A stretch of DNA of 64,000 nucleotides, taken from NCBI RefSeq assembly GCF_000826655.1, contig NZ_JXJO01000001.1, positions 62,001-126,000 on the forward strand, written 5' to 3'. The stretch comes from Psychroserpens damuponensis (GTDB taxonomy: Bacteria > Bacteroidota > Bacteroidia > Flavobacteriales > Flavobacteriaceae). A model generated the notes under the pieces. It saw nothing but the letters and a program-made list of their open reading frames with translations. It was not told the origin of the DNA and searched no databases. The position numbers and the translations under genes were made by a program. This document shows, piece after piece, positions 1 through 64,000 of this stretch. The stretch's first letter is position 1; the number at the start of each line of letters is the position of its first letter.

Positions 1-789
1 AAGCAAGTGGCTAATCAAGATATTTTACAAGATATGAATGGCCAAAAGCATGAAATGAAAAATGTACTTGAAGGTGATTTTACTTTTATTGTAGAAGAAG
101 TCAATGATAGCTTATATGGTATAAAATTTAAATTTGATCGGTTTAAAATGGTATCCACTTCAAATTTAATTGGTGATATTATTTCAGTAAACACAAATGA
201 TAATGTTGCTGAAGATGATATTGAGGGGAAAATTTTCGCTCAATTAGTAACTGTAGATCTATCTATGGATATGTATAAAAACGGTAAAATTAAATCAATT
301 GAAGGTTCAAATGAATTAATTTCAAAAATGGTAAACGCAGTTGGAGATCTAGATGAGTTTACTAAAGAAGTTATGAAAGAATCTATGAAAGGGGAATTTA
401 GTAATGAGAGTCTTTCTAAAAGTTTTGAACAAATGACATATATTTATCCTAGCTCAACAGTTAACATTGGTGATAGTTGGGAAAATAATTTTGAAGGCGA
501 TTTATCTTCTAAAAACACATGGACATTAGACAGTTATACTGATAAAGACATTTTTATTACTGGAAAAAGCAGTGTCATCTTTACAAATAAAGATGCAGAT
601 GTTGAAATGAATTTAAATGGTGATATGACGTCTAACCTTATCATTACAAAAGAAACAGGGTTTGTAAAATCAATGACTACAACATCTACTGTTGAAGGTA
701 ATTCAATCATGCGCAAAATGAATAATATCAAAGTGCCTACTACAATTACATCTAATATCACATATAAAATAGAAAAACATGTTCAATAA
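1..789 (+). CDS. DUF6263-like protein, 5' end missing
   Basis: The reading frame is open from the first base (codons for K and Q precede a GTG at position 7), so the true start lies before the window and the GTG is probably internal. The visible 260 residues are a beta-rich, soluble, probably exported protein with a GDSW motif near the middle and a terminal stretch of alternating T, S and I residues, which resembles DUF6263 proteins of Flavobacteriia. The last 11 bases overlap the start of the next gene, so the two are probably co-transcribed. No catalytic motif is visible and the function is unknown. The coding call is firm; the family name is from memory. Confidence 0.75.
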   Translation, partial: KQVANQDILQDMNGQKHEMKNVLEGDFTFIVEEVNDSLYGIKFKFDRFKMVSTSNLIGDIISVNTNDNVAEDDIEGKIFAQLVTVDLSMDMYKNGKIKSIEGSNELISKMVNAVGDLDEFTKEVMKESMKGEFSNESLSKSFEQMTYIYPSSTVNIGDSWENNFEGDLSSKNTWTLDSYTDKDIFITGKSSVIFTNKDADVEMNLNGDMTSNLIITKETGFVKSMTTTSTVEGNSIMRKMNNIKVPTTITSNITYKIEKHVQ

Positions 790-1339
790 AAATATCAAAT
801 TAGTCATAGCAGGATTAATAATAGCTTATGCTGTTTATGAATTTACAGAAGGCTATATAGGTAATGGTATTATGTACATTTTATTATCACTTATATTTAT
901 TTTCTTATACTTTAAAAATGAATTTATTCTACTTGCTTTTTTAAAACTGAGAAAACAAGATTTTGAAGGTGCTAAAAATTGGTTAAATAAAATTAAGAAT
1001 CCTTCAAGTGCTTTAGTTAAAAAACAAGAAGGTTACTATAACTATCTTCACGGTGTTATGGTATCACAAACCAACATGAATGAAGCCGAAAAATACTTTA
1101 AAAAAGCTTTAAACTTGGGGCTTTCTATGGATCATGATGTTGCTATGGCTAAATTAAACTTAGCAGGAATTGCTTTTAGTAAACGAAGAGCAATTGAGGC
1201 TAAGCAGTTATTAAATGAAGCTCAAAAACTAGACAAACGAGGCATTTTAACAGATCAAATTAAAATGATGAAAGATGGAATGAAAAGATCTCAAGGTCCT
1301 AAGCAGCATTACGGAAATCGAAATATGGGAAGGCGTTAG
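779..1339 (+). CDS. TPR-repeat membrane protein
   Basis: This 186-residue protein begins with two hydrophobic helices (about residues 7-26 and 30-52). A cytoplasmic-looking part follows with helix pairs typical of tetratricopeptide repeats: a YYNYLHGV helix, then EAEKYFKKAL, then AKLNLAGIAF and AKQLLNEA. The C-terminus is short and basic (about residues 170-186). TPR domains bind other proteins; no partner is evident. The start overlaps the stop of the upstream gene by 11 bases, which suggests translational coupling in one operon. The membrane-anchored TPR reading is well supported; the biological role is unknown. Confidence 0.75.
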   Translation: MFNKNIKLVIAGLIIAYAVYEFTEGYIGNGIMYILLSLIFIFLYFKNEFILLAFLKLRKQDFEGAKNWLNKIKNPSSALVKKQEGYYNYLHGVMVSQTNMNEAEKYFKKALNLGLSMDHDVAMAKLNLAGIAFSKRRAIEAKQLLNEAQKLDKRGILTDQIKMMKDGMKRSQGPKQHYGNRNMGRR

Positions 1340-1448
1340 TTCACTTTTAGCCATATTCCTTTTATCGGCTTATTCTTCAATTAGTGTCCATTTCTCTAAT
1401 ATTCATCACCTTTCAACGAGTTTTTACTCATACTACCACACTAAGGTC

Positions 1449-1456
1449 TACATTTG
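1449..1456 (+). promoter_or_regulatory. -7 box TACATTTG
   Basis: TACATTTG matches the Bacteroidota primary sigma -7 consensus TAnnTTTG and lies 29 bases before the ATG at 1485. No clear -33 TTG is seen at the usual distance. Confidence 0.45.
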
Positions 1457-1484
1457 TAACCAGTTAAACAACAAATAATTAGAC

Positions 1485-2168
1485 ATGAAGGTATATGCAA
1501 CTATACTTTTGTTAGGTTGTATGTTTTTAGCGTTCCCTCAACAGCCAAAAACCTACTTTGATTCACAAATCGCCCGACATTTAAAAGCTTATAATGTGAA
1601 ATCTGAAATCGCTATGCTAAATGGTGATAAAGAGCAAGCTAAATTTCTGTTTGATTCTCTTTTTGAAAATCATTTGAAGGATAGTTATATTAGGGATATT
1701 TCTCTTAACAAAGTGAAAGGAGGCACTTTAAAAACAGCTTCAATTGACAATCCTTTTCTTCTAATCACCAAATCGTCTTGGGAAATAATTAAAGATGAGG
1801 AAATAGCTGAAATTAATAGAATGTCAAAGTTGTACAAAGGACAGCTTGAAATCATTATTTTATTTTGGGATTCTAAAGACAAAGCTAAACAACTATCTAA
1901 AAACTACAACTCGAACGTTACAGTTACGTATATAGATGAGCGCAAAAATAAGGCTAGCCATATTATCAAACCATTTAAACATTCATTTGGAGCACCTGCG
2001 TGTTTTTATTTTTCCGAAGAAAAACAACTTTTAAAAATTGATAAAAAGTTTACAATTTCAAATGTAGATCACACAGCTGAAGTTGCATTTGATGCGATTC
2101 ATGAAAAAATCAAACGGATACTTTTTGGTGATGAACCAGATAAAAATGGAATTATAACAACGCTGTAA
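1485..2168 (+). CDS. Exported thioredoxin-fold-like protein without CxxC
   Basis: The 227-residue protein starts with a short hydrophobic signal (LLLGCMFLAFPQQ). The segment PFLLITKSSWEII, followed by a strand-like EIIILFWDS and later FGAPACFYF, has the layout of a TlpA/thioredoxin fold: strand, turn at the N-terminus of a helix, then a cis-Pro-like loop. The position where a CxxC would sit reads SSWE, so it should lack disulfide redox activity. A cysteine in the signal region could instead be a lipid-modified residue. The gene has its own candidate promoter and converges on the cardiolipin synthase gene with only four bases between stops. The fold assignment is inference. Confidence 0.55.
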   Translation: MKVYATILLLGCMFLAFPQQPKTYFDSQIARHLKAYNVKSEIAMLNGDKEQAKFLFDSLFENHLKDSYIRDISLNKVKGGTLKTASIDNPFLLITKSSWEIIKDEEIAEINRMSKLYKGQLEIIILFWDSKDKAKQLSKNYNSNVTVTYIDERKNKASHIIKPFKHSFGAPACFYFSEEKQLLKIDKKFTISNVDHTAEVAFDAIHEKIKRILFGDEPDKNGIITTL

Positions 2169-2172
2169 CACT

Positions 2173-3627
2173 TTATAATAATGGTGCCCAAAGCCTACTA
2201 AAAGATTCTTTTAATTTTACAAATTTGGGTCTAGCTTTCCAGCGTTCATAATCTATAATCTCACAGTCTTCAATATCTTTAATAAATTGTGTTTTTAAAA
2301 TTTCACTTTGTGCAGAATCATAGATTAGTGCATTTATTTCAAAATTAATGTTGAAACTTCTATTATCTAAATTACAAGTTCCAATGGTAGCAAAAATATC
2401 ATCTACAACCATAGTTTTGGCGTGCACAAAGCCTTTGCAGTAACGATACACTTCTACTCCAGCTTCTAATAAAGGCTCTAAAAATGAATTTGTAGCACTT
2501 TCTGCAACCCAACTATCAGATTGCTTAGGAATTATTAATTTCACATCAACTCCTATCTTAGCAGCTATTTGTAAAGCTGTTGTTACTTGGTCATTTGGTA
2601 TGAAGTAAGGTGTTGTTATGTATATATAACTTTCGGCATTATTAATTGCAGTAAGAATGGCCTCCATAATATTTGCCCAATCTGTATCAGGCCCACTTGC
2701 TGCTATTTGCACCGCAATATCTTTTTTACTTTGAATTTCTGGAAAATAACTTTGTTTTATCTCAATGGATTGTTTGGTTACAAAATCCCAAGTTGTCAAG
2801 AAATGAAACTGTAATACTTTAACGGCTTCACCACATATTCGTAAATGAGTATCTCTCCAATACCTTTTAGAACTTGGTGTATTTACATAATTATCTGAGA
2901 TATTTATTCCTCCTAAATAACCAATTTGACCATCAATAACGGCAATTTTTCTATGGTTTCTATAATTTGATTTCCCTGTTAAACTAGAAAAGAAAACTGG
3001 CATAAAAGGATACATTATAACTCCACATTCCAGTAATTGGCTTTTCATTTTTGAGGATAATTTACTTCCAACATCATCATAAGTCATTTTTACTTCAATA
3101 CCTTCTTTAGCCTTTTCACTTATAATGTTTAAGAATTTTGTACCAATAGTATCATCTTTAATAATGTAATATTCTATATGGATGTGGTTTTTAGCATTTC
3201 TTAAATCCTTAAATAAACGTTCGAACTTAACCTCTCCATTAAACAATATATTTACATCATTACTAATAGTTAAAGGAGAATTTTCACTTGCTTTTAAAAG
3301 TTTAATGAGTTTAATTTTATCATCAAGTTTTTCGTTAAAAGCTTTTAGATTTTGCTCTTTAGACAATAAATTTCGCCCAGCAGATTGAATAACATTAGAA
3401 TTGACTACGTTCTTTCTATTAAAAATTTTAGACTTACGGTATTGTTGCCCAAAGAGATAATATACAACTAGTCCAAAAAAAGGAAACAGCGCCAATACAA
3501 GTATATATGACACTGTTTTAGTAGGATTTATGTTTTTAAGAAGCACTGTAACAATCGCAGAAATTGCCAATAGATAATTGACAATTATCAACATATAAAA
3601 ATAGTGTTCTTTAAAAAAATCAATCAT
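2173..3627 (-). CDS. cls: Cardiolipin synthase, phospholipase D family
   Basis: This 484-residue enzyme would condense phosphatidylglycerol (or another phospholipid donor) into cardiolipin in the inner membrane. Two N-terminal membrane helices (about residues 8-27 and 37-58) are followed by two PLD catalytic motifs: HRKIAVID with downstream GGIN in the first half and HAKTMVVDD with GTCNLDNRSF in the second. Length and layout match the ClsA-type family. The start ATG shares one base with the stop of the upstream lytic transglycosylase gene (TAATG on the minus strand), so translation is probably coupled. Family assignment is strong; the exact substrate pair is inferred. Confidence 0.93.
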   Translation of the reverse strand: MIDFFKEHYFYMLIIVNYLLAISAIVTVLLKNINPTKTVSYILVLALFPFFGLVVYYLFGQQYRKSKIFNRKNVVNSNVIQSAGRNLLSKEQNLKAFNEKLDDKIKLIKLLKASENSPLTISNDVNILFNGEVKFERLFKDLRNAKNHIHIEYYIIKDDTIGTKFLNIISEKAKEGIEVKMTYDDVGSKLSSKMKSQLLECGVIMYPFMPVFFSSLTGKSNYRNHRKIAVIDGQIGYLGGINISDNYVNTPSSKRYWRDTHLRICGEAVKVLQFHFLTTWDFVTKQSIEIKQSYFPEIQSKKDIAVQIAASGPDTDWANIMEAILTAINNAESYIYITTPYFIPNDQVTTALQIAAKIGVDVKLIIPKQSDSWVAESATNSFLEPLLEAGVEVYRYCKGFVHAKTMVVDDIFATIGTCNLDNRSFNINFEINALIYDSAQSEILKTQFIKDIEDCEIIDYERWKARPKFVKLKESFSRLWAPLL

Positions 3628-4583
3628 TAAGGTTTGGTTGAATAAATGCCTTCTTTAGGGATTTCAATTACATATTTTTTTCTTGAAGCATTGTTAAGCT
3701 TTGGCTCTCTAAGCCAAGGGTTATGAATTTTCAAAATTTTATAGTTTATGCCATAACGTTGAGCGAACTTAGTAAAATCAGTAACTGCTGTATCAATCTC
3801 TACTTTGTAAGTTGGAATTGGTTGATACAAATCTTGATTAGTAAAATTAAAGCCATACTTTTTAGGATGACTTAAAATTTCTTTTAGTGCTACAATTCTA
3901 AATAAATAACGTCCAGTTTCTTCACCTAAAAGCAAATCGTAATAACTAGTTACGGCTTGTTCTTTCAAACGTCTAGACACTCCTGCATTACCAGCATTAT
4001 ATGCTGCAGCTGCTAACGTCCAAGACCCTAAATTCTCTTTAGATTTTAGTAAATATTTACATGCTACTTCAGTTGCCATTTCAAGATGGTAACGTTCATC
4101 AACATTTTTATTTATTTCTAGTCCATTTTCACGACCAGTTGCTGGCATAATTTGCCAAACACCTCTTGCTCCAGCGGGAGAAACTGCATTTGTCAATCCG
4201 CTTTCTATCACTGCTAAATATTTAAAATCTTCAGGAATACCGTGTTTTTTTAATATTGGCTCTATTATTGGAAAGTACTTTTCGGCACGTTTAAACATCA
4301 ATAATCCATTAGATTGCCAATAGGTATTCACTAGCAACTCTCTATCCATTCGTTCCAAAATATCTGGATCTTCTAAGGGCATAGCTTCTCCTGCAAAATC
4401 TAAATGTTCGGGTACTGACAATGCATAAACATTATAATCATTAATCATTTTTGTTGTTTCTACAACTTCTTTATCTGATATCGCTTTACTTGAATCTGAA
4501 TCTTCTGCCTGAACAGCAAAGATGAATAAACAAGAGACACATACTAAGCCAATAGCAGCAAAAATATTTTTTAAAATCTTCAT
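3627..4583 (-). CDS. Lytic murein transglycosylase, MltD/SLT type
   Basis: The enzyme cleaves peptidoglycan glycan strands to 1,6-anhydro products. A signal peptide (IFAAIGLVCVSCLFIFAVQA) is followed by a goose-lysozyme-like SLT domain with the catalytic glutamate in YLAVIESGL, then SPAGARGVWQIMP and the late AAAYNAGNAGVSRRL motif. I chose the ATG at 4583 (MKILKNI) because it opens a typical signal peptide; the frame also has an ATG at 4604 that adds seven residues (MPINKTI). A LysM domain seen in many MltD proteins is absent, and the C-terminus ends in a short domain of about 70 residues that I do not recognise. It forms an operon with cls. Confidence 0.9.
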   Translation of the reverse strand: MKILKNIFAAIGLVCVSCLFIFAVQAEDSDSSKAISDKEVVETTKMINDYNVYALSVPEHLDFAGEAMPLEDPDILERMDRELLVNTYWQSNGLLMFKRAEKYFPIIEPILKKHGIPEDFKYLAVIESGLTNAVSPAGARGVWQIMPATGRENGLEINKNVDERYHLEMATEVACKYLLKSKENLGSWTLAAAAYNAGNAGVSRRLKEQAVTSYYDLLLGEETGRYLFRIVALKEILSHPKKYGFNFTNQDLYQPIPTYKVEIDTAVTDFTKFAQRYGINYKILKIHNPWLREPKLNNASRKKYVIEIPKEGIYSTKP

Positions 4584-4623
4584 AATCGTTTTATTTATGG
4601 GCAACCTTCAATTGGTCCCATTT

Positions 4624-4631
4624 CAAAAGTA
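4624..4631 (-). promoter_or_regulatory. -7 box for transglycosylase-cls operon
   Basis: On the minus strand this reads TACTTTTG, matching TAnnTTTG, about 40 bases before the preferred start at 4583. Confidence 0.4.
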
Positions 4632-4655
4632 TAAAATTAAATGATGCGTTTGGAG

Positions 4656-5321
4656 TTACTCTAAAATTAGTTTTGGTAAATTTTCGTTAAACCATTTATA
4701 TTTATTGATAATCATAATATGAGTACCACCTTTTAATACGATACAATTACCAGTACACGAATGTGGAAAAACGGCGTCTTTATCTCCATGAATGTAAATA
4801 GCATCTGCATTTGGAGCGTCCTGTTCCCACTCAATGACATTTTTTATAGACCAATCTAGATAGTCTTTATCACTAACCGATAAATATTTTTTATACAATT
4901 CTATACGTTTGGTTATGGTTTCTCCAAAAGCATATTTTGCTAAAAAATCAATATTAGACACTAATTGAGTCGGTAGGATTTTATAGGCTTTAGTATATTT
5001 CATGACTTTCATTCGTTTAGGCAACTCATGCTTAGATTTTAAACTTGAGACAACAAACAATTTCCTAACTGATGTATATTTACTCATTTCTTGCACTAGA
5101 ATCCCTCCAAATGATACGCCTAACAGCACAACATTATCATGCTCAACGTATGTTTTTATCATTCGTTTAGCATAAGCCTCTAAAGTTTCATTTTTATTAG
5201 GAATCATCCATTCTAACCAATGAATTTCAAATTGATCTTTTGGTAATTTAATATACTCAAATATGTGTGGATTCGCTGCCATTCCTGGCATAAGATATAC
5301 ATGTATAATTTCTTGTTGCAT
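4656..5321 (-). CDS. Alpha/beta hydrolase
   Basis: A serine hydrolase of about 221 residues. The nucleophile elbow GVSFGG gives the catalytic Ser, IHGDKDAVFP carries the probable catalytic Asp and GGTHIMI the His, so the triad is complete. It opens with a strand reading IIHVYLMPGMAANPHIF, which would place the oxyanion-hole residues near MPGM. The frame extends 23 codons upstream to 5390, but the ATG at 5321 (MQQEIIHVY) fits the family start and leaves room for the divergent promoter region. There is no signal peptide, so it is cytoplasmic. The substrate cannot be read from sequence. Confidence 0.85.
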   Translation of the reverse strand: MQQEIIHVYLMPGMAANPHIFEYIKLPKDQFEIHWLEWMIPNKNETLEAYAKRMIKTYVEHDNVVLLGVSFGGILVQEMSKYTSVRKLFVVSSLKSKHELPKRMKVMKYTKAYKILPTQLVSNIDFLAKYAFGETITKRIELYKKYLSVSDKDYLDWSIKNVIEWEQDAPNADAIYIHGDKDAVFPHSCTGNCIVLKGGTHIMIINKYKWFNENLPKLILE

Positions 5322-5364
5322 AAGTGAATAAGTTAACGATATGTAATATCTGTGATATTTTTCG

Positions 5365-5372
5365 TAAATTTG
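5365..5372 (+). promoter_or_regulatory. -7 box TAAATTTG for GNAT-like gene
   Basis: Perfect TAnnTTTG match 65 bases before the ATG at 5438. A minus-strand match (TAGTTTTG, 5378-5385) lies just downstream, so divergent promoters overlap here. Confidence 0.45.
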
Positions 5373-5380
5373 TAACACAA

Positions 5381-5400
5381 AACTATACAAAAGTATAGTT
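5381..5400. promoter_or_regulatory. Perfect dyad in divergent promoter region
   Basis: AACTATAC and GTATAGTT form perfect 8-base arms around AAAA. The dyad sits just after the + strand -7 box and overlaps the minus-strand one, a position expected for an operator. No regulator gene is adjacent, so a binding protein is not suggested by context. Confidence 0.4.
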
Positions 5401-5437
5401 CTACCCTACCGACCATTGAATTAAATACAAAATTATT

Positions 5438-5734
5438 ATGATTGATGCTGCTGAATTAACAGACAATAACTTTCTACGCCAATTTGAGTTGAAAGTTCAA
5501 GAGGAACTAGCGATAATTGAATATTCTAGTCAAGATCGGAAAATCTTTTTAACCAAGCTTATTATTCCAGAATGTGTAACCGACGAAAATTTTGAAGAAG
5601 AGTTTCTCTCCTTAGTTTTTGATCATATTGCAGAAAGCAATCTGAGTGTCGTGCCTACCAGTCCTGAAATAGCTAAGTTCATAAGGAGACATAGAAAATA
5701 TAAAAAAATGCTTCCTGTAGGCATAAGAATATGA
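5438..5734 (+). CDS. Small GNAT-like acetyltransferase fold protein (YjdJ type)
   Basis: The 98-residue protein matches the layout of the small YjdJ-type GNAT-like family: a short strand pair ending at EYSSQDRKIFLTKLIIP, then a helix, then NLSVVPTSPEIAKFIRRHRKYKKM, which corresponds to the family's xVxPxCPFVxxYIRRHPEY motif. Here the usual Cys is Ser (PTSP). The typical glycine-rich acetyl-CoA loop is degraded (DENFEEEFLSL), so activity is uncertain. The gene is divergent from the alpha/beta hydrolase across a 116-base region with a palindrome and is followed by a strong hairpin terminator. Confidence 0.7.
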   Translation: MIDAAELTDNNFLRQFELKVQEELAIIEYSSQDRKIFLTKLIIPECVTDENFEEEFLSLVFDHIAESNLSVVPTSPEIAKFIRRHRKYKKMLPVGIRI

Positions 5735-5744
5735 TCTTAAAAAA

Positions 5745-5777
5745 AAAAAATCCGAAACATTTAGTTTCGGATTTTTT
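5745..5777. terminator. Bidirectional hairpin terminator
   Basis: A perfect 14-base stem (5745-5758 with 5764-5777) around ATTTA, with an A-run on the left and a T-run on the right. It can end both the GNAT-like gene and the converging mtaB gene. The stem contains TCCGAAA, a near but not exact copy of the dispersed octamer. Confidence 0.85.
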
Positions 5778-5844
5778 TATGCAACAAACCTTTTATAATC
5801 TAAGATACACAAGCACTACACTTTGTATTTAGATAGTATATACT

Positions 5845-7176
5845 TTAAATAGTATGGGCTTTTTGAAAATTAAATCTAACCAATCCATCTTCATCAATTT
5901 TGGTAAGTTTAACAGCTTGAAGTGTATTCACTAATTCTGGATCCCAAGGTGTTTTTACCTTGACATAATTCTCAGTAAATCCATGAATATATCCTTCTTT
6001 ATTCTCGCTTTCAAAGAGCACTGTTCTTGAGCTTTCTAATTGGCTCTCATAAAATGCTCTTCTTTTTTTTACTGAAAGTCCTCGTAACATTTTACTACGT
6101 TTGGCTCTTACTTTTTTAGGTACAACACCATCAAGAGTAGCTGCGACAGTATTGTCACGCTCAGAATATGTAAATACATGCAAATAGGAGATATCCAACT
6201 CATTTAAAAAGTTATAAGTTTCTAAAAACAACTCATCGGTTTCTCCCGGAAAACCAACAATTACATCTACACCAATACAAGCGTGTGGCATAACTTCTTT
6301 AATTTTATGTACACGATCTACATATAATTCTTTCATATAACGACGACGCATTAGCTTTAACATCTCATTGGTTCCACTTTGTAAAGGAATATGGAAATGA
6401 GGCACAAAAGCGTCACTTTTAGACACAAAGTCTATCGTTTCATTTTTCAATAGGTTTGGCTCAATAGATGAGATTCGTAAACGCTCTATACCGTTAACTT
6501 TATCTAAAGCTTGCACAAGTTCATAAAATGTGTGTTCATGCTTTTTGTTGCCGAATTCACCTTTTCCGTAGTCACCAATATTGACGCCTGTAAGCACAAT
6601 CTCTTTAATATTTTTTGCTGAAATTGCTCTTGCATTCTCCAAAACATTCTCTAAAGTATCACTTCTAGAAATACCTCGCGCTAAAGGAATTGTACAATAG
6701 GTACATTTATAATCACATCCATCTTGTACTTTTAAAAAGGCACGTGTACGATCTCCAATGGAGTAGCTTCCAACATAAAAATCGGCATCTTCTATTTCAC
6801 AACTATGTATTTCTCCCAAATCATTTTTTGAAAGATCATTGAGGTAGTCTGTAATTTTAAATTTTTCGGTTGCTCCCAAAACTAGATCCACACCATCAAC
6901 ATCTGCTAATTCTTGAGGTTTTAATTGCGCATAGCACCCAATTGCTGTCACAAACGCTTCAGGGTTTACCTTTTGCGCTTGTTTAACGATTGATTTAAAA
7001 CGCTTGTCTGCATTTTCGGTAACAGAGCACGTATTAATCACATAAATGTCTGCTTTTTCCTTAAAGTCCACACGATCAAAACCTTCCGAAGAAAAATTTC
7101 GTGCAATCGTAGAAGTTTCGGAGAAATTGAGCTTACAACCCAATGTATAAAATGCAACGGTTTTTTTTGAGTTCAT
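5845..7176 (-). CDS. mtaB: tRNA t6A37 methylthiotransferase MtaB
   Basis: A radical-SAM enzyme of 443 residues that adds a methylthio group to N6-threonylcarbamoyladenosine-37 of tRNAs. The N-terminal methylthiotransferase domain shows the three cluster cysteines (TLGCKLNFSE, NTCSVTENAD, AIGCYAQ). The radical-SAM motif is GCDYKCTYCTIPLARG, with CxxxCxxC. The C-terminal part is a TRAM-like domain. TLGCKLN and the length distinguish MtaB from MiaB and RimO. A -7 box (TAAATTTG, minus strand, 7197-7204) lies about 20 bases before the ATG. One copy of the octamer falls in codons for S-E (7084-7091). Confidence 0.95.
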   Translation of the reverse strand: MNSKKTVAFYTLGCKLNFSETSTIARNFSSEGFDRVDFKEKADIYVINTCSVTENADKRFKSIVKQAQKVNPEAFVTAIGCYAQLKPQELADVDGVDLVLGATEKFKITDYLNDLSKNDLGEIHSCEIEDADFYVGSYSIGDRTRAFLKVQDGCDYKCTYCTIPLARGISRSDTLENVLENARAISAKNIKEIVLTGVNIGDYGKGEFGNKKHEHTFYELVQALDKVNGIERLRISSIEPNLLKNETIDFVSKSDAFVPHFHIPLQSGTNEMLKLMRRRYMKELYVDRVHKIKEVMPHACIGVDVIVGFPGETDELFLETYNFLNELDISYLHVFTYSERDNTVAATLDGVVPKKVRAKRSKMLRGLSVKKRRAFYESQLESSRTVLFESENKEGYIHGFTENYVKVKTPWDPELVNTLQAVKLTKIDEDGLVRFNFQKAHTI

Positions 7177-7196
7177 TCGTATTGTGGATGAGCCTG

Positions 7197-7204
7197 CAAA
7201 TTTA
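7197..7204 (-). promoter_or_regulatory. -7 box for mtaB
   Basis: Reads TAAATTTG on the minus strand, a perfect TAnnTTTG, 20 bases before the mtaB ATG, placed directly after the terminator of the upstream gene. Confidence 0.5.
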
Positions 7205-7236
7205 ACAAAAAAAGAGTGCCTAAAAAAGCACTCTTT
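7205..7236 (-). terminator. Terminator of the T9SS cargo gene
   Basis: Stem AAAGAGTGC (7211-7219) pairs with GCACTCTTT (7228-7236). On the minus strand it is followed by a T-run, 24 bases after the stop of the gene at 7261. Confidence 0.85.
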
Positions 7237-7260
7237 GGTATTGTAAAAATTATTTAAACT

Positions 7261-8157
7261 TTAATTTTTAGTGAATCGTTTGGTAATTGTACCATTATCT
7301 GTTGATATTTTAAGAAGATACATACCTGTATTTAAATTAGAAATATCTAATTGAGAACTATTAGTGTTTCTAGAAACAGATTGACCTAGCACAGAAAAAA
7401 TTTCAGTATTAAAATCACCAATTGACGCAGGCATATCTAGATGAAGTGTGTTTTTTGCTGGATTAGGAAAAAGAGATACTGTTTCTAAAGCAAACTCATC
7501 TACACTTAAAGTACTTCCTTCTATTGTGAAGGCTGTTGAACTAAATGTTAAACCTAATGCTGTTAATTGTGTCCAAGATGTCGCTCCGGCACCAAACAAG
7601 TCTGACGGGTCAATTAAATGAGCTTCAGACAGCGTACCATCTGTAGCACTATACCAATTCCATCTTGACGTACCATCAATACTTGGAACATAAGGAGCTA
7701 CTACAAGCCAATAAGTACCTGCTGTTAATGTTAAACTTGATCCTGATGCTGCAGCAACATCAATCTCAAAAGCAAAACCTCCTAATCCATCATTTATTAT
7801 GGTTAAAGCTGGACTTGCTGGATCTAAGTTAATAATTTCTAATAAACCAGTACCTGTTGATGTTGGATCAGAACTTGGAACACCTGCAGCATCAGTATAA
7901 ATAAATACATCTAAACCAGTAATTATAGTTTCTAAGTCTCCATCATTTTGAAAACCAAAAGCGGTGATAACTTCAATATTATAAGTGTTATCAAGATTAA
8001 AATCATCTGCAGAATATACAGAAACGCCATCTGTAGCGTAATTACCAGTCACAATTCCATTTGTCCCAGCAATAGGCTGATCATAGATCACAGTTTGTGC
8101 GCTTACAAGAAAGCCTGTTAAAATAAATAAGTAAGTAAATAAGTAGTTTTTTTGCAT
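7261..8157 (-). CDS. Secreted protein with type IX sorting domain
   Basis: A 298-residue cargo of the type IX secretion system. A signal peptide (YLFTYLFILTGFLVSAQ) is followed by a beta-rich domain of about 200 residues with many D, T, S and G and no recognised catalytic motif. The C-terminal domain of about 75 residues starts at VSLFPNPAKNTLHLDMP and ends in GMYLLKISTDNGTITKRFTKN, the classic Por/type A sorting signal that is cut after outer-membrane transit. The gene stands alone, with its own terminator. The passenger function is unknown; surface attachment or release is expected from the sorting signal. Confidence 0.88.
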   Translation of the reverse strand: MQKNYLFTYLFILTGFLVSAQTVIYDQPIAGTNGIVTGNYATDGVSVYSADDFNLDNTYNIEVITAFGFQNDGDLETIITGLDVFIYTDAAGVPSSDPTSTGTGLLEIINLDPASPALTIINDGLGGFAFEIDVAAASGSSLTLTAGTYWLVVAPYVPSIDGTSRWNWYSATDGTLSEAHLIDPSDLFGAGATSWTQLTALGLTFSSTAFTIEGSTLSVDEFALETVSLFPNPAKNTLHLDMPASIGDFNTEIFSVLGQSVSRNTNSSQLDISNLNTGMYLLKISTDNGTITKRFTKN

Positions 8158-8461
8158 AATAATTGAGTTTTGATTAATTATGATCTAAATATATAATATT
8201 TATCTTACAAAATACACCTCTCAGTATCTTAAATGCGTTATTTAACATACTCAAAAAAAACAAAGCTAAAACACCTAAATATTTTAACTACAAAAGTGCA
8301 GCACAATATCAAAAAAAACATATAATTAGCCAATTGGACATATATAGTTTCTTTACCCTCAAAAATCTAATTATATTTACTTGTTTCTAATTTAGAGCTA
8401 GTAAATTCTTATCAATATTAAAGATGTCATCATCTATTTGCTTTCTCAACTTTAACACCTG
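8158..8461. other. AT-rich divergent intergenic region
   Basis: About 300 bases between the divergent T9SS cargo and ABC ATPase genes. I see no ORF, hairpin or perfect TAnnTTTG box; TATATTTA on the + strand near 8372 is a one-mismatch candidate. Nothing else can be supported. Confidence 0.5.
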
Positions 8462-9652
8462 ATGACAAACTCAGGTTTTAAATCAATAATTTATAATTGT
8501 ATGTCTCAAGCAGAAGCTAGAATTAAAGAAGTTATTTCTTTTCTCAACAATAAAGATACGGTACTTGGGTATCGCAAACTCATGGATTGTGTCATCGATA
8601 CTCAAGATTTGGATTTGTATAGAGAAGTCATTGCGTTGACCGATTGGAAAGAACAATATCCAGAGAAAGAAGAAGAGTTAATTAAGCGATCACTTACTAT
8701 TTTAGAACGGGTTGCAAAGATTCCAATTTCAGAATATAACACAAAAAACCCAGTAGTTATTGGTCGTGATTTGATTAAGAGTTATGGCTATAATAGGTTT
8801 AAGCTTGGTCCAATATCTGTAAAAATTCACAAAGGAGAAGTTTATGGTTTGGTGGGAGAAAATGGAAATGGTAAAACAACGCTATTACGTGTTTTAGCTA
8901 AAGAAATTAAACATAACGAAGGTGAGTTAAATTTTAAGTTTGACACAACTTACGCCTCAGAGTATGATTTGAGAACCAATTTAGTTTACATACCTCAACG
9001 TACCCAAAAATGGTATGGTAGCTTAAAAGACAACCTCAAATTTGTATTGTCTAATTATGGAATTCCGCCAGAAGAAAACGAAACAAGAGTTTTAATGATG
9101 ATTGCTCGTTTTGGTTTATGGAATTACAAACACCTTAAATGGAGTGAATTGTCTTCTGGTTATAAAATGCGTTTTGAGTTAGCTAGGACACTACTTCGTC
9201 AACCAGAATTATTACTCCTTGATGAACCGCTTGCCAATCTCGATGTACTAGCACAACAAGTGATTTTAGAAGACTTAAAATCTATGTGTAACTCCATAAA
9301 TAACCCAATTGCTCTAATTTTAAGTTCACAGCAATTGTATGAGGTTGAGAAAATTTCTGATAAAGTTATTTACCTTAAAGACGGACAGTATAAAGACAAC
9401 AAACAAGTAGTTACTGATGAAGACAACCAACTTATTGTAGAAATTGATTGCGAAGCCAAACGAGATGAACTCATGGCTATTTTTGAGCATTTAAATCTCG
9501 AAAAACTTATTTATAATGGCGGATTGTATGTAGCATACTTTAATGAAAGCACTCCATTTTCTTCAGTTTTAGAATCGCTTGGTAAACACAAAGTTGATGT
9601 TACTTATACTAGAAATATTACTAAATCTACTAGACGATTCTTCGTTTCTTAA
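8462..9652 (+). CDS. ABC transporter ATP-binding protein with N-terminal extension
   Basis: An ABC ATPase of 396 residues. Walker A is GENGNGKTT, the signature is LSSGYKMR (a variant of LSGGQ) and Walker B is LLLLDEP followed by LANLD. The ABC domain starts near residue 100. The first 95 residues form a charged, helical region not found in ordinary ATPases, and about 90 residues follow the core. An internal ATG at 8501 (MSQAEAR) is an equally plausible start. The gene leads an apparent operon with a polytopic membrane protein (12 bases later) and a peptide-type binding lipoprotein. Import of peptides is suggested by the neighbour, but the membrane partner is not a standard permease. Confidence 0.88.
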   Translation: MTNSGFKSIIYNCMSQAEARIKEVISFLNNKDTVLGYRKLMDCVIDTQDLDLYREVIALTDWKEQYPEKEEELIKRSLTILERVAKIPISEYNTKNPVVIGRDLIKSYGYNRFKLGPISVKIHKGEVYGLVGENGNGKTTLLRVLAKEIKHNEGELNFKFDTTYASEYDLRTNLVYIPQRTQKWYGSLKDNLKFVLSNYGIPPEENETRVLMMIARFGLWNYKHLKWSELSSGYKMRFELARTLLRQPELLLLDEPLANLDVLAQQVILEDLKSMCNSINNPIALILSSQQLYEVEKISDKVIYLKDGQYKDNKQVVTDEDNQLIVEIDCEAKRDELMAIFEHLNLEKLIYNGGLYVAYFNESTPFSSVLESLGKHKVDVTYTRNITKSTRRFFVS

Positions 9653-9664
9653 TCTTGCTTCAAC

Positions 9665-11449
9665 ATGAAAAAATTTATATATAAAACAAACCAATATTTA
9701 CTTGAGCGCTATCCTACAATTTGGAATACAAAATTGGTTTGGATGCTCTCATTAGCTTTTATTTTGCATTTACTATTTTTTGTATTTGGCTTATTTACAC
9801 TTGCCAATCCTAAAATGCTCCAGGAACGACATGTTAAAAGCATATTTTTTGAAAATGGATCCATCTTTTTATCTATCGTTATTTCCATTTTATTGATTGT
9901 TGCTTGGGTCATCTACATGTTTAAAAATAATGCATTTAAAAACTTTTACCCATCAACTAGGCTAAAATTATTTGGGCAATTTATCTCCTATCTCGTCATT
10001 ATTTTTAGTTGTACGACATTCTATATATCATATCAATACGGAATGAAAACTCAAATTGCTACTACTTATCCTGATGAGCAGATCACTAAAGAAATTGAAA
10101 TTGCTAATGATGCGGCATTATTTCTCTCTGAAGATATTGAAAACTACACCTTAAACAAACGTAGGTTTCCTAAACCTTTTTATGAGCTATACTGCGAGAA
10201 TAACTCAAAGTTTATTGATTACAATAAATCATATCTTTCTTTTGAAGATGATGATTATCAATACTATTCTCTTCGTACCGAAGAAACCTCTATTAACGAA
10301 CCTTATACTAGCAGAGTTATTGAGAGCCCAAATGAATTTAATCAAAATACAGGTTATGTATTTAATAAAACGGTAGATTCTATTAGAATATACTATTTTA
10401 AAGACTCTGTTGTTAATATGCAAGGCTTAGTTAAAACGGCTTTTCCTAGTTATTATAATATGTCTTCTACTTTTTTTGTTTCTAGAAATGACACACTAAT
10501 AGATGATGATTACACCTATGATTATAATTATAATGATTACTCAACTTATGAGTATAACTATACAACATCATTCTCAATAAGAGACCGCTTAAGAAATAAA
10601 CGCAACTATGAACTTTTAGAACGAAACGATAAGCAAGAAATTAATCAACTTTTAGAAGACTTTTTAAAATTTTCAAATTATTACAAAATTGATCATAACT
10701 TAACAGCCTCTAATTGGATGAACTTAATATATCATCCCAATAATTTTGAAGTCAAAAACTTTATTAGAGATGACGCTAAAAGCGAATTTGATTACCCAGA
10801 AGTCATTGCAGTTGATAGAACCAAAACTGAAGAGTTTTATTACAACAACCTCACAGACTTTCATTATGAAAACAGTGCGCTTCGTAATGTATTTGAAAAC
10901 ATAGAAGACATTAAAGCAAGTGATCCCTTAAAAAGTATTCATATATTTATGTGGATAGCCTTTTTTATTGCTACCATAATATTTATGTTTAGAGTCACTG
11001 GACTCAAACCATTACTATTTAGTATTATATCTGTTGGTGTACTTACCTTATTAATATCGCTCATTGCTGCATTAGTCTTTTATATTATAGACTACAATGA
11101 TGGTTCAGAGTATTTTATGGTATACCTTATTTTTGCTATTGCCACTTTAATTTTAATAACCCCTTTTGCTTTTTACAAAAGCCTCAAAAAGCTCATCGTT
11201 GCCATTACTTTAAATATTTCTATGGTAGGATTTCCGTTATACATTTTACTTATAGTTTCTATTATTAGCATGCATCAAAGGGATGCTTGTAATTATCATT
11301 TAGATTATTACAATACCTATACTGATTGCCCAACATTATTAACTTCAATAGAATTTGGTTGGAGCTGGGTTATATTTTTCTCCGGAATTATATTCATCTT
11401 CTTCTATACCAAAATCATCAAAAACTGGAAATCTCTTCCCGAAGGTTAA
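9665..11449 (+). CDS. Polytopic membrane protein, likely partner of ABC ATPase
   Basis: I do not recognise this 594-residue protein. It has three N-terminal membrane helices (about residues 20-45, 63-87, 102-124), then an extracytoplasmic or cytoplasmic domain of about 300 residues, then five C-terminal helices. The large domain contains a tyrosine-, aspartate- and asparagine-rich stretch (around DNA 10500-10570, with YDYNYNDYSTYEYNY). No EAA loop or other binding-protein-dependent permease motif is visible. It sits between the ABC ATPase and the binding lipoprotein with gaps of 12 and 3 bases, so it is the obvious candidate for the membrane component. That role is inference. Confidence 0.7.
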   Translation: MKKFIYKTNQYLLERYPTIWNTKLVWMLSLAFILHLLFFVFGLFTLANPKMLQERHVKSIFFENGSIFLSIVISILLIVAWVIYMFKNNAFKNFYPSTRLKLFGQFISYLVIIFSCTTFYISYQYGMKTQIATTYPDEQITKEIEIANDAALFLSEDIENYTLNKRRFPKPFYELYCENNSKFIDYNKSYLSFEDDDYQYYSLRTEETSINEPYTSRVIESPNEFNQNTGYVFNKTVDSIRIYYFKDSVVNMQGLVKTAFPSYYNMSSTFFVSRNDTLIDDDYTYDYNYNDYSTYEYNYTTSFSIRDRLRNKRNYELLERNDKQEINQLLEDFLKFSNYYKIDHNLTASNWMNLIYHPNNFEVKNFIRDDAKSEFDYPEVIAVDRTKTEEFYYNNLTDFHYENSALRNVFENIEDIKASDPLKSIHIFMWIAFFIATIIFMFRVTGLKPLLFSIISVGVLTLLISLIAALVFYIIDYNDGSEYFMVYLIFAIATLILITPFAFYKSLKKLIVAITLNISMVGFPLYILLIVSIISMHQRDACNYHLDYYNTYTDCPTLLTSIEFGWSWVIFFSGIIFIFFYTKIIKNWKSLPEG

Positions 11450-11452
11450 CCT

Positions 11453-13066
11453 ATGCTCCATAATTATAAATACATATTAATATCACTTTTGACTTTCATT
11501 TTCTTGTCCTGCGGAAATGAAACAACAACACCAACTGATCATCTTGTTTTTAGATATAACGAACATAAAAACATAGGCTCATTAGATCCTGCCTTTGCAA
11601 AAGACAATGCAGATAATTGGGCCATCAATCAACTTTTTAATGGCTTGGTGCAAATGGATGAAAATCTCAATGTACAACCATGTATTGCAAAAGATTGGAC
11701 CATTTCACAAGACGCACTCACCTACTCTTTTTCATTACGCGATGATGTCAAGTTTCATAAACATATACGCTTCGGAAATGACTCTACTAGAACAGTTGTT
11801 GCTTCAGATTTTGTATACAGTCTCAACCGTTTATTAGACAAAAAATTAGCATCTCCTGGACGATGGACACTCAACAAAGTAGACACCTTTAAAGCTGTTA
11901 ACGACACCTTGTTTCAAGTCACATTAAAACAACCCTTTCCTGCATTTCTAGGTTTATTAACTATGAAGTATTGCTCAGTAGTGCCAAAAGAAATTGTGGA
12001 GCATTATAATTCAGACTTTAGATCAAACCCAATTGGCACAGGACCATTTAAATTTAAACGATGGGAAGAAAATTTAAAGCTCGTTTTCCGAAGACATGAT
12101 GAGTATTTTGAAATTGATACTCATGGCAAGCAATTACCATATCTAGAAGCTGTTGCTATTACATTTTTACCAGACAAGCAGAGTGAATTTTTACAATTTG
12201 CACAAGGCAATATAGATTTTGTATCTGGCTTAGACGCCTCGTACAAAGATGAGATTTTAACGGCTACAGGATCGCTGCGTGACAGTTATGCTAAAGATGT
12301 AAAAATGATAAGAGGTCCTTATCTAAACACAGAGTATTTAGCTTTTTTTATGGATTCTGAAGTTTCAGAAATGCAATCACAAATCTTACGTCAAGCTATT
12401 AATTACGGCTTTGACAAGCAAAAAATGATGACCTATTTACGTAACGGTATTGGGATTGCTGCGCATGGAGGTTTTATTCCAAAGGGATTACCAGGCTACA
12501 ACGCATCTATAGGTTTTGCATTTGAGCCAGAAAAAGCCAAACAACTTGTAAAGCAATTTAAACAAGAAACGGGAATTTCAAATCCTGAAATTACAATCAC
12601 TACAACCAGTAATTATTTAAGTTTTTGTGAGTACATACAACGAGAGCTTCAAAAAATTGGCATTGTTGTTAATGTTGATGTTATACCTGCAGCCACTTTA
12701 AAAGATGCTAAAGCTAATGGTAAATTAAACATGTTTAGAGCAAGTTGGGTTGCAGATTATCCAGATGCAGAAAACTACTTGTCATTATTTTCTAGTAAAA
12801 ATTTCGCGCCTAATGGTCCAAATTATACACATTTCCGAAGTGAACAATTTGATGCTTGGTATCAAGAAGCATTTACAATCACCGATACAAAGCAACGTGA
12901 GGCACTTTATACAAAAATGGATAGTTTAGTCATGTCACAAACTCCTATTGTGCCTTTATTTTATGATGAAGTGGTACGCTTTACACGAAAAAATGTTAAT
13001 GGTTTGGGCATCAACCCAATTAATATGCTGGATTTAAAACGTGTTAAAAAATCTAGTCTAAAGTAA
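11453..13066 (+). CDS. Peptide-type solute-binding lipoprotein (SBP family 5)
   Basis: A 537-residue extracytoplasmic binding protein of the DppA/OppA family. The signal peptide ends in a lipobox (FIFLSCGNE), so the mature protein is lipid-anchored at Cys. Family hallmarks include LDPAFAKDNADNWAINQLFNGLVQ near the start, VASDFVYSLNRLLD, NPIGTGPFKFKRW in the middle and ASWVADYPDAENYL near the end. It probably binds oligopeptides or a similar ligand and delivers it to the two proteins encoded upstream; no DppB/C-type permease genes are in the window. Its 3' end overlaps the convergent PD40 gene by 14 bases. Three octamer copies fall inside it. Confidence 0.9.
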   Translation: MLHNYKYILISLLTFIFLSCGNETTTPTDHLVFRYNEHKNIGSLDPAFAKDNADNWAINQLFNGLVQMDENLNVQPCIAKDWTISQDALTYSFSLRDDVKFHKHIRFGNDSTRTVVASDFVYSLNRLLDKKLASPGRWTLNKVDTFKAVNDTLFQVTLKQPFPAFLGLLTMKYCSVVPKEIVEHYNSDFRSNPIGTGPFKFKRWEENLKLVFRRHDEYFEIDTHGKQLPYLEAVAITFLPDKQSEFLQFAQGNIDFVSGLDASYKDEILTATGSLRDSYAKDVKMIRGPYLNTEYLAFFMDSEVSEMQSQILRQAINYGFDKQKMMTYLRNGIGIAAHGGFIPKGLPGYNASIGFAFEPEKAKQLVKQFKQETGISNPEITITTTSNYLSFCEYIQRELQKIGIVVNVDVIPAATLKDAKANGKLNMFRASWVADYPDAENYLSLFSSKNFAPNGPNYTHFRSEQFDAWYQEAFTITDTKQREALYTKMDSLVMSQTPIVPLFYDEVVRFTRKNVNGLGINPINMLDLKRVKKSSLK

Positions 13067-13952
13067 AGTAGTAAATATCATCATCGCCTTCTCCCTTTGG
13101 TCGTCTTGATGAAAAATAACCTCGTTTACCATCTTCATGTATGATGTAGCAAAAATCATCACTCCTACTATTAATAGGTTGTTGTAAATTTATTGGCTCT
13201 GTCGTTTCTGGATCCCCATTTAAATCATAACTATAAATATCCAATCCTCCTACACCTCCTACACGATCTGAAGCAAAGTATAATACATTGTCTTTACTCA
13301 CAAAAGGGAACATATCTTTTCTAGGCGAATTAATTTTTTTACCTAAATTTTCAACTTTGCCATACTCACCATTTCCTAAAATTTTCACTTTAAATAAATC
13401 GGTTTGGCCATGAGCTCCATCTGCATTTGATGTAAAATACATGGTAGATCCATCTGGACTCAACGTCGCGTGTCCATAATTATAGTTCGGTTTACAAAAA
13501 GGTAAAGGTTCAAAATTAGTCCAACCACGACCTTCAACATATTCACCTCTTTGAATATTGAGATTGATAGATTTTAATTTTCTTTTGTACGATTTACCGC
13601 GTTTCATGAAGTTAGTTGTAATGTACATGTATTTACCATCATTACTAAAACCTGCACTTGAGGTATTAAAAACGAATTTCTCAGACTTATTAAACTGTTT
13701 CGGGTTAATAATTTCTCCCTCTTTGGTCATTTGACCTTCAAACATGGTAAAGATTAATCGTTTATCATTATCTCGTCTTGCTCTATTTCTATTATCTAAC
13801 ATATATGATGTATAATAGACTTTATCACCATTATAGAATACAACTCCATATTGACTTTTATCATCATTAAGCTCTAGGTTTTTAATGCTATAGGTTTGGG
13901 CAAACCCAAAATTTAATGCCAATAATAACAGTATAAGACTAATAAATTTCAT
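13053..13952 (-). CDS. Exported PD40/TolB-like beta-propeller protein
   Basis: A 299-residue exported protein with a clear signal peptide (ISLILLLLALNFGFAQ). Repeats of the WD40-like PD40 type are visible: GFSNDGKYMYITTN, ATLSPDGSTMYFTSNADG, PFVSKDNVLYFASDRVGG and IHEDGKRGYFSSRRPKGEGDDDIY. Such modules often form the propeller part of OmpA-family or gliding-associated proteins, but here no OmpA domain follows. A role in envelope protein interaction is a guess. It converges on the binding-protein gene with a 14-base overlap, and follows the alternative glmU by 18 bases, so the two are probably one transcript. Confidence 0.8.
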   Translation of the reverse strand: MKFISLILLLLALNFGFAQTYSIKNLELNDDKSQYGVVFYNGDKVYYTSYMLDNRNRARRDNDKRLIFTMFEGQMTKEGEIINPKQFNKSEKFVFNTSSAGFSNDGKYMYITTNFMKRGKSYKRKLKSINLNIQRGEYVEGRGWTNFEPLPFCKPNYNYGHATLSPDGSTMYFTSNADGAHGQTDLFKVKILGNGEYGKVENLGKKINSPRKDMFPFVSKDNVLYFASDRVGGVGGLDIYSYDLNGDPETTEPINLQQPINSRSDDFCYIIHEDGKRGYFSSRRPKGEGDDDIYYFTLD

Positions 13953-13970
13953 GTTTTATGTAATTTAAGG

Positions 13971-15146
13971 TTAACTTTTTCTCCATTTTTGAGTTTCCTC
14001 AAAAACGTGTTCTAATATATTTTTATCGACATCAGTAAACGCGATACCTCTACGTTTCATAACGACTTCAGCAACTTCAAACGCTTTTTTAGTTAAATAT
14101 GTTGTAAAGCCTGAACTTCCTCCCCAAGAAAAACTTGGTATAAAATTTCTAGGAAATCCGCTTCCAAAGATATTAGCACTAACTCCAACAACTGTACCAG
14201 TATTAAACATGGTATTGATGCCACATTTACTGTGATCTCCCATCATAAGTCCACAAAATTGCAATCCGGTTTTTGCAAAACCTTCGGTTTGATAATCCCA
14301 AAGTCTTACTTCGGCATAGTTATTTTTAAGATTAGAATTATTAGTATCTGCACCAAGGTTACACCATTCTCCCAATACTGAATTCCCTAAAAACCCATCA
14401 TGGCCTTTATTTGAATACCCAAAAATGACTGAGTTATTAACTTCTCCACCCACTTTACTATGAGGTCCAACTGTAGTTGGTCCATAAATTTTAGCCCCTA
14501 ACTTTATTGTGGCGTGCTCACAAAGCGCTAAAGGACCTCTAATGATACTGCCTTCCATAACTTCGGCATCTTTACCAATATAAATTGGACCAGTAGTAGC
14601 GTTTAACGTAGCAAACTTTAGTGTAGCACCTTCTTCTATAAATATATGTTCATCACCAAGAACATTACATGTGCTTGGAATAGGTTGTGAGGTTCTATCT
14701 TGAGTTAATACATCAAAATCTGCTTGGATAGCATCTCCATTTTTTGCAAAAATATCCCAAGTATGCTCTATTTTTAAAACGGATTCATTAAACTCAATAG
14801 CTTCATAGGTTTCAAAATTGACTTCGTCTTGCGAGTCTTTTGTAAAAAACGCAATCACATCTTCACCAGAGAACACAGCTTGATTTTCTTGCAAGCCTTT
14901 AATAATTGCAACTAACTTAGCATTAGGCAAAAATGAAGCATTAATCATTACGTTTTGATCAAGCTCAACCATTGGGTATTTTTCAGACAAATACTCTTCT
15001 GTAATAGTAGTTGTAGTACATCCTAAATGTTTCTCCCATTTTTCTCTAATGGTAAGGATTCCAACTCTTATATCTGCAACAGGTCTCGTATATGTAAAAG
15101 GCAAAAGATTATGACGTGATGGTCCATCAAAAAGAATATAGTTCAT
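13971..15146 (-). CDS. GlmU-family sugar nucleotidyltransferase (Bacteroidota alternative form)
   Basis: A 391-residue protein of the alternative GlmU family common in Bacteroidota. The N-terminal domain begins NYILFDGPSRHNLLPFTYTRPVADIRVG, a modified nucleotidyltransferase start. The C-terminal half is a left-handed beta-helix with hexapeptide repeats (GPIYIGKDAEVMEGSIIRGP, AKIYGPTTVGPHSKVGGEV). It probably works on N-acetylglucosamine-1-phosphate for peptidoglycan precursors, though the exact reactions are not established by sequence. A -7 box (TACATTTG, minus strand) lies at 15214-15221. Confidence 0.85.
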   Translation of the reverse strand: MNYILFDGPSRHNLLPFTYTRPVADIRVGILTIREKWEKHLGCTTTTITEEYLSEKYPMVELDQNVMINASFLPNAKLVAIIKGLQENQAVFSGEDVIAFFTKDSQDEVNFETYEAIEFNESVLKIEHTWDIFAKNGDAIQADFDVLTQDRTSQPIPSTCNVLGDEHIFIEEGATLKFATLNATTGPIYIGKDAEVMEGSIIRGPLALCEHATIKLGAKIYGPTTVGPHSKVGGEVNNSVIFGYSNKGHDGFLGNSVLGEWCNLGADTNNSNLKNNYAEVRLWDYQTEGFAKTGLQFCGLMMGDHSKCGINTMFNTGTVVGVSANIFGSGFPRNFIPSFSWGGSSGFTTYLTKKAFEVAEVVMKRRGIAFTDVDKNILEHVFEETQKWRKS

Positions 15147-15213
15147 AACAATATGAGTCGTTTGAAGTTTAAAGTTAATTGTAAAGTTCTAACTTAAAAG
15201 TTTGATTAAGTAT

Positions 15214-15221
15214 CAAATGTA
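15214..15221 (-). promoter_or_regulatory. -7 box for alternative glmU
   Basis: Minus-strand TACATTTG matches TAnnTTTG, 68 bases before the ATG at 15146 and just beyond the rpmE2 terminator. Confidence 0.4.
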
Positions 15222-15235
15222 GATTAATTATAGAA

Positions 15236-15271
15236 AACAAAAAAGCCTTCGAGAAAAATCCTGAAGGCTTT
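15236..15271 (-). terminator. Terminator of rpmE2
   Basis: AAAGCCTTC (15242-15250) pairs with GAAGGCTTT (15263-15271), followed on the minus strand by a T-run; 22 bases after the rpmE2 stop. Confidence 0.85.
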
Positions 15272-15292
15272 GTTACTATATAAATTCTAAGC

Positions 15293-15544
15293 TTATTTTT
15301 TAAACTTAGCGTATTTGTTTTTGAATTTATCAATACGACCAGCCGTATCTACTAATTTAGACTTACCAGTGTAAAATGGGTGAGATGTTCTAGAGATTTC
15401 TAATTTAACTACTGGGTATTCAACACCATCAACGTCAATTGTTTCACTAGTCTCAGCAGTAGATTTAGTTAAAAAAACGTCATCGTTAGACATGTCTTTA
15501 AATGCTACTAATCTATAATTTTCTGGATGTATTCCTTTTCTCAT
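15293..15544 (-). CDS. rpmE2: 50S ribosomal protein L31, type B
   Basis: The 83-residue protein matches bL31 type B: it begins MRKGIHPENYRLVAFKDMSN and ends with SHPFYTGKSKLVDTAGRIDKF. The zinc-binding cysteines of type A L31 are absent, so this is the zinc-independent form. It is a single-gene unit with a -7 box (TAAATTTG, minus strand, 15583-15590) about 40 bases upstream and its own terminator. In organisms with both forms, type B replaces type A when zinc is scarce; whether a type A copy exists here cannot be told from the window. Confidence 0.97.
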   Translation of the reverse strand: MRKGIHPENYRLVAFKDMSNDDVFLTKSTAETSETIDVDGVEYPVVKLEISRTSHPFYTGKSKLVDTAGRIDKFKNKYAKFKK

Positions 15545-15582
15545 CGCTTTATGCTTTAAAATTCCTTACTATTTTGGAGGTG

Positions 15583-15590
15583 CAAATTTA
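15583..15590 (-). promoter_or_regulatory. -7 box for rpmE2
   Basis: Minus-strand TAAATTTG, a perfect TAnnTTTG, 39 bases before the start. Confidence 0.5.
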
Positions 15591-15719
15591 AGTAATTTTT
15601 GTAAATTACCAATAAATTATTTTCTTTTTTTAATTCTATTTTATTCCGAAGAAAATTGTAACATTTCAAAACAAATATATACTAACCAAACATATTAACT
15701 AATTAATCAACTAAAATTT

Positions 15720-16235
15720 ATGGAAACTCAACCAATTACAGCAGGAAAATTTGGAATTAATTACGGCATTATATTAGGTGTTGTAATGATTGCTATTTCA
15801 GTAATTACTTACGTTACAGGTATGGCATTAGAAGGTGTTCAATGGCCAAATTACTTATACTACATTATATTTCCTGTGGTTATATTTTATGCCATTAGCA
15901 AATACAAATCACACAATGCCAACACACTAACCTTAGGCAACGCTATTAAATTAGGTGTAATTATTGGTGTGATAAGCGCTATAGCTTATATCGTTTACTT
16001 TTTAATATTTAATTATGTAATTGATCCAGAATTTATGTCTCAATTATCAGAAGTAGCAGAAGAAAACATGCTCGCTCAAAACCCAAATATGACACAAGAT
16101 CAAATAGATCAAGGAATGAAATTTGTTGAAATGTTTCAAAGCCCAGGAATTATTAGTGCATTCTGGATAGGTATGAGTGCACTTTTTGGACTAATTTGGT
16201 CTTTAATAGCAGGATTAGTAATGAAAAGTAAATAA
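15720..16235 (+). CDS. DUF4199 membrane protein
   Basis: A 171-residue integral membrane protein with four hydrophobic helices: about residues 12-33, 40-60, 75-100 and 143-167. A soluble loop of about 40 residues (SQLSEVAEENMLAQNP onward, with a D/Q-rich stretch) lies between helices 3 and 4. This layout and sequence resemble DUF4199, a Bacteroidota family that very often sits directly before a DPM1-like glycosyltransferase, as here. Function is unknown. An octamer copy lies in the upstream intergenic DNA (15644-15651). Confidence 0.85.
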   Translation: METQPITAGKFGINYGIILGVVMIAISVITYVTGMALEGVQWPNYLYYIIFPVVIFYAISKYKSHNANTLTLGNAIKLGVIIGVISAIAYIVYFLIFNYVIDPEFMSQLSEVAEENMLAQNPNMTQDQIDQGMKFVEMFQSPGIISAFWIGMSALFGLIWSLIAGLVMKSK

Positions 16236-16293
16236 TCTATTGAGCTTAAATAAATTCATTATTTTTGAGGTATTAAATTTTCAAAATTACTAA

Positions 16294-17241
16294 ATGAATA
16301 TATCAGTAGTCATACCACTACTTAACGAACAAGAATCAATAACAGAATTACACGATTGGATTGCAAAAGTCATGCAGTCCAATCGTTTTTCATATGAAAT
16401 CATTTTTATTGATGATGGTAGTACCGATGATTCTTGGGCAACCATAATGACATTATCTCAAAAAAACGAGAGTGTTAAAGGCATTCGTTTTCTTAAAAAC
16501 TTCGGAAAATCACAAGCCTTACACGCAGGATTTGCAAAGGCAGAAGGTGATGTTATCATTACTATGGATGCAGATTTGCAAGATAATCCAGAAGAAATCC
16601 CAGAACTCTACAACATGATTGTTATAGATAAGTTTGACCTCGTCTCTGGATGGAAAAAGAAACGCTACGATTCTGTCCTTTCTAAAAACTTACCTTCAAA
16701 ACTATTTAATTGGGCAGCACGACGAACTTCTGGTGTTACATTGAATGATTTTAATTGCGGACTAAAAGCCTACAGTAACAACGTTGTTAAGAATATTGAT
16801 GTTAATGGAGAAATGCATCGCTATATTCCTGTGCTTGCCAAAAATGCAGGATTTACTAAAATTGGTGAAAAAGTAGTGCTACATCAAGCTAGAAAATATG
16901 GTGAAACTAAATTTGGAATGGATCGTTTTATCAATGGATTTCTTGATTTAATTACCATTTGGTTTTTATCACGCTTCGGAAAACGGCCAATGCACCTTTT
17001 TGGTGCTTTAGGCGTATTTATGTTTGCTATCGGCTTTGTATTTGCGATGTATTTAGGTATTGATAAATTAATTCTAAATCAAACTGGCCGACTCATTACT
17101 GAGCGTCCTCAATTTTATATCGCATTAACTACCATGATTTTAGGATCTCAGTTTTTTGTAGCAGGATTTTTAGGCGAACTTATTTTACGTTCTAAACGCA
17201 ATAGCAGTCGCTATTTAATCAAACAAGAACTTAATTTTTAA
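16294..17241 (+). CDS. Family 2 glycosyltransferase, DPM1/GtrB-like
   Basis: A 315-residue enzyme that probably transfers a sugar to a polyprenyl phosphate carrier at the inner membrane. The GT-A domain shows NISVVIPLLNEQESI, IDDGSTDDS and the DAD motif in TMDADLQDNPEEIPEL. The region QARKYGETKFG is typical of the dolichyl-phosphate mannose synthase group. Two C-terminal membrane helices (about residues 230-255 and 275-300) anchor it, as in GtrB and ArnC-like enzymes. The sugar cannot be inferred. Two octamer copies lie in codons for N-F-G-K and R-F-G-K. Confidence 0.9.
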   Translation: MNISVVIPLLNEQESITELHDWIAKVMQSNRFSYEIIFIDDGSTDDSWATIMTLSQKNESVKGIRFLKNFGKSQALHAGFAKAEGDVIITMDADLQDNPEEIPELYNMIVIDKFDLVSGWKKKRYDSVLSKNLPSKLFNWAARRTSGVTLNDFNCGLKAYSNNVVKNIDVNGEMHRYIPVLAKNAGFTKIGEKVVLHQARKYGETKFGMDRFINGFLDLITIWFLSRFGKRPMHLFGALGVFMFAIGFVFAMYLGIDKLILNQTGRLITERPQFYIALTTMILGSQFFVAGFLGELILRSKRNSSRYLIKQELNF

Positions 17242-17337
17242 AATCGAAATTATTTTTTAATTGCTAAGCTCTAAAAATTATTGAATTCCGTATTTTTACC
17301 TAGAAACCATTTTGATTTTTTATTATAAACAATTCTC

Positions 17338-19068
17338 ATGACACACATCGAACCACAACTATTAGAACGTGTAAACTCTTGGCTTTCGCCAACCTTTGAC
17401 CAAGACACACAAAACACTATCAAAGATCTAATCGCCAACGATACAAACACCCTCAAAGAAAGTTTTTACAAAGACGCAGAGTTTGGAACAGGTGGCATGC
17501 GTGGTATTATGGGAGTTGGCACCAACCGAATTAATAAATATACCTTAGGAAAAAATACCCAAGGCTTGAGTAATTATATGAAAACTCAATTTCCTTCGGA
17601 AACATTAAAAGTTGCCATTGCGTACGATTGTAGACACAATAGTAAATCATTAGCAAAAGTGGTTGCTGATGTGTTTTCTGCAAACGGAATACAAGTCTAT
17701 CTTTTTGAAGATTTACGCGCTACACCAGAGTTATCATTTGCTGTCAAACATTTAAATTGTCATTGTGGCATTGTGTTAACAGCATCTCACAATCCTCCAG
17801 AATATAATGGTTATAAAGTATATTGGCAAGATGGCGGACAATTAGTACCACCTCAAGATGCCGAATTAATTTCAGTAATAAATGGTTTAGAATATTCAGA
17901 AATAAACTTTAAAGCCAATAATAATCTTATTCAATATATAGGTGAAGATATTGATGATATATTTATTACTGAATCTGTAAAAAACGGAAGCTTTAATACT
18001 TCCGAAGAAGCTAGAAAACAATTAAACATTGTATTTACTTCGCTTCATGGCACATCAATTACAGCAGTACCAGAAACCTTAAAACGTGCAGGTTACACCA
18101 ACGTAAACATTGTTGAAGAGCAACGCGAACCTAATGGTGATTTTCCAACCGTTGTATCTCCAAACCCTGAAGAGCCAGAAGCCTTAAAAATGGCCATTGA
18201 GTTAGCAGATAAAGTTGATGGTGATATTGTTATTGGTACAGATCCAGATTGCGATAGACTAGGTGTTGTGGTAAGAGATTTAGACAACAAACTTGTTATA
18301 TTAAATGGTAACCAAGCCATGTTATTAATGACAGATTTTCTTTTAAAACAATGGAAAACTGACAATAAAATTAACGGAAATCAATTTATAGCAAGCACAA
18401 TCGTATCTACACCTATGTTGCCAGTTTTAGCAAAATCATATGATGTAGATTGCAAAATTGTATTAACAGGTTTTAAATGGATTGCTAAATTAATACATGA
18501 TTTCCCAAAACTAGATTTTATTGGTGGTGGAGAAGAAAGTTTCGGTTTTATGGTTGGTGACTTTGTAAGAGATAAAGACGCAGTAACCTCTACCCTTTTA
18601 GCATGTGAAATAGCAGCTCAAGCAAAATCAAAAGGCAGCAGTGTTTATGAAGAATTAATAAAATTATATGTAGAACATGGTATTTATAAAGAACGCCTGG
18701 TGTCATTAACTAAAAAAGGTATTGAAGGTGCTCAAGAAATCAAACAAATGATGATTGATGCTCGTGAAAACCCTTTAAAAGTGGTTAACAACTCTAAAGT
18801 AGTTTTAATTGAAGACTATCAACTATCTACATCTAAAAACCCTATAACAGGAGATACGACTGCTATAGATATTCCTAAATCTAATGTATTAATTTACCAT
18901 ACAGAAGATGGAAGCAAAATTGCTCTACGACCTAGTGGAACAGAACCAAAAATTAAATTTTACATAAGTGTTAACACAACACTTGACAATGTGTCTGCAT
19001 TTAAAGAAACGGAACAACAATTGGAAGCTAAGATTGATGCCATTTTAAAAGACATGAAACTTAGTTAA
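17338..19068 (+). CDS. Phosphoglucomutase/phosphomannomutase (alpha-D-phosphohexomutase)
   Basis: A 576-residue enzyme that interconverts hexose 1- and 6-phosphates. All four active-site loops are visible: the phosphoserine loop [16 protein letters not shown], the metal-binding loop [11 protein letters not shown], the sugar-binding loop GGGEESFGF and the phosphate-binding loop [12 protein letters not shown]. The length matches the PgcA/PGM2-like subgroup, which is larger than the 450-residue GlmM. Its stop overlaps the start of the next gene by one base, so the two are translationally coupled. Confidence 0.93.
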
Positions 19069-20906
19069 TGAATTACTTTAAGCAAATACTTGGTTTTGCG
19101 AGACCTTATAAAAAATTCGCCATATTAAATATTATCTGCAATATATTTTATGCATTATTTAGCGCCTTATCTTTTATTGCGTTAATACCAATGTTAGATG
19201 TTTTATTTCCAACATCTCAACCAAATGTAAAGCAAGAAGCAATTACAAAACCTGTATGGACAGGTATTGGAAACACAATGGATTTTTTTAAAGACACCAT
19301 GAGTTATCAAGTTAATGAGTATGCTTTAAATGATCCTTCAAAAGCTTTAATTCTAGTAATTGGCTTGGTTATTATTCTATTCTTTTTAAAAAACATCTCT
19401 AATTATTTAGCAATGTTTTTCATTACATTTTTAAGAAATGGTGTATTAAAAGATTTAAGAAATGCCATATTTGACAAAATTACTAAGCTTCCTATCGCTT
19501 TCTTTTCAGAAAAAAGAAAAGGAGATACTATTGCAAGAATATCTAATGATGTACAAGAAATTCAAGGCTCATTTTTATCAATATTAGAACTCATCGTTAG
19601 AGAACCTCTTACCATTATTTTTACCATCATAATGATGTTATTAATTAGTCCTCAACTTACCTTATTTGTATTTATTTTTATTCCATTATCTGGATTTATA
19701 ATTTCTAGAATTGGAAAATCATTAAAAAAGAAATCAGATCGCGTACAAAGAGAACAAGGTAATTTCTTATCTATTGTTGAAGAAACTTTAGGCGGATTAA
19801 AAGTAATTAAAGGCTTTAATGGAGAAAGTTCGTTTTATAATAAATTTAAAGCATCTACATACCGCTTTTTCAATTTCTCAAATAAATTATTGAATCGCCA
19901 AAATTTTGCCTCTCCTACAAGTGAGTTTTTAGGTATCACAGTAATTTCTATTTTACTTTGGTATGGTGGACGAATGGTGCTTATTGAAGGGACGTTAGAT
20001 GCCAGTTCTTTTATTGCTTACATGGGACTTGCGTATAACATTTTAACACCAGCCAAATCAATAAGTAAAGCCAGTTACAGTGTTAAAAAAGGTAATGCTG
20101 CTGCAGAACGTGTTTTAGAAATTCTCAATACACCTTCTACTCTAGAAGACAAACCAAATGCGGTTGTAAAACCTAATTTTACTTCGGAAATTGGCATCAA
20201 TAACATTTCGTTTAAATATGAAGATGATTTAGTCTTAAAAAACTTTTCTATAAAAGTCCCTAAAGGAAAAAGTGTGGCGCTCGTTGGTCAATCGGGAAGT
20301 GGGAAATCAACCATCGCTAATCTCGTAACTCGTTTTTATGATGTTACCGACGGTTCAATTTCTATTGATGGTCAAGACATAAGAGACATCACTAAACATT
20401 CATTAAGAAATTTAATGGGATTAGTAACTCAAGATTCTATATTGTTCAATGATTCTATCAAAAACAATATGCTTTTAGGAAAAGAAAATGCAACAGATGA
20501 AGAAATCATTGAAGCTCTAAAAGTAGCTAACGCTTGGGAGTTTGTTAAAGACCTCTCTAATGGTATTGAAACCAATATTGGAGATTCTGGCGGTAAATTA
20601 TCTGGCGGACAACAACAACGCCTTAGTATTGCAAGAGCCGTTTTAAAAAATCCTCCAATTATGATTCTCGATGAAGCAACCTCAGCACTTGATACCGAAA
20701 GTGAACGTCTCGTGCAAGATGCATTAGAAAAAATGATGGTAAATAGAACCTCTATCATCATTGCGCATCGTTTATCAACCATTCAAAATGCAGATGAAAT
20801 TATCGTCATGAATAAAGGAGAAATTGCTGAGCAAGGAACGCACAGCGAACTCATCGCTAAAAAAGGGGTTTATAAAAAACTAGTAGATATGCAGAGTTTT
20901 GAATAA
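19068..20906 (+). CDS. ABC exporter, MsbA-like (fused membrane and ATPase domains)
   Basis: A 612-residue half-transporter with an N-terminal six-helix membrane domain (about residues 1-330) and a C-terminal ATPase. Walker A is GQSGSGKST, the signature is LSGGQQQRLSIARA, Walker B is IMILDEATSALD and the switch His is in IIAHRLST. The family includes MsbA and lipid or drug exporters that work as homodimers; the substrate here is not known. It is coupled to the upstream mutase gene and ends at a strong terminator. Confidence 0.93.
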   Translation: MNYFKQILGFARPYKKFAILNIICNIFYALFSALSFIALIPMLDVLFPTSQPNVKQEAITKPVWTGIGNTMDFFKDTMSYQVNEYALNDPSKALILVIGLVIILFFLKNISNYLAMFFITFLRNGVLKDLRNAIFDKITKLPIAFFSEKRKGDTIARISNDVQEIQGSFLSILELIVREPLTIIFTIIMMLLISPQLTLFVFIFIPLSGFIISRIGKSLKKKSDRVQREQGNFLSIVEETLGGLKVIKGFNGESSFYNKFKASTYRFFNFSNKLLNRQNFASPTSEFLGITVISILLWYGGRMVLIEGTLDASSFIAYMGLAYNILTPAKSISKASYSVKKGNAAAERVLEILNTPSTLEDKPNAVVKPNFTSEIGINNISFKYEDDLVLKNFSIKVPKGKSVALVGQSGSGKSTIANLVTRFYDVTDGSISIDGQDIRDITKHSLRNLMGLVTQDSILFNDSIKNNMLLGKENATDEEIIEALKVANAWEFVKDLSNGIETNIGDSGGKLSGGQQQRLSIARAVLKNPPIMILDEATSALDTESERLVQDALEKMMVNRTSIIIAHRLSTIQNADEIIVMNKGEIAEQGTHSELIAKKGVYKKLVDMQSFE

Positions 20907-20946
20907 ATAGATATTTCCGAAGTAAAATAAAACCATATTTAAATAT

Positions 20947-20980
20947 AAAAAAGGATGCTAATGAGGTAGCATCCTTTTTT
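20947..20980 (+). terminator. Terminator after ABC exporter
   Basis: A 13-base stem (20947-20959 with 20968-20980) around an eight-base loop, ending in a T-run. Confidence 0.88.
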
Positions 20981-21170
20981 GTTTAATTACCATATTTGGG
21001 GAAAAAGGTAATAGAAAGTAGGTTAAACTTAAACAAATTTAATCCAAATTATCATACAAAACAAAAAAAATATGCATTTCATCGTTATTTTTTACACTTT
21101 ATCGATATTTATGAATTTAATCTACTGATTTACAACTATTTATAAAAAATATTTTGTTCCATTAAACTTT

Positions 21171-21749
21171 ATGTACATTAATGCGTCTAAAATAAAAACG
21201 TTTTTATTGGATAACGAGCAACAGTTTATACAACAACTTACGCAACCTGCTACAAAAGACACAGCCTATAAAGAACTCTTAACACTTTATAAAGAGCGCT
21301 TATATTGGCATATACGTCATATTGTAAAATCCCATGACGACGCAGATGATGTATTACAAAATACGTTTATAAAGGTTTATAAAAACCTAGATAATTTTAA
21401 AGGTGATAGCAAATTATTTTCATGGATGTACCGTATTGCAACTAACGAATCTATAACACATCTTAATAAAAATGCTAAACGTTTAAAATTTTCTTCGGAA
21501 GAATTACAACAAAATGCCATTAATAATTTAACAGCAGATGTCTATTTTGAAGGTGATGAGATACAACTCAAATTACAAAAAGCAATTGCTACATTGCCAG
21601 AAAAACAGCAACTCGTTTTTAACATGAGATATTTTCAGGATATTAAATATAAAGACATGTCTGATATTTTAGAAACAAGTGAAGGCGCTTTAAAGGCATC
21701 GTATCATATTGCAGCCAAAAAAATTGAAGCCTATTTAACTCAAGATTAA
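21171..21749 (+). CDS. ECF-type RNA polymerase sigma factor
   Basis: A 192-residue sigma-70 family factor of the extracytoplasmic-function group. Region 2 shows HDDADDVLQNTFIKVYKNLDNF and FSWMYRIATNE; region 4 shows LPEKQQLVFNMRYFQDIKYKDMSDILETSEGALKAS with a helix-turn-helix. It carries about 25 residues before region 2. It is followed by a putative anti-sigma membrane protein and a Spy-like periplasmic protein, the usual three-gene set in Flavobacteriia, so it probably responds to an envelope signal. No promoter motif for self-activation could be fixed. Confidence 0.93.
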   Translation: MYINASKIKTFLLDNEQQFIQQLTQPATKDTAYKELLTLYKERLYWHIRHIVKSHDDADDVLQNTFIKVYKNLDNFKGDSKLFSWMYRIATNESITHLNKNAKRLKFSSEELQQNAINNLTADVYFEGDEIQLKLQKAIATLPEKQQLVFNMRYFQDIKYKDMSDILETSEGALKASYHIAAKKIEAYLTQD

Positions 21750-21764
21750 ACTAATGATAAACTT

Positions 21765-22280
21765 TTGAGTCTTATACATATGAAACAAAAAAAATTAGAC
21801 GATATCAACACTTCAGGATTTAAAGTGCCTAAAGATTACTTTTCACAAGTTGAAGAGCAAATACTTAGTGACACACCTTTAAAAAACAAGGTTGAGCACT
21901 CTGGTTTTGATATTCCAGATTCTTATTTTGACACTTTAGAAGAACGCATCTTTGAATCATTAGATACAACACAAGACACAAAAGTTATTCCTCTTATTAA
22001 TTGGAAAAAAGTAATCTATGGTTCTGCTATAGCTGCTTCATTAGTATTAATGTTTAATGTTTTTTATAATGCTTCGGAAGAATTAACGTTTGACTCGCTT
22101 GACCTTGCTTCTATTGAAGATTATATAGCCGATGAAAATTTTACCAGTTATGAATTATCTCAGCTTTTAACTTATGAAGAGCTTAGTAATGACAATTTTT
22201 TAGAATCAGAAATCACCCAAGATCAATTAAAAGACTATTTATTAAATAGTTCTAATATTGAAGATCTTATTATAGAATAA
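21765..22280 (+). CDS. Putative anti-sigma factor, single-pass membrane protein
   Basis: A 171-residue protein placed 15 bases after the sigma factor. A better start may be the ATG at 21780 (MKQKKLDD). The N-terminal 80 residues contain two copies of a motif: SGFKVPKDYFSQVEEQI and SGFDIPDSYFDTLEERI. One membrane helix follows (about residues 86-104), then an acidic tail ending ...SNIEDLIIE. Cytoplasmic repeats plus one helix plus a periplasmic tail is a plausible anti-sigma layout, but no known anti-sigma domain is recognisable. The role is inferred from position. Confidence 0.7.
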   Translation: MSLIHMKQKKLDDINTSGFKVPKDYFSQVEEQILSDTPLKNKVEHSGFDIPDSYFDTLEERIFESLDTTQDTKVIPLINWKKVIYGSAIAASLVLMFNVFYNASEELTFDSLDLASIEDYIADENFTSYELSQLLTYEELSNDNFLESEITQDQLKDYLLNSSNIEDLIIE

Positions 22281-22284
22281 CCAT

Positions 22285-22734
22285 ATGAAAAAAACAATTT
22301 TAACACTCATAGTTTGCATTATTACGCTCACAGCATTTTCACAAAACAAAGGTAAACGAGAGCGCTTTAAAGCTTTAAAAATAGCCTACATCACAGAGCG
22401 ATTAGAACTCAATGAAACCGAAGCACAAAAATTTTGGCCTATTTACAATGCCTATGAAAAAGAAAAAGATATGCTACGTCACACAGAAAAAGAAAAACGA
22501 CGTAATATAAAATTAGAATCACTTACTGAAACCGAAGCTAAAACTGCTCTTAAAGATTTTATAGCTTTTGAAAAAGAACAGCACAATCTCAAAGCAGATC
22601 TATTTGAAAGCTTGTTAACAGCAATACCTGCAAAAAAAATTATTCTACTTAAAATTGCTGAAGAACAATTTAAAAGACAAATGCTAGAAGAGTTTCAAAA
22701 AAGAAAAGAAAAGCATAAAAAAAATACACCTTAA
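22285..22734 (+). CDS. Spy/CpxP-like periplasmic sensor of the ECF system
   Basis: A 149-residue protein with a signal peptide (ILTLIVCIITLTAFSQ) and an all-helical, highly charged mature part (KALKIAYITERLELNETEAQKFWPIYNAYE). It resembles Spy/CpxP-type proteins annotated in Flavobacteriia as sensors of ECF-type sigma factors. LNETEAQKFWPIYN corresponds to the family's LTxxQxxK-like hairpin. The C-terminus is lysine-rich. It probably acts in the periplasm on unfolded protein or other stress and is third in the operon, four bases after the anti-sigma candidate. Confidence 0.82.
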   Translation: MKKTILTLIVCIITLTAFSQNKGKRERFKALKIAYITERLELNETEAQKFWPIYNAYEKEKDMLRHTEKEKRRNIKLESLTETEAKTALKDFIAFEKEQHNLKADLFESLLTAIPAKKIILLKIAEEQFKRQMLEEFQKRKEKHKKNTP

Positions 22735-22737
22735 AAC

Positions 22738-22761
22738 AAAAGAAGCCCTAAGGCTTCTTTT
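22738..22761. terminator. Bidirectional terminator between convergent genes
   Basis: AAAAGAAGCC (22738-22747) pairs with GGCTTCTTTT (22752-22761) around CTAA. It directly abuts the stop of the minus-strand Ycf48-like gene at 22762. Confidence 0.85.
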
Positions 22762-23874
22762 TTATTTCCTAAATGTGAGTTTAGCAATTCTTTTATCTCC
22801 TGCAGCATAGGCAACACTATCATTTAAAAATCTTATAGTATAAAAACTTTCGTCACTTAAATGTGTCCATGAATCTCCAGCATCATCAGAGTAATCAATT
22901 CCTTTAAAACCTAATGCAACTAACTTTTGAGCCTTAGATTCTGGCACATACTGTACACAACTTCTATAACCCGGACTTTCATTTTGAGCCACTAATTGCC
23001 ATGTCTTACCACCATCTCTAGTTCTCATCTTATTGGCAGTATTTTCTTCTGGTTTTGTATAATCACCACCAATAGCGAAACCGTTTTTAATATCGTAAAA
23101 AGCTATAGAATAAATACCTTCTGTGTCTTTATCTTTAACAATTGGTGTATTGTAAATTGACCATGTTAGACCTTTATCATCAGAAAAATATAGTCTTCCA
23201 GCTGTTGTTGCTACCCAAGTATGATCACCCACAATAGCAATATTAGTATCACTAGCTGCAAAAGCGCCTTCTCCTTCTATACCTTTTGGTAATTGATCAC
23301 AAGTTAATTTTGCCCATGTATTACCACCATCTCTTGTAATGATTACAGACAAGCAACCGTCTATGCTATCACCAATAGCAATACCTTCTTCGTCATTCCA
23401 AAACTCCATAGCATCATAAAACACGTTTGGATGATGTTCTTCATATAAAAACGGTCTAATCTCATCATCTATGGCAGAAAACATAATTGCAGGATTCCCA
23501 ATGGTTAATGCAAAAAATGTATTTTTCGTTTTAGCGACAGATCTAAAATTGGCTACCGAATCTTTACCAAAATTTAGTCCATAAAATATATCACACCTCA
23601 ACTCCTCCTCTTGATTATAATCTAAATTTAAACCCTTTGATTCATAAATAAACCCTACATCACCTTTTGAGGTCGCAAAAATCCCTGTGCCTGCCTTATC
23701 AACTTCTAAAGCTCTAACATTTAAAGTAGAATCCTGCATTAAAATTTCGATTTCAAGCTTAGGAATCTTACTTGCAACAGCTTCGTATTTAAATGTATTA
23801 GCTCTAAATAAACCGCAACTTCCCAGTCCTATTATCAATATAGGTCCCAATACAATAACCAATAGTCTTTTCAT
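22762..23874 (-). CDS. Ycf48/BNR-type beta-propeller lipoprotein
   Basis: A 370-residue protein exported as a lipoprotein: the signal ends LIIGLGSCGLF, a lipobox with Cys at about residue 20. The mature part is a beta-propeller with BNR/Asp-box-like repeats (TRDGGNTWAKL, SDDKGLTWSIY, TRDGGKTWQLV, SDDAGDSWTHL), as in the Ycf48-like photosystem assembly group and sialidase-like propellers. In Bacteroidota such proteins are often labelled oxidoreductases without evidence. Substrate and role are unknown. Confidence 0.83.
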   Translation of the reverse strand: MKRLLVIVLGPILIIGLGSCGLFRANTFKYEAVASKIPKLEIEILMQDSTLNVRALEVDKAGTGIFATSKGDVGFIYESKGLNLDYNQEEELRCDIFYGLNFGKDSVANFRSVAKTKNTFFALTIGNPAIMFSAIDDEIRPFLYEEHHPNVFYDAMEFWNDEEGIAIGDSIDGCLSVIITRDGGNTWAKLTCDQLPKGIEGEGAFAASDTNIAIVGDHTWVATTAGRLYFSDDKGLTWSIYNTPIVKDKDTEGIYSIAFYDIKNGFAIGGDYTKPEENTANKMRTRDGGKTWQLVAQNESPGYRSCVQYVPESKAQKLVALGFKGIDYSDDAGDSWTHLSDESFYTIRFLNDSVAYAAGDKRIAKLTFRK

Positions 23875-23964
23875 AACATGAAATTTGAAGTGTGTGTCTA
23901 AAAATAGAAAAGCTCCATGACATAATCATTAAGCTTTTCAAAAAAAACAAAAATACACTATCAA

Positions 23965-24290
23965 TCAAACTTCATTTTTAAGCGCCTTAACATCTATAAT
24001 TAATTGTGCCATAGATGCTCTATTAAGCCTATTATACATACCTAATGTCTCTATTTTTACGTATGTGAAAAAAGTTTTCTGTGTGCAGAAAATTATCAAT
24101 TCTTTCAGGTTCTCCAATATCATTTTCAATAAAATATTAAGCGCTACCAAGTACATAAATAGCATTCTTATCTCCAACGACCAAATGCCATTTGTTATCA
24201 ATAACCCCATTTTTTTTAAGCATAATACTTCTTTTCAGAAGATAACATTTTTTAGAGTCTTCTATATATACCAACTTTTAATGTACCTTT
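23965..24290 (-). pseudogene. Decayed gene fragment, two frames
   Basis: On the minus strand two frames carry protein-like sequence in turn. One reads LVYIEDSKKCYLLKRS, then after an ATG at 24223 NGVIDNKWHLVVGDKNAIY, then VLGSA and a stop, and beyond the stop ENDIGEPERIDNFLHTEN. The other carries YNRLNRASMAQLIIDVKAL to the stop at 23965. Such a switch between protein-like frames suggests a remnant with one or more frameshifts and a nonsense mutation. I cannot name the parent family. An alternative is that the region is simply AT-rich DNA with chance ORFs. Confidence 0.4.
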
Positions 24291-24291
24291 G
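24284..24291 (+). promoter_or_regulatory. -7 box TACCTTTG for rsmB-like gene
   Basis: Perfect TAnnTTTG, 19 bases before the ATG at 24310, giving a very short leader. Confidence 0.55.
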
Positions 24292-24309
24292 CATGCTTAA
24301 TTTTTTATA

Positions 24310-25521
24310 ATGCGTCTACACAGAAATTTATGTTTTGCAGTCATCGATGGATTAACACTAATCCTTAACGAAGGCAAATATGCCGATAAAGTCATTCAAC
24401 AACTTCTAAAACGTGACAAGCGTTGGGGAAGTAGAGATCGTGGCTTTGTTGCAGAAACCACTTACGATATTGTTAGATGGAAACGTTTGTACACTGAAAT
24501 TGCAGAAGTTAAAGCCCCTTATGATCGTGAGAATATTTGGCGCATATTTGCAGTTTGGGCTACTTTAAGAGGTATTAAATTACCCGATTGGAGCTATTTT
24601 GAAAATACACCAACGCGTAAAATAAAAGGACGTTTTGACGAATTATCTAATACCCGAAAATTTAAAGAATCTATTCCTGATTGGCTAGATGAATTAGGTG
24701 TCAAAGAATTAGGTGAATCTATTTGGACCAAAGAAATTGCTGCTCTAAACGAACAAGCAGATGTTGTTTTAAGAGTTAACACACTTAATACTACAAAAGA
24801 AAAATTACAAGCATTACTATTTGATGATGGCATAGAAACCGAAAGCATCAAAGGATATGCAAACGCACTTAAACTTAAGGAAAGAGCAAACGTATTTCAA
24901 ACTGAAGCATTCAAAAAAGGCTATTTTGAAGTGCAAGATGCCTCATCGCAATTAGTTGCAGAATTTTTAGATGTAAAACCTGGAATGCGAGTTGTTGATA
25001 CTTGTGCAGGAGCTGGAGGAAAAACACTTCACCTAGCTACTTTAATGGAAAACAAGGGACAAATCATTGCTTTAGATATTTATGCTAACAAATTACATGA
25101 ACTTAAACGCAGAGCTAAGCGTAATGGTGCTTGGAATATAGAAACACGACCTATAGAATCTACCAAGGTTATTAAAAAACTATACGACAAAGCAGACCGC
25201 GTTTTAATTGATGCACCATGTTCTGGATTAGGTGTGTTACGACGTAATCCTGATGCAAAATGGAAATTACAACCAGAATTCATTGATAACATCAAAATCA
25301 CACAACAAGAGATTTTACAACAATACTCTAGAATGGTAAAAACAGGTGGACAACTAGTATATGCAACGTGTTCTATTTTACCTTCTGAAAACAAAGCGCA
25401 GGTTGACCTATTTTTAACATCTGAGTTAGGAAAAGACTTTACTTTTGTTAAAGACAAAAGTATTTTGTCTCATAAAACTGGTTTTGATGGTTTTTATATG
25501 GCATTACTAGAAAAGAAATAA
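24310..25521 (+). CDS. rRNA (cytosine-5) methyltransferase, RsmB/Sun family
   Basis: A 403-residue SAM-dependent m5C methyltransferase acting on rRNA. The N-terminal part is a short NusB-like helical region. The SAM motif is DTCAGAGGKTLHLA; motif IV is DAPCSGLGVLRRNPDAKW and motif VI is YATCSILPSEN, which together give the two cysteines of the NOL1/NOP2/Sun mechanism. KGYFEVQDASSQL is another family signature. Position and length fit RsmB-like enzymes, but the exact target base is not proven. Confidence 0.9.
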   Translation: MRLHRNLCFAVIDGLTLILNEGKYADKVIQQLLKRDKRWGSRDRGFVAETTYDIVRWKRLYTEIAEVKAPYDRENIWRIFAVWATLRGIKLPDWSYFENTPTRKIKGRFDELSNTRKFKESIPDWLDELGVKELGESIWTKEIAALNEQADVVLRVNTLNTTKEKLQALLFDDGIETESIKGYANALKLKERANVFQTEAFKKGYFEVQDASSQLVAEFLDVKPGMRVVDTCAGAGGKTLHLATLMENKGQIIALDIYANKLHELKRRAKRNGAWNIETRPIESTKVIKKLYDKADRVLIDAPCSGLGVLRRNPDAKWKLQPEFIDNIKITQQEILQQYSRMVKTGGQLVYATCSILPSENKAQVDLFLTSELGKDFTFVKDKSILSHKTGFDGFYMALLEKK

Positions 25522-25532
25522 AAACGAAACGC

Positions 25533-26675
25533 ATGAAACACATTGACTTAATACTCACATTATTAATTTCTACTGTTGCTTTCTCTCAAATACCAACTGG
25601 ATATTATGATTCGGCTACAGGAACTGGGTTTGTGCTAAAAACTCAGCTAAAAAACATTATTGATAATAATAACGATGGTCTGGCTACAGAGTACATCGCT
25701 CAAGATTTAGGATATTCTGCACTTTATGACACCTATGAATTCTCTGATATAGATGTATATTTTGAAAATAATGGCACCCTATTAGACATGTATTCTGAAG
25801 GTGTTTTTCAAAATCCAGACAACACTAGTACAAATTTACCAGATGCTTATGAGTATACTTACGGTTCTAACCAACAAGATGATGGTACATTAGGAACAGC
25901 AGAAGGTCAACGTTTTAATAGAGAACATGTTATACCACAATCGTCATTTAATAGCGCCTCTCCAATGCGTAATGATGCACATTTTGTGATTCCTTCAGAT
26001 AAATACGTTAATGCACAAAGAGCCAATTTACCATACGGGTTTGTAGATACGACTACACAATTCGATGAATATTCTAACGGAACAAAACGAGGAGAAAACA
26101 CAACTACAGGAGTTGGATCTAGCTATAATGGTGATGTTTTTGAACCTATTGACGAATTTAAAGGGGATATCGCAAGAATGTATTTTTTCTTTGCAACACG
26201 TTATGAAGATCAAATTGATGGTTTCAATTACGTTATGTTTGATGGCACACAAAACCAAGCAATTGACCAACCATTTTTAGATGTCTTATACAATTGGCAC
26301 ATCAACGATCCAGTTTCTCAAAGAGAAATTGATAGAAATAATGCCATTTTTAATAGACAAGATAACAGAAACCCTTTTATTGATAACCCACAATTTGTTT
26401 TTGAAATTTGGCAAACAGCATTATCTGTAGATGAGTTTCAAACCCAAGACATTGTAAAAATGTATCCAAATCCTGCAAATGGAAACATCGTATACATAGA
26501 TTCCAATATAAACCTCGTTGCCGAAGTATATGACGTTCTTGGTAAAAAAGTAAACGTTCAAACTATAAATACTAATCAAAAACAATTACAAATATCTACT
26601 TTATCTAGAGGTGTTTATTTAGTAAAATTGACTTCGGAAAATGGAAGTATTACAAAAAAATTAATAAAACAGTAA
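25533..26675 (+). CDS. Secreted endonuclease I family nuclease with T9SS signal (copy 1)
   Basis: A 380-residue extracellular nuclease. A signal peptide (LILTLLISTVAFSQ) precedes an endonuclease I domain with FNREHVIPQSSFN, the His-containing metal-binding motif, then NDAHFVIPSDKYVNAQRANLPYG and later EFKGDIARMYFFFATRYE. The C-terminal 75 residues (KMYPNPANGNIVY to NGSITKKLIKQ) are a type IX sorting domain. It starts 11 bases after the rRNA methyltransferase gene and is followed by a second, related nuclease. It probably degrades DNA or RNA outside the cell for nutrients. Confidence 0.9.
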   Translation: MKHIDLILTLLISTVAFSQIPTGYYDSATGTGFVLKTQLKNIIDNNNDGLATEYIAQDLGYSALYDTYEFSDIDVYFENNGTLLDMYSEGVFQNPDNTSTNLPDAYEYTYGSNQQDDGTLGTAEGQRFNREHVIPQSSFNSASPMRNDAHFVIPSDKYVNAQRANLPYGFVDTTTQFDEYSNGTKRGENTTTGVGSSYNGDVFEPIDEFKGDIARMYFFFATRYEDQIDGFNYVMFDGTQNQAIDQPFLDVLYNWHINDPVSQREIDRNNAIFNRQDNRNPFIDNPQFVFEIWQTALSVDEFQTQDIVKMYPNPANGNIVYIDSNINLVAEVYDVLGKKVNVQTINTNQKQLQISTLSRGVYLVKLTSENGSITKKLIKQ

Positions 26676-26746
26676 TCATATCAACATTTTACAAAAAGAG
26701 CGATCCTATTCACTATAATATCAAAGTGTAGTTCCGCTTTTTTTTA

Positions 26747-26768
26747 GTTAATAAAGCGTGAATAACTA
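26747..26768 (+). repeat. 22-base direct repeat, copy 1
   Basis: An exact 22-base sequence (starting GTTAATAAAGCG and ending AATAACTA) follows the T-run after endonuclease copy 1 and recurs at 28019-28040 after copy 2. It supports tandem duplication of gene plus 3' flank. Confidence 0.85.
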
Positions 26769-26814
26769 AACATGATCCTGCTGAATATCCTCAAGAATAT
26801 TTTGCAAAATATTG

Positions 26815-26822
26815 TAAGTTTG
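26815..26822 (+). promoter_or_regulatory. -7 box TAAGTTTG for endonuclease copy 2
   Basis: Perfect TAnnTTTG, 33 bases before the ATG at 26855. Confidence 0.45.
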
Positions 26823-26854
26823 CACTCGCACCTAAAACTAAAAATCCCAATTAC

Positions 26855-27940
26855 ATGAAAATAATATACATTATCCTACTAGCATTTGTAACCTCATTTA
26901 CAGCAAATGCTCAATTAACACCTCCTTCAGATTTACAATCCTATTATGGTAGTGAAATTAATTCTACAGGACTTACATTAAAAAGTGAACTCATCGATTT
27001 AACAATTGATAAGCATGTCAATTATCTATCGTATAGCGATGTTTGGGATGCTTCGAGAATCACAGACGAAGATCCTAATAATTCTAGTAATGTTATCCTA
27101 CTTTACGGTTATAATAATACCGATGGTAACGTGACCACAGATCGTTCTAGAAATAAGTATGATAATGGCGGAAGTGTTGGTGATTGGAACAGAGAACATG
27201 TCTACCCAAAATCTTTAGGAAGCCCAAATTTAGGAACTTCAGGACCAGGATCTGACGCCCAAATGCTTAGACCAACAGATGTGCAACGCAATGGTTCTAG
27301 AGGTAGCTTAAGATTTGCCGATAAAAGTACTGGTCAATTTATAAATGGAGAATCTGGAAATTCTAATGGTGGCTGGTATCCAGGAGACGAATGGAAAGGA
27401 GATTGTGCACGTATCATAATGTATATGTATTTGCGCTATGGAGATCGCTGTTTACCAACAGGTGTAGGCATAGGTAGTGACGCCTCAACACCAGATGATA
27501 TGATAGATTTATTTTTAGAATGGAACGCACAAGATCCAGTTTCAGATATCGAAATTGCTCGTAATGATTATCATGGTAATGCAAGCAACACTTATGCGCA
27601 AGGCAATAGAAATCCGTTTATTGACAACCCTTACTTAGCAACTGTAATTTGGGGAGGACCAGATGCACAAAATAGATGGGAAAGTTTATCTGTAGATGAT
27701 TTTGAAATCGCAAATACAATCAAAATGTATCCTAATCCTGCCAAAGGAAATGAAATAACTATTCTATCTAATTACCAACTAGCGGCTGAAGTTTATGACC
27801 TTCTAGGCAAAAAAGTACAAGTCCAAACAATTACAGCTAATCATAATACCTTAAATATCTCTGGTATATCTAAAGGTGTTTATGTGGTAAAATTCACTTC
27901 GGAAAATGGAAGCACCACAAAAAAATTGATAAAACAATAA
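26855..27940 (+). CDS. Secreted endonuclease I family nuclease with T9SS signal (copy 2)
   Basis: A 361-residue paralogue of the preceding gene. It has a signal peptide (ILLAFVTSFTANAQ), a nuclease domain with WNREHVYPKSLG, SDAQMLRPTDVQRNGSRGSLRF and EWKGDCARIIMYMYLRYG, and a T9SS domain (KMYPNPAKGNEITI to NGSTTKKLIKQ). The sorting domains of the two copies align along their whole length, and both keep the codons for T-S-E-N that contain the octamer. The catalytic domains are more divergent, so the copies may differ in substrate or conditions of use. Confidence 0.9.
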   Translation: MKIIYIILLAFVTSFTANAQLTPPSDLQSYYGSEINSTGLTLKSELIDLTIDKHVNYLSYSDVWDASRITDEDPNNSSNVILLYGYNNTDGNVTTDRSRNKYDNGGSVGDWNREHVYPKSLGSPNLGTSGPGSDAQMLRPTDVQRNGSRGSLRFADKSTGQFINGESGNSNGGWYPGDEWKGDCARIIMYMYLRYGDRCLPTGVGIGSDASTPDDMIDLFLEWNAQDPVSDIEIARNDYHGNASNTYAQGNRNPFIDNPYLATVIWGGPDAQNRWESLSVDDFEIANTIKMYPNPAKGNEITILSNYQLAAEVYDLLGKKVQVQTITANHNTLNISGISKGVYVVKFTSENGSTTKKLIKQ

Positions 27941-27960
27941 CAATTAAACCACTTATAACA

Positions 27961-28018
27961 AAAGCGACTATTAGGAACTTTACAAATTAAAGTCAACCTA
28001 AAAGTCGCTTTTTTTTTG
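27961..28018 (+). terminator. Terminator after endonuclease copy 2
   Basis: AAAGCGACT (27961-27969) pairs with AGTCGCTTT (28003-28011), with further pairing inside (ATTAGG with CCTAA), followed by a T-run. Confidence 0.75.
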
Positions 28019-28040
28019 GTTAATAAAGCGTGAATAACTA
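28019..28040 (+). repeat. 22-base direct repeat, copy 2
   Basis: Identical to 26747-26768, at the same position just after the terminator T-run. Confidence 0.85.
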
Positions 28041-28086
28041 TAAATTTTCACTAACAATTAGCACTTTAATTATCATGAAAAAAGTG

Positions 28087-28094
28087 TAAATTTG
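28087..28094 (+). promoter_or_regulatory. -7 box TAAATTTG for purL
   Basis: Perfect TAnnTTTG, 33 bases before the ATG at 28127. Confidence 0.5.
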
Positions 28095-28126
28095 AGCTTA
28101 CAAAAATCACAACTAAATACGATATA

Positions 28127-31100
28127 ATGATTCATTTCTTCGGAAACCAAAACAGTAAAATATTTGCTGTTCAAGCAACAAAAGAATTATCAACGCAAAC
28201 CATAGCTAAATTGACATGGTTATTTGGCGACCAACCCAAACTAGAACAAGCATCTCTCGATGCTTTTTTTGTTGGACCACGAGCAGCTATGATAACGCCA
28301 TGGAGTACCAATGCAGTTGAAATAACTCAAAACATGGGTATTGATAACATCATTCGTATTGAAGAATTCCAGGCTGTTTCTGAAAACTTTTCTGATTATG
28401 ACCCAATGATATCAGAAAAATTTGACGGTCTAAATCAAGAATCGTTTACAATAGATATTCAACCCGAAGCGATTTTAAACATAGAAGATATTTCAGCATA
28501 TAATCAACAAGAAGGTTTAGCTCTTAATGATGAAGAAATAGAATACCTAGAAGGTGTTGCTAAAAAAATAGGGCGACCATTAACAGACTCTGAAGTATTT
28601 GGGTTTTCGCAAGTAAATAGTGAGCATTGTCGTCATAAAATATTTAACGGCACATTTGTTATTGATGGAGAAGAAATGCCTACTTCGCTTTTCAAAATGA
28701 TTAAAGAAACATCAAAGCAAAATCCTAATGATATCGTTTCGGCCTATAAAGATAACGTTGCATTTATAAAAGGCCCTAAAGTGGAACAATTTGCACCAAA
28801 AAGAGCAGATATTCCAGATTTCTACACTAAAAAAGATTTTGAATCTGTCATCTCTTTAAAAGCTGAAACACACAACTTCCCAACAACAGTTGAGCCATTT
28901 AATGGAGCTGCGACAGGATCAGGTGGTGAAATTCGTGACCGATTAGCTGGAGGAAAAGGCTCATTGCCATTAGCAGGAACTGCAGTATATATGACCTCAT
29001 ACTCTCGATTAGAAGAAAATCGTCCATGGGAACAAAAATTTGAAGCTAGAGATTGGTTATACCAAACACCAATGGATATTTTGATTAAAGCATCTAATGG
29101 CGCTTCAGACTTTGGGAATAAATTTGGACAGCCGTTAATTTGTGGTTCTGTATTAACTTTTGAGCATGAAGAAAACGCATCGTCAAGCGCATCTGCAGCT
29201 AGAAAATTAGGATACGACAAAGTCATCATGCAAGCTGGAGGTATTGGTTATGGTAAAGCAGAGCAAGCATTAAAAGACACACCAAAAGAAGGAGATAAAA
29301 TTGTTATTCTTGGTGGTGAAAATTATAGAATAGGAATGGGTGGAGCTGCTGTATCATCTGCCGATACCGGAGAATTTGCATCTGGCATTGAGCTTAATGC
29401 TGTACAACGTTCTAATCCCGAAATGCAAAAACGTGCAGCAAATGCTGTTCGTGGCATGGTAGAAAGTGAAGAAAATTTTATTGTTTCAATTCATGATCAT
29501 GGTGCTGGAGGCCATTTAAATTGCTTATCAGAATTGGTAGAAGACACAGGTGGAAAAATTGATTTAGATAAATTACCTGTTGGAGATCCTACACTCTCTG
29601 CTAAAGAAATCATTGGTAACGAGTCACAAGAACGTATGGGCTTGGTGATTTCTGAAGAACACACAAAAACGCTTCAAAAAATAGCAGATCGTGAGCGCTC
29701 ACCAATGTACACTGTTGGTGATGTCACTGGAGACAACAGATTTACTTTTGAATCTAAAACTAAAGGTGATAAACCCATGGATCTGGCTTTAGAAGATATG
29801 TTTGGATCCTCGCCTAAAACCATCCTAACAGATCAAACCATAAAAAGAAACTATAAAAACTCAAGATATAAAACCAAAAATATCAAAATCTACTTAAATC
29901 AAGTATTGCAACTCGAAGCTGTAGCCTGTAAAGACTGGTTAACAAACAAAGTAGATCGCTGTGTTGGTGGTAAAGTTGCAAAGCAACAGTGTGTTGGATC
30001 GCTACAAATTCCTTTAAATAATGTTGGTGTCATGGCATTAGATTATAATGGAAAAGAAGGTGTTGCGACCTCTATTGGCCACTCTCCTATTTCTGGTTTA
30101 ATTCATCCAGAAGCTGGAAGTAGAAATTCTATTACAGAAGCTTTAACCAATATTATTTGGGCGCCTTTAAAAGACAATTTACAGTCGGTATCATTATCGG
30201 CAAACTGGATGTGGCCTTGTAAAAATGAAGGTGAAGATGCGCGTTTATATCAAGCTGTGAAAGCTATTTCTGAGTTTTCTATAGATTTGGGCATCAATGT
30301 TCCTACTGGTAAAGATTCATTATCAATGAAACAAAAATATCCTGAAGGCGAAGTAATTTCTCCAGGAACAGTTATTATTTCTGCAGCAGGAAATTGTAAT
30401 GAGATTACTAAAGTTATAGAACCTGTTTTTCAAAACAATGGTGAAAACATTTATTATATCAATATTTCTCAAGATGATTTTAAATTAGGAGGAAGCTCTT
30501 TTTATCAAACCTTAAACACGATTGGTAACCAAGCTCCAGATGTTAAAAACGCTAGCTTTTTAAAAAATACTTTCAACACGATACAAGACCTTATAAAGGC
30601 CGACAAAATTTCGGCAGGACATGATGTGGCTTCTGGCGGATTGATAACGACGCTATTAGAACTGTGTTTTGCAGATAGAGATTTAGGAGCAGATATTGAT
30701 ATTTCAGTATTAAACGAAGACGATTCTATAAAGGTATTATTTGCTGAAAATGCAGGATTAGTCTTTCAAGCAGATGTTTCCGTAGAACACATTTTAAAAG
30801 ATCAAGATATTGAGTTTTTTAACATAGGATCTGTTAATGACTCAGAAAATGTTACCATAACAAATAATGACGATCAGTTTTCTTTTAATGTTTCTGAAAT
30901 GAGAACAGCATGGTACAAAACGTCTTTTTTATTAGATCAAAAGCAAACGGCAAACGGCTTGGCTAAAGCACGATTTGAAAATTATGCACAATCACCACTT
31001 GTTTATAAATTTCCGAAGCACTTTACAGGAAAATTACCAAATATAGATTCTAACAGACCGAGACCAAAAGCAGCAATCCTGCGCGAAAAAGGGTCAAATT

Positions 31101-31813
31101 CTGAACGAGAGATGGCAAATGCGATGTATTTAGCTGGTTTTGATGTGAAGGATGTACATATGACAGATTTAATTTCTGGTCGAGAAACTTTAGAGGACAT
31201 TCAGTTTTTAGGAGCAGTTGGAGGCTTTTCTAATAGTGATGTTTTAGGATCTGCAAAAGGTTGGGCTGGTGCAATTAAATATAATGAAAATGCGAATAAG
31301 GCGATTAAAAATTTCTTTGAAAGAGAGAATACGCTGTCTGTAGGAATTTGCAACGGTTGCCAGTTATTTATGGAATTAGAACTTATTAATCCTGAGCATA
31401 ACGTGCATGGAAAAATGGGTCATAATAATTCTCAAAAACATGAGAGTGCGTTTACATCGGTAACGATTCAAGAAAACAACTCGGTTATGCTATCTACTTT
31501 AAAAGATAGCACATTAGGTGTTTGGATTTCTCATGGTGAAGGTAAATTTAGTCTCCCTGAGAATGAAGACCACTATAATATTGTTGCAAAGTATGGTTAT
31601 GATAGTTATCCTGCTAATCCCAACGGATCTGACTTTAACACAGCTATGATGTGTGATAAAACAGGTCGTCATTTAGTGATGATGCCTCATATTGAGCGAT
31701 CAACATTTCAATGGAATTGGGCAAATTATCCAGCTGGCAGAAAAGACGAAGTATCACCTTGGCTAGAAGCTTTTGTGAATGCTAGACTTTGGATTGAAAC
31801 TACAAACAAATAA
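28127..31813 (+). CDS. purL: Phosphoribosylformylglycinamidine synthase, single-chain
   Basis: A 1228-residue enzyme of purine synthesis that converts FGAR, glutamine and ATP to FGAM. It is the large single-chain type (PurL with built-in glutaminase). The ATP-binding core shows FSQVNSEHCRHKIFNG, ETHNFPTTVEPFNGAATGSGGEIRD and IVSIHDHGAGGHLNCLSELVE. The C-terminal class I glutaminase domain starts near RPKAAILREKGSNSERE, with its nucleophile Cys in VGICNGCQLFMEL and late His in MPHIERSTFQ. It is a single-gene unit with its own -7 box and a strong terminator. Confidence 0.97.
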   Translation: MIHFFGNQNSKIFAVQATKELSTQTIAKLTWLFGDQPKLEQASLDAFFVGPRAAMITPWSTNAVEITQNMGIDNIIRIEEFQAVSENFSDYDPMISEKFDGLNQESFTIDIQPEAILNIEDISAYNQQEGLALNDEEIEYLEGVAKKIGRPLTDSEVFGFSQVNSEHCRHKIFNGTFVIDGEEMPTSLFKMIKETSKQNPNDIVSAYKDNVAFIKGPKVEQFAPKRADIPDFYTKKDFESVISLKAETHNFPTTVEPFNGAATGSGGEIRDRLAGGKGSLPLAGTAVYMTSYSRLEENRPWEQKFEARDWLYQTPMDILIKASNGASDFGNKFGQPLICGSVLTFEHEENASSSASAARKLGYDKVIMQAGGIGYGKAEQALKDTPKEGDKIVILGGENYRIGMGGAAVSSADTGEFASGIELNAVQRSNPEMQKRAANAVRGMVESEENFIVSIHDHGAGGHLNCLSELVEDTGGKIDLDKLPVGDPTLSAKEIIGNESQERMGLVISEEHTKTLQKIADRERSPMYTVGDVTGDNRFTFESKTKGDKPMDLALEDMFGSSPKTILTDQTIKRNYKNSRYKTKNIKIYLNQVLQLEAVACKDWLTNKVDRCVGGKVAKQQCVGSLQIPLNNVGVMALDYNGKEGVATSIGHSPISGLIHPEAGSRNSITEALTNIIWAPLKDNLQSVSLSANWMWPCKNEGEDARLYQAVKAISEFSIDLGINVPTGKDSLSMKQKYPEGEVISPGTVIISAAGNCNEITKVIEPVFQNNGENIYYINISQDDFKLGGSSFYQTLNTIGNQAPDVKNASFLKNTFNTIQDLIKADKISAGHDVASGGLITTLLELCFADRDLGADIDISVLNEDDSIKVLFAENAGLVFQADVSVEHILKDQDIEFFNIGSVNDSENVTITNNDDQFSFNVSEMRTAWYKTSFLLDQKQTANGLAKARFENYAQSPLVYKFPKHFTGKLPNIDSNRPRPKAAILREKGSNSEREMANAMYLAGFDVKDVHMTDLISGRETLEDIQFLGAVGGFSNSDVLGSAKGWAGAIKYNENANKAIKNFFERENTLSVGICNGCQLFMELELINPEHNVHGKMGHNNSQKHESAFTSVTIQENNSVMLSTLKDSTLGVWISHGEGKFSLPENEDHYNIVAKYGYDSYPANPNGSDFNTAMMCDKTGRHLVMMPHIERSTFQWNWANYPAGRKDEVSPWLEAFVNARLWIETTNK

Positions 31814-31826
31814 AATTATTTTTAAT

Positions 31827-31868
31827 AAAAAAAACGGTTTAAGAATCCATCTTAAACCGTTTTTTTTT
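31827..31868. terminator. Strong hairpin after purL
   Basis: A perfect 17-base stem (31827-31843 with 31851-31867) around AATCCAT, with A- and T-runs on both sides. It may also serve the convergent gene ending at 31877. Confidence 0.9.
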
Positions 31869-31876
31869 AACATGAT

Positions 31877-32356
31877 TTAAAATTTATTTTTTTCTTTTCT
31901 TTTTCTTTTCTTTCTCTTTTTAATTTGAATTTGTCTTCTTAATTGCGCAAAACCATTACTAAACGTTCCGTTTTTTTTCAAAATAGGTACACTTAAAGTT
32001 ACCAATAGCCCAATACAAGCTGCAGAACCTAATCCTCCTCCAAAACCTTCGAAATACACACTAGTATTTAAAAATATGATGGTAAATAATATTCCTGAAA
32101 TTCCTATTAAAAAATAATTTGATAAAACATCGGAAGAAACCATACCTATAAACGAAGCTCCAAAACAAACTAATGGTAAATTCTCAGTCAAATAGGGAGA
32201 GCATAATTTAGGGAATAGCAAGACAAAAACTCCAACAAAAACACCAATTAAGGCAGATGCTCTAACAGCTCCTAACTTATAGTGTATTTGTAAAACAAAA
32301 GTCACTATAGAAGAAATTGCGCCTGCTAAAAACAATATAAAATGATCTATATCCAT
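31877..32356 (-). CDS. Membrane protein, paralogue of upstream gene (downstream partner)
   Basis: I do not recognise this 159-residue protein. It has about five hydrophobic helices and a lysine/arginine-rich C-terminal tail of about 20 residues (KRKKRKRKEKNKF at the end). Along its whole membrane part it aligns without large gaps to the protein encoded just upstream: FGASFIGM matches CGTFVGM, and FEGFGGGLGSAACIGLLV matches FNGVGGKLGTLAFGGVV. The two genes overlap by 10 bases in different frames. Together they look like two halves of a heteromeric membrane complex. The function is unknown. Confidence 0.75.
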   Translation of the reverse strand: MDIDHFILFLAGAISSIVTFVLQIHYKLGAVRASALIGVFVGVFVLLFPKLCSPYLTENLPLVCFGASFIGMVSSDVLSNYFLIGISGILFTIIFLNTSVYFEGFGGGLGSAACIGLLVTLSVPILKKNGTFSNGFAQLRRQIQIKKRKKRKRKEKNKF

Positions 32357-32898
32357 TGAGAGATTAAAAATGTAATTACAACACCTCCAAAAGCTAAAGT
32401 TCCTAACTTACCTCCAACACCATTAAAAGTATCTTTGGTACCTACTAAAAGTAAACCTGTTATAATGCTTGCTAATGTGATAAACATATAGTCTGTAGCA
32501 ATACTTAGATTTGTCATACCAACAAAAGTGCCGCAATAAACAGCAGTAGGCATTGTTTTAACAAAACGGTTATCTTTAAAAAAATCAGGAATAAAACTTA
32601 CCGCTAAACCCACCAAACCAGCAGCCAACACACTACTTATTAGAAAATAAGCGCATAAAATATACGTAAGAATAGCTCCAAAAAAAACAAATGCAATTGT
32701 TAATACATGTTCAAAACTATGGTTTGTAATACTTAACGGCGTTTTCTTATAAGAAATAACAAGTAATATTAATACAAAAACAACAAATCCTGAAACAAGA
32801 ATATTATTTTGTTTCTCGTATAAAATTGCAGCTAAAAAGCCTAAATGACAAAGTATTATTAAAATAAAAGCAAGTTGTTTTACACGCTTTTTAATCAT
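32347..32898 (-). CDS. Membrane protein, paralogue of downstream gene (upstream partner)
   Basis: A 183-residue polytopic protein with about six hydrophobic helices; the first two (about residues 9-28 and 32-48) have no counterpart in the shorter partner. From residue 65 on it aligns to the partner, sharing the CGTFVGM and GGKLGTLAFGG motifs between helices. Short conserved glycine-rich loops at matching places suggest re-entrant or packing segments, but no known transporter signature is visible. A -7 box (TATTTTTG, minus strand) lies at 32918-32925, 20 bases before the start, so the pair forms a short operon. Confidence 0.75.
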   Translation of the reverse strand: MIKKRVKQLAFILIILCHLGFLAAILYEKQNNILVSGFVVFVLILLVISYKKTPLSITNHSFEHVLTIAFVFFGAILTYILCAYFLISSVLAAGLVGLAVSFIPDFFKDNRFVKTMPTAVYCGTFVGMTNLSIATDYMFITLASIITGLLLVGTKDTFNGVGGKLGTLAFGGVVITFLISQWI

Positions 32899-32917
32899 AA
32901 TTTATTTAATTCTATTT

Positions 32918-32925
32918 CAAAAATA
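32918..32925 (-). promoter_or_regulatory. -7 box for paired membrane-protein operon
   Basis: Minus-strand TATTTTTG matches TAnnTTTG, 20 bases before the ATG at 32898. Confidence 0.4.
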
Positions 32926-33103
32926 AGTAATATTACTGTTTAAGTTTTACTTTTAAATGCCTTAAAATCATAATCTATAGATATTGTCAAATTCATAAAA
33001 ATAATAAGTATTAATTATCACTAAGTCCTTTTATTTATGTCATATTTGAAAATCCCTTTTATTTTCATACTTTGCAATACTACAATCTTATCCCTTTCAT
33101 TTA

Positions 33104-34879
33104 ATGACAGAAATAACTAGACTTTTTGATTTTCCATATTATCAACTAGAAACATATAATTTAGATGCAGCTTTGGTTACCAAATACAATGGTACATGGG
33201 TAAAAACGTCTACCAAAGACTATTTAGATAAAGCAAATGCCATGAGCCGAGCTTTATTAAAATTAGGGATTCAAAAAAATGATAAAATTGCAGTAATTTC
33301 AACTACTAATAGAACAGAATGGAATATCATGGATATAGGGATCCTGCAACTTGGAGCACAAAACATTCCTATTTATCCAACGATTTGTGCTGAAGATTAT
33401 GAATACGTTTTAAACCATAGCGAATCAACTTACTGCTTTGTTTCTGATGTTGATGTACTCGCAAAAGTTAGAAAAGTACAAGCCAACACAAAAATTAAAG
33501 ATGTCTATTCTTTTGATCATATTGAAGGTTGCAAACACTATTCAGAATTATTTGAACTAGGAAAAGATGAAAGTACACAACCAGAAGTGGAAGCTAGAAA
33601 AGCGGCTGTTTCACCTCATGACTTAGCAACAATAATTTATACCTCAGGAACTACAGGTAAACCAAAAGGTGTAATGCTTTCACATAACAATATTACCAGT
33701 AACGCGTTAGATGCATCATTTCGCTTACCACTATTAAAAGACACAGAAACCCGAATATTAAGCTTCTTACCTATATGTCATGTTTTTGAACGTGTACTCA
33801 TTTACCTATACCAATACGCTGGAGCTAGCATATATTTCGCTGAAGCCATCGATAAAATTGGTGATAATGCAAAAGAAATAAAGCCTAATTTAATGAGCGT
33901 TGTCCCTCGTTTATTAGAAAAAGTATTTGACAAAATTATAGCAAAAGGCGAAGACTTACCAGGTATTAAAAAATCACTTTTTTTCTGGGCTGTACGTTTA
34001 GGAGAAACATGGAAACCTTATGGAGCCAATGGCGCTTGGTATGAATTTAAGCTTAAAATAGCCAACAAATTAATTTTTAGCAAATGGCGAGAAGCCCTTG
34101 GTGGAGAACTGCACACAATGGTATCTGGTAGTGCTGCACTACAACCTCGATTATCTAGAATTTTTGCAGCAGCAGGCATGCAAGTCATGCAAGGTTATGG
34201 CCTGACAGAAACTTCACCAGTTATTTCAGTTGAAATGTATGCCAATCATCATTTTAGAGTTGGTACTGTTGGTAAACCTATTAAAAATGTAGATGTCAAA
34301 ATTGCTGATGATGGTGAGGTTCTTGTAAAAGGACCAAATGTCATGCTAGGTTATTATAAAGATCCAGAAAAAACTGCCGAAGTCATGACGGGAGATTATT
34401 TCCATACAGGAGATAAAGGTATGATTGATGACGACGGTTTCCTAAAAATTACTGGTCGTAAAAAAGAAATGTTTAAAACCTCTGGCGGAAAATATGTGAT
34501 TCCTCCCCTTTTAGAAAATGACATGAAACAATCACTTTTCATTGAACAAATTATGGTTGTTGGTGAAGGTGAGAAAATGCCAGCTGCAATTATCCAACCT
34601 AATTTTGACTTTATTCGTGGTTGGATAGCTGATAAAAACTTAAAAATTGGCACCACTGATGTTGACATTGCAAATTCTGAAATTGTAATAAAACGTATTC
34701 AAAAAGAAGTAGATAAGTATAATAAAAACTTCGGAAAATGGGAACAAATAAAACGTTTTGAACTCACACCAGATATTTGGTCTATTGATGGCGGACACCT
34801 AACTCCTACTATGAAAATGAAACGCGCCATTATCATTGATATCTATCAAGATTTGTATGATAAAATTTATCGTGTATAA
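33104..34879 (+). CDS. Long-chain fatty acid-CoA ligase
   Basis: A 591-residue AMP-forming acyl-CoA synthetase that activates fatty acids for beta-oxidation or lipid synthesis. The P-loop-like motif is IIYTSGTTGKPKGVMLSH, the adenine-binding motif is QGYGLTETSPVISV and the hinge region follows YFHTGDKGMIDDDGFLKITGRKKEMFKTSGGKYV. There is no signal peptide; it is cytoplasmic or peripherally bound. It precedes the MarR-controlled beta-oxidation genes but is separated from them by a 142-base promoter region, so it is probably a separate transcript. Confidence 0.93.
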   Translation: MTEITRLFDFPYYQLETYNLDAALVTKYNGTWVKTSTKDYLDKANAMSRALLKLGIQKNDKIAVISTTNRTEWNIMDIGILQLGAQNIPIYPTICAEDYEYVLNHSESTYCFVSDVDVLAKVRKVQANTKIKDVYSFDHIEGCKHYSELFELGKDESTQPEVEARKAAVSPHDLATIIYTSGTTGKPKGVMLSHNNITSNALDASFRLPLLKDTETRILSFLPICHVFERVLIYLYQYAGASIYFAEAIDKIGDNAKEIKPNLMSVVPRLLEKVFDKIIAKGEDLPGIKKSLFFWAVRLGETWKPYGANGAWYEFKLKIANKLIFSKWREALGGELHTMVSGSAALQPRLSRIFAAAGMQVMQGYGLTETSPVISVEMYANHHFRVGTVGKPIKNVDVKIADDGEVLVKGPNVMLGYYKDPEKTAEVMTGDYFHTGDKGMIDDDGFLKITGRKKEMFKTSGGKYVIPPLLENDMKQSLFIEQIMVVGEGEKMPAAIIQPNFDFIRGWIADKNLKIGTTDVDIANSEIVIKRIQKEVDKYNKNFGKWEQIKRFELTPDIWSIDGGHLTPTMKMKRAIIIDIYQDLYDKIYRV

Positions 34880-34940
34880 ACTCACATTTTAATTTAGTTC
34901 AAGTATATTTCTGATTATAGCATTTAGTCTGAAAAAATAA

Positions 34941-34958
34941 ATACTATGCATGCATAAT
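34941..34958. promoter_or_regulatory. Upstream half-palindromic operator candidate
   Basis: ATACTATGCATGCATAAT shares its core ACTATGCATGCATA with the perfect palindrome centred 28 bases downstream. Two copies suggest cooperative binding by the MarR-type regulator encoded at 35022. Confidence 0.55.
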
Positions 34959-34966
34959 TTTTGTTA

Positions 34967-34992
34967 AAATACTATGCATGCATAGTATTTTT
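34967..34992. promoter_or_regulatory. Perfect 26-base palindrome, MarR operator candidate
   Basis: A perfect palindrome with core ACTATGCATGCATAGT and A/T arms. It ends four bases before the -7 box TATATTTG (34996-35003) of the marR gene, so a bound regulator would block RNA polymerase. Probably the autoregulatory operator. Confidence 0.65.
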
Positions 34993-34995
34993 TAG

Positions 34996-35003
34996 TATAT
35001 TTG
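34996..35003 (+). promoter_or_regulatory. -7 box TATATTTG for marR-fad operon
   Basis: Perfect TAnnTTTG, 19 bases before the ATG at 35022, directly after the palindromic operator candidate. Confidence 0.6.
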
Positions 35004-35021
35004 GATTTCTAAATTCAAATT

Positions 35022-35477
35022 ATGAAGGATAAAACCATTGACTACGTCTTAAGAACTACATGGTTAGCAGTCAACAAAATGTATAATGAAGAAGCTTCTC
35101 AATTTGGTGTTACGATGGCAACAGGTTTTGCTTTGTTAAGTATTGATCCAGAAAATGGAACGCCTTCAACATCTTTAGGACCAAAAATGGGAATGGAAGC
35201 GACTAGTCTTTCCAGAACATTAAAAATGATGGAAGAAAAAGGGTTGATAGAACGTAAACCTAATCCAGAGGATGGTCGTGGTGTTCTTATTTTCTTAACC
35301 GATTTTGGAAGAGAAAAAAGAGCCTATTCTAAAGAAAAAGTATTAACATTTAATGAAACTATTAAAGCCAATGTTTCAATAGAAGAGTTAAATCATTTTT
35401 ATAAAGTTTCCGAAGTCATAAACAATATGATTTCAAATAAAAAAATATACAATCAAAAAGAACACACATTAAAATAA
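35022..35477 (+). CDS. MarR family transcriptional regulator
   Basis: A 151-residue winged helix-turn-helix regulator. The DNA-binding part reads GPKMGMEATSLSRTLKMMEEKGLIERKPNPEDGRGVLIFLT, where SRTLKMMEEKGLI is the recognition region and the D-GR segment is the wing. It starts two bases before fadB-like translation (stop 35477, next ATG 35479), so it is first in the beta-oxidation operon and probably controls it. The palindrome in its own promoter is the likely operator; an acyl-CoA would be a natural inducer, but that is inference. Confidence 0.9.
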   Translation: MKDKTIDYVLRTTWLAVNKMYNEEASQFGVTMATGFALLSIDPENGTPSTSLGPKMGMEATSLSRTLKMMEEKGLIERKPNPEDGRGVLIFLTDFGREKRAYSKEKVLTFNETIKANVSIEELNHFYKVSEVINNMISNKKIYNQKEHTLK

Positions 35478-35478
35478 T

Positions 35479-37887
35479 ATGAGCAAACGTAGAATTAAAA
35501 AAGTTGCGATTATTGGTTCCGGTATTATGGGATCTGGTATCGCTTGTCACTTCGCCAATATTGGTGTAGATGTATTGTTATTAGATATCGTTCCTAGAGA
35601 ACTAAACGACAAAGAAAAAGCTAAAGGTTTAACCTTAGAGGATAAAGTCGTTAGAAACAGGTTAGTTAATGATGCATTAACGGCGTCTTTAAAATCTAAA
35701 CCGTCTCCTATTTATAGTCAAGCTTTTGCAAGTCGCATTACCACAGGTAATTTAGAAGACGACATTGCGAAAGTAGCAGATGTCGATTGGATTATGGAAG
35801 TTGTTGTAGAAAGACTTAACATTAAACAACAAGTTTTTGAAACATTAGAGCAATATAGAACGCCAGGAACGTTAATTACCTCTAATACTTCTGGTATTCC
35901 AATTAAATTCATGAACGAAGGACGTAGTGAAGATTTTCAAAAGCATTTCTGCGGAACTCACTTTTTCAATCCAGCACGTTACTTAAAATTATTCGAAATC
36001 ATTCCAGGACCAGATACAGACGCTTCTGTGCTTGAGTTTTTAAATGAATATGGTGAAAAATTCTTAGGAAAAACATCTGTTGTTGCTAAAGACACACCTG
36101 CTTTCATCGGAAATAGAGTTGGTATTTTCAGTATACAAAGTTTATTTCACGCAGTTAAAGATTTAGATTTAACAGTTGAAGAAGTAGATAAATTATCAGG
36201 ACCAGTAATTGGTCGTCCTAAATCTGCAACTTTCCGTACGGTTGATGTTGTAGGATTAGACACTTTAGTTCACGTAGCAAACGGAATTAGAGAAAACTGT
36301 CCTAATGACGAACGTTTAGAACTGTTTGAATTACCAGACTTCATCAATACAATGATGGAAAACAAATGGTTAGGAAGTAAAACAGGACAAGGGTTTTATA
36401 AAAAGAGTGTTTCTGCGGAAGGTAAAAAAGAAATTTTAGCTTTAGACTTAAACACCTTAGAATATAGACCTTCTAAAAAAGCAAAATTTGCGACTTTAGA
36501 AATGACTAAAACAATCGATAAGGTTGTTGATCGTTTTAAAGTATTAGTCAAAGGAAAAGATAAAGCAGGTGAGTTTTACAGAAAAAGCTTCACCGCATTA
36601 TTTGCTTACGTATCAAACCGTATTCCTGAAATTTCAGACGATGTTTATAAAATTGACGATGCCATGAAAGCTGGTTTTGGTTGGCAACATGGTCCTTTCC
36701 AAATTTGGGATGCTATTGGTGTAGAAAAAGGAATTGAACTAATGAAAGCCGAAGGATTAGAGCCTGCTGCTTGGGTTAATGAGATGATTGCTTCTGGAAG
36801 TACATCTTTCTATACAGTAAAAGAAGGTGCAACATATTTCTATGATATTCCTTCTAAAACACAAACAAAAATTCCTGGTCAAGATAGTTTCATCATCTTA
36901 GATAATATTAGAAAAACAAACGAAGTCTTTAAAAATTCAGGCGTTGTTATTGAAGATTTAGGAGACGGAATCCTTAACGTAGAATTCCAATCTAAAATGA
37001 ATACCATTGGTGGAGACGTTTTAGCAGGATTGAATAAAGGTATTGATTTAGCCGAAAAAGATTTTGCTGGATTAGTTGTTGGTAACCAAGCTGCAAACTT
37101 CTCGGTTGGTGCAAACATCGGAATGATTTTCATGATGGCTGCAGAGCAAGAGTATGACGAGCTTAATATGGCTATCAAATATTTTCAAGATACAATGATG
37201 CGTATGCGCTACTCTTCTATTCCAACTATCTCTGCTCCTCACGGCATGGCTTTAGGTGGCGGATGTGAATTATCACTTCACGCAGATAAAGTGGTTGCTG
37301 CTGCAGAAACTTACATGGGACTTGTAGAGTTTGGTGTTGGTGTGATTCCTGGTGGTGGTGGATCTAAAGAAATGGCTTTAAGAGCACAAGATCTTTTCCA
37401 AAAAGGAGACGTACAACTTAATGTGTTACAAGAGCATTTTTTAACTATTGGTATGGCAAAAGTATCGACTTCAGCATATGAAGCTTTCGATTTAAACCTA
37501 CTTCAAAAAGGAAAAGATGTCGTGGTTGTAAATAAAGACCGTCAAATAGCGGTTGCAAAACAACACGCAATGTTAATGGCTAACTCTGGTTATACGCAAC
37601 CTGTAAAAAGAGATGATGTTTTAGTACTTGGTAAACAAGCCTTAGGTATGTTTTTAGTAGGAACAGACTCTATGGAAGACTCTAACTACATTTCAGAACA
37701 CGATATGAAAATTGCTAATAAATTAGCTTACGTTATGGCTGGTGGAGATTTATCTGAACCAACTAAAGTTACTGAGCAATATTTATTGGATTTAGAGCGC
37801 GAAGCTTTCTTAAGTTTATGTACAGAACGTAAAACTTTAGAACGTATTCAACACATGTTAACCAAAGGGAAACCGTTACGTAATTAG
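35479..37887 (+). CDS. 3-hydroxyacyl-CoA dehydrogenase / enoyl-CoA hydratase (FadB-like)
   Basis: An 802-residue bifunctional beta-oxidation enzyme. The N-terminal NAD-binding dehydrogenase starts VAIIGSGIMGSGIACHFANIG and includes FCGTHFFNPARYLKLFEIIPG and DTPAFIGNRVG. The C-terminal crotonase-like part includes FSVGANIGMIFM and PHGMALGGGCELSLHADKVV, the oxyanion-hole segments. The domain order is dehydrogenase first, hydratase last, the reverse of E. coli FadB but common in this phylum. It is the second gene of the operon, followed by thiolase and acyl-CoA dehydrogenase genes. Confidence 0.92.
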   Translation: MSKRRIKKVAIIGSGIMGSGIACHFANIGVDVLLLDIVPRELNDKEKAKGLTLEDKVVRNRLVNDALTASLKSKPSPIYSQAFASRITTGNLEDDIAKVADVDWIMEVVVERLNIKQQVFETLEQYRTPGTLITSNTSGIPIKFMNEGRSEDFQKHFCGTHFFNPARYLKLFEIIPGPDTDASVLEFLNEYGEKFLGKTSVVAKDTPAFIGNRVGIFSIQSLFHAVKDLDLTVEEVDKLSGPVIGRPKSATFRTVDVVGLDTLVHVANGIRENCPNDERLELFELPDFINTMMENKWLGSKTGQGFYKKSVSAEGKKEILALDLNTLEYRPSKKAKFATLEMTKTIDKVVDRFKVLVKGKDKAGEFYRKSFTALFAYVSNRIPEISDDVYKIDDAMKAGFGWQHGPFQIWDAIGVEKGIELMKAEGLEPAAWVNEMIASGSTSFYTVKEGATYFYDIPSKTQTKIPGQDSFIILDNIRKTNEVFKNSGVVIEDLGDGILNVEFQSKMNTIGGDVLAGLNKGIDLAEKDFAGLVVGNQAANFSVGANIGMIFMMAAEQEYDELNMAIKYFQDTMMRMRYSSIPTISAPHGMALGGGCELSLHADKVVAAAETYMGLVEFGVGVIPGGGGSKEMALRAQDLFQKGDVQLNVLQEHFLTIGMAKVSTSAYEAFDLNLLQKGKDVVVVNKDRQIAVAKQHAMLMANSGYTQPVKRDDVLVLGKQALGMFLVGTDSMEDSNYISEHDMKIANKLAYVMAGGDLSEPTKVTEQYLLDLEREAFLSLCTERKTLERIQHMLTKGKPLRN

Positions 37888-37888
37888 A

Positions 37889-37988
37889 AAAAAGAATAAA
37901 GAGAATAGAATGTAGACTTTAAACGAGAATATTTAGAGACAGATTTGAAAGTCTTTTCTCTCTACTCTATTTTCTTATCTCTCGTTTT
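37889..37988. repeat. Imperfect inverted repeat between fadB- and fadA-like genes
   Basis: The left arm (37889-37927) is purine-rich and holds AAAGAATAAAGAGAATAGA at 37891-37909. The right arm (37950-37988) is a related pyrimidine-rich sequence in inverse orientation (AGTCTTTTCTCTCTACTC at its start). Together they could form a long imperfect hairpin in the mRNA. The left arm's 19-mer recurs exactly, inverted, at 49666-49684. Confidence 0.65.
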
Positions 37989-38007
37989 CAAAATAAACAA
38001 TAAAATT

Positions 38008-39198
38008 ATGAAGACCGCATATATAGTAAAAGCATACAGAACAGCAGTTGGTAAAGCACCAAAAGGCGTGTTCCGTTTTAAAAGAACAGACGAATTAGCT
38101 GCAGAAACCATCAAACACATGATGAAAGAATTGCCTAATTTAGACCCAAAGCGTATTGACGATGTTATTGTTGGTAATGCAATGCCAGAAGGTTCTCAAG
38201 GTTTAAACATGGCACGTTTAATCTCTTTAATGGGATTAGATATCGTTGATGTTCCTGGAGTAACCGTTAACCGTTTTTGCTCTTCAGGAGTCGAAACAAT
38301 CGGTATGGCAACGGCGAAAATACAAGCTGGAATGGCAGATTGTATTATTGCTGGTGGTGCAGAAAGCATGAGTAGTGTACCAATGACAGGTTTTAAACCA
38401 GAATTAAACTATGACATTGTAAAATCTGGTCACGAAGATTATTATTGGGGAATGGGAAATACGGCTGAAGCTGTTGCAAAACAGTTTAAAGTATCTCGTG
38501 AAGACCAAGATGAATTTGCATACAATTCCCATATGAAAGCCTTAAGAGCGCAAGCTGAAAATCGTTTTCAAGATCAAATTGTACCAATCGATGTAGAACA
38601 AACTTACATTGATGCTAATGGTAAAAAAGCGACTAAATCATACACTGTAACTAAAGATGAAGGTCCTAGAAAAGGCACCAACAAAGAAGCTTTAGCAAAA
38701 CTAAGAGCAGTATTTGCTGCTGGTGGAAGTGTTACTGCTGGTAATTCGTCACAAATGAGTGATGGTGCTGCGTTTGTAATGGTTATGAGTGAAGATATGG
38801 TTAAAGAGTTAGGTTTAGAGCCAATTGCAAGAATGGTTAACTATGCAGCGGCAGGTGTTGAGCCTCGTATTATGGGAATCGGACCAGTAAAAGCCATTCC
38901 AAAAGCATTAAAACAAGCAGGTTTAAAACAAGACGATTTAGCCTTAATTGAATTAAACGAGGCCTTTGCTTCACAATCTTTAGCGGTAATTAGAGAGCTA
39001 AACCTTAACCCAGATATTATTAACGTAAATGGTGGAGCTATTGCATTGGGTCATCCATTAGGATGCACAGGAGCAAAACTATCGGTACAACTTTTTGACG
39101 AAATGCGTAAGCAAGACATGAAAGGAAAATATGGTGCAGTTACCATGTGTGTTGGTACTGGTCAAGGTGCTTGTGGGATATTTGAGTTTCTTAATTAA
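38008..39198 (+). CDS. Acetyl-CoA acyltransferase (3-ketoacyl-CoA thiolase, FadA-like)
   Basis: A 396-residue thiolase that performs the last step of beta-oxidation. Active-site residues are visible: Cys in VNRFCSSGVETIGMA, His in INVNGGAIALGHPLGCTGA and the second Cys in VTMCVGTGQGACGIFE. I start it at the ATG at 38008 (MKTAYIVKAYRTAVGK), which is the family start; a TTG at 37945 in the same frame lies inside the inverted-repeat region and is unlikely. It probably forms a complex with the FadB-like enzyme. Confidence 0.93.
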   Translation: MKTAYIVKAYRTAVGKAPKGVFRFKRTDELAAETIKHMMKELPNLDPKRIDDVIVGNAMPEGSQGLNMARLISLMGLDIVDVPGVTVNRFCSSGVETIGMATAKIQAGMADCIIAGGAESMSSVPMTGFKPELNYDIVKSGHEDYYWGMGNTAEAVAKQFKVSREDQDEFAYNSHMKALRAQAENRFQDQIVPIDVEQTYIDANGKKATKSYTVTKDEGPRKGTNKEALAKLRAVFAAGGSVTAGNSSQMSDGAAFVMVMSEDMVKELGLEPIARMVNYAAAGVEPRIMGIGPVKAIPKALKQAGLKQDDLALIELNEAFASQSLAVIRELNLNPDIINVNGGAIALGHPLGCTGAKLSVQLFDEMRKQDMKGKYGAVTMCVGTGQGACGIFEFLN

Positions 39199-39212
39199 GA
39201 ATCAAGACGGTT

Positions 39213-39231
39213 AGAACCAAGAGGCAAGACG
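39213..39231 (+). repeat. Left flank repeat of four-helix-bundle gene
   Basis: AGAACCAAGAGGCAAGACG matches, in inverse orientation, 39594-39612 at 14 of 19 positions. The surrounding bases hold further CAAGA units (for example ATCAAGACG). Confidence 0.45.
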
Positions 39232-39244
39232 AAAACTAGACGCT

Positions 39245-39601
39245 ATGCATAACTTCAAAAAATTAAAAATTTGGAATGAAAGTATGGAGTTAGTTTCAGA
39301 GTCTTACAAAATAACTCGAAGTTTTCCAAAGTTTGAAACTTATGGATTAATGAGTCAAATGAATAGATGTGCTGTATCCATTCCTTCTAATATATCTGAA
39401 GGAACAAGTAAAAGTTCAAATAAACATTTCTCAAATTATTTAGAGCACAGTTTAGGTTCGGCATTTGAATGGGAAACACAACTGAATGTCGCTTTTAATG
39501 AAAGTTATATTTCAGAAGAAAAATTTAAAGAATTAGAAAACAAAATAAAACAAATACAAAAAATGATTTCAAGTTTCAAATCCAGACTTAAGCTGTCGTG
39601 A
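39245..39601 (+). CDS. Four-helix-bundle protein (23S rRNA intervening-sequence family)
   Basis: A 118-residue helical protein of the four-helix-bundle family first known from proteins encoded in 23S rRNA intervening sequences. Typical parts are FKKLKIWNESMELV at the start, FPKFETYGLMSQMNRCAVSIPSNISEG in the middle and HFSNYLEHSLGSAFEWETQL after it. Its biological role is not established; relatives serve as accessory proteins in diversity-generating retroelements, but no reverse transcriptase is nearby. It interrupts an otherwise standard beta-oxidation operon, between thiolase and acyl-CoA dehydrogenase, and is flanked by imperfect inverted repeats, which suggests insertion. Confidence 0.88.
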   Translation: MHNFKKLKIWNESMELVSESYKITRSFPKFETYGLMSQMNRCAVSIPSNISEGTSKSSNKHFSNYLEHSLGSAFEWETQLNVAFNESYISEEKFKELENKIKQIQKMISSFKSRLKLS

Positions 39602-39612
39602 TTCCTGGTTCT
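39594..39612 (-). repeat. Right flank repeat of four-helix-bundle gene
   Basis: On the minus strand it reads AGAACCAGGAATCACGACA, an imperfect inverse copy of 39213-39231; it overlaps the gene's stop codon. Confidence 0.45.
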
Positions 39613-39636
39613 TGTATCTAATAATCTAACATAAAC

Positions 39637-41445
39637 ATGGCAACAGAAGAAAAAGACATCTTAAGAGGAGGACAATTCCTTGTAAAAGAAACAAATTGTG
39701 AAGACATTTTTACTCCTGAAGATTTTTCAGAAGAACAAACAATGATGAAGGAATCCGTAATGGAATTCAACGAACGTGAAATCATTGCACACAAACCTAG
39801 ATTTGAAGCTAAAGATTATGCTTTAACCGAAGAAGTAATGCGAAAAGCTGGTGAAATGGGCTTTTTAGGTGTTGCGGTTCCTGAAGCTTATGAAGGATTA
39901 GGAATGGGATTTGTATCTACAGTTTTAACGTGTGATTATATTTCTTCTGGTACAGGATCTTTCAGTACGGCATTTGGTGCACATACAGGAATTGGTACCA
40001 TGCCAATTACTTTATATGGTACAGAAGAACAAAAACAAAAATACGTTCCTAAATTAGCTACTGGTGAGTGGTTTGGTGCTTACTGCCTAACAGAACCTGG
40101 AGCAGGATCTGATGCAAATTCTGGTAAAACTACTGCAGAACTTTCGGCAGATGGAAAAAGCTATAAAATTAACGGACAAAAAATGTGGATCTCAAATGCA
40201 GGTTTCTGTAGCGTAATGATTGTTTTTGCTCGTATTGAAGATGACAAAAACATTACTGGCTTCATTGTTGAATATGATGCTGATAATGCTAATGGAATCA
40301 CTTTAGGTGAAGAAGAACACAAATTAGGTATTCGTGCGTCTTCTACGCGTCAAGTATTTTTTAACGATACTGTTGTTCCTGCTGAAAATATGTTAGCTGG
40401 ACGTGGTGAAGGTTTTAAAATTGCCATGAATGCATTAAATGTTGGTCGTATTAAATTAGCTGCAGCTTGTTTAGATTCACAACGAAGAATTTTAACAACA
40501 GCTGTAGAATATGCTACCGAACGTAAACAATTTAAAACACCTATTGCAGACTTTGGTGCTATTAAGACTAAAATAGCAGAAATGGCTGCTAGTGCCTATG
40601 CTGGAGAATCGGCTACTTACAGAGCTGCTAAAAACATTGAAGACAGAATTGCTTTACGTGAGGCTGCAGGAAATTCACACCAAGAAGCAGAACTTAAAGG
40701 TGTTGAAGAATATGCTATAGAATGTTCTATTTTAAAAGTTGCTGTGTCTGAAGATGTACAAAACTGTGCAGATGAAGGTATTCAAATTTTTGGTGGAATG
40801 GGATTCTCAGAAGAAACGCCTATGGAAGCAGCTTGGAGAGATGCTAGAATTGCTCGTATTTATGAAGGTACTAACGAAATCAACAGAATGTTAACCGTTG
40901 GGATGCTTGTTAAAAAAGCAATGAAAGGACATGTAGATCTTTTAGGTCCTGCACAAAAAGTACAAGAAGAATTAATGGGTATTCCTTCTTTTGAAACTCC
41001 AGATTATTCTGAATTATTTTCTGAAGAAAAGCAAATGATTGCTAAACTTAAGAAAACGTTCTTAATGGTTGCAGGTGGAGCTGTTCAAAAATTTGGTCCT
41101 CAATTAGAAGAGCATCAACAATTATTAATTGCAGCTGCAGATATCTTAATTGAAATCTATATGGCAGAATCTGCAATTTTGAGAACAGAAAAGAATGTAA
41201 AACGTACTAGCGAAGCTGAGCAATCTGCACAAATCGCTATGGCTAAATTATATTTATATCATGCTGTAGATATCGTTGAAGAAAAAGGAAAAGAAAGCAT
41301 TATTTCTTTTGCTGAAGGTGACGAACAACGCATGCTATTAATGGGACTTAAGCGATTTACAAAATATGCAAACTATCCAGATATCGTAGATTTACGTATC
41401 GAAATAGCAGAAAAAGTAAAAGCAGAAAAGAAATACTGCTTCTAA
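39637..41445 (+). CDS. Acyl-CoA dehydrogenase
   Basis: A 602-residue flavoenzyme that catalyses the first step of beta-oxidation. The flavin and substrate region shows YCLTEPGAGSDANSGKTTA and MWISNAGFCSVMIVFARI; the catalytic Glu is in IARIYEGTNEINRML. The length exceeds the usual 380 residues because of a C-terminal helical extension of about 170 residues, as in very-long-chain type dehydrogenases. It is last in the operon and followed by a clear terminator. Confidence 0.93.
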   Translation: MATEEKDILRGGQFLVKETNCEDIFTPEDFSEEQTMMKESVMEFNEREIIAHKPRFEAKDYALTEEVMRKAGEMGFLGVAVPEAYEGLGMGFVSTVLTCDYISSGTGSFSTAFGAHTGIGTMPITLYGTEEQKQKYVPKLATGEWFGAYCLTEPGAGSDANSGKTTAELSADGKSYKINGQKMWISNAGFCSVMIVFARIEDDKNITGFIVEYDADNANGITLGEEEHKLGIRASSTRQVFFNDTVVPAENMLAGRGEGFKIAMNALNVGRIKLAAACLDSQRRILTTAVEYATERKQFKTPIADFGAIKTKIAEMAASAYAGESATYRAAKNIEDRIALREAAGNSHQEAELKGVEEYAIECSILKVAVSEDVQNCADEGIQIFGGMGFSEETPMEAAWRDARIARIYEGTNEINRMLTVGMLVKKAMKGHVDLLGPAQKVQEELMGIPSFETPDYSELFSEEKQMIAKLKKTFLMVAGGAVQKFGPQLEEHQQLLIAAADILIEIYMAESAILRTEKNVKRTSEAEQSAQIAMAKLYLYHAVDIVEEKGKESIISFAEGDEQRMLLMGLKRFTKYANYPDIVDLRIEIAEKVKAEKKYCF

Positions 41446-41484
41446 AAACTCAATAATTAGACTAACTCAAATAATTCTAATTAG

Positions 41485-41528
41485 AAAGCCAATTCTTCCA
41501 AGATAAAACTTGGTTAGAATTGGCTTTT
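41485..41528. terminator. Terminator of the beta-oxidation operon
   Basis: AAAGCCAATTCT (41485-41496) pairs with AGAATTGGCTTT (41516-41527), with inner pairing CCAAG/CTTGG. It lies between convergent genes and may serve both. Confidence 0.85.
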
Positions 41529-41541
41529 GTAGTTTACAAAT

Positions 41542-42951
41542 TTATTGTAAATCTCTTATCTCGAGTAAACCTTCATATAAAGACTTAGCTATTTCTATCT
41601 GCTTCTCCTTATCTGTTAACACTACTCTATCGCCTTCATTGGTTAAAAATCCTATTTCTAAAACAAGTCCTGGTACAGTCGTATTTTTCAAAAGAAAGAA
41701 ACTAGCCCTTTTTACACCTCTACTTTCAAAAAGTTCTAATTGATGTTCTACTAAAATTTCAGCATAATTCAAACTTAAATCATGATGTTCATTATTAGAG
41801 TCATAATAAGCTTCTACGCCATTAATTGACTTGTTTTGAGATGCATTACAATGTAAACTTAAAAATAAATCTGGTGTGTTTCTGTTTACAAATTCTGCTC
41901 GATCTTTTAAGGTTAAAAATTCATCATGACTTCTTGTGAGTATAATTTCAACGTTGTCGTCGCTTAATGACGCTAATGCATTTGTGATTTCTAATACAAT
42001 ATCTTTTTCATTAGAATTGCCTGAGTCTTTTCCGCCATGTCCTGCATCGATAACAACTAGAAGTGGTTCTTTTAAATCTTTGTAAGAGCTTAGTAGTAAA
42101 ATACCTGCAAATAGTATGATCACAGATGAGATTTTTAAAGTTCGGTTTAATAAAGATGATTTTAATTGATGTAACATAATAATTCGATTTTTGATTTGAA
42201 TAAAATTAAATCCGCTAGTTAAAGGAACGCGGTATTCCTTAAGTCCCGATTTTATAATGGTTTGAGAATAGACTTCTATATCAATTCCAGAATTTACAGT
42301 TTGACTATCTGCAATAAATTCATGATTTTGAATTATCGCTCCTTTGTACAACCATATAAATGGATTAAACCAGAACACACAAAGTAATAGTTCAATAAAA
42401 ATTACATCTAAAGTGTGCAACTCGTTACAATGCACGAGCTCATGTTGAATGATACTTTTAGAATACGGTTCATCATTTAAACTTTCAGAATTTATAAACA
42501 GATAATTAAAAAAACTTGACGCATTTTTATGATCACTAGTCTCAACTATTTTTAAAGGCCCAATGCGAGAATAATTTTGCTTTGTGAGTTTTATAATGCC
42601 AAATAAATTTTTAAAAAATCTAAATAGAAGGCAAATAGAGATAATGACATAGATACTCCAAAGTATCCTAGATAATGTAAAACTAGATGTTGTAGTTGCC
42701 GTAGGTGTTCCAATAATTTCAATCGCTTCGGAAACGTGATGTGCTTCAAACGATTGCAATGAAATTTCAGTTAGGCTTGGCACAGACTCTATCGTACTAA
42801 TTTCAAGTATTGGTGCTAACAAACAAAGTGCGCTACTTATTAAAAGGTAAAAGCGATTAAACTGAAACGTTTTTTGGTTTTTAAGAAGTAAATAATAGAC
42901 TAAGAATGAACATCCCAAACTTATTATGGTATAAAAAATGTAATCAATCAT
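41542..42951 (-). CDS. M56 (BlaR1-like) metallopeptidase fused to N-acetylmuramoyl-L-alanine amidase
   Basis: A 469-residue fusion. Residues 1-290 are a BlaR1/MecR1-type M56 domain with membrane helices near 2-23, 35-52, 95-119, 182-203 and 276-290. The zinc motif HELVH is at 170-174 and the third ligand is probably E211 in NHEFIAD. Residues 297-469 are an Amidase_3 domain with zinc ligands H305 (DAGHGG), E315 and H367 (LSLHCNA) and catalytic E432 (VLEIGFLTNEG). The amidase replaces the penicillin-binding sensor of BlaR1 and should face the periplasm. It follows a BlaI repressor gene with no gap. A link between wall cleavage or sensing and repressor proteolysis is inferred. Confidence 0.92.
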   Translation of the reverse strand: MIDYIFYTIISLGCSFLVYYLLLKNQKTFQFNRFYLLISSALCLLAPILEISTIESVPSLTEISLQSFEAHHVSEAIEIIGTPTATTTSSFTLSRILWSIYVIISICLLFRFFKNLFGIIKLTKQNYSRIGPLKIVETSDHKNASSFFNYLFINSESLNDEPYSKSIIQHELVHCNELHTLDVIFIELLLCVFWFNPFIWLYKGAIIQNHEFIADSQTVNSGIDIEVYSQTIIKSGLKEYRVPLTSGFNFIQIKNRIIMLHQLKSSLLNRTLKISSVIILFAGILLLSSYKDLKEPLLVVIDAGHGGKDSGNSNEKDIVLEITNALASLSDDNVEIILTRSHDEFLTLKDRAEFVNRNTPDLFLSLHCNASQNKSINGVEAYYDSNNEHHDLSLNYAEILVEHQLELFESRGVKRASFFLLKNTTVPGLVLEIGFLTNEGDRVVLTDKEKQIEIAKSLYEGLLEIRDLQ

Positions 42952-43329
42952 TTAAGTCTTTTTATTATTAATTTTCTCTTGTAAAAGTTCTTGAAGTTCT
43001 TGCATCTCTTTCATTGAGAGATCTGCATTTTTAGTAAAAAATGAAGCAAATTGTGCTTTAGAATCGTTAAAAAAGTGGGTAATCATACCATTAACTTGCT
43101 TAGAAAAATAATCGTTTTTCTTGAGGACGGGATAATATTGCTTATCTCTTCCTAGACGTTCAAAACCTATATAATCTTTATCACACATACGTTTAAGTAA
43201 TGTTGAAATGGTAGTATAAGCCGGTTTAGGCTCTGGGAATTGCTCAACAATATCTTTCATAAATCCTTTTTTAAGAATCCATAGATATTTCATGATTTGT
43301 AATTCGGTTTTATTTAGTTGTTTTATATC
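42952..43329 (-). CDS. BlaI/MecI family repressor
   Basis: A winged-helix repressor of about 125 residues. LNKTELQIMKYLWILKKGF and PKPAYTTISTLLKRMCDKDYIGFERLGRDKQYYPV match BlaI/MecI closely. I start it at a GTG (43329, VDIKQLNK), which corresponds to the family start; the frame reaches back to 43377 but that extension overlaps the operator. The stop abuts the M56-amidase ATG. BlaI-type repressors bind TACA-N-TGTA dyads as dimers and are inactivated by cleavage after M56 activation; such a dyad lies at its promoter. Confidence 0.9.
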   Translation of the reverse strand, partial: DIKQLNKTELQIMKYLWILKKGFMKDIVEQFPEPKPAYTTISTLLKRMCDKDYIGFERLGRDKQYYPVLKKNDYFSKQVNGMITHFFNDSKAQFASFFTKNADLSMKEMQELQELLQEKINNKKT

Positions 43330-43346
43330 CACAAGTATAGTTTTAG

Positions 43347-43362
43347 TACTACAAATGTAGTA
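43347..43362. promoter_or_regulatory. BlaI-type operator overlapping a -7 box
   Basis: TACTACA and TGTAGTA are perfect arms around AA. On the minus strand the same bases contain TACATTTG (43352-43359), a perfect -7 box, so the operator covers the core promoter of blaI. TACA/TGTA is the known recognition core of BlaI/MecI. A further minus-strand TAGATTTG lies at 43379-43386. Confidence 0.7.
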
Positions 43363-43421
43363 ATAAAAAATTAACATGCAAATCTACCTTAAAATTTCTA
43401 TCTTTCAAGAAACTATTTGTT

Positions 43422-45005
43422 ATGCGTAATTATCTCATTTTATTCTGTTTACTTTCACTACCCATCACGATTAATAGTCAAACTAACCCAGAGATTTTCC
43501 TTTTTGATGTTACCACTGTCAATTCTAAAATTGAAATAGAAAATCCGAGAAACCTATCTAATAATAATGGCTATGATAATCAACCGTCGTTTTACGATAG
43601 CCATACCATTCTATTTGCTGCAACCAGAAATAATCAAACTGATATTGCCACATATAACCTCAACGACAATTCGATAAGCTTTATAAATGAAACAGAAGGC
43701 GGAGAATATACACCCTTAAAATTTCCGAAGAAAAAAGACATTTCGGCCGTAAGATTAGACAACGATGGGAAACAACGCTTATATCGTTATAATTTAGAAA
43801 ACGGTGCATCTACTGAGCTCATCAAAGATTTGGTAGTGGCATATTACACATGGTTTAATGAAGAAATTATTGTTTCGGCAGTAATTGAAGGTGATCAACT
43901 CAATTTATATCGCACGAATTTAAATACAGGTAATAGTAAAAAATTGGCCAGTAATGTTGGGCGCTCTTTTCATAGAATTCCAAATTCAGATTTAGTGAGT
44001 TTTATTTCAAAAGAAAATGAAAAACAATGGCAAATAAAATCGTTAAATCCAGTCTCTGGACAAATTAGGCTTATTGCAAACACCATTGCTAATGTAGAAG
44101 ATATATGTTGGTTAAATAAAAAAAATCTCCTTTCTAGTGATGGTAGCACTCTCTATAAACTTACTATGAGAGTTGATAATAATTGGAAAAAAGTTAAGGA
44201 TCTTTATCAAGAAGGTATCATCAAAATATCGCGTTTAGCAACTAATAGTGATGGTACAAAACTTCTAGTTACAGGTGATATTAAAACAGTACCAAAAGTA
44301 AAAGAAGAAATAATTGACCCAAACCAACCAATTAGTGAAGAGGACGCTTCTCAAATTGTAGATAGACGTATTGAGCCTTACAATACAAAACAACTTGCTA
44401 ACTTTGTTAATGCGTTTAATGATGATGTTACGGTACATTTTTTTCCAGATGACAAATTATATGAAGGTAAAACAAAACTAGAAGAGACGTACAACACCAT
44501 TTTTAAGGAGCATGACAAATTAAATATTAAAGTATTAAATAGAATACATTTTAAAAATTATGTTATTGATGAGGAATTAGCGCTTATCAACAACATCACA
44601 AGACGCCAAGCTACTATTTATGAAATCGATAGAAATGGAATAAATGCCATGACTTTTTTATCAACCTCTACCGTAACAGAAAATCCTGAAACCGTAGTAA
44701 ATAATCAATTAGCCAAGTATAATGAGAGAGATATTAAAGCGTTTGCCAATACGTTTTCAAAAAATGTAAAGCTCTACTCGTTTCCAAATAACGTAACAAC
44801 CGATGGAAGATCTGCTCTAAAAAAAAGTTATGACGCTTTCTTTAAAAACACACCAGATTTAAATGTTGAAATAGTCAATAGAATCATACTAGGCAACATG
44901 GTGATTGATAAAGAAAAAGTAACTATAAACGGACAAATTGTTTATGCCATAGCTATATATGAGATTGAAAAAGGATTAATAACAACAGTTACATTTATGC
45001 AATAA
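43422..45005 (+). CDS. Exported propeller-like protein with two NTF2/SnoaL-like domains
   Basis: A 527-residue exported protein (signal ILFCLLSLPITINSQ). Residues of about 20-290 show WD40/TolB-like blades (DNQPSFYDSHTILFAATRN, DGSTLYKLTMRV, LATNSDGTKLLVTGDI). The C-terminal 230 residues hold two consecutive NTF2-like domains: NTKQLANFVNAFNDDVTVHFF and NERDIKAFANTFSKNVKLYSF align, as do NRIHFKNYVIDEE and NRIILGNMVIDKE. NTF2-like folds bind small ligands or act as small enzymes; no catalytic residues are evident. It heads a row of three secreted-protein genes. The role is unknown. Confidence 0.75.
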   Translation: MRNYLILFCLLSLPITINSQTNPEIFLFDVTTVNSKIEIENPRNLSNNNGYDNQPSFYDSHTILFAATRNNQTDIATYNLNDNSISFINETEGGEYTPLKFPKKKDISAVRLDNDGKQRLYRYNLENGASTELIKDLVVAYYTWFNEEIIVSAVIEGDQLNLYRTNLNTGNSKKLASNVGRSFHRIPNSDLVSFISKENEKQWQIKSLNPVSGQIRLIANTIANVEDICWLNKKNLLSSDGSTLYKLTMRVDNNWKKVKDLYQEGIIKISRLATNSDGTKLLVTGDIKTVPKVKEEIIDPNQPISEEDASQIVDRRIEPYNTKQLANFVNAFNDDVTVHFFPDDKLYEGKTKLEETYNTIFKEHDKLNIKVLNRIHFKNYVIDEELALINNITRRQATIYEIDRNGINAMTFLSTSTVTENPETVVNNQLAKYNERDIKAFANTFSKNVKLYSFPNNVTTDGRSALKKSYDAFFKNTPDLNVEIVNRIILGNMVIDKEKVTINGQIVYAIAIYEIEKGLITTVTFMQ

Positions 45006-45012
45006 AAAAAAT

Positions 45013-46182
45013 ATGAAATATTTATTTAGCCTGCTCTTTATATTTAGTTTAAATATATCTGCTCAAACTGAAACTTATATTACAACAAAAGATTCTCTAG
45101 CTCCAAAACTAGAAAACATCAAATGGATTTCTGGCCATTGGAAAGGCGAAGCCTTTGGTGGTCAAGTTGAAGAAATTTGGAGCGAACCTTCGGGTGGTTC
45201 TATGATGGCTACATTTAAATTAATTAATGACAATCAGGTCTCGTTTTATGAAATTGAAATCATACGCGAGGTCGAAAACTCACTAGTGCTCCAGTTAAAA
45301 CATTTTGACAATGATTTAAAAGGCTGGGAAACTAAAAATGAAACTGTTGATTTTCCGTTGAAAAAAATTACACCAACCCAAGTCATTTTTGAAGGAATGA
45401 GTTTTGAAAAAGTAAGTCAAAATGAAATGAATGTTTATGTCGATATTGAAAATGATGAAGGCGAAATAGAAATTGTCACATTTAATTATAAAAAGAATAT
45501 TGTTAAACCAAAACATATTAACCAAATTATTTTTGTAGATAAAGCTAAAAACGAACCTATTATTGATGGTAAAGCAGATGATGATATTTGGTCATCAAAG
45601 TTTTGGTTTCCTCTAGATCAACTATGGCTTGGAAACGCTTACACTAAAAATGATTTTGCTGGTCGCTATAAATTGTCATGGTCTGAGGATGCACTTTATC
45701 TATTAGCTGAAATACAAGATGATGTTTTAGTTGATAATAATGATGATCCCTTAGTGGCTTGGTGGGACGATGATTGTTTAGAAATTTTTATTGATGCAGA
45801 TAATAGTGGTGGCGAACATCAATACAACCACAATGCTTTTGCTTATCACATTGCATTAGATGGCAATGTTGTGGATATGTCTACAGAAAAAAAAGGGAAA
45901 CTATATAATTCTCATTTAGAATCTAAGCGCATTACAACAGGTAATACTTCAATTTGGGAAGTAAAAATTTCATTGTTTGATGACACTTATAACGATCACG
46001 AAAACAACACTCCTTTAAAACTTCAACCTGGACAAATAATAGGTTTTGCCTTGGCGTATTGTGATAACGATAAAAGTGAAACACGAGAAAACTTTATAGG
46101 CTCTGTATTTGTAGAAGGAGAAGATAAAAATAAAGGTTGGATTGATGCTAATATCTTCGGAACTTTAAGACTTAGAAATTAA
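45013..46182 (+). CDS. Exported DUF6265 plus CBM9-like protein
   Basis: A 389-residue exported protein (signal YLFSLLFIFSLNISAQ). Residues of about 30-160 match a DUF6265-type domain (IKWISGHWKGEAFGGQVEEIW, GGSMMATFKL). Residues of about 178-389 form a carbohydrate-binding family 9-like beta-sandwich, starting at PIIDGKADDDIWSSKFW and including WWDDDCLEIFIDADN. CBM9-like modules of this kind bind sugars or act within larger enzymes. The pairing suggests a surface or periplasmic binding protein. It lies seven bases after the previous gene and six before an M28 peptidase. Confidence 0.78.
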   Translation: MKYLFSLLFIFSLNISAQTETYITTKDSLAPKLENIKWISGHWKGEAFGGQVEEIWSEPSGGSMMATFKLINDNQVSFYEIEIIREVENSLVLQLKHFDNDLKGWETKNETVDFPLKKITPTQVIFEGMSFEKVSQNEMNVYVDIENDEGEIEIVTFNYKKNIVKPKHINQIIFVDKAKNEPIIDGKADDDIWSSKFWFPLDQLWLGNAYTKNDFAGRYKLSWSEDALYLLAEIQDDVLVDNNDDPLVAWWDDDCLEIFIDADNSGGEHQYNHNAFAYHIALDGNVVDMSTEKKGKLYNSHLESKRITTGNTSIWEVKISLFDDTYNDHENNTPLKLQPGQIIGFALAYCDNDKSETRENFIGSVFVEGEDKNKGWIDANIFGTLRLRN

Positions 46183-46188
46183 ACCGTT

Positions 46189-47520
46189 ATGAAAAACATA
46201 TTCACTCTAATATTAGCAACGTTTAGTCTCGTTGCGACGGCTCAAACTAATCAAAAGATATATGATATTATTGATCACATTTCCGAAGAAAGAATAAGGC
46301 AAGATGTAAAAACACTTACAGAATTTGGAACCAGAAACACCTTTAGCGATACTGTAAGCAACACTAGAGGAATTGGTGCTGCAAGACGATGGATTAAAAC
46401 TGAATTTGAGACCATTTCTAAAAATTGTAACAATTGCCTAAATGTATTTTACCAAAAAGATTTTGTTACAAAAGCAGGTAATCGTCGTGTACCTCATGAT
46501 GCTTGGGTTGTTAATGTTGTTGCGATTCAAAAAGGCACTAAATACCCAAATCGCTATATCATTATGAGTGGCGATATTGATTCTCGTGCTAGTGACACTA
46601 TGGATTTTACAACCGATGCTCCTGGAGCAAACGACAATGCTTCTGGTATGGCTGGAGCTATTGAAGCAGCTCGAGTTTTATCTCAATATGAATTTGAAAG
46701 CAGTATTATTTATGTTGGTTTATCTGGTGAAGAGCAAGGTCTTTTTGGTGGTGCAGGATTAGCTGCCTATGCCAAAGATAAAGGTTGGGATATCATTGGC
46801 ATTTTAAATAATGACATGATTGGAAATATCAAAGGTGTTGATGGCGTAATTGATAATCGTACTTTCAGAATTTTCTCAGAACCAGTACCTCCAAATGAAA
46901 CCGAACGTCAACGCAACGCTAGACGCTTTTATGGAGGTGAGGTTGATGGAGTTTCTCGTCAGTTGGCAAGATACATTCATAAAACCACTAAAACGTATAT
47001 GCCAGAAATGAACCCAATGATGGTATATCGTTTAGATCGTTTTGGTCGTGGCGGACATCATAGACCGTTTAACGACTTGGGCTTTCCTGGTATAAGAATT
47101 ATGGAAGCTCATGAAAATTATACGCAACAACACCAAGATATTAGAACCGAAAACGGTATCAACTATGGAGATACATTTGAGCACGTCAACTTTGGTTACG
47201 CAAAAAAACTCACTGCAGTAAATGCCATTAATATGGCTAGTTTGGCCTCTGCGCCTTCTGCACCTACAAAAGTTGCTATTGGTGGTATTGTTGAAGCATC
47301 AGCAAAATTAAAATGGAATGCGGTTGATGGTGCAAAAGGTTACAAAATTTACTGGAGAGATACCACATCACCAACATGGGATCATAGCAGATATGTAGAA
47401 AACGTTACTGAATTTACTTTGAAAGGTATTGTGATTGACAATTTTTACTTCGGAATTGCATCTGTAGATGAAGAAGGTTTTGAAAGTGTGGTTGTGTTTC
47501 CTAATGAAATAATAAGATAA
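46189..47520 (+). CDS. M28 family zinc aminopeptidase with C-terminal FN3 domain
   Basis: A 443-residue secreted or periplasmic peptidase (signal LILATFSLVATAQ). The zinc-binding region is well preserved: MSGDIDSRASD and PGANDNASGMAG carry the first ligands, LSGEEQGLFGG the catalytic and bridging Glu, NNDMIGN an Asp ligand and MEAHENY the His. The last 95 residues form a fibronectin type III-like domain (SAKLKWNAVDGAKGYKIYWR). It probably trims peptides outside the cytoplasm. It ends a row of three secreted-protein genes. Confidence 0.9.
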   Translation: MKNIFTLILATFSLVATAQTNQKIYDIIDHISEERIRQDVKTLTEFGTRNTFSDTVSNTRGIGAARRWIKTEFETISKNCNNCLNVFYQKDFVTKAGNRRVPHDAWVVNVVAIQKGTKYPNRYIIMSGDIDSRASDTMDFTTDAPGANDNASGMAGAIEAARVLSQYEFESSIIYVGLSGEEQGLFGGAGLAAYAKDKGWDIIGILNNDMIGNIKGVDGVIDNRTFRIFSEPVPPNETERQRNARRFYGGEVDGVSRQLARYIHKTTKTYMPEMNPMMVYRLDRFGRGGHHRPFNDLGFPGIRIMEAHENYTQQHQDIRTENGINYGDTFEHVNFGYAKKLTAVNAINMASLASAPSAPTKVAIGGIVEASAKLKWNAVDGAKGYKIYWRDTTSPTWDHSRYVENVTEFTLKGIVIDNFYFGIASVDEEGFESVVVFPNEIIR

Positions 47521-47567
47521 CCTCTATAGATTGCTCATCCTGAAACTTCAAAATTCTAATAACAACA

Positions 47568-48131
47568 ATGGAACTCTACTTTAAAACAGATACAAAATGG
47601 CGACAATGGCTTGAAGAAAACCACACCCAAACCAATGGCATTTATCTCATATTTTACAAAGTAGATCATAAAGAACCATCTATGCGATGGGAAGAAGCTG
47701 TTAAAGTTGCATTATGTTATGGATGGATAGATTCTACAGTAAAAAGTTTAGGTAATGGCAAACGTAAACAGTATTTCTGCCCAAGAAAACCTAAAAGTGT
47801 TTGGAGCGCTTTAAATAAAAAGCATATCAAAGTATTAATTAAGGAGAACTTGATGCATAATTACGGGTTAAAATCTATTGAAATTGCAAAACAAAATGGC
47901 AGTTGGACAGCATTAGACAACGTTGAAAAAGGGATCATCCCAACAGAGTTGCAGCAGGCTTTTAATACTAACGCAGTTGCATTTAACAACTATCAAAACT
48001 TTGCGCCATCGTATAGAAAAAGCTATCTCTATTGGTTACATCAAGCCAAAAGAGAAGACACTAAACAAAAAAGAATCGCAGAGATTATAAAACTCTGCGA
48101 TGCTAATATTAAAAGTAGAGATAATAGGTAA
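47568..48131 (+). CDS. YdeI/OmpD-associated family protein
   Basis: A 187-residue cytoplasmic protein of the YdeI/OmdA family, sometimes called bacteriocin-protection proteins. Family motifs are WRQWLEENHTQTNGIYLIFYK, VALCYGWIDSTVKSL and FCPRKPKSVWSALNKKHI. The second half is helical with APSYRKSYLYWLHQAKREDTK. The molecular function is not established. Its stop directly abuts that of the convergent MoxR-type gene. Confidence 0.85.
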   Translation: MELYFKTDTKWRQWLEENHTQTNGIYLIFYKVDHKEPSMRWEEAVKVALCYGWIDSTVKSLGNGKRKQYFCPRKPKSVWSALNKKHIKVLIKENLMHNYGLKSIEIAKQNGSWTALDNVEKGIIPTELQQAFNTNAVAFNNYQNFAPSYRKSYLYWLHQAKREDTKQKRIAEIIKLCDANIKSRDNR

Positions 48132-49598
48132 TTAAATCCCACTTATATAACTTCCGTAAGGATCTTTAAATTGAATCCCTTCAGTAAAACGATATTTACT
48201 TAATTGCTTATATTCTACTAAAGCCCAAAGCACAAATTCTTTAACGAAATAACTATCTTCTTTAGACAGTTTAGGTTGGTATTCGCCTAATAAATCATCT
48301 AAAGGTGATACGCTATCTAACATCGATTTATACTCCTTATCTCTCAAATCATCTAAGATTTCAAAACCTTCTTGTTGATTAAAAAACCAAGATATAATAT
48401 CATCATAAGGTGTTTCATCGGTATCTTTTTTTAATTTTTCTATCTTCGGAAAAAATTCTGGAAACAAGCTTTTAACTGCTTCACCAATTAAATTAAAAGC
48501 CACCATAGCTGCGCCTTCTTGCTCACCTTCATAAACCAATTCTACTTTACCCGTAATTGACGGAATGATTCCAACAAAATCACTCAAACGCACCATTGTA
48601 TGAGAATCACCTGAGGTTAACGCACGACGCTCTGCCGTACTTAATAGATTCTCTAAAGCAGTAATACTTAATCGTGCACTTACACCACTTTTTTCATCTA
48701 TATATTCACTATCTCTTGCTTCAAATACAATTTGTTCTAATACATCTCTAGCTAAATCAGGAACTGAAACCGTCTCTTTTTGACTTTCAACAAATTTTGC
48801 TTCTTGCTCTGTTATTAATCGTGCCGTTTCAATATCTGTTGGGTAATGTGTTAAAATTTGGCTTCCAATTCTGTCTTTTAAAGGTGTTACAATACTTCCT
48901 CTATTGGTATAATCTTCAGGATTTGCTGTAAAAATAAACTGAACATCCAAAGGCAATCTTAATTTAAAGCCGCGAATTTGAATATCACCTTCTTGCAAAA
49001 TATTAAATAAAGCCACTTGTATTCTAGCTTGTAAGTCTGGTAACTCATTAATTACAAAAATGCAACGATTGGCTCTAGGGATCATTCCGTAGTGAATCAC
49101 ACGATCATCGGCATAACTCAATTTTAAATTTGCTGCTTTTATTGGGTCTACATCACCAATTAAATCTGCCACTGTAACATCTGGAGTTGCTAGTTTTTCA
49201 GCAAAACGATCATGTCTATGTAGCCACGTTATTGGAGTCTCATCACCTTTTTGGGTAATTAACTCCATGGCAAAACGAGATATAGGATTTAAAGGATCGT
49301 CATTAATTTCAGAACCGTCAACCACAGGAATGTAATCATCCAACAAATTCAACATTAATCGTGCTAACCGTGTTTTTGCTTGTCCGCGAAGTCCTAATAA
49401 ATTAATATTATGTCTTGATAAAATCGCACGTTCTAATTCTGGTATTACAGTATTTTCATAACCGTGCACACCTTCAAAAGCTGTTTGTTTGTTCTTTAAC
49501 TTTTCTATCAAATTATCACGCAATTCATCTTTTATAGATTTTGATTGATAACCTGATGCTTTTAGTTCGCCTAAAGTATTTATGTTTTCTATTTTCAT
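48132..49598 (-). CDS. MoxR/Mg-chelatase-type AAA+ ATPase
   Basis: A 488-residue AAA+ ATPase. Walker A is GLRGQAKTRLARL, Walker B is CIFVINELPDL and sensor motifs follow (FIFTANPEDYTNRGSIVTPLKDRIG). Such proteins are often labelled magnesium chelatase subunits, but no tetrapyrrole genes are near, and it pairs with a VWA-domain protein encoded just upstream. This MoxR/VWA arrangement usually acts as a chaperone or assembly motor for another complex. The client is unknown here. Confidence 0.85.
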   Translation of the reverse strand: MKIENINTLGELKASGYQSKSIKDELRDNLIEKLKNKQTAFEGVHGYENTVIPELERAILSRHNINLLGLRGQAKTRLARLMLNLLDDYIPVVDGSEINDDPLNPISRFAMELITQKGDETPITWLHRHDRFAEKLATPDVTVADLIGDVDPIKAANLKLSYADDRVIHYGMIPRANRCIFVINELPDLQARIQVALFNILQEGDIQIRGFKLRLPLDVQFIFTANPEDYTNRGSIVTPLKDRIGSQILTHYPTDIETARLITEQEAKFVESQKETVSVPDLARDVLEQIVFEARDSEYIDEKSGVSARLSITALENLLSTAERRALTSGDSHTMVRLSDFVGIIPSITGKVELVYEGEQEGAAMVAFNLIGEAVKSLFPEFFPKIEKLKKDTDETPYDDIISWFFNQQEGFEILDDLRDKEYKSMLDSVSPLDDLLGEYQPKLSKEDSYFVKEFVLWALVEYKQLSKYRFTEGIQFKDPYGSYISGI

Positions 49599-49665
49599 AT
49601 GTAATGTTTACAAAAGAGATCATAGACAAAAAACGCCCTCAATACTGAACAACTTCAGTCTTTGC

Positions 49666-49684
49666 TCTATTCTCTTTATTCTTT
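49666..49684 (+). repeat. Pyrimidine-rich dispersed 19-mer
   Basis: TCTATTCTCTTTATTCTTT is exactly the inverse of 37891-37909 and is followed by further TTTATTCTTTA units up to about 49705. It lies in the 105-base gap between the VWA and ATPase genes. Confidence 0.65.
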
Positions 49685-49703
49685 ATTTTTTATTCTTTAT
49701 TTT

Positions 49704-50831
49704 TTACCCTTTAATTCTTTTCTTTCTATTGGTCTCATAATCCTCAAAAATCATTTCACCCAAGCCTTTTAAACCTGTATAAAACGCTTTTCCTTGATTT
49801 GCTCTAGTAAACTCGTCTACAAATTGCATCAAATAACGATCTTGTGCAATCATAAACGTTGTAATTGGTATATGTAATTTTCTGGCTTGCTGCGCCATCG
49901 CATAGCATTTATTGGTGATGTATGGATTGAGACCATTACTATCTTTATAATATTGACCATCTGGCAGCTTTAAGCAACTAGGTTTACCATCGGTAATCAT
50001 AAAAATTTGCTTGTTAGTATTACGCTTTCGTCTTAGTAAATCCATTGCTAATTGTAATCCTGCAACGGTATTGGTATGATAAGGTCCAACTTTAAGATAT
50101 GGTAAATCTTTGATTTCTATTTGCCAAGAGTCATTTCCGAAGACAATAATATCTAAAGTATCTTTTGGGTAACGTGTGGTAATCAATTCGGCCAAGGCCA
50201 TCGCTACTCGCTTAGCTGGAGTGATACGATCTTCTCCATACAAAATCATGCTGTGGCTAATATCTATCATAAGTACAGTACTCATTTGAGATTTGTGCAG
50301 CGTTTCTTCAACCACCAAATCATCTTCAGTTAGGCTAAAATCGCCAATACCATGATTTATTTGTGCGTTTCGTAAACTTTCGGTCATCGAGACCTTATCT
50401 AAGGCATCACCAAATTGGTAGTTTCTAAAATCTCCTGTATGTTCATCTCCAAGACCAACGCCTTTACTTTTATGATTGCCTTGACCGCTTCGTTTAATTT
50501 TTCCGAAGATATGCTCTAAGGCTTGTTGCCGAATTGCGCGTTCGGTTTTTGCAGTAATTGCCATGGCTCCATTACCATCGGGATCAATGTCTTCTTTGAT
50601 GTAACCTTTCTTTTTAAGATCTTCTATAAAATCGTCAATGGTATACTCAGACGTTGTTAATTCGTATTCTTTATCTAATTCTCGAAGCCAAGAAATAGCT
50701 TCGTCAAAATCACCTGAAGTGTGAGTAATTAATTCTTTGAAAATCTCAAAAAGCTTTTCAAAAGGAGATTGATTTGGAGCTTCATAAGGTTTAAAAACAA
50801 ACCCTTTTTTAAAATTATTTTGTTTTGTCAT
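49704..50831 (-). CDS. VWA-domain protein, partner of MoxR-type ATPase
   Basis: A 375-residue protein with a C-terminal von Willebrand A domain. The metal-ion site is complete: DISHS (DxSxS) at its first strand, the Thr in YHTNTVAGL and the Asp in MITDGKPS. The N-terminal 170 residues are charged and helical. I start it at 50831 (MTKQNNFKK) because the upstream MYFYTA extension has no support. It is encoded before the ATPase gene on the same strand, with the pyrimidine-rich repeat between them. Two octamer copies (50135, 50501) lie in codons for F-G-N and F-G-K. Confidence 0.86.
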   Translation of the reverse strand: MTKQNNFKKGFVFKPYEAPNQSPFEKLFEIFKELITHTSGDFDEAISWLRELDKEYELTTSEYTIDDFIEDLKKKGYIKEDIDPDGNGAMAITAKTERAIRQQALEHIFGKIKRSGQGNHKSKGVGLGDEHTGDFRNYQFGDALDKVSMTESLRNAQINHGIGDFSLTEDDLVVEETLHKSQMSTVLMIDISHSMILYGEDRITPAKRVAMALAELITTRYPKDTLDIIVFGNDSWQIEIKDLPYLKVGPYHTNTVAGLQLAMDLLRRKRNTNKQIFMITDGKPSCLKLPDGQYYKDSNGLNPYITNKCYAMAQQARKLHIPITTFMIAQDRYLMQFVDEFTRANQGKAFYTGLKGLGEMIFEDYETNRKKRIKG

Positions 50832-50885
50832 AGCCGTATAAAAATACAACTATTTCAATGTAATTTTCGTAAAGTTTTTATAAAA

Positions 50886-51563
50886 CTACTCGATGAGTTT
50901 TAATTTTTGAAGATTCTCTATTTTAATCTGTTTTCCACGTGTAGATATTAATTTATCTTTTTTAAATTGAGATATAATTCTAATTGCAGATTCTGTTGCA
51001 GTGCCAACAATACTTGCATAATCATCTCTAGATAAAATTAAATTTAAATAGCCGTTATCATCAACACCAAATGTTTTATCAACATATACAAGTGCTTGTG
51101 CAACACGTTGTTTTACGCTTTTTTGAGCCATGTCTATCATATCATCTTCTGCCTCTCTTAAATCTTTAGCCAAATGCTGCAATACATCAAAAGAAAACAC
51201 TTGATTTACCTGCAGAGGATCCATAATTGGATCTTTAGGAACATAACATAATTCAATATCATTTAATGCAATAGCACTTAAATTAGTGCGCTCATCAGAT
51301 ATGATAGAGCGTTGACCAAGAAGTTCTCCTTTACCTAATAACTTAATGGTTTGATTATTTCCGTTTGCACTAAGTTTTGTCAATTTTGCGACACCATCTC
51401 GTACGCAAAAAACTCCATTTAAGGATTCTCCTTCATCAAAAATAACATCTCCTTTTTTAAAAAATTTGGTGGTCTTGCAATCTGAAACTCGTTTCAACTC
51501 AGCTTTAGTCATAGACTTCATTGAGTTTAACTGTCTTGCAATACAACTTTCGCATCTACTCAT
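50886..51563 (-). CDS. Crp/Fnr family regulator with N-terminal cysteines
   Basis: A 225-residue regulator with a cyclic-nucleotide-binding-like domain (FKKGDVIFDEGESLNGVFCVRDG) and a C-terminal helix-turn-helix. In the recognition helix, E191 and R195 (ESAIR) occupy the positions of the conserved Glu and Arg that read TGA-N6-TCA half-sites. Cysteines at 4, 7, 29 and 53 include an N-terminal CxxC, as in oxygen-sensing Fnr proteins, so an iron-sulfur cluster is possible. It is divergent from the cbb3 oxidase assembly genes; three matching dyads lie in front of ccoI, ccoS and the CBS gene. Control of the oxidase by oxygen is the likely role. Confidence 0.88.
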   Translation of the reverse strand: MSRCESCIARQLNSMKSMTKAELKRVSDCKTTKFFKKGDVIFDEGESLNGVFCVRDGVAKLTKLSANGNNQTIKLLGKGELLGQRSIISDERTNLSAIALNDIELCYVPKDPIMDPLQVNQVFSFDVLQHLAKDLREAEDDMIDMAQKSVKQRVAQALVYVDKTFGVDDNGYLNLILSRDDYASIVGTATESAIRIISQFKKDKLISTRGKQIKIENLQKLKLIE

Positions 51564-51601
51564 ACCCTTTTATTTGCGCTTATGTAAAAATAATTAAAAC
51601 A

Positions 51602-51613
51602 TGACAAATATCA
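51602..51613. promoter_or_regulatory. Fnr-type dyad upstream of ccoI
   Basis: TGACAAATATCA (TGA-N6-TCA) is centred at 51607.5. TTTG of a -7-like box (GACTTTTG) begins 33.5 bases after the centre, as at the two other sites. It lies between the divergent regulator gene and ccoI. Confidence 0.6.
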
Positions 51614-51669
51614 TATTTTAAAACCACTTGTTTTGTGACTTTTGTTACAGGTATAAATGAGCAAAAATT

Positions 51670-54042
51670 ATGGAACAAACTATTTGTTTCCACTGTGGTG
51701 ATGATTGTAACTCTACAATTATTGCCTATGATGAAAAAAACTTCTGCTGTAATGGCTGCAAGACTGTTTATGAGATTTTCTCAGAAAATGACTTAACATG
51801 TTATTATGATTTGCAGGCTTCTCCAGGTACAATCCCTAAAGAAATTGAGGGTAAATATGATTTTTTATCGCAAGATAATATCATTGAAAAACTAACTGAA
51901 TTTAACGATGGAAACACGCAAATCGCAACCTTATACATTCCGCACATACATTGTAGCTCTTGTATATGGATTTTAGAAAACCTCAACAAATTAAATCCAA
52001 ACATATCATCGTCTCAAGTTAATTTTGGTAAAAAGAACGTGAGAGTCACGTACAACTCTCAAACGACATCGCTCAAAGCCGTTGTTTTATTATTAAGCTC
52101 AATAGGTTATGAACCTTATATTTCTTTAGACGATTATAAAACTGGACAGCAAAACGTTAATAGAAATCTAATTTACAAATTAGGAATTGCCGGTTTTGCC
52201 TTTGGTAATGTCATGTTTTTATCGTTTCCTGAATATTTTCAAGTGGGAGAATATTGGCTAGAACAATACAAACATTTATTTCGTTGGTTGATGTTTGTAT
52301 TCTCAATACCTGTAGTTTTTTATGCTGGAGCCGATTATTTCATCTCTGCATTTAAAGGGCTGCGTTCAAAACTTTTAAATATTGATGTGCCTATTGCTTT
52401 AGGAATTTCAGTGTTGTTTATTAGAAGTACCATCGAAATTATTTTTGATCTTGGTTCTGGTTTTTTTGATAGCTTAACAGGGCTCGTATTCTTTTTACTA
52501 TTAGGTAAATTTTTCCAGCAAAAAACGTACTCCTTTTTATCTTTTGAGCGCGATTACAAATCCTATTTCCCAATTGCGGTTACTAAAATATCTTCGGAAA
52601 TTGGCGAGCACCCAATACAAGTCTATGATATTAAAAAAGGAGACCGACTTCTCATTAGAAACGAAGAACTCATTCCTGTTGATGGCATTCTCATTAACGG
52701 AAATGCACGAATAGACTACAGTTTTGTCACAGGAGAGTCTGATAGTGTGAGTAAACAATCTGGCGACAAACTCTTTGCTGGTGGCAAGCAAACCTCTGGA
52801 GTTATTGAAATGGAAGCCATTAAATCTGTTGAACAAAGTTACCTCACACAACTTTGGAGTAACGATATTTTTAGCAAAAATAAAGACGATGGTTTTACAA
52901 ACTTAACCAATAGAATAAGCAAAAAATTTACAATTATCATACTTAGCATAGCAGTAATTGCTACTTTATTTTGGCTATTTGTAAATCCCTCAAAAGCAAT
53001 GAATGTATTCACAGCAGTGTTGATTATTGCCTGTCCTTGCGCAATTGCACTCTCTGCTCCCTTTACCTTTGGTAATTTGCTTCGTATCTTCGGAAAATTA
53101 AAATTTTACGTCAAAAACGCTGCAGTTATAGAACAATTAGCTGCTATAAACACTATAATTTTTGACAAAACCGGAACCATAACGTCTAACAAAAAAAGCA
53201 CAGCACAATACGATGGGTTGGCTTTAAGCCCTTCCGAAGAACTATTACTTAAAAACACGCTTCGTGGTTCTAACCATCCATTAAGTAGAACGCTTTATGA
53301 TATTTTAGATGAAAATAATATCATTTCTCTCAATCATTTTGAAGAACACTTAGGTCAAGGTATTGAGGCCAACCATAATGATAATTATATCAAAATTGGC
53401 TCAGCAAGTTTTGTTGGCGCAAAAGAGCATTCAATACTAAATACGCAAGTTCATATTAGTACAAATAATGAATATAAAGGTAAATACACGTTTTATAACA
53501 GCTATAGAAAAGGACTATCTAAACTCTTTAATGTATTAAAAACGCAGTACGATTTAGTGATCCTGTCGGGTGACAATGCAGGTGAACTAGAGAACCTCAA
53601 AAAAATATTACCTTCTAAAACTAAACTCATCTTTAATCAAAAACCAGATGACAAATTAGAATATATAAAATACCATCAAACAGAAGGTGCAAAAGTTTTA
53701 ATGATTGGTGATGGACTCAATGACGCTGGAGCATTAGCTCAAAGTAATGTAGGGATTGCCTTATCTGAAAACGTGAACGTATTCTCACCTGCTTGTGATG
53801 CTATTTTAGATGCTTCAAAATTTAACCAACTCAACAAATTTATAGGTGCATCTAAAAGCGCGATTAAGATTATAAAATGGAGTTTTGTACTATCATTTTT
53901 TTACAATGTAATTGGACTTTACTTTGCTGTAACAGGACAATTAGCACCTGTAATTGCAGCTATATTAATGCCATTGAGTTCAATTAGCATCGTGGTATTT
54001 ACAACGATTGCTACAAATCTTTTAGGTCGAAAATTAAAATAA
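51670..54042 (+). CDS. ccoI: Copper-type P1B ATPase, CcoI-like
   Basis: A 790-residue heavy-metal P-type ATPase that would supply copper for cbb3 oxidase assembly. The N-terminus has a cysteine-rich zinc-ribbon-like part (CFHCGDDCNS, FCCNGCKTVYE) and an HMA-like segment with HCSSC. Core motifs are complete: CPC (IIACPCAIALS), DKTGT, the HP motif (GSNHPLS) and GDGLNDAGAL. The extra N-terminal cysteine domain and the position before ccoS-ccoNO identify it as CcoI/FixI rather than a general CopA. It probably has its own Fnr-dependent promoter. Confidence 0.93.
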   Translation: MEQTICFHCGDDCNSTIIAYDEKNFCCNGCKTVYEIFSENDLTCYYDLQASPGTIPKEIEGKYDFLSQDNIIEKLTEFNDGNTQIATLYIPHIHCSSCIWILENLNKLNPNISSSQVNFGKKNVRVTYNSQTTSLKAVVLLLSSIGYEPYISLDDYKTGQQNVNRNLIYKLGIAGFAFGNVMFLSFPEYFQVGEYWLEQYKHLFRWLMFVFSIPVVFYAGADYFISAFKGLRSKLLNIDVPIALGISVLFIRSTIEIIFDLGSGFFDSLTGLVFFLLLGKFFQQKTYSFLSFERDYKSYFPIAVTKISSEIGEHPIQVYDIKKGDRLLIRNEELIPVDGILINGNARIDYSFVTGESDSVSKQSGDKLFAGGKQTSGVIEMEAIKSVEQSYLTQLWSNDIFSKNKDDGFTNLTNRISKKFTIIILSIAVIATLFWLFVNPSKAMNVFTAVLIIACPCAIALSAPFTFGNLLRIFGKLKFYVKNAAVIEQLAAINTIIFDKTGTITSNKKSTAQYDGLALSPSEELLLKNTLRGSNHPLSRTLYDILDENNIISLNHFEEHLGQGIEANHNDNYIKIGSASFVGAKEHSILNTQVHISTNNEYKGKYTFYNSYRKGLSKLFNVLKTQYDLVILSGDNAGELENLKKILPSKTKLIFNQKPDDKLEYIKYHQTEGAKVLMIGDGLNDAGALAQSNVGIALSENVNVFSPACDAILDASKFNQLNKFIGASKSAIKIIKWSFVLSFFYNVIGLYFAVTGQLAPVIAAILMPLSSISIVVFTTIATNLLGRKLK

Positions 54043-54069
54043 AAGGATAAGAATTTATAGTGATTCTAT

Positions 54070-54077
54070 TTCCGAAG
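54070..54077 (-). repeat. Intergenic octamer copy next to the ccoS operator
   Basis: An exact TTCCGAAG on the + strand, 33 bases before the Fnr-type dyad, in DNA with no other function visible. It is one of three copies outside genes. Confidence 0.7.
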
Positions 54078-54097
54078 AAAAAATAAAATTTTAAGTC

Positions 54098-54119
54098 AAA
54101 CATGATAAAAATCATGTTT
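54098..54119. promoter_or_regulatory. Fnr-type dyad upstream of ccoS
   Basis: Perfect 9-base arms (AAACATGAT and ATCATGTTT) around AAAA; the core is TGATAAAAATCA at 54103-54114. The -7 box TAATTTTG starts 29.5 bases after the centre, which puts the site near -41.5, the class II activator position. Confidence 0.72.
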
Positions 54120-54137
54120 TAATTAGCAGTTCAAACG

Positions 54138-54145
54138 TAATTTTG
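54138..54145 (+). promoter_or_regulatory. -7 box TAATTTTG for ccoS-ccoNOQPGH operon
   Basis: Perfect TAnnTTTG, 20 bases before the ccoS ATG and at fixed distance from the Fnr-type dyad. Confidence 0.62.
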
Positions 54146-54165
54146 AACCATAACTTCTAATAGGT

Positions 54166-54354
54166 ATGAGTGTTATATATATTTTATTGAGTATCAGTAT
54201 TATTGTTGCTGTTGTGTTCTTTATTGCGTTTATAACTGCAGTAAAAAACGGACAGTTTGATGATGATTATACACCTTCTGTTAGAATGCTATTTGACGAT
54301 GAACTTGTTAAAGAGCAACCAAAACCAACTATTAAAATTAAAAAGACTAACTAA
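54166..54354 (+). CDS. ccoS: cbb3 oxidase maturation protein CcoS
   Basis: A 62-residue single-pass membrane protein: one helix (about residues 3-26) and a short cytoplasmic tail with the FDDDYTPSVRMLFDDE segment that marks CcoS. It is needed for insertion of heme and copper into the cbb3 oxidase in other bacteria. It lies seven bases before ccoNO and is first in that transcript. Confidence 0.92.
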   Translation: MSVIYILLSISIIVAVVFFIAFITAVKNGQFDDDYTPSVRMLFDDELVKEQPKPTIKIKKTN

Positions 54355-54361
54355 ATAAATT

Positions 54362-56563
54362 ATGGAAGTTCAACAGTTTCATTACGATAACAAAATCGTT
54401 AAAAATTTTCTTTATGCAACCATGTTTTGGGGAGTAATAGGTATGTCGGTAGGTTTACTACTTGCATTCTTGTTTATTTTTCCAGAGATGCCATTGATTA
54501 AAAATGTATCATGGTTAAGTTTTGGTCGTTTAAGACCTTTACATACCAACGCTGTTATTTTTGCCTTTGTTGGTAATGCCATTTTTGCAGGTGTATATTA
54601 TTCTACACAACGTTTGTTAAAAGCAAGAATGTTTAACGATACGCTAAGTAAAATTAATTTTTGGGGCTGGCAGTTAATTATTGTGGCTGCTGCTATTACA
54701 TTACCTCTGGGTTACACATCATCAAAAGAATATGCCGAATTAGAGTGGCCTATTGACATTGCTATTGCTGTAATTTGGGTTGTTTTTGGATGGAATTTAA
54801 TTGGCACCTTATTAAAACGACGTCAACGTCATTTATATGTGGCTATTTGGTTTTATTTAGCAACTTTTGTGACCGTTGCCGTACTTCATATTTTTAATAG
54901 TTTATCATTACCTGTTTCTATTACTGGTATGAAAAGTTATTCGGTATACGCAGGTGTACAAGATGCTTTAGTACAATGGTGGTATGGACATAATGCGGTT
55001 GCATTTTTCTTAACAACACCATTTTTAGGTTTAATGTACTACTTTGTGCCTAAAGCTGCAAATAGACCAGTCTACTCTTACAGACTTTCAATTGTTCACT
55101 TTTGGTCATTAATATTTATATACATTTGGGCTGGACCTCACCACCTACTTTATACAGCGCTACCAGGATGGGCTCAAAACCTCGGTGTTGCCTTTTCAAT
55201 TATGTTATTAATGCCGTCTTGGGGAGGAATGATAAACGGTTTATTGACATTACGTGGTGCTTGGGATAAAGTACGTACAGATCCTGTTTTAAAATTCATG
55301 GTTGTGGCCATTACAGGTTACGGTATGGCGACTTTTGAAGGCCCTATGCTATCTCTTAAAAGTGTAAATGCAATGGCGCATTTTACTGATTGGATTATTG
55401 CTCATGTGCACGTTGGTGCATTAGCATGGAATGGCTTTTTAACCTTCGGAATGATTTACTACCTAGTACCAAAATTATTTAAAACAAAAATGCATTCTAT
55501 TGGTTTAGCAAATCTTCACTTTTGGATTGGCACTTTAGGAATCATTTTTTATGCTTTACCTATGTATGTCGCAGGATTTACACAATGGGCAATGTGGAAA
55601 CAGTTTAATCCAGATGGTACCTTAGTATACGGTAATTTCTTAGAAACAGTAACTGCAATCATGCCATTATATTGGATGCGTGCCATTGGTGGAACGTTAT
55701 TTATCACTGGTATGATAATCATGATTATTAATGTCATTATCACTATTAAAAAAGGTAGTAAAGTTACAGATGAATTGGCAGAAGCTCCTGCACTTCAACG
55801 TGTATCAAAAAGACGTGTTGCTGGTGAAGGATGGCACACTTGGTTAGAACGTAAACCTGTTAAATTAACTATTTATGCAACTATCGCTATTTTAATTGGT
55901 GGTGTTGTACAAATCGTACCGACCTTATTAGTTAAATCTAATATTCCAACAATTACAAGTGTTAAACCTTACACGCCTTTAGAACTCGAAGGGAGAGATA
56001 TTTATATTAGAGAAGGTTGTGTTGGTTGTCACTCACAAATGGTGAGACCTTTTAGAAATGAAGTAGAGCGTTATGGAGAATATTCTAAAGCTGGAGAATA
56101 TGTTTACGATCATCCATTCCTTTGGGGAAGTAAACGTACTGGACCAGATTTACATCGTGTAGGTGGTAAATATTCAGATAATTGGCACTTAAACCATATG
56201 TACGATCCACAAAGTACTTCTTCTGGTTCTATTATGCCATCATATCAATGGTTAGTAAGAAATGAGCTCGATAAAACTCAAACCGAAGCTAAAATGAAAG
56301 TCATGGTTTCACTTGGTGTGCCTTATACAGATGAAGAGATTGCGAATGCACAACAATCTATGAATGAACAAGGAACTCAAATTGAAAAAAACCTATATAC
56401 AGATCCTGATTTTGCATCAACATATGAAGCAGATAAAAAAGCAGGTGGTGATGCTTTCATTGAGATGAGAAATAGAGAAATAGTCGCAGTCATTGCTTAT
56501 TTACAACGTCTTGGAACAGATATTAAGGTAAAAGATGAAGAGGTAACAACAACTCAAAACTAA
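54362..56563 (+). CDS. ccoNO: Fused cbb3 cytochrome oxidase subunits I and II (CcoN-CcoO)
   Basis: A 733-residue fusion. Residues 1-480 are the catalytic heme-copper subunit CcoN with about twelve to fourteen membrane helices and the expected histidines (RPLHTNAVIF, WYGHNAVAFFLTTP, WAGPHHLLYTALPGW, WIIAHVHVGALAWNG). After a linker rich in charged residues, residues 505-733 are the monoheme subunit CcoO: one membrane helix, then GCVGCHSQMVRPF with the heme-c motif CxxCH, then GPDLHRVGGKYSD and MPSYQWL. The fusion of CcoN and CcoO is usual in Bacteroidota. The enzyme reduces oxygen at low concentration and pumps protons. Confidence 0.95.
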   Translation: MEVQQFHYDNKIVKNFLYATMFWGVIGMSVGLLLAFLFIFPEMPLIKNVSWLSFGRLRPLHTNAVIFAFVGNAIFAGVYYSTQRLLKARMFNDTLSKINFWGWQLIIVAAAITLPLGYTSSKEYAELEWPIDIAIAVIWVVFGWNLIGTLLKRRQRHLYVAIWFYLATFVTVAVLHIFNSLSLPVSITGMKSYSVYAGVQDALVQWWYGHNAVAFFLTTPFLGLMYYFVPKAANRPVYSYRLSIVHFWSLIFIYIWAGPHHLLYTALPGWAQNLGVAFSIMLLMPSWGGMINGLLTLRGAWDKVRTDPVLKFMVVAITGYGMATFEGPMLSLKSVNAMAHFTDWIIAHVHVGALAWNGFLTFGMIYYLVPKLFKTKMHSIGLANLHFWIGTLGIIFYALPMYVAGFTQWAMWKQFNPDGTLVYGNFLETVTAIMPLYWMRAIGGTLFITGMIIMIINVIITIKKGSKVTDELAEAPALQRVSKRRVAGEGWHTWLERKPVKLTIYATIAILIGGVVQIVPTLLVKSNIPTITSVKPYTPLELEGRDIYIREGCVGCHSQMVRPFRNEVERYGEYSKAGEYVYDHPFLWGSKRTGPDLHRVGGKYSDNWHLNHMYDPQSTSSGSIMPSYQWLVRNELDKTQTEAKMKVMVSLGVPYTDEEIANAQQSMNEQGTQIEKNLYTDPDFASTYEADKKAGGDAFIEMRNREIVAVIAYLQRLGTDIKVKDEEVTTTQN

Positions 56564-56569
56564 CTAATC

Positions 56570-56755
56570 ATGCTAAAATTTGTAAAAAACCATATGGAAA
56601 GTATCACTGGTATAGAAATATATCCATTGATTTCATTAATTATATTTTTCACTTTTTTTGTCCTCTTATTTTGGTGGGTCATTACTGCTAAAAAAGATTA
56701 CATTACGACCGTGAGCAATATTCCATTAGAAAACCAAAATCCATCAGAACTATGA
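56570..56755 (+). CDS. ccoQ: CcoQ-like small cbb3 subunit
   Basis: A 61-residue protein with a membrane helix (about residues 20-40, ISLIIFFTFFVLLFWWVIT) and a short polar tail. Sequence is weakly conserved in this family; position between ccoNO and ccoP and the helix layout support CcoQ/FixQ, which stabilises the complex. The stop overlaps the start of ccoP by four bases. Confidence 0.8.
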   Translation: MLKFVKNHMESITGIEIYPLISLIIFFTFFVLLFWWVITAKKDYITTVSNIPLENQNPSEL

Positions 56756-57702
56756 AAAATATACCATCTTGGATAAGAATACCAACTGTATTCTTCATTA
56801 TCTTCGGTTTAACAGAATATTTTATAGATTCTGGAGATAAGCCTGTATTTATTGAACAACCACTTGTAGCCTTATTTTTATTATTAGTTTTACTAATTCT
56901 TATCGCTATAGAAAGTATCGTTGGAGCCTTAGATAATATACTTTATCAAAGTTTAGACGAAGAAGCAAAAGCTAGATATGATGCCAAACGTAATGCTCCA
57001 TCTAAATTAGTACTATGGATAAATAGAACATATACAAAATCATTAGGTCAAAAACCAATAGAGCAAGAACACGTTATTATTTTAGACCACAACTACGATG
57101 GGATAAAAGAATTAGATAATGATTTACCACCTTGGTGGCTGTACGCATTCTATGCATCTATAATTTTTGGAGCCGTATATTTAATAAAATATCATGTGTT
57201 TAATGGCGATAATCAATTTGATGAACTTGAAGCAGATATTGCTCAAGCCAAAATTGATATAGAAGAGTATAAAAAACACGCTAAAGATTTAGTAGATTTT
57301 AATACCGTAACAGTGTTAACAGATGCTGCTGACATTAAAGCTGGAAAAGGCATATTTGAAACCAATTGTGTTGCTTGTCATAAAGCTGATGGTGGTGGTG
57401 GAATTGGTCCAAATCTAACCGATAAATATTGGATTTTAGGCGGAGGCATAAAAAATGTATTTAAAACTATTTCTGAAGGTGGTCGTGATGGTAAAGGTAT
57501 GATTGCATGGAAACAGAGTTTAAAACCTGCCGAAATTGCTCAAGTTGCAAGTTATGTCTTAAAGTTTGAAGGTACCACTCCTGCTGAACCTAAAGCTCCA
57601 GATGGTGATATTTGGGTGAGTGAAGATGCACCAATAGAAGATATTCCAACAAAAGCTATAGAAGTTAAAACAGATTCTGTTATTACGATAGAAGAGAATT
57701 AA
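56752..57702 (+). CDS. ccoP: cbb3 oxidase subunit III (CcoP), single heme motif
   Basis: A 316-residue membrane-anchored cytochrome c subunit. Helices at about 10-30, 42-60 and 124-143 frame the N-terminal domain (DNDLPPWWLYAFYASIIFG is typical). The C-terminal cytochrome domain has one CxxCH (NCVACHKADG) and one axial Met candidate (GRDGKGMIAW). CcoP of proteobacteria has two heme motifs; only one is visible here. A helix of charged residues follows the last membrane segment. It starts in a four-base overlap with ccoQ. Confidence 0.92.
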   Translation: MKNIPSWIRIPTVFFIIFGLTEYFIDSGDKPVFIEQPLVALFLLLVLLILIAIESIVGALDNILYQSLDEEAKARYDAKRNAPSKLVLWINRTYTKSLGQKPIEQEHVIILDHNYDGIKELDNDLPPWWLYAFYASIIFGAVYLIKYHVFNGDNQFDELEADIAQAKIDIEEYKKHAKDLVDFNTVTVLTDAADIKAGKGIFETNCVACHKADGGGGIGPNLTDKYWILGGGIKNVFKTISEGGRDGKGMIAWKQSLKPAEIAQVASYVLKFEGTTPAEPKAPDGDIWVSEDAPIEDIPTKAIEVKTDSVITIEEN

Positions 57703-57706
57703 TACA

Positions 57707-59131
57707 ATGGAAACACCAAGTAACGAAAAATTTAGAGACTCCATAGGGACAATAAATGAAGACGGTAAACGTGCTTGGGTATATCCTAAAAAACCGAGTG
57801 GTCGTTATTATGAAAAACGAAAGATTGTAAGTTATGGTCTTTTAGCATTTTTATTTATTGCTCCTTTCATTAAAATTGGAGGTAATCAATTTTTAATGTT
57901 TAATGTATTAGAGCGTCGTTTTAATATTTTTGGATTTCCATTTTGGCCTCAAGATTTTTACCTTTTCGTTATATCAATGCTTATTGGTGTTGTTTTCGTT
58001 ACTCTTTTTACGGTTGGTTTCGGACGTATTTTCTGCGGATGGATTTGTCCGCAAACCATATTCATGGAAATGGTTTTTAGACGCATAGAATATTGGATTG
58101 ATGGTGACAGAAACAAACAACGAAAATTAGACAGACAAAAATGGGACGCTGAGAAAATTAGAAAACGCCTTTTAAAATGGTTTATATTTCTAGTAATTTC
58201 ATTTCTAATTGCTAACATATTTTTAGCGTATTTAATTGGAAGTGATAAACTAATAAAATACATAACCGAAGGCCCTTTTCAACATACAGGAACACTTATT
58301 CCACTAATTATTTTTACAGCAGTATTTTACTTTGTATTTGCATGGTTTAGAGAACAGGTATGCATAATTGCTTGTCCTTATGGTAGATTACAAGGTGTAT
58401 TATTAGACAATAAATCAATAATTGTGGCCTATGATCATAAACGTGGTGAGGCAGAAAATGGTCGAAAAAAATTCAGAAAAAATGAAGATAGAGAAGCTCT
58501 TGGTCATGGTGATTGTATAGATTGTTTACAATGCGTTAATGTATGTCCTACAGGTATAGATATTAGAAATGGAACTCAACTAGAATGCGTTAACTGTACA
58601 GCATGTATTGATGAATGCGATCACATTATGGAGAGTATTAATTTACCTAAAGGTTTAATTAGATACGCAAGTGAAGATGAGATTGAAAATAAAAAGAAAT
58701 TTAAGTTTACACCTAGATTAAAAGGCTATACAGCGGTTTTAATTATATTGGTTGGTATTCTTTCAGGCTTACTTTTATTGAGAACAGATGTAGAAGCTAG
58801 AGTATTAAGGCTTCCTGGACAATTATATGAGCACAAAGAAGGTAATATTATTAGCAATGTGTTTACCTACAAATTGATAAATAAAACCACAGAAACCATA
58901 AGTGATGTCAGTTTTAAATTAAGACAATTTAAAGGTGACATAAAAATGGTATCAACAAGTGATTACTTTGAAGTACCAGCTCAAGGTGCAGCAGAAGGAA
59001 CATTATTTATAGAAATTGACAAAAGTGAACTCTCAGGTGATAAAAACAAATTAATGATTGAGGTGTATAGCAAAGACGAATTGATAGAAACCACAACCGT
59101 TAACTTTTTAGGGCCAAGGAGCTATAATTAA
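57707..59131 (+). CDS. ccoG: cbb3 oxidase accessory iron-sulfur protein CcoG
   Basis: A 474-residue membrane protein with two [4Fe-4S] ferredoxin-type clusters: CIDCLQCVNVCPTG and CVNCTACIDECD. Further cysteines occur in FGRIFCGWICPQTIF and EQVCIIACPYGRLQG. Four to five membrane helices surround these, and an Ig-like C-terminal domain (about residues 365-474) ends the protein. CcoG/RdxA is implicated in copper reduction for the oxidase. It starts four bases after ccoP. Confidence 0.93.
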   Translation: METPSNEKFRDSIGTINEDGKRAWVYPKKPSGRYYEKRKIVSYGLLAFLFIAPFIKIGGNQFLMFNVLERRFNIFGFPFWPQDFYLFVISMLIGVVFVTLFTVGFGRIFCGWICPQTIFMEMVFRRIEYWIDGDRNKQRKLDRQKWDAEKIRKRLLKWFIFLVISFLIANIFLAYLIGSDKLIKYITEGPFQHTGTLIPLIIFTAVFYFVFAWFREQVCIIACPYGRLQGVLLDNKSIIVAYDHKRGEAENGRKKFRKNEDREALGHGDCIDCLQCVNVCPTGIDIRNGTQLECVNCTACIDECDHIMESINLPKGLIRYASEDEIENKKKFKFTPRLKGYTAVLIILVGILSGLLLLRTDVEARVLRLPGQLYEHKEGNIISNVFTYKLINKTTETISDVSFKLRQFKGDIKMVSTSDYFEVPAQGAAEGTLFIEIDKSELSGDKNKLMIEVYSKDELIETTTVNFLGPRSYN

Positions 59132-59227
59132 AAACAAATAGTATGTCGTCTTCTGCAAGCAGTTTGCTCATGAAGAACAAAATATTAATTAATAATAGGA
59201 GGTTCTCACTTTTGTGAGAAAAAAGAT
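59132..59227 (+). promoter_or_regulatory. Leader region before ccoH with hairpin and perfect SD
   Basis: The 96 bases hold a small ORF (59143-59217, 24 codons plus stop) starting MSSSASSLLMKNKIL, a perfect Shine-Dalgarno AGGAGG (59198-59203 region) and a hairpin TTCTCAC/GTGAGAA (59203-59220) around TTTT, seven bases before the ccoH ATG. The purpose is unclear; translation control is possible. Confidence 0.4.
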
Positions 59228-59674
59228 ATGAAATTTAATTGGGGAACAGGAATCGTTATTGCATTTATAGCTTTTATTAGTTTTATAATGTACTTCGTTA
59301 TTAATATGAACCTATCAGATAAATATGAGACATCATTAGTAAGAGAGGATTATTATGAAGCCGAATTAGAATTACAAAACGATATTGATAAAGAAAATAA
59401 TTCTAAAACTTTAGAAACCGATCTTACTTGGAAACGAACTGAAGAAGGATTAGAATTTTCATTTCCAAAATCTTTAGACTCAAAAAAAATCACTGGAAAA
59501 GTGTTCCTATATAGACCATCTAATGAACAAATGGACCTTGAAACTGCAATTTCATTGTCTCATCACAATTTGCTCATACCTGACAAACGTTTATTGGATG
59601 GTCGTTGGAACATTAAAATTGATTGGCAATATAACGGAAAATCATATCTCTACAAAAAGGAGATTACATATTAA
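59228..59674 (+). CDS. ccoH: FixH/CcoH family protein
   Basis: A 148-residue protein with one N-terminal membrane helix (about residues 5-25) and a beta-rich extracytoplasmic domain. NLSDKYETSLVREDYYEAELELQNDIDKENN is typical of FixH, which helps copper insertion or assembly in the cbb3 oxidase. The C-terminus WNIKIDWQYNGKSYLYKKEI also fits. The gene is preceded by an unusual leader with hairpin and strong SD. Confidence 0.88.
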   Translation: MKFNWGTGIVIAFIAFISFIMYFVINMNLSDKYETSLVREDYYEAELELQNDIDKENNSKTLETDLTWKRTEEGLEFSFPKSLDSKKITGKVFLYRPSNEQMDLETAISLSHHNLLIPDKRLLDGRWNIKIDWQYNGKSYLYKKEITY

Positions 59675-59683
59675 TACAAAAAG

Positions 59684-60385
59684 ATGCTCTGGTCTGCACT
59701 TTTATTTGGTCTATTAGGAAGTTTCCACTGTGTAGGTATGTGTGGACCAATCGCTTTTATGCTGCCAGTAGATAGATCTAACTCTTTAAAAAAAATACTA
59801 CAAATTTTTTCTTATCACTTCGGAAGACTACTTGCCTACTTCATCATAGGTTTTGTTTTCGGTTTAGTTGGTAAAAGTTTATATCTCTTCGGTATACAGC
59901 AACAACTCTCTATTGTAATCGGTATATTAATGATTGTAGTAGTTCTAATTCCTGTAAAAACCTTTAACAAATATAACCTCTCAAAACCGTTGTACAGGCT
60001 CATTTCCGTAGTAAAATCAAAATTAGGAAAAGCGCTTAAAAAGAAAACTGCCGATACATTTTTAACCATTGGTTTTCTAAATGGTTTTCTCCCTTGCGGA
60101 TTGGTTTACATGGCTGTTTTTGCCTCTTTAACCATGCAAAATGCTGCTTATGGTGGTCTGTACATGATACTTTTTGGTTTAGGCACTATTCCTTTAATGA
60201 CTACTGCTATATATCTAGGTAAATTTTTAAATTCTACGATAAAACAACGTATTCAAAAAGCCATTCCTGTGTTTGTTGTCATTATTGGACTCTTATTCAT
60301 TATTCGTGGTATGGGCTTAGGGATCCCTTACCTCTCTCCTGCTCCCATTATAGATGTAGCAACTAGCACCATTGATTGTCATTAA
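59684..60385 (+). CDS. SafE/TauE-like membrane protein of the cco cluster
   Basis: A 233-residue protein with six or so membrane helices. LFGLLGSFHCVGMCGPIAFMLP, with the CxxxC pair, and FLNGFLPCGLVYMAVFASL are the signatures of the sulfite-exporter/DsbD-like transmembrane family next to cco genes. It probably moves copper or reducing power for oxidase maturation; that is inference from position. The start lies nine bases after ccoH. An octamer copy lies in codons for H-F-G-R. Confidence 0.87.
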   Translation: MLWSALLFGLLGSFHCVGMCGPIAFMLPVDRSNSLKKILQIFSYHFGRLLAYFIIGFVFGLVGKSLYLFGIQQQLSIVIGILMIVVVLIPVKTFNKYNLSKPLYRLISVVKSKLGKALKKKTADTFLTIGFLNGFLPCGLVYMAVFASLTMQNAAYGGLYMILFGLGTIPLMTTAIYLGKFLNSTIKQRIQKAIPVFVVIIGLLFIIRGMGLGIPYLSPAPIIDVATSTIDCH

Positions 60386-60395
60386 TTCTATTATG

Positions 60396-60407
60396 TGATA
60401 AATGTCA
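60396..60407. promoter_or_regulatory. Fnr-type dyad upstream of CBS gene
   Basis: TGATAAATGTCA (TGA-N6-TCA) is centred at 60401.5. A -7-like box TAACTTTA (60431-60438) begins 29.5 bases after the centre, exactly as at the ccoS site. Confidence 0.62.
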
Positions 60408-60462
60408 TAGTTTAGAAGCATCGTTCTTGGTAACTTTAGTATAGAATTTAAAACCTAAGAAC

Positions 60463-60882
60463 ATGAAAAAAAGAACACCAATTTCTGCAATAATGACAAC
60501 AGACGTTATTACTCTAAATCATACTGACAATTTAGAAACTGCTGAATCCCTATTTAAACAAAATAAAATTCGCCATATCCCAGTGGTAAGTGGTGATGAA
60601 ATTATTGGTATGTTAAGCTATACAGATTTATTAAGAATTAGTTTTGCTGATGCCATTGACGATGACGAACAAGATGTAGATACTGTCGTTTATAATATGT
60701 TTACTATTGAGCAAGTTATGGCTAAAAATTTAATAAGTGTAAATTCTAATTCTACTATAAAAGAAGTAGCAGAAGTTCTCGCTAAAAAAGAATTTCATGC
60801 ACTACCTGTGGTTGACAATAATAAGTTAGTTGGTATTGTAACCACTACAGATTTAATAAACTACTTGATAGATCAGTTTTAA
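60463..60882 (+). CDS. Two-CBS-domain protein
   Basis: A 139-residue protein consisting of two CBS domains. The first runs from about 8 to 60 (ISAIMTTDVITLNHTDNLETA) and the second from about 80 to 139 (VMAKNLISVNSNSTIKEVAEVLAKKEFHALPVVDNNKLVGIVTTTD). CBS pairs bind adenosine nucleotides and report energy state. The gene has its own Fnr-type promoter site and stands right after the cbb3 cluster, so expression together with the oxidase is likely. The target is unknown. Confidence 0.9.
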   Translation: MKKRTPISAIMTTDVITLNHTDNLETAESLFKQNKIRHIPVVSGDEIIGMLSYTDLLRISFADAIDDDEQDVDTVVYNMFTIEQVMAKNLISVNSNSTIKEVAEVLAKKEFHALPVVDNNKLVGIVTTTDLINYLIDQF

Positions 60883-60894
60883 TACATTATTTTT

Positions 60895-60938
60895 AAAACA
60901 GTAAGTCCTGATAAATGTCTTTCAGGACTTACTGTTTT
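60895..60938 (+). terminator. Strong terminator after CBS gene
   Basis: A perfect 17-base stem: AAAACAGTAAGTCCTGA (60895-60911) with TCAGGACTTACTGTTTT (60922-60938). Confidence 0.88.
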
Positions 60939-60989
60939 ATCATTTTATAGTCAATACCATAAATCTAATTTAATTACATCAAAATTATT

Positions 60990-61691
60990 ATGAGCACGCA
61001 CATAGAAGCAAAAAAAGGAGACATTGCAGAAACTGTTTTATTACCTGGAGATCCAATGCGTGCAAAATGGATTGCCGAAACATTTTTTGAAAACCCGAAA
61101 CTATATAATAATGTTAGAGGTATGTTGGGATATACAGGTACTTACAAAGGAAAACGTGTTTCGGTGCAAGGTACTGGTATGGGTATTCCATCATGTTTAA
61201 TTTATTGTCATGAACTTATTAACGACTATGGAGTTAAAGATTTAATTAGAGTAGGATCTGCTGGATCTTATCAAAAAGACGTGAAGATTAGAGATATTGT
61301 TTTGGCGATGTCAGCCTCATCTAACTCTGGAATTAATAATTCTCGATTTATAAATTCAGATTATGCGCCTACTGCCAATTTTAATTTATTTATGAAAGCA
61401 GCTTCATATGCTAAAACAAATAATATAGCCATTAAAGCTGGTAATGTTTTATCGTCTGATGAGTTTTACGAAGATAATTTTGAATCTTATAAAAAATGGG
61501 CAGAATTTGGAGTTCTTTGCGTAGAAATGGAAACTGCTGGCTTGTATACTATTGCCGCGAAACATAATGTAAATGCACTTACTATTCTTACAATTTCAGA
61601 TTCTTTAGTGAGTAAAACATCTTTATCTGCAGAGGATCGAGAGTCTACTTTTAATACGATGATAGAAATAGCTTTGAGTACCCTTCCATAG
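60990..61691 (+). CDS. deoD: Purine nucleoside phosphorylase, DeoD type
   Basis: A 233-residue hexameric-type purine nucleoside phosphorylase that splits purine nucleosides with phosphate. The start STHIEAKKGDIAETVLLPGDPMRAKWIAE and the phosphate-binding RVGSAGSY, plus VLSSDEFY and CVEMETAGLY near the nucleoside site, identify DeoD. ISDSLVS contains the catalytic Asp. It stands alone between a terminator and the next gene. Confidence 0.95.
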   Translation: MSTHIEAKKGDIAETVLLPGDPMRAKWIAETFFENPKLYNNVRGMLGYTGTYKGKRVSVQGTGMGIPSCLIYCHELINDYGVKDLIRVGSAGSYQKDVKIRDIVLAMSASSNSGINNSRFINSDYAPTANFNLFMKAASYAKTNNIAIKAGNVLSSDEFYEDNFESYKKWAEFGVLCVEMETAGLYTIAAKHNVNALTILTISDSLVSKTSLSAEDRESTFNTMIEIALSTLP

Positions 61692-61768
61692 ATTTCTCTA
61701 CTTATTACCGGTTCAAATAGTTATTGAGCTAACAATAATTCAAAACCTATTTAACTTTTTACGACATC

Positions 61769-61795
61769 TTGGCATCATTTGTTTTACTATCTTTA
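61769..61795 (+). promoter_or_regulatory. Candidate promoter for VPS10-type gene
   Basis: TTG (61769-61771) and TATCTTTA (61788-61795, one mismatch to TAnnTTTG) are separated by 16 bases, about 20 bases before the ATG. Confidence 0.35.
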
Positions 61796-61815
61796 AAGCA
61801 ATCAAACCAAAACAA

Positions 61816-64000
61816 ATGAAAAAATCACTTTTCCTGATGCTTTTTTTAGCATCAATCACTCTTGTTGCCCAAGACATCCCACTTAACGTTTTAAAAAACA
61901 TGATACCTCGTAATATTGGTCCTGGCGGAATGTCTGGTCGTGTTACTGCTATTGATGTTGTTTTAAACAATACAGATATTATGTACGTAGGTACTGCTTC
62001 TGGTGGACTTTGGAAAAGTGAATCTGGAGGTGTAACGTGGTCTCCAATTTTTGATAATGAAGTCACAGCTTCTATTGGAGCTGTAGCTATACAGCAATCA
62101 AACCCTAGTGTAATTTGGGTTGGTACAGGAGAAGGAAATCCTAGAAATAGTTTAAATGGTGGTTATGGTATTTTTAAATCTTTAGATGGAGGAAAAAGCT
62201 GGACCTCAATGGGATTAGAAAATACGAGACATATACATCGTGTGATTATTGATCCAACAAATCCAGATGTCGTGTATGTTGGTGCCATCGGTTCACCTTG
62301 GGGAGAACATCCAGAACGTGGCGTTTTTAAAACTACAGATGGTGGTAAAACATGGAACAAAATTCTATTTGCTAACAACAAAACAGGAGTTGCAGATTTG
62401 GTTATGGATCCAACAAACCCTAATAAACTAATAGCTGCCATGTGGGAACACAAACGTGACCCTTGGTTTTTTAATTCTGGTGGTAAAGGTTCGGGATTAC
62501 ATATCACTCATGATGGCGGAAAAACATGGAAAAAAATCACTGATAAAGAAGGTTTTCCAAAAGGAGATCTCGGTCGTATTGGTGTTGCCATAGCTCCAAA
62601 CAAACCAAATATCATTTATGCACTAGTTGAAGCTAAAAAAAATGCACTTTATAAAAGTGAAGATGGCGGATTTAAGTGGCACAAAGTAAATGATAAATCT
62701 AGTGGTAGAGGTTCTGGTGGTATAGGAAATAGACCTTTTTACTACTCTGAAATTTATGTAGATCCACAAAATGAAAATCGGGTTTACTCAGTATTCACCT
62801 ATATTAACGTTTCCGAAGATGGTGGAAAAAACTTCAAACAACTCATGCCAGCTTATGGTGTAGACAATGGTGTACATCCAGATCATCATGCATGGTGGAT
62901 CCATCCAAAAAATGGTAATTTCATGATTGATGGTAATGATGGTGGTATGAACATCACTAAAGATGGTGGAAAAACCTGGCGTTTTATTGGCAATCTACCT
63001 GTGGCTCAATTTTATCATATCAATGTAGATAATGAAATCCCATACAATGTGTATGGTGGTATGCAAGATAATGGTTCTTGGAGAGGTCCTGCTTATGTTT
63101 GGAGAACTCAGGGTATTCGCAATAGTTATTGGCAAGAAATTAGTTTTGGAGATGGTTTTGATGTCGTGCCAGATAAAGATGATTCTCGTTACGGTTGGAC
63201 CATGAGCCAACAAGGGTATGTAAGTAGATACGATTGGCAAACGGGAAATAATTTCTCTGTAAAACCAACACATCCAGACCCTGAAGTTGAACTCCGGTTT
63301 AATTGGAACTCTGCAATTAATATAGATCCTTTTGATAATAATACGTTGTACTTCGGAAGTCAATTTGTACATAAATCTACAGACAAAGGAGACACATGGA
63401 CGGTGATTTCACCCGATCTAACAACCAACGATCCTGAAAAACAGAAACAATCTGAAAGTGGTGGCCTTACTATGGATGCTACTGGAGCCGAAAATCACAC
63501 CACTATTTTAGTGATTGAACCTTCTCCATTAGAAAAAGATATGCTTTGGGTAGGAACAGATGATGGTAAAGTACATTACACCTTAAATGGAGGAAATTCG
63601 TGGACAGATATCACAAAAGGTCTTAAAGATTTACCTGCTGGAAGCTGGATAACTCAAATTAAAGCCTCCAACAAAAATAAAGGAGAAGCTCTATTAGTGG
63701 CTAATGATTATAGACGATTTAACTACACACCTTACGCTTACCGAACTACTAACTACGGAAAAACATGGACGAGAATTGTTGATGCTAATGATGTAGAAAG
63801 CTACACCCTGTCTATAATTGAAGACCCTATTGAGAAAAACTTATTGTTTTTAGGTACAGATGACGGACTTTATTTGTCTTTCAACGCAGGAAACAAATGG
63901 ACAAAATGGACTAACGGTTTCCCTACAGTTTCGGTAAAAGATATGGTGATTCATCCTAGAGAACACGATTTAATTATTGGTACGTTTGGTCGTGCAGCTT
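61816..64000 (+). CDS. VPS10/BNR-type beta-propeller protein, 3' end missing
   Basis: An open frame runs from the ATG at 61816 to the window end (728 codons) without a stop. It has a signal peptide (LFLMLFLASITLVAQ) and many sialidase/Asp-box or VPS10-like blades: SESGGVTWSPI, SLDGGKSWTSM, TTDGGKTWNKI, THDGGKTWKKI, SEDGGFKWHKV, TKDGGKTWRFI, STDKGDTWTVI, TLNGGNSWTDI and NYGKTWTRI. Two linked seven-blade propellers are likely, as in large sortilin-type glycosyl hydrolase-like proteins of Bacteroidota. Substrate unknown. Two octamer copies lie within it. Confidence 0.88.
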   Translation, partial: MKKSLFLMLFLASITLVAQDIPLNVLKNMIPRNIGPGGMSGRVTAIDVVLNNTDIMYVGTASGGLWKSESGGVTWSPIFDNEVTASIGAVAIQQSNPSVIWVGTGEGNPRNSLNGGYGIFKSLDGGKSWTSMGLENTRHIHRVIIDPTNPDVVYVGAIGSPWGEHPERGVFKTTDGGKTWNKILFANNKTGVADLVMDPTNPNKLIAAMWEHKRDPWFFNSGGKGSGLHITHDGGKTWKKITDKEGFPKGDLGRIGVAIAPNKPNIIYALVEAKKNALYKSEDGGFKWHKVNDKSSGRGSGGIGNRPFYYSEIYVDPQNENRVYSVFTYINVSEDGGKNFKQLMPAYGVDNGVHPDHHAWWIHPKNGNFMIDGNDGGMNITKDGGKTWRFIGNLPVAQFYHINVDNEIPYNVYGGMQDNGSWRGPAYVWRTQGIRNSYWQEISFGDGFDVVPDKDDSRYGWTMSQQGYVSRYDWQTGNNFSVKPTHPDPEVELRFNWNSAINIDPFDNNTLYFGSQFVHKSTDKGDTWTVISPDLTTNDPEKQKQSESGGLTMDATGAENHTTILVIEPSPLEKDMLWVGTDDGKVHYTLNGGNSWTDITKGLKDLPAGSWITQIKASNKNKGEALLVANDYRRFNYTPYAYRTTNYGKTWTRIVDANDVESYTLSIIEDPIEKNLLFLGTDDGLYLSFNAGNKWTKWTNGFPTVSVKDMVIHPREHDLIIGTFGRAA

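Follow-up and report, generated by a model that had tools for sequence, protein, structure and literature searches.

The octamer CTTCGGAA in Psychroserpens damuponensis and other Flavobacteriaceae, a candidate uptake-type self-recognition sequence

Why should a single octamer, CTTCGGAA, recur throughout one stretch of flavobacterial DNA? The stretch analysed here (the window) comprises 64 kb from Psychroserpens damuponensis, in which an earlier note had counted at least 36 copies, 20 on the forward and 16 on the reverse strand, where about one was to be expected by chance. Our recount gave the same 36 exact copies (20/16), spanning positions 2012 to 63358 (Table 1), whereas 100 dinucleotide shuffles of the window contained 0.99 copies on average and 4 at most. 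As TTCCGAA/TTCGGAA also totals 36 in the window, C precedes every heptamer, just as the note had stated, and its estimate of about seven palindromic nonamers is matched by seven occurrences of CTTCCGAAG/CTTCGGAAG. The 32 copies within ORFs do fall in five of the six codon register classes, although the intergenic copies, which had been put at three, number four by our ORF calls (15644, 20915, 54070 and 62811).

Table 1. Exact copies of CTTCGGAA in the 64-kb window
Position	Strand	Location	Remarks
2012..2019	-	gene 1485-2168	kept in G006, G014; altered in G005, G010, G001
7084..7091	-	MtaB-like gene 5845-7176 (-)	
11770..11777	+	gene 11453-13066	
12086..12093	-	gene 11453-13066	
12833..12840	-	gene 11453-13066	
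15644..15651	-	intergenic	among aligned relatives kept only in G006, G014
16500..16507	+	gene 16294-17241	kept in 13/21 aligned relatives
16974..16981	+	gene 16294-17241	kept in 1/21 aligned relatives (G011)
17594..17601	+	phosphosugar-mutase-like gene 17338-19068	
18000..18007	-	phosphosugar-mutase-like gene 17338-19068	
20182..20189	+	MsbA-like gene 19068-20906	
20915..20922	-	intergenic	
21493..21500	+	gene 21171-21749	
22072..22079	+	gene 21765-22280	
26632..26639	+	gene 25533-26675	
27897..27904	+	gene 26855-27940	
28138..28145	+	PurL gene 28127-31813	kept in 5/5 aligned relatives
31011..31018	-	PurL gene 28127-31813	
34729..34736	+	gene 33104-34879	
35408..35415	-	gene 35022-35477	
42726..42733	+	gene 41542-42951 (-)	
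43723..43730	-	gene 43422-45005	
46155..46162	+	gene 45013-46182	opposed pair with 46281
46281..46288	-	gene 46189-47520	opposed pair with 46155
47448..47455	+	gene 46189-47520	
48444..48451	+	gene 48132-49598 (-)	
50135..50142	-	gene 49704-50849 (-)	
50501..50508	-	gene 49704-50849 (-)	
52592..52599	+	P-type ATPase gene 51670-54042	
53088..53095	+	P-type ATPase gene 51670-54042	opposed pair with 53232
53232..53239	-	P-type ATPase gene 51670-54042	opposed pair with 53088
54070..54077	-	intergenic	
55444..55451	+	cbb3 oxidase gene 54362-56563	
59818..59825	+	gene 59684-60385	
62811..62818	-	intergenic	
63351..63358	+	ORF 62995-63372 (-)	

Abundance, strand and placement

The whole P. damuponensis genome (G000) contains 1,520 copies, 741 forward and 779 reverse. 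When octamers were ranked by over-representation in a 462-kb sample of this genome, which we used for octamer statistics, CTTCGGAA came first of 29,382 classes with approximately 34 times its trinucleotide expectation. All six codon registers were occupied in the larger samples, i.e. these 462 kb and 420 kb (21 stretches) of G006, a relative with a complete chromosome; the count was thus far from expectation and the word was not confined to a single register, the two outcomes that the earlier note had named as fatal to its proposal. The reversed pattern AAGGCTTC is not dinucleotide-matched to the motif, whose CG it replaces by GC; for this reason trinucleotide Markov expectations were used for the samples, and the reversed pattern was kept solely for ranking genomes. 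With 2,174 copies in the whole genome of G006 and densities of one per 2.6 kb in G000, 1.8 kb in G006 and 1.4 kb in G322, the octamer approaches the abundance of uptake sequences, whose copies are very numerous and lie about a kilobase apart, though it is somewhat sparser than USS or DUS.

Like uptake sequences, the octamer has no orientation bias: to the near-equal totals in G000 can be added the G006 sample, in which 135 of 261 copies lay on one replichore-consistent strand (P=0.62). KOPS/FtsK-type signals are strongly polar toward the terminus, and no such terminus-directed polarity was found in the G006 sample; the earlier note had likewise taken near-equal strand use as an argument against a polar signal such as KOPS or Chi. 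An apparent KOPS-like polarity in G005 was dropped, as its strand totals were 355 and 352 and the plus-strand-only pattern, which recurred for other long contigs, was taken to be an artefact.

In keeping with uptake sequences, copies tend to be modestly denser outside ORFs than within them (0.47 compared with 0.37 per kb in G000, and 0.78 compared with 0.60 in G006, i.e. 1.25- and 1.3-fold by simple ORF calls), and many are coding. At the scale of 20-kb blocks, the regular spacing expected of uptake sequences was not seen in the samples of G000 or G006, whose blocks are over-dispersed (variance 17.3 against a mean of 7.2, and 24.6 against 12.4, respectively), partly owing to low-count blocks. 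Neighbouring copies at most 200 bp apart formed 30 convergent, 13 divergent and 32 same-strand pairs, and within this distance we found no fixed spacing in opposed pairs. A repeat element or terminator was rejected on account of flanks that share nothing beyond a T-run and weak base preferences, and of the variable spacing of the opposed pairs.

Shape and conservation of the site

In its extended form the site is a T-run 5' of CTTCGGAAA. In G000 and G006 this asymmetric run was seen in every register class and also in intergenic copies, where the frequency of T was 0.83 at position -3 and 0.85 at position -2 (n=87), compared with just 0.30–0.53 at position -3 for five one-off octamers. The AT-rich flank typical of USS is therefore present in both genomes; in G057 and G285 only a weak T-run is seen. 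The earlier note had described single-mismatch neighbours as rare, which holds for changes at positions 1, 2, 4, 6 and 8, where counts in the G000 sample are close to background (the largest being 14 against 8.2 and 19 against 13), but not for positions 3, 5 and 7, at which several neighbours are enriched, namely CTACGGAA (41 against 5.8 expected), CTGCGGAA (33 against 3.9) and CTTCGGCA (30 against 3.1). The rule that perfect uptake sequences outnumber singly mismatched ones does not hold, as worded, for raw counts (180 perfect and 373 mismatched in the G000 sample; 261 and 395 in G006), whereas the copies above trinucleotide expectation number 175 and 163 in G000 and 254 and 158 in G006.

The window copies are conserved in relatives beyond the level of control octamers: 19 of 28 alignable copies were intact in G006 and 17 of 30 aligned copies in G014, compared with 13% of control octamers (Fisher's test, P=6e-11 and 3e-8 respectively). 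Synonymous sites behaved likewise, 50 of 60 codons being identical in G006 where 27.7 were expected from the same codons elsewhere. Because the octamer occurs in all registers and in intergenic DNA, is conserved at synonymous positions and carries an asymmetric flank, these data support selection on CTTCGGAA at the DNA level, as the earlier note had proposed.

Distribution and competing explanations

Within the genus Psychroserpens, CTTCGGAA is over-represented in 11 of 23 genomes. Counting a genome as enriched when it had 400 copies or more and reached three times the reversed control or above, we found 32 enriched genomes among 397 sampled Flavobacteriaceae, patchily spread over 20 genera, and none among 135 sampled genomes outside the family. 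Three genomes of genus g11 have 7, 5 and 10 copies. Genome-wide counts are high in G298, G409 and Salinimicrobium, yet the octamer was not top-ranked in their samples (120, 20 and 21 kb respectively). A 38-kb glycosyltransferase cluster is one low-density stretch; further low-density blocks hold type I restriction/SIR2 genes and AcrB/multicopper-oxidase/metal-ATPase genes. All of these were picked for being low, and two others yielded no accessory identity.

Copy excess, strand neutrality, register use, flank, conservation and patchy spread are hallmarks of DNA uptake sequences, and we consider it fairly probable that CTTCGGAA is an uptake-type self-recognition sequence of transformable Flavobacteriaceae lineages. 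We infer that its reader is an uptake receptor on the cell surface, which would bind double-stranded DNA at the asymmetric site and so favour the uptake of kin DNA. Copies would originate by point mutation and, because motif-bearing alleles would be taken up and recombined more often, they would accumulate. Among the titles and abstracts listed for open-licence papers on competence or uptake sequences of flavobacteria, Bacteroidetes and Bacteroidota, and likewise on Chi in Bacteroidetes, none describes the motif; the letters CTTCGGAA themselves gave, among the matches listed, titles on unrelated subjects.

Alternatively, the octamer might be bound throughout the genome by a nucleoid or chromosome-organising protein, or be an unexplained, HIP1-like iterated word; we regard this as unlikely. 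Of 41 blocks of 20 kb sampled from G000 and G006, only one lacks the octamer. In G000, complementary changes (T to A or G, and A to T or C) are tolerated at positions 3 and 7, which lie symmetrically on either side of the central base. This could point to a dimeric reader, but the G/C change is unevenly represented on the two sides in G006 (65 against 7). A site of this kind is difficult to reconcile with an asymmetric word (CTTCCGAA lacking a following G is absent from the G000 sample and was counted 5 times in that of G006), with a T-run on one side only, or with a range of 278 to 2,174 copies within one genus, which is unexpected for an essential site. Cyanobacterial HIP1 is a highly iterated octamer found across genes and a perfect palindrome; CTTCGGAA is similarly iterated and scattered through genes, but both it and its flank are asymmetric. 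Given the uneven copy number within the genus, the patchy occurrence among genera and the presence of accessory loci among the stretches of lowest density, we think that uptake fits better than an architectural role.

A Chi-like recombination signal, i.e. an octamer read on one strand by AddAB/RecBCD at broken ends and protecting self DNA, also appears improbable. Chi shares with CTTCGGAA its length, abundance and non-palindromic form; a Chi-like site would also be rarer in foreign DNA, in keeping with the low counts in some accessory loci, and the spread over several genera would suit it. The best-known Chi, that of E. coli, is however polar and strand-biased along the replichores, in contrast with the even strand use in G006, and we know of no Chi with a T flank 5' of the core. 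The near-absence of the octamer from three genomes of genus g11 argues against such a signal too, as does the size of the excess, approximately 34-fold under our trinucleotide model compared with 2.29-fold for Chi of E. coli K12 under the model given in the available text of PMC3784561. Finally, codon-pair or mutational bias with no selection on the site, for which it may be said that several frequent registers encode common pairs (e.g. S-E and F-G), is already contradicted by the six occupied registers and the intergenic copies, the 34-fold excess, the matched-codon synonymous conservation and a flank that lies outside the codons, and is scarcely credible.

An uptake sequence, our preferred reading, invites comparison with the two established kinds. 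The available text of PMC1626085 describes the USS of Haemophilus and other Pasteurellaceae (Hin and Apl types) as abundant, orientation-free, genic as well as intergenic, present in relatives and made of a strong core with an AT-rich flank, all features shared by CTTCGGAA. In contrast, the candidate CTTCGGAA is unrelated in sequence and phylum, is less dense (one per 2.6 kb in G000), has its AT-rich tract, mostly T, 5' rather than 3' of the core and has no confirmed second type. With the DUS of Neisseriaceae it shares a short asymmetric word, thousands of copies and patchy occurrence in the family, as far as the available text of PMC3630211 goes, but the sequence differs and no dialect of CTTCGGAA was confirmed.

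Candidate reader and related words

Overlapping genes in G000 encode a CarboxypepD_reg/Plug protein (926 amino acids) and a DUF5689 protein (493 amino acids), and on the grounds of literature and domain architecture we propose this outer-membrane pair as a candidate reader. To our knowledge, uptake that favours self DNA is well documented mainly for Neisseriaceae and Pasteurellaceae, two families that both use type IV pili, and the DUS receptor ComP is itself a type IV pilin. In contrast, Riemerella anatipestifer transforms with no pilus homologues detected, and an adjacent gene pair of the G000 layout is essential for its transformation, according to the available text of PMC8459023; its literature places Riemerella in Flavobacteriaceae (PMC8459023 and PMC7965970, as available). 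The gene set of Riemerella is also found in Flavobacterium johnsoniae, which nevertheless showed no competence under the conditions used (PMC8459023, same text). R. columbina favours its own DNA, for which the available text of PMC7965970 leaves the cause open, and its k-mers as ranked there by raw count are A/T-dominated words only.

The presence of competence-type genes was rejected as a cause of motif richness: among 30 motif-rich and 30 motif-poor genomes, DUF5689 was found in 59 and HHH_3 in all 60, and near-universal genes fail to explain the difference. The genome without a DUF5689 match, G345, is motif-rich. It is a more tentative proposal that CTTCGGAA is the first uptake sequence of Bacteroidota and is read not by a type IV pilin but by a TonB-receptor-like/DUF5689 outer-membrane complex; if this is true, the complex would found a new class of DNA receptors with sequence specificity. 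Flavobacteriaceae are major ocean heterotrophs. With such a motif, uptake specificity can be tested directly and the receptor assayed for, and the motif may serve to mark genetic exchange in marine genomes from uncultured organisms.

Uptake sequences can have dialects in related lineages; two words were considered as such here, and neither was confirmed. CTTCAGCA was the top-ranked octamer in 60 kb of G144 (genus g119), but it failed the flank test, as its 23 copies lack the T-run (T at position -3 0.43, background 0.33), whereas six copies of CTTCGGAA in the same sample do carry it (0.83). CTTCRGCA reaches 8–9 times its control in g119, the median of 35 genomes being 3.6 times, and is equally dense in G285. 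In 160 kb of G010 the leading octamer was CTTCGGCA, yet CTTCRGCA reaches no more than 2.4 times its control in that genome. In addition, within a contiguous subset of 51 genomes, CTTCAGAA was commoner in the seven motif-rich genomes (P=9e-5), with a weak rank correlation with the motif (0.29), a co-enrichment that is possibly a codon effect.

Abundance and placement of the octamer

The earlier note had counted at least 36 copies of CTTCGGAA in the window, 20 on the forward strand and 16 on the reverse, where about one was expected by chance. This was borne out, as dinucleotide shuffles of the 64 kb averaged 0.99 copies and CTTCGGAA was the top over-represented octamer there. The whole P. damuponensis genome (G000, 3.95 Mb), in which the window spans C1:62001-126000, contains 741 forward and 779 reverse copies, and the octamer read backwards 103 and 72. 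The proposed ranking of octamers against a Markov model was carried out on 462 kb of this genome (the window plus 20 further stretches), with CTTCGGAA placed first of 29,382 classes at 180 copies versus 5.3 expected under a trinucleotide model. Other octamers in excess in this sample were GATGCCGA (31 versus 2.9) and CTTGGGGA (23 versus 2.2). Samples ranged from 15 to 480 kb for much of the present work, with one genome per species; ORFs were called mechanically, and several genome tallies were read off tables by eye.

Within the 462 kb, 146 of the 180 copies lay inside ORFs of at least 100 codons, with densities of 0.37 per kb inside and 0.47 outside; the claim of many codon registers and intergenic copies thus stands, and indeed extends to all six registers. 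In 420 kb of the relative G006, whose chromosome is one 3.84-Mb contig, 215 of 261 copies were inside ORFs (0.60 per kb, versus 0.78 outside). Near-equal strand use also persisted when origin and terminus were considered, since 135 of these 261 copies, from 21 stretches, lay on one replichore-consistent strand (P=0.62); the halves were set by position and GC-skew sign, which was weakly opposite in stretches L126 and L158. Neighbours no more than 200 bp apart were convergent in 30 cases, divergent in 13 and on the same strand in 32, and no fixed spacing between them was seen.

Density was uneven, with no copies across 38 kb of contig C1 of G000 (161,738-199,849; L093-L094). Seven proteins of this block were scanned and six gave matches, which were to glycosyltransferases, to an MBOAT acyltransferase and to an ATP-grasp protein; the block is a glycosyltransferase-rich and probably polysaccharide cluster. 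Two blocks of G006, each with two copies in 20 kb, encode in one case a type I restriction system and a SIR2 protein, and in the other AcrB, a multicopper oxidase, a glutamate-synthase-like protein, an amino-acid permease and a metal P-type ATPase; for two more low blocks of G000 (L100 and L101) a clear accessory identity was not found. All these blocks were selected for being low, so that what they encode serves as illustration and not as a test. The stretch L126 (G006:C1:1-20000) also contained 14 copies of CGGTGGCTC and nine of CAGGGCAGG in its 20 kb, which may reflect an internally repetitive gene.

Anatomy and conservation of the site

Single-mismatch neighbours had been described as rare, which proved correct in G000 at octamer positions 1, 2, 4, 6 and 8 (C, T, C, G and A), where changed forms were at or near background (the largest 14 versus 8.2 and 19 versus 13), but not at positions 3, 5 and 7, where change was tolerated. 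The enriched forms were CTACGGAA (41 observed versus 5.8 expected), CTGCGGAA (33 versus 3.9), CTTCGGCA (30 versus 3.1), CTTCGGTA (27 versus 5.3) and CTTCAGAA (48 versus 20). The excess of CTTCCGAA (35) was CTTCGGAAG read on the opposite strand; copies lacking the G numbered 0 in G000 and five in G006, and the site is therefore asymmetric.

Perfect copies from G000 and G006 yielded a profile with a run of T 5′ of the core (T at -3 in 0.72 and 0.74, at -6 in 0.63 and 0.61 respectively) and an A 3′ of it (0.68 and 0.67). Because this T-run was present in each codon-register class with at least 10 copies, was clearest between genes (87 copies, with T at -3 in 0.83 and at -2 in 0.85) and was absent or weaker around the single-change octamers CTTCAGAA, CTTCTGAA, CTTTGGAA, TTTCGGAA and ATTCGGAA (T at -3 0.30-0.53; the exception was 0.60 at -2 of CTTCTGAA), we read the recognition site as exceeding eight bases and the T-run as no codon effect. 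Elsewhere, T at -3 was 0.66 in G322, 0.65 in a pooled set, 0.60 in G298 (15 copies), 0.52 in G285 and 0.41 in G057, against a background of ~0.3.

The window was aligned to stretches of relatives that were 78-81% identical. Perfect copies were retained in 19/28 cases in G006, 17/30 in G014, 7/13 in G018 and 11/34 in G005, and in 6/30 in each of the motif-poorer G010 and G001; the corresponding values for control octamers (four G/C including CG) were 13.1, 13.1, 11.8, 10.2, 8.7 and 9.4%. Fifteen further relatives, aligned across 6-10 kb only, retained 0-4 of 6-9 copies. Among codons with the third base in the motif and an unchanged amino acid, with the expectation taken from the same codons elsewhere, identical codons numbered 50/60 in G006 (27.7 expected), 46/64 in G014 (27.3), 50/73 in G005 (33.7), 36/61 in G010 (26.2) and 32/56 in G001 (26.7). 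Fisher P values, on pooled and not codon-matched codons, were 5e-5 for G006 and 0.05 for G014, and not significant for G005, G010 and G001. On the proposed check for conservation, synonymous sites included, conservation beyond protein constraint is clear in G006, the richest relative, likely in G014 and weak in the poorer relatives.

Spread among relatives and other enriched words

Across the genus (23 genomes), copy number ranged from 278 to 2,174, and 11 genomes passed our richness cut of at least 400 copies and at least three times the reversed control. A locus of Psychroserpens jangbogonensis (L010) lies in a genome whose four counts (140/138/88/91) equal those of G020, a genus mate of the window, and the nearest named matches are Flavobacteriaceae, which agrees with the genus being Psychroserpens. 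The range of copy numbers makes an architectural protein's site a less likely reading of CTTCGGAA, as such sites would be expected to be kept genus-wide, yet copy number drops nearly eight-fold between species. Of the 397 family genomes sampled, 32, spanning 20 genera, passed; outside the family, none of 135 did in an order-wide sample of 158, the top being ~2.9-fold in family f5. Within the contiguous block G057-G107, 37 of the 44 genomes failing the cut were below their own control. Richest among the 34 genomes behind named loci were Flavobacteriaceae SS_bin_56 (1,555 in 2.8 Mb) and Salinimicrobium marinum (1,132), followed by Altibacter (951) and isolate EAC59 (769). Of 30 sample sets, 12 had CTTCGGAA as the top-ranked octamer (G000, G006, G014, G005, G018, G322, G285, G057, G084, G120, Altibacter and SS_bin_56), although G298 (120 kb), G409 (20 kb) and Salinimicrobium (21 kb), which are rich by whole-genome count, did not. 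In three genomes of genus g11, each of 3.0-3.3 Mb (G032, G286 and G437), CTTCGGAA was near-absent at 7, 5 and 10 copies, well below the reversed control, and avoidance is possible there.

Across 60 kb sampled from G144 (genus g119; L263-L265) the first octamer was CTTCAGCA (23 versus 2.4), with CTTCAGTA and CTTCAGGA also enriched, and in the two g119 genomes CTTCRGCA stood at 8.4 and 9.4 times control (1,074 and 1,423 copies). A g119 dialect, suspected in CTTCAGCA/CTTCRGCA, found no clear support: the median of 35 genomes was 3.6-fold, density in G285 was equal, and the CTTCAGCA copies of G144 lacked the T-run that six sampled CTTCGGAA copies there carried. In 65 kb of G019 (L122-L125), ACAACGTGT occurred 40 times versus 0.35 expected, alongside ACGTGTATA and ACGAACACG, perhaps as a local repeat array. 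CTGCAGAA, with palindromic CTGCAG inside it and perhaps no relation to CTTCGGAA, was second in enrichment (33 versus 6.7) in Polaribacter and Tenacibaculum loci (L057, L060, L068, L072, L081 and L083). Loci titled as Bifidobacterium breve (L041), Sphingobacterium thalpophilum (L034) and Chryseobacterium gleum (L045) MAGs held genes 66-69% identical to a G000 query protein, and the first title, at least, looks wrong.

Likeness to uptake sequences and candidate machinery

A Chi-like site, although possible, fits poorly with the lack of strand bias and with a ~34-fold over-representation under our trinucleotide model, compared with 2.29-fold for Chi in E. coli K12 under the source's own model (PMC3784561). 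Our leading reading is a DNA uptake sequence. Features described for the USS and DUS include a density near one copy per kb, the absence of orientation bias, a non-exclusive preference for non-coding DNA, an excess in related species as well, some opposed pairs, a very strong consensus, AT-rich flanks (USS) and somewhat regular spacing (Redfield et al., PMC1626085), and the DUS has eight dialects sharing an invariant core (Frye et al., PMC3630211). Five of these features are shared by CTTCGGAA, whereas regular spacing failed at the 20-kb scale; consensus strength, opposed pairs and dialects pointed neither way.

Riemerella anatipestifer, for which pilus homologues are reported as not detected, requires for transformation ComEC, DprA, ComF and RecA, together with four proteins that have no known counterparts; two of the four are encoded side by side, a CarboxypepD_reg protein of the outer membrane and a DUF5689 protein proposed as DNA binder (PMC8459023). 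G000 has a pair of the same layout, its genes overlapping by 20 bases; the likeness is one of architecture and not proven orthology.

Candidate transformation pair of G000
Feature	Position	Strand	Basis
CarboxypepD_reg protein; Plug below cut-off	C11:15631-18411 (L243)	+	domain match
DUF5689 protein	C11:18392-19873 (L243)	+	domain match

Of 60 genomes, motif-rich and motif-poor alike, 59 had DUF5689 and all 60 had HHH_3, and Flavobacterium johnsoniae is described as having the Riemerella gene set with competence not shown (PMC8459023). Motif richness would therefore have to reflect receptor specificity or transformation frequency, and not whether these genes are present. Just upstream of the G000 pair, on the opposite strand, lies an endonuclease/exonuclease/phosphatase-family gene.
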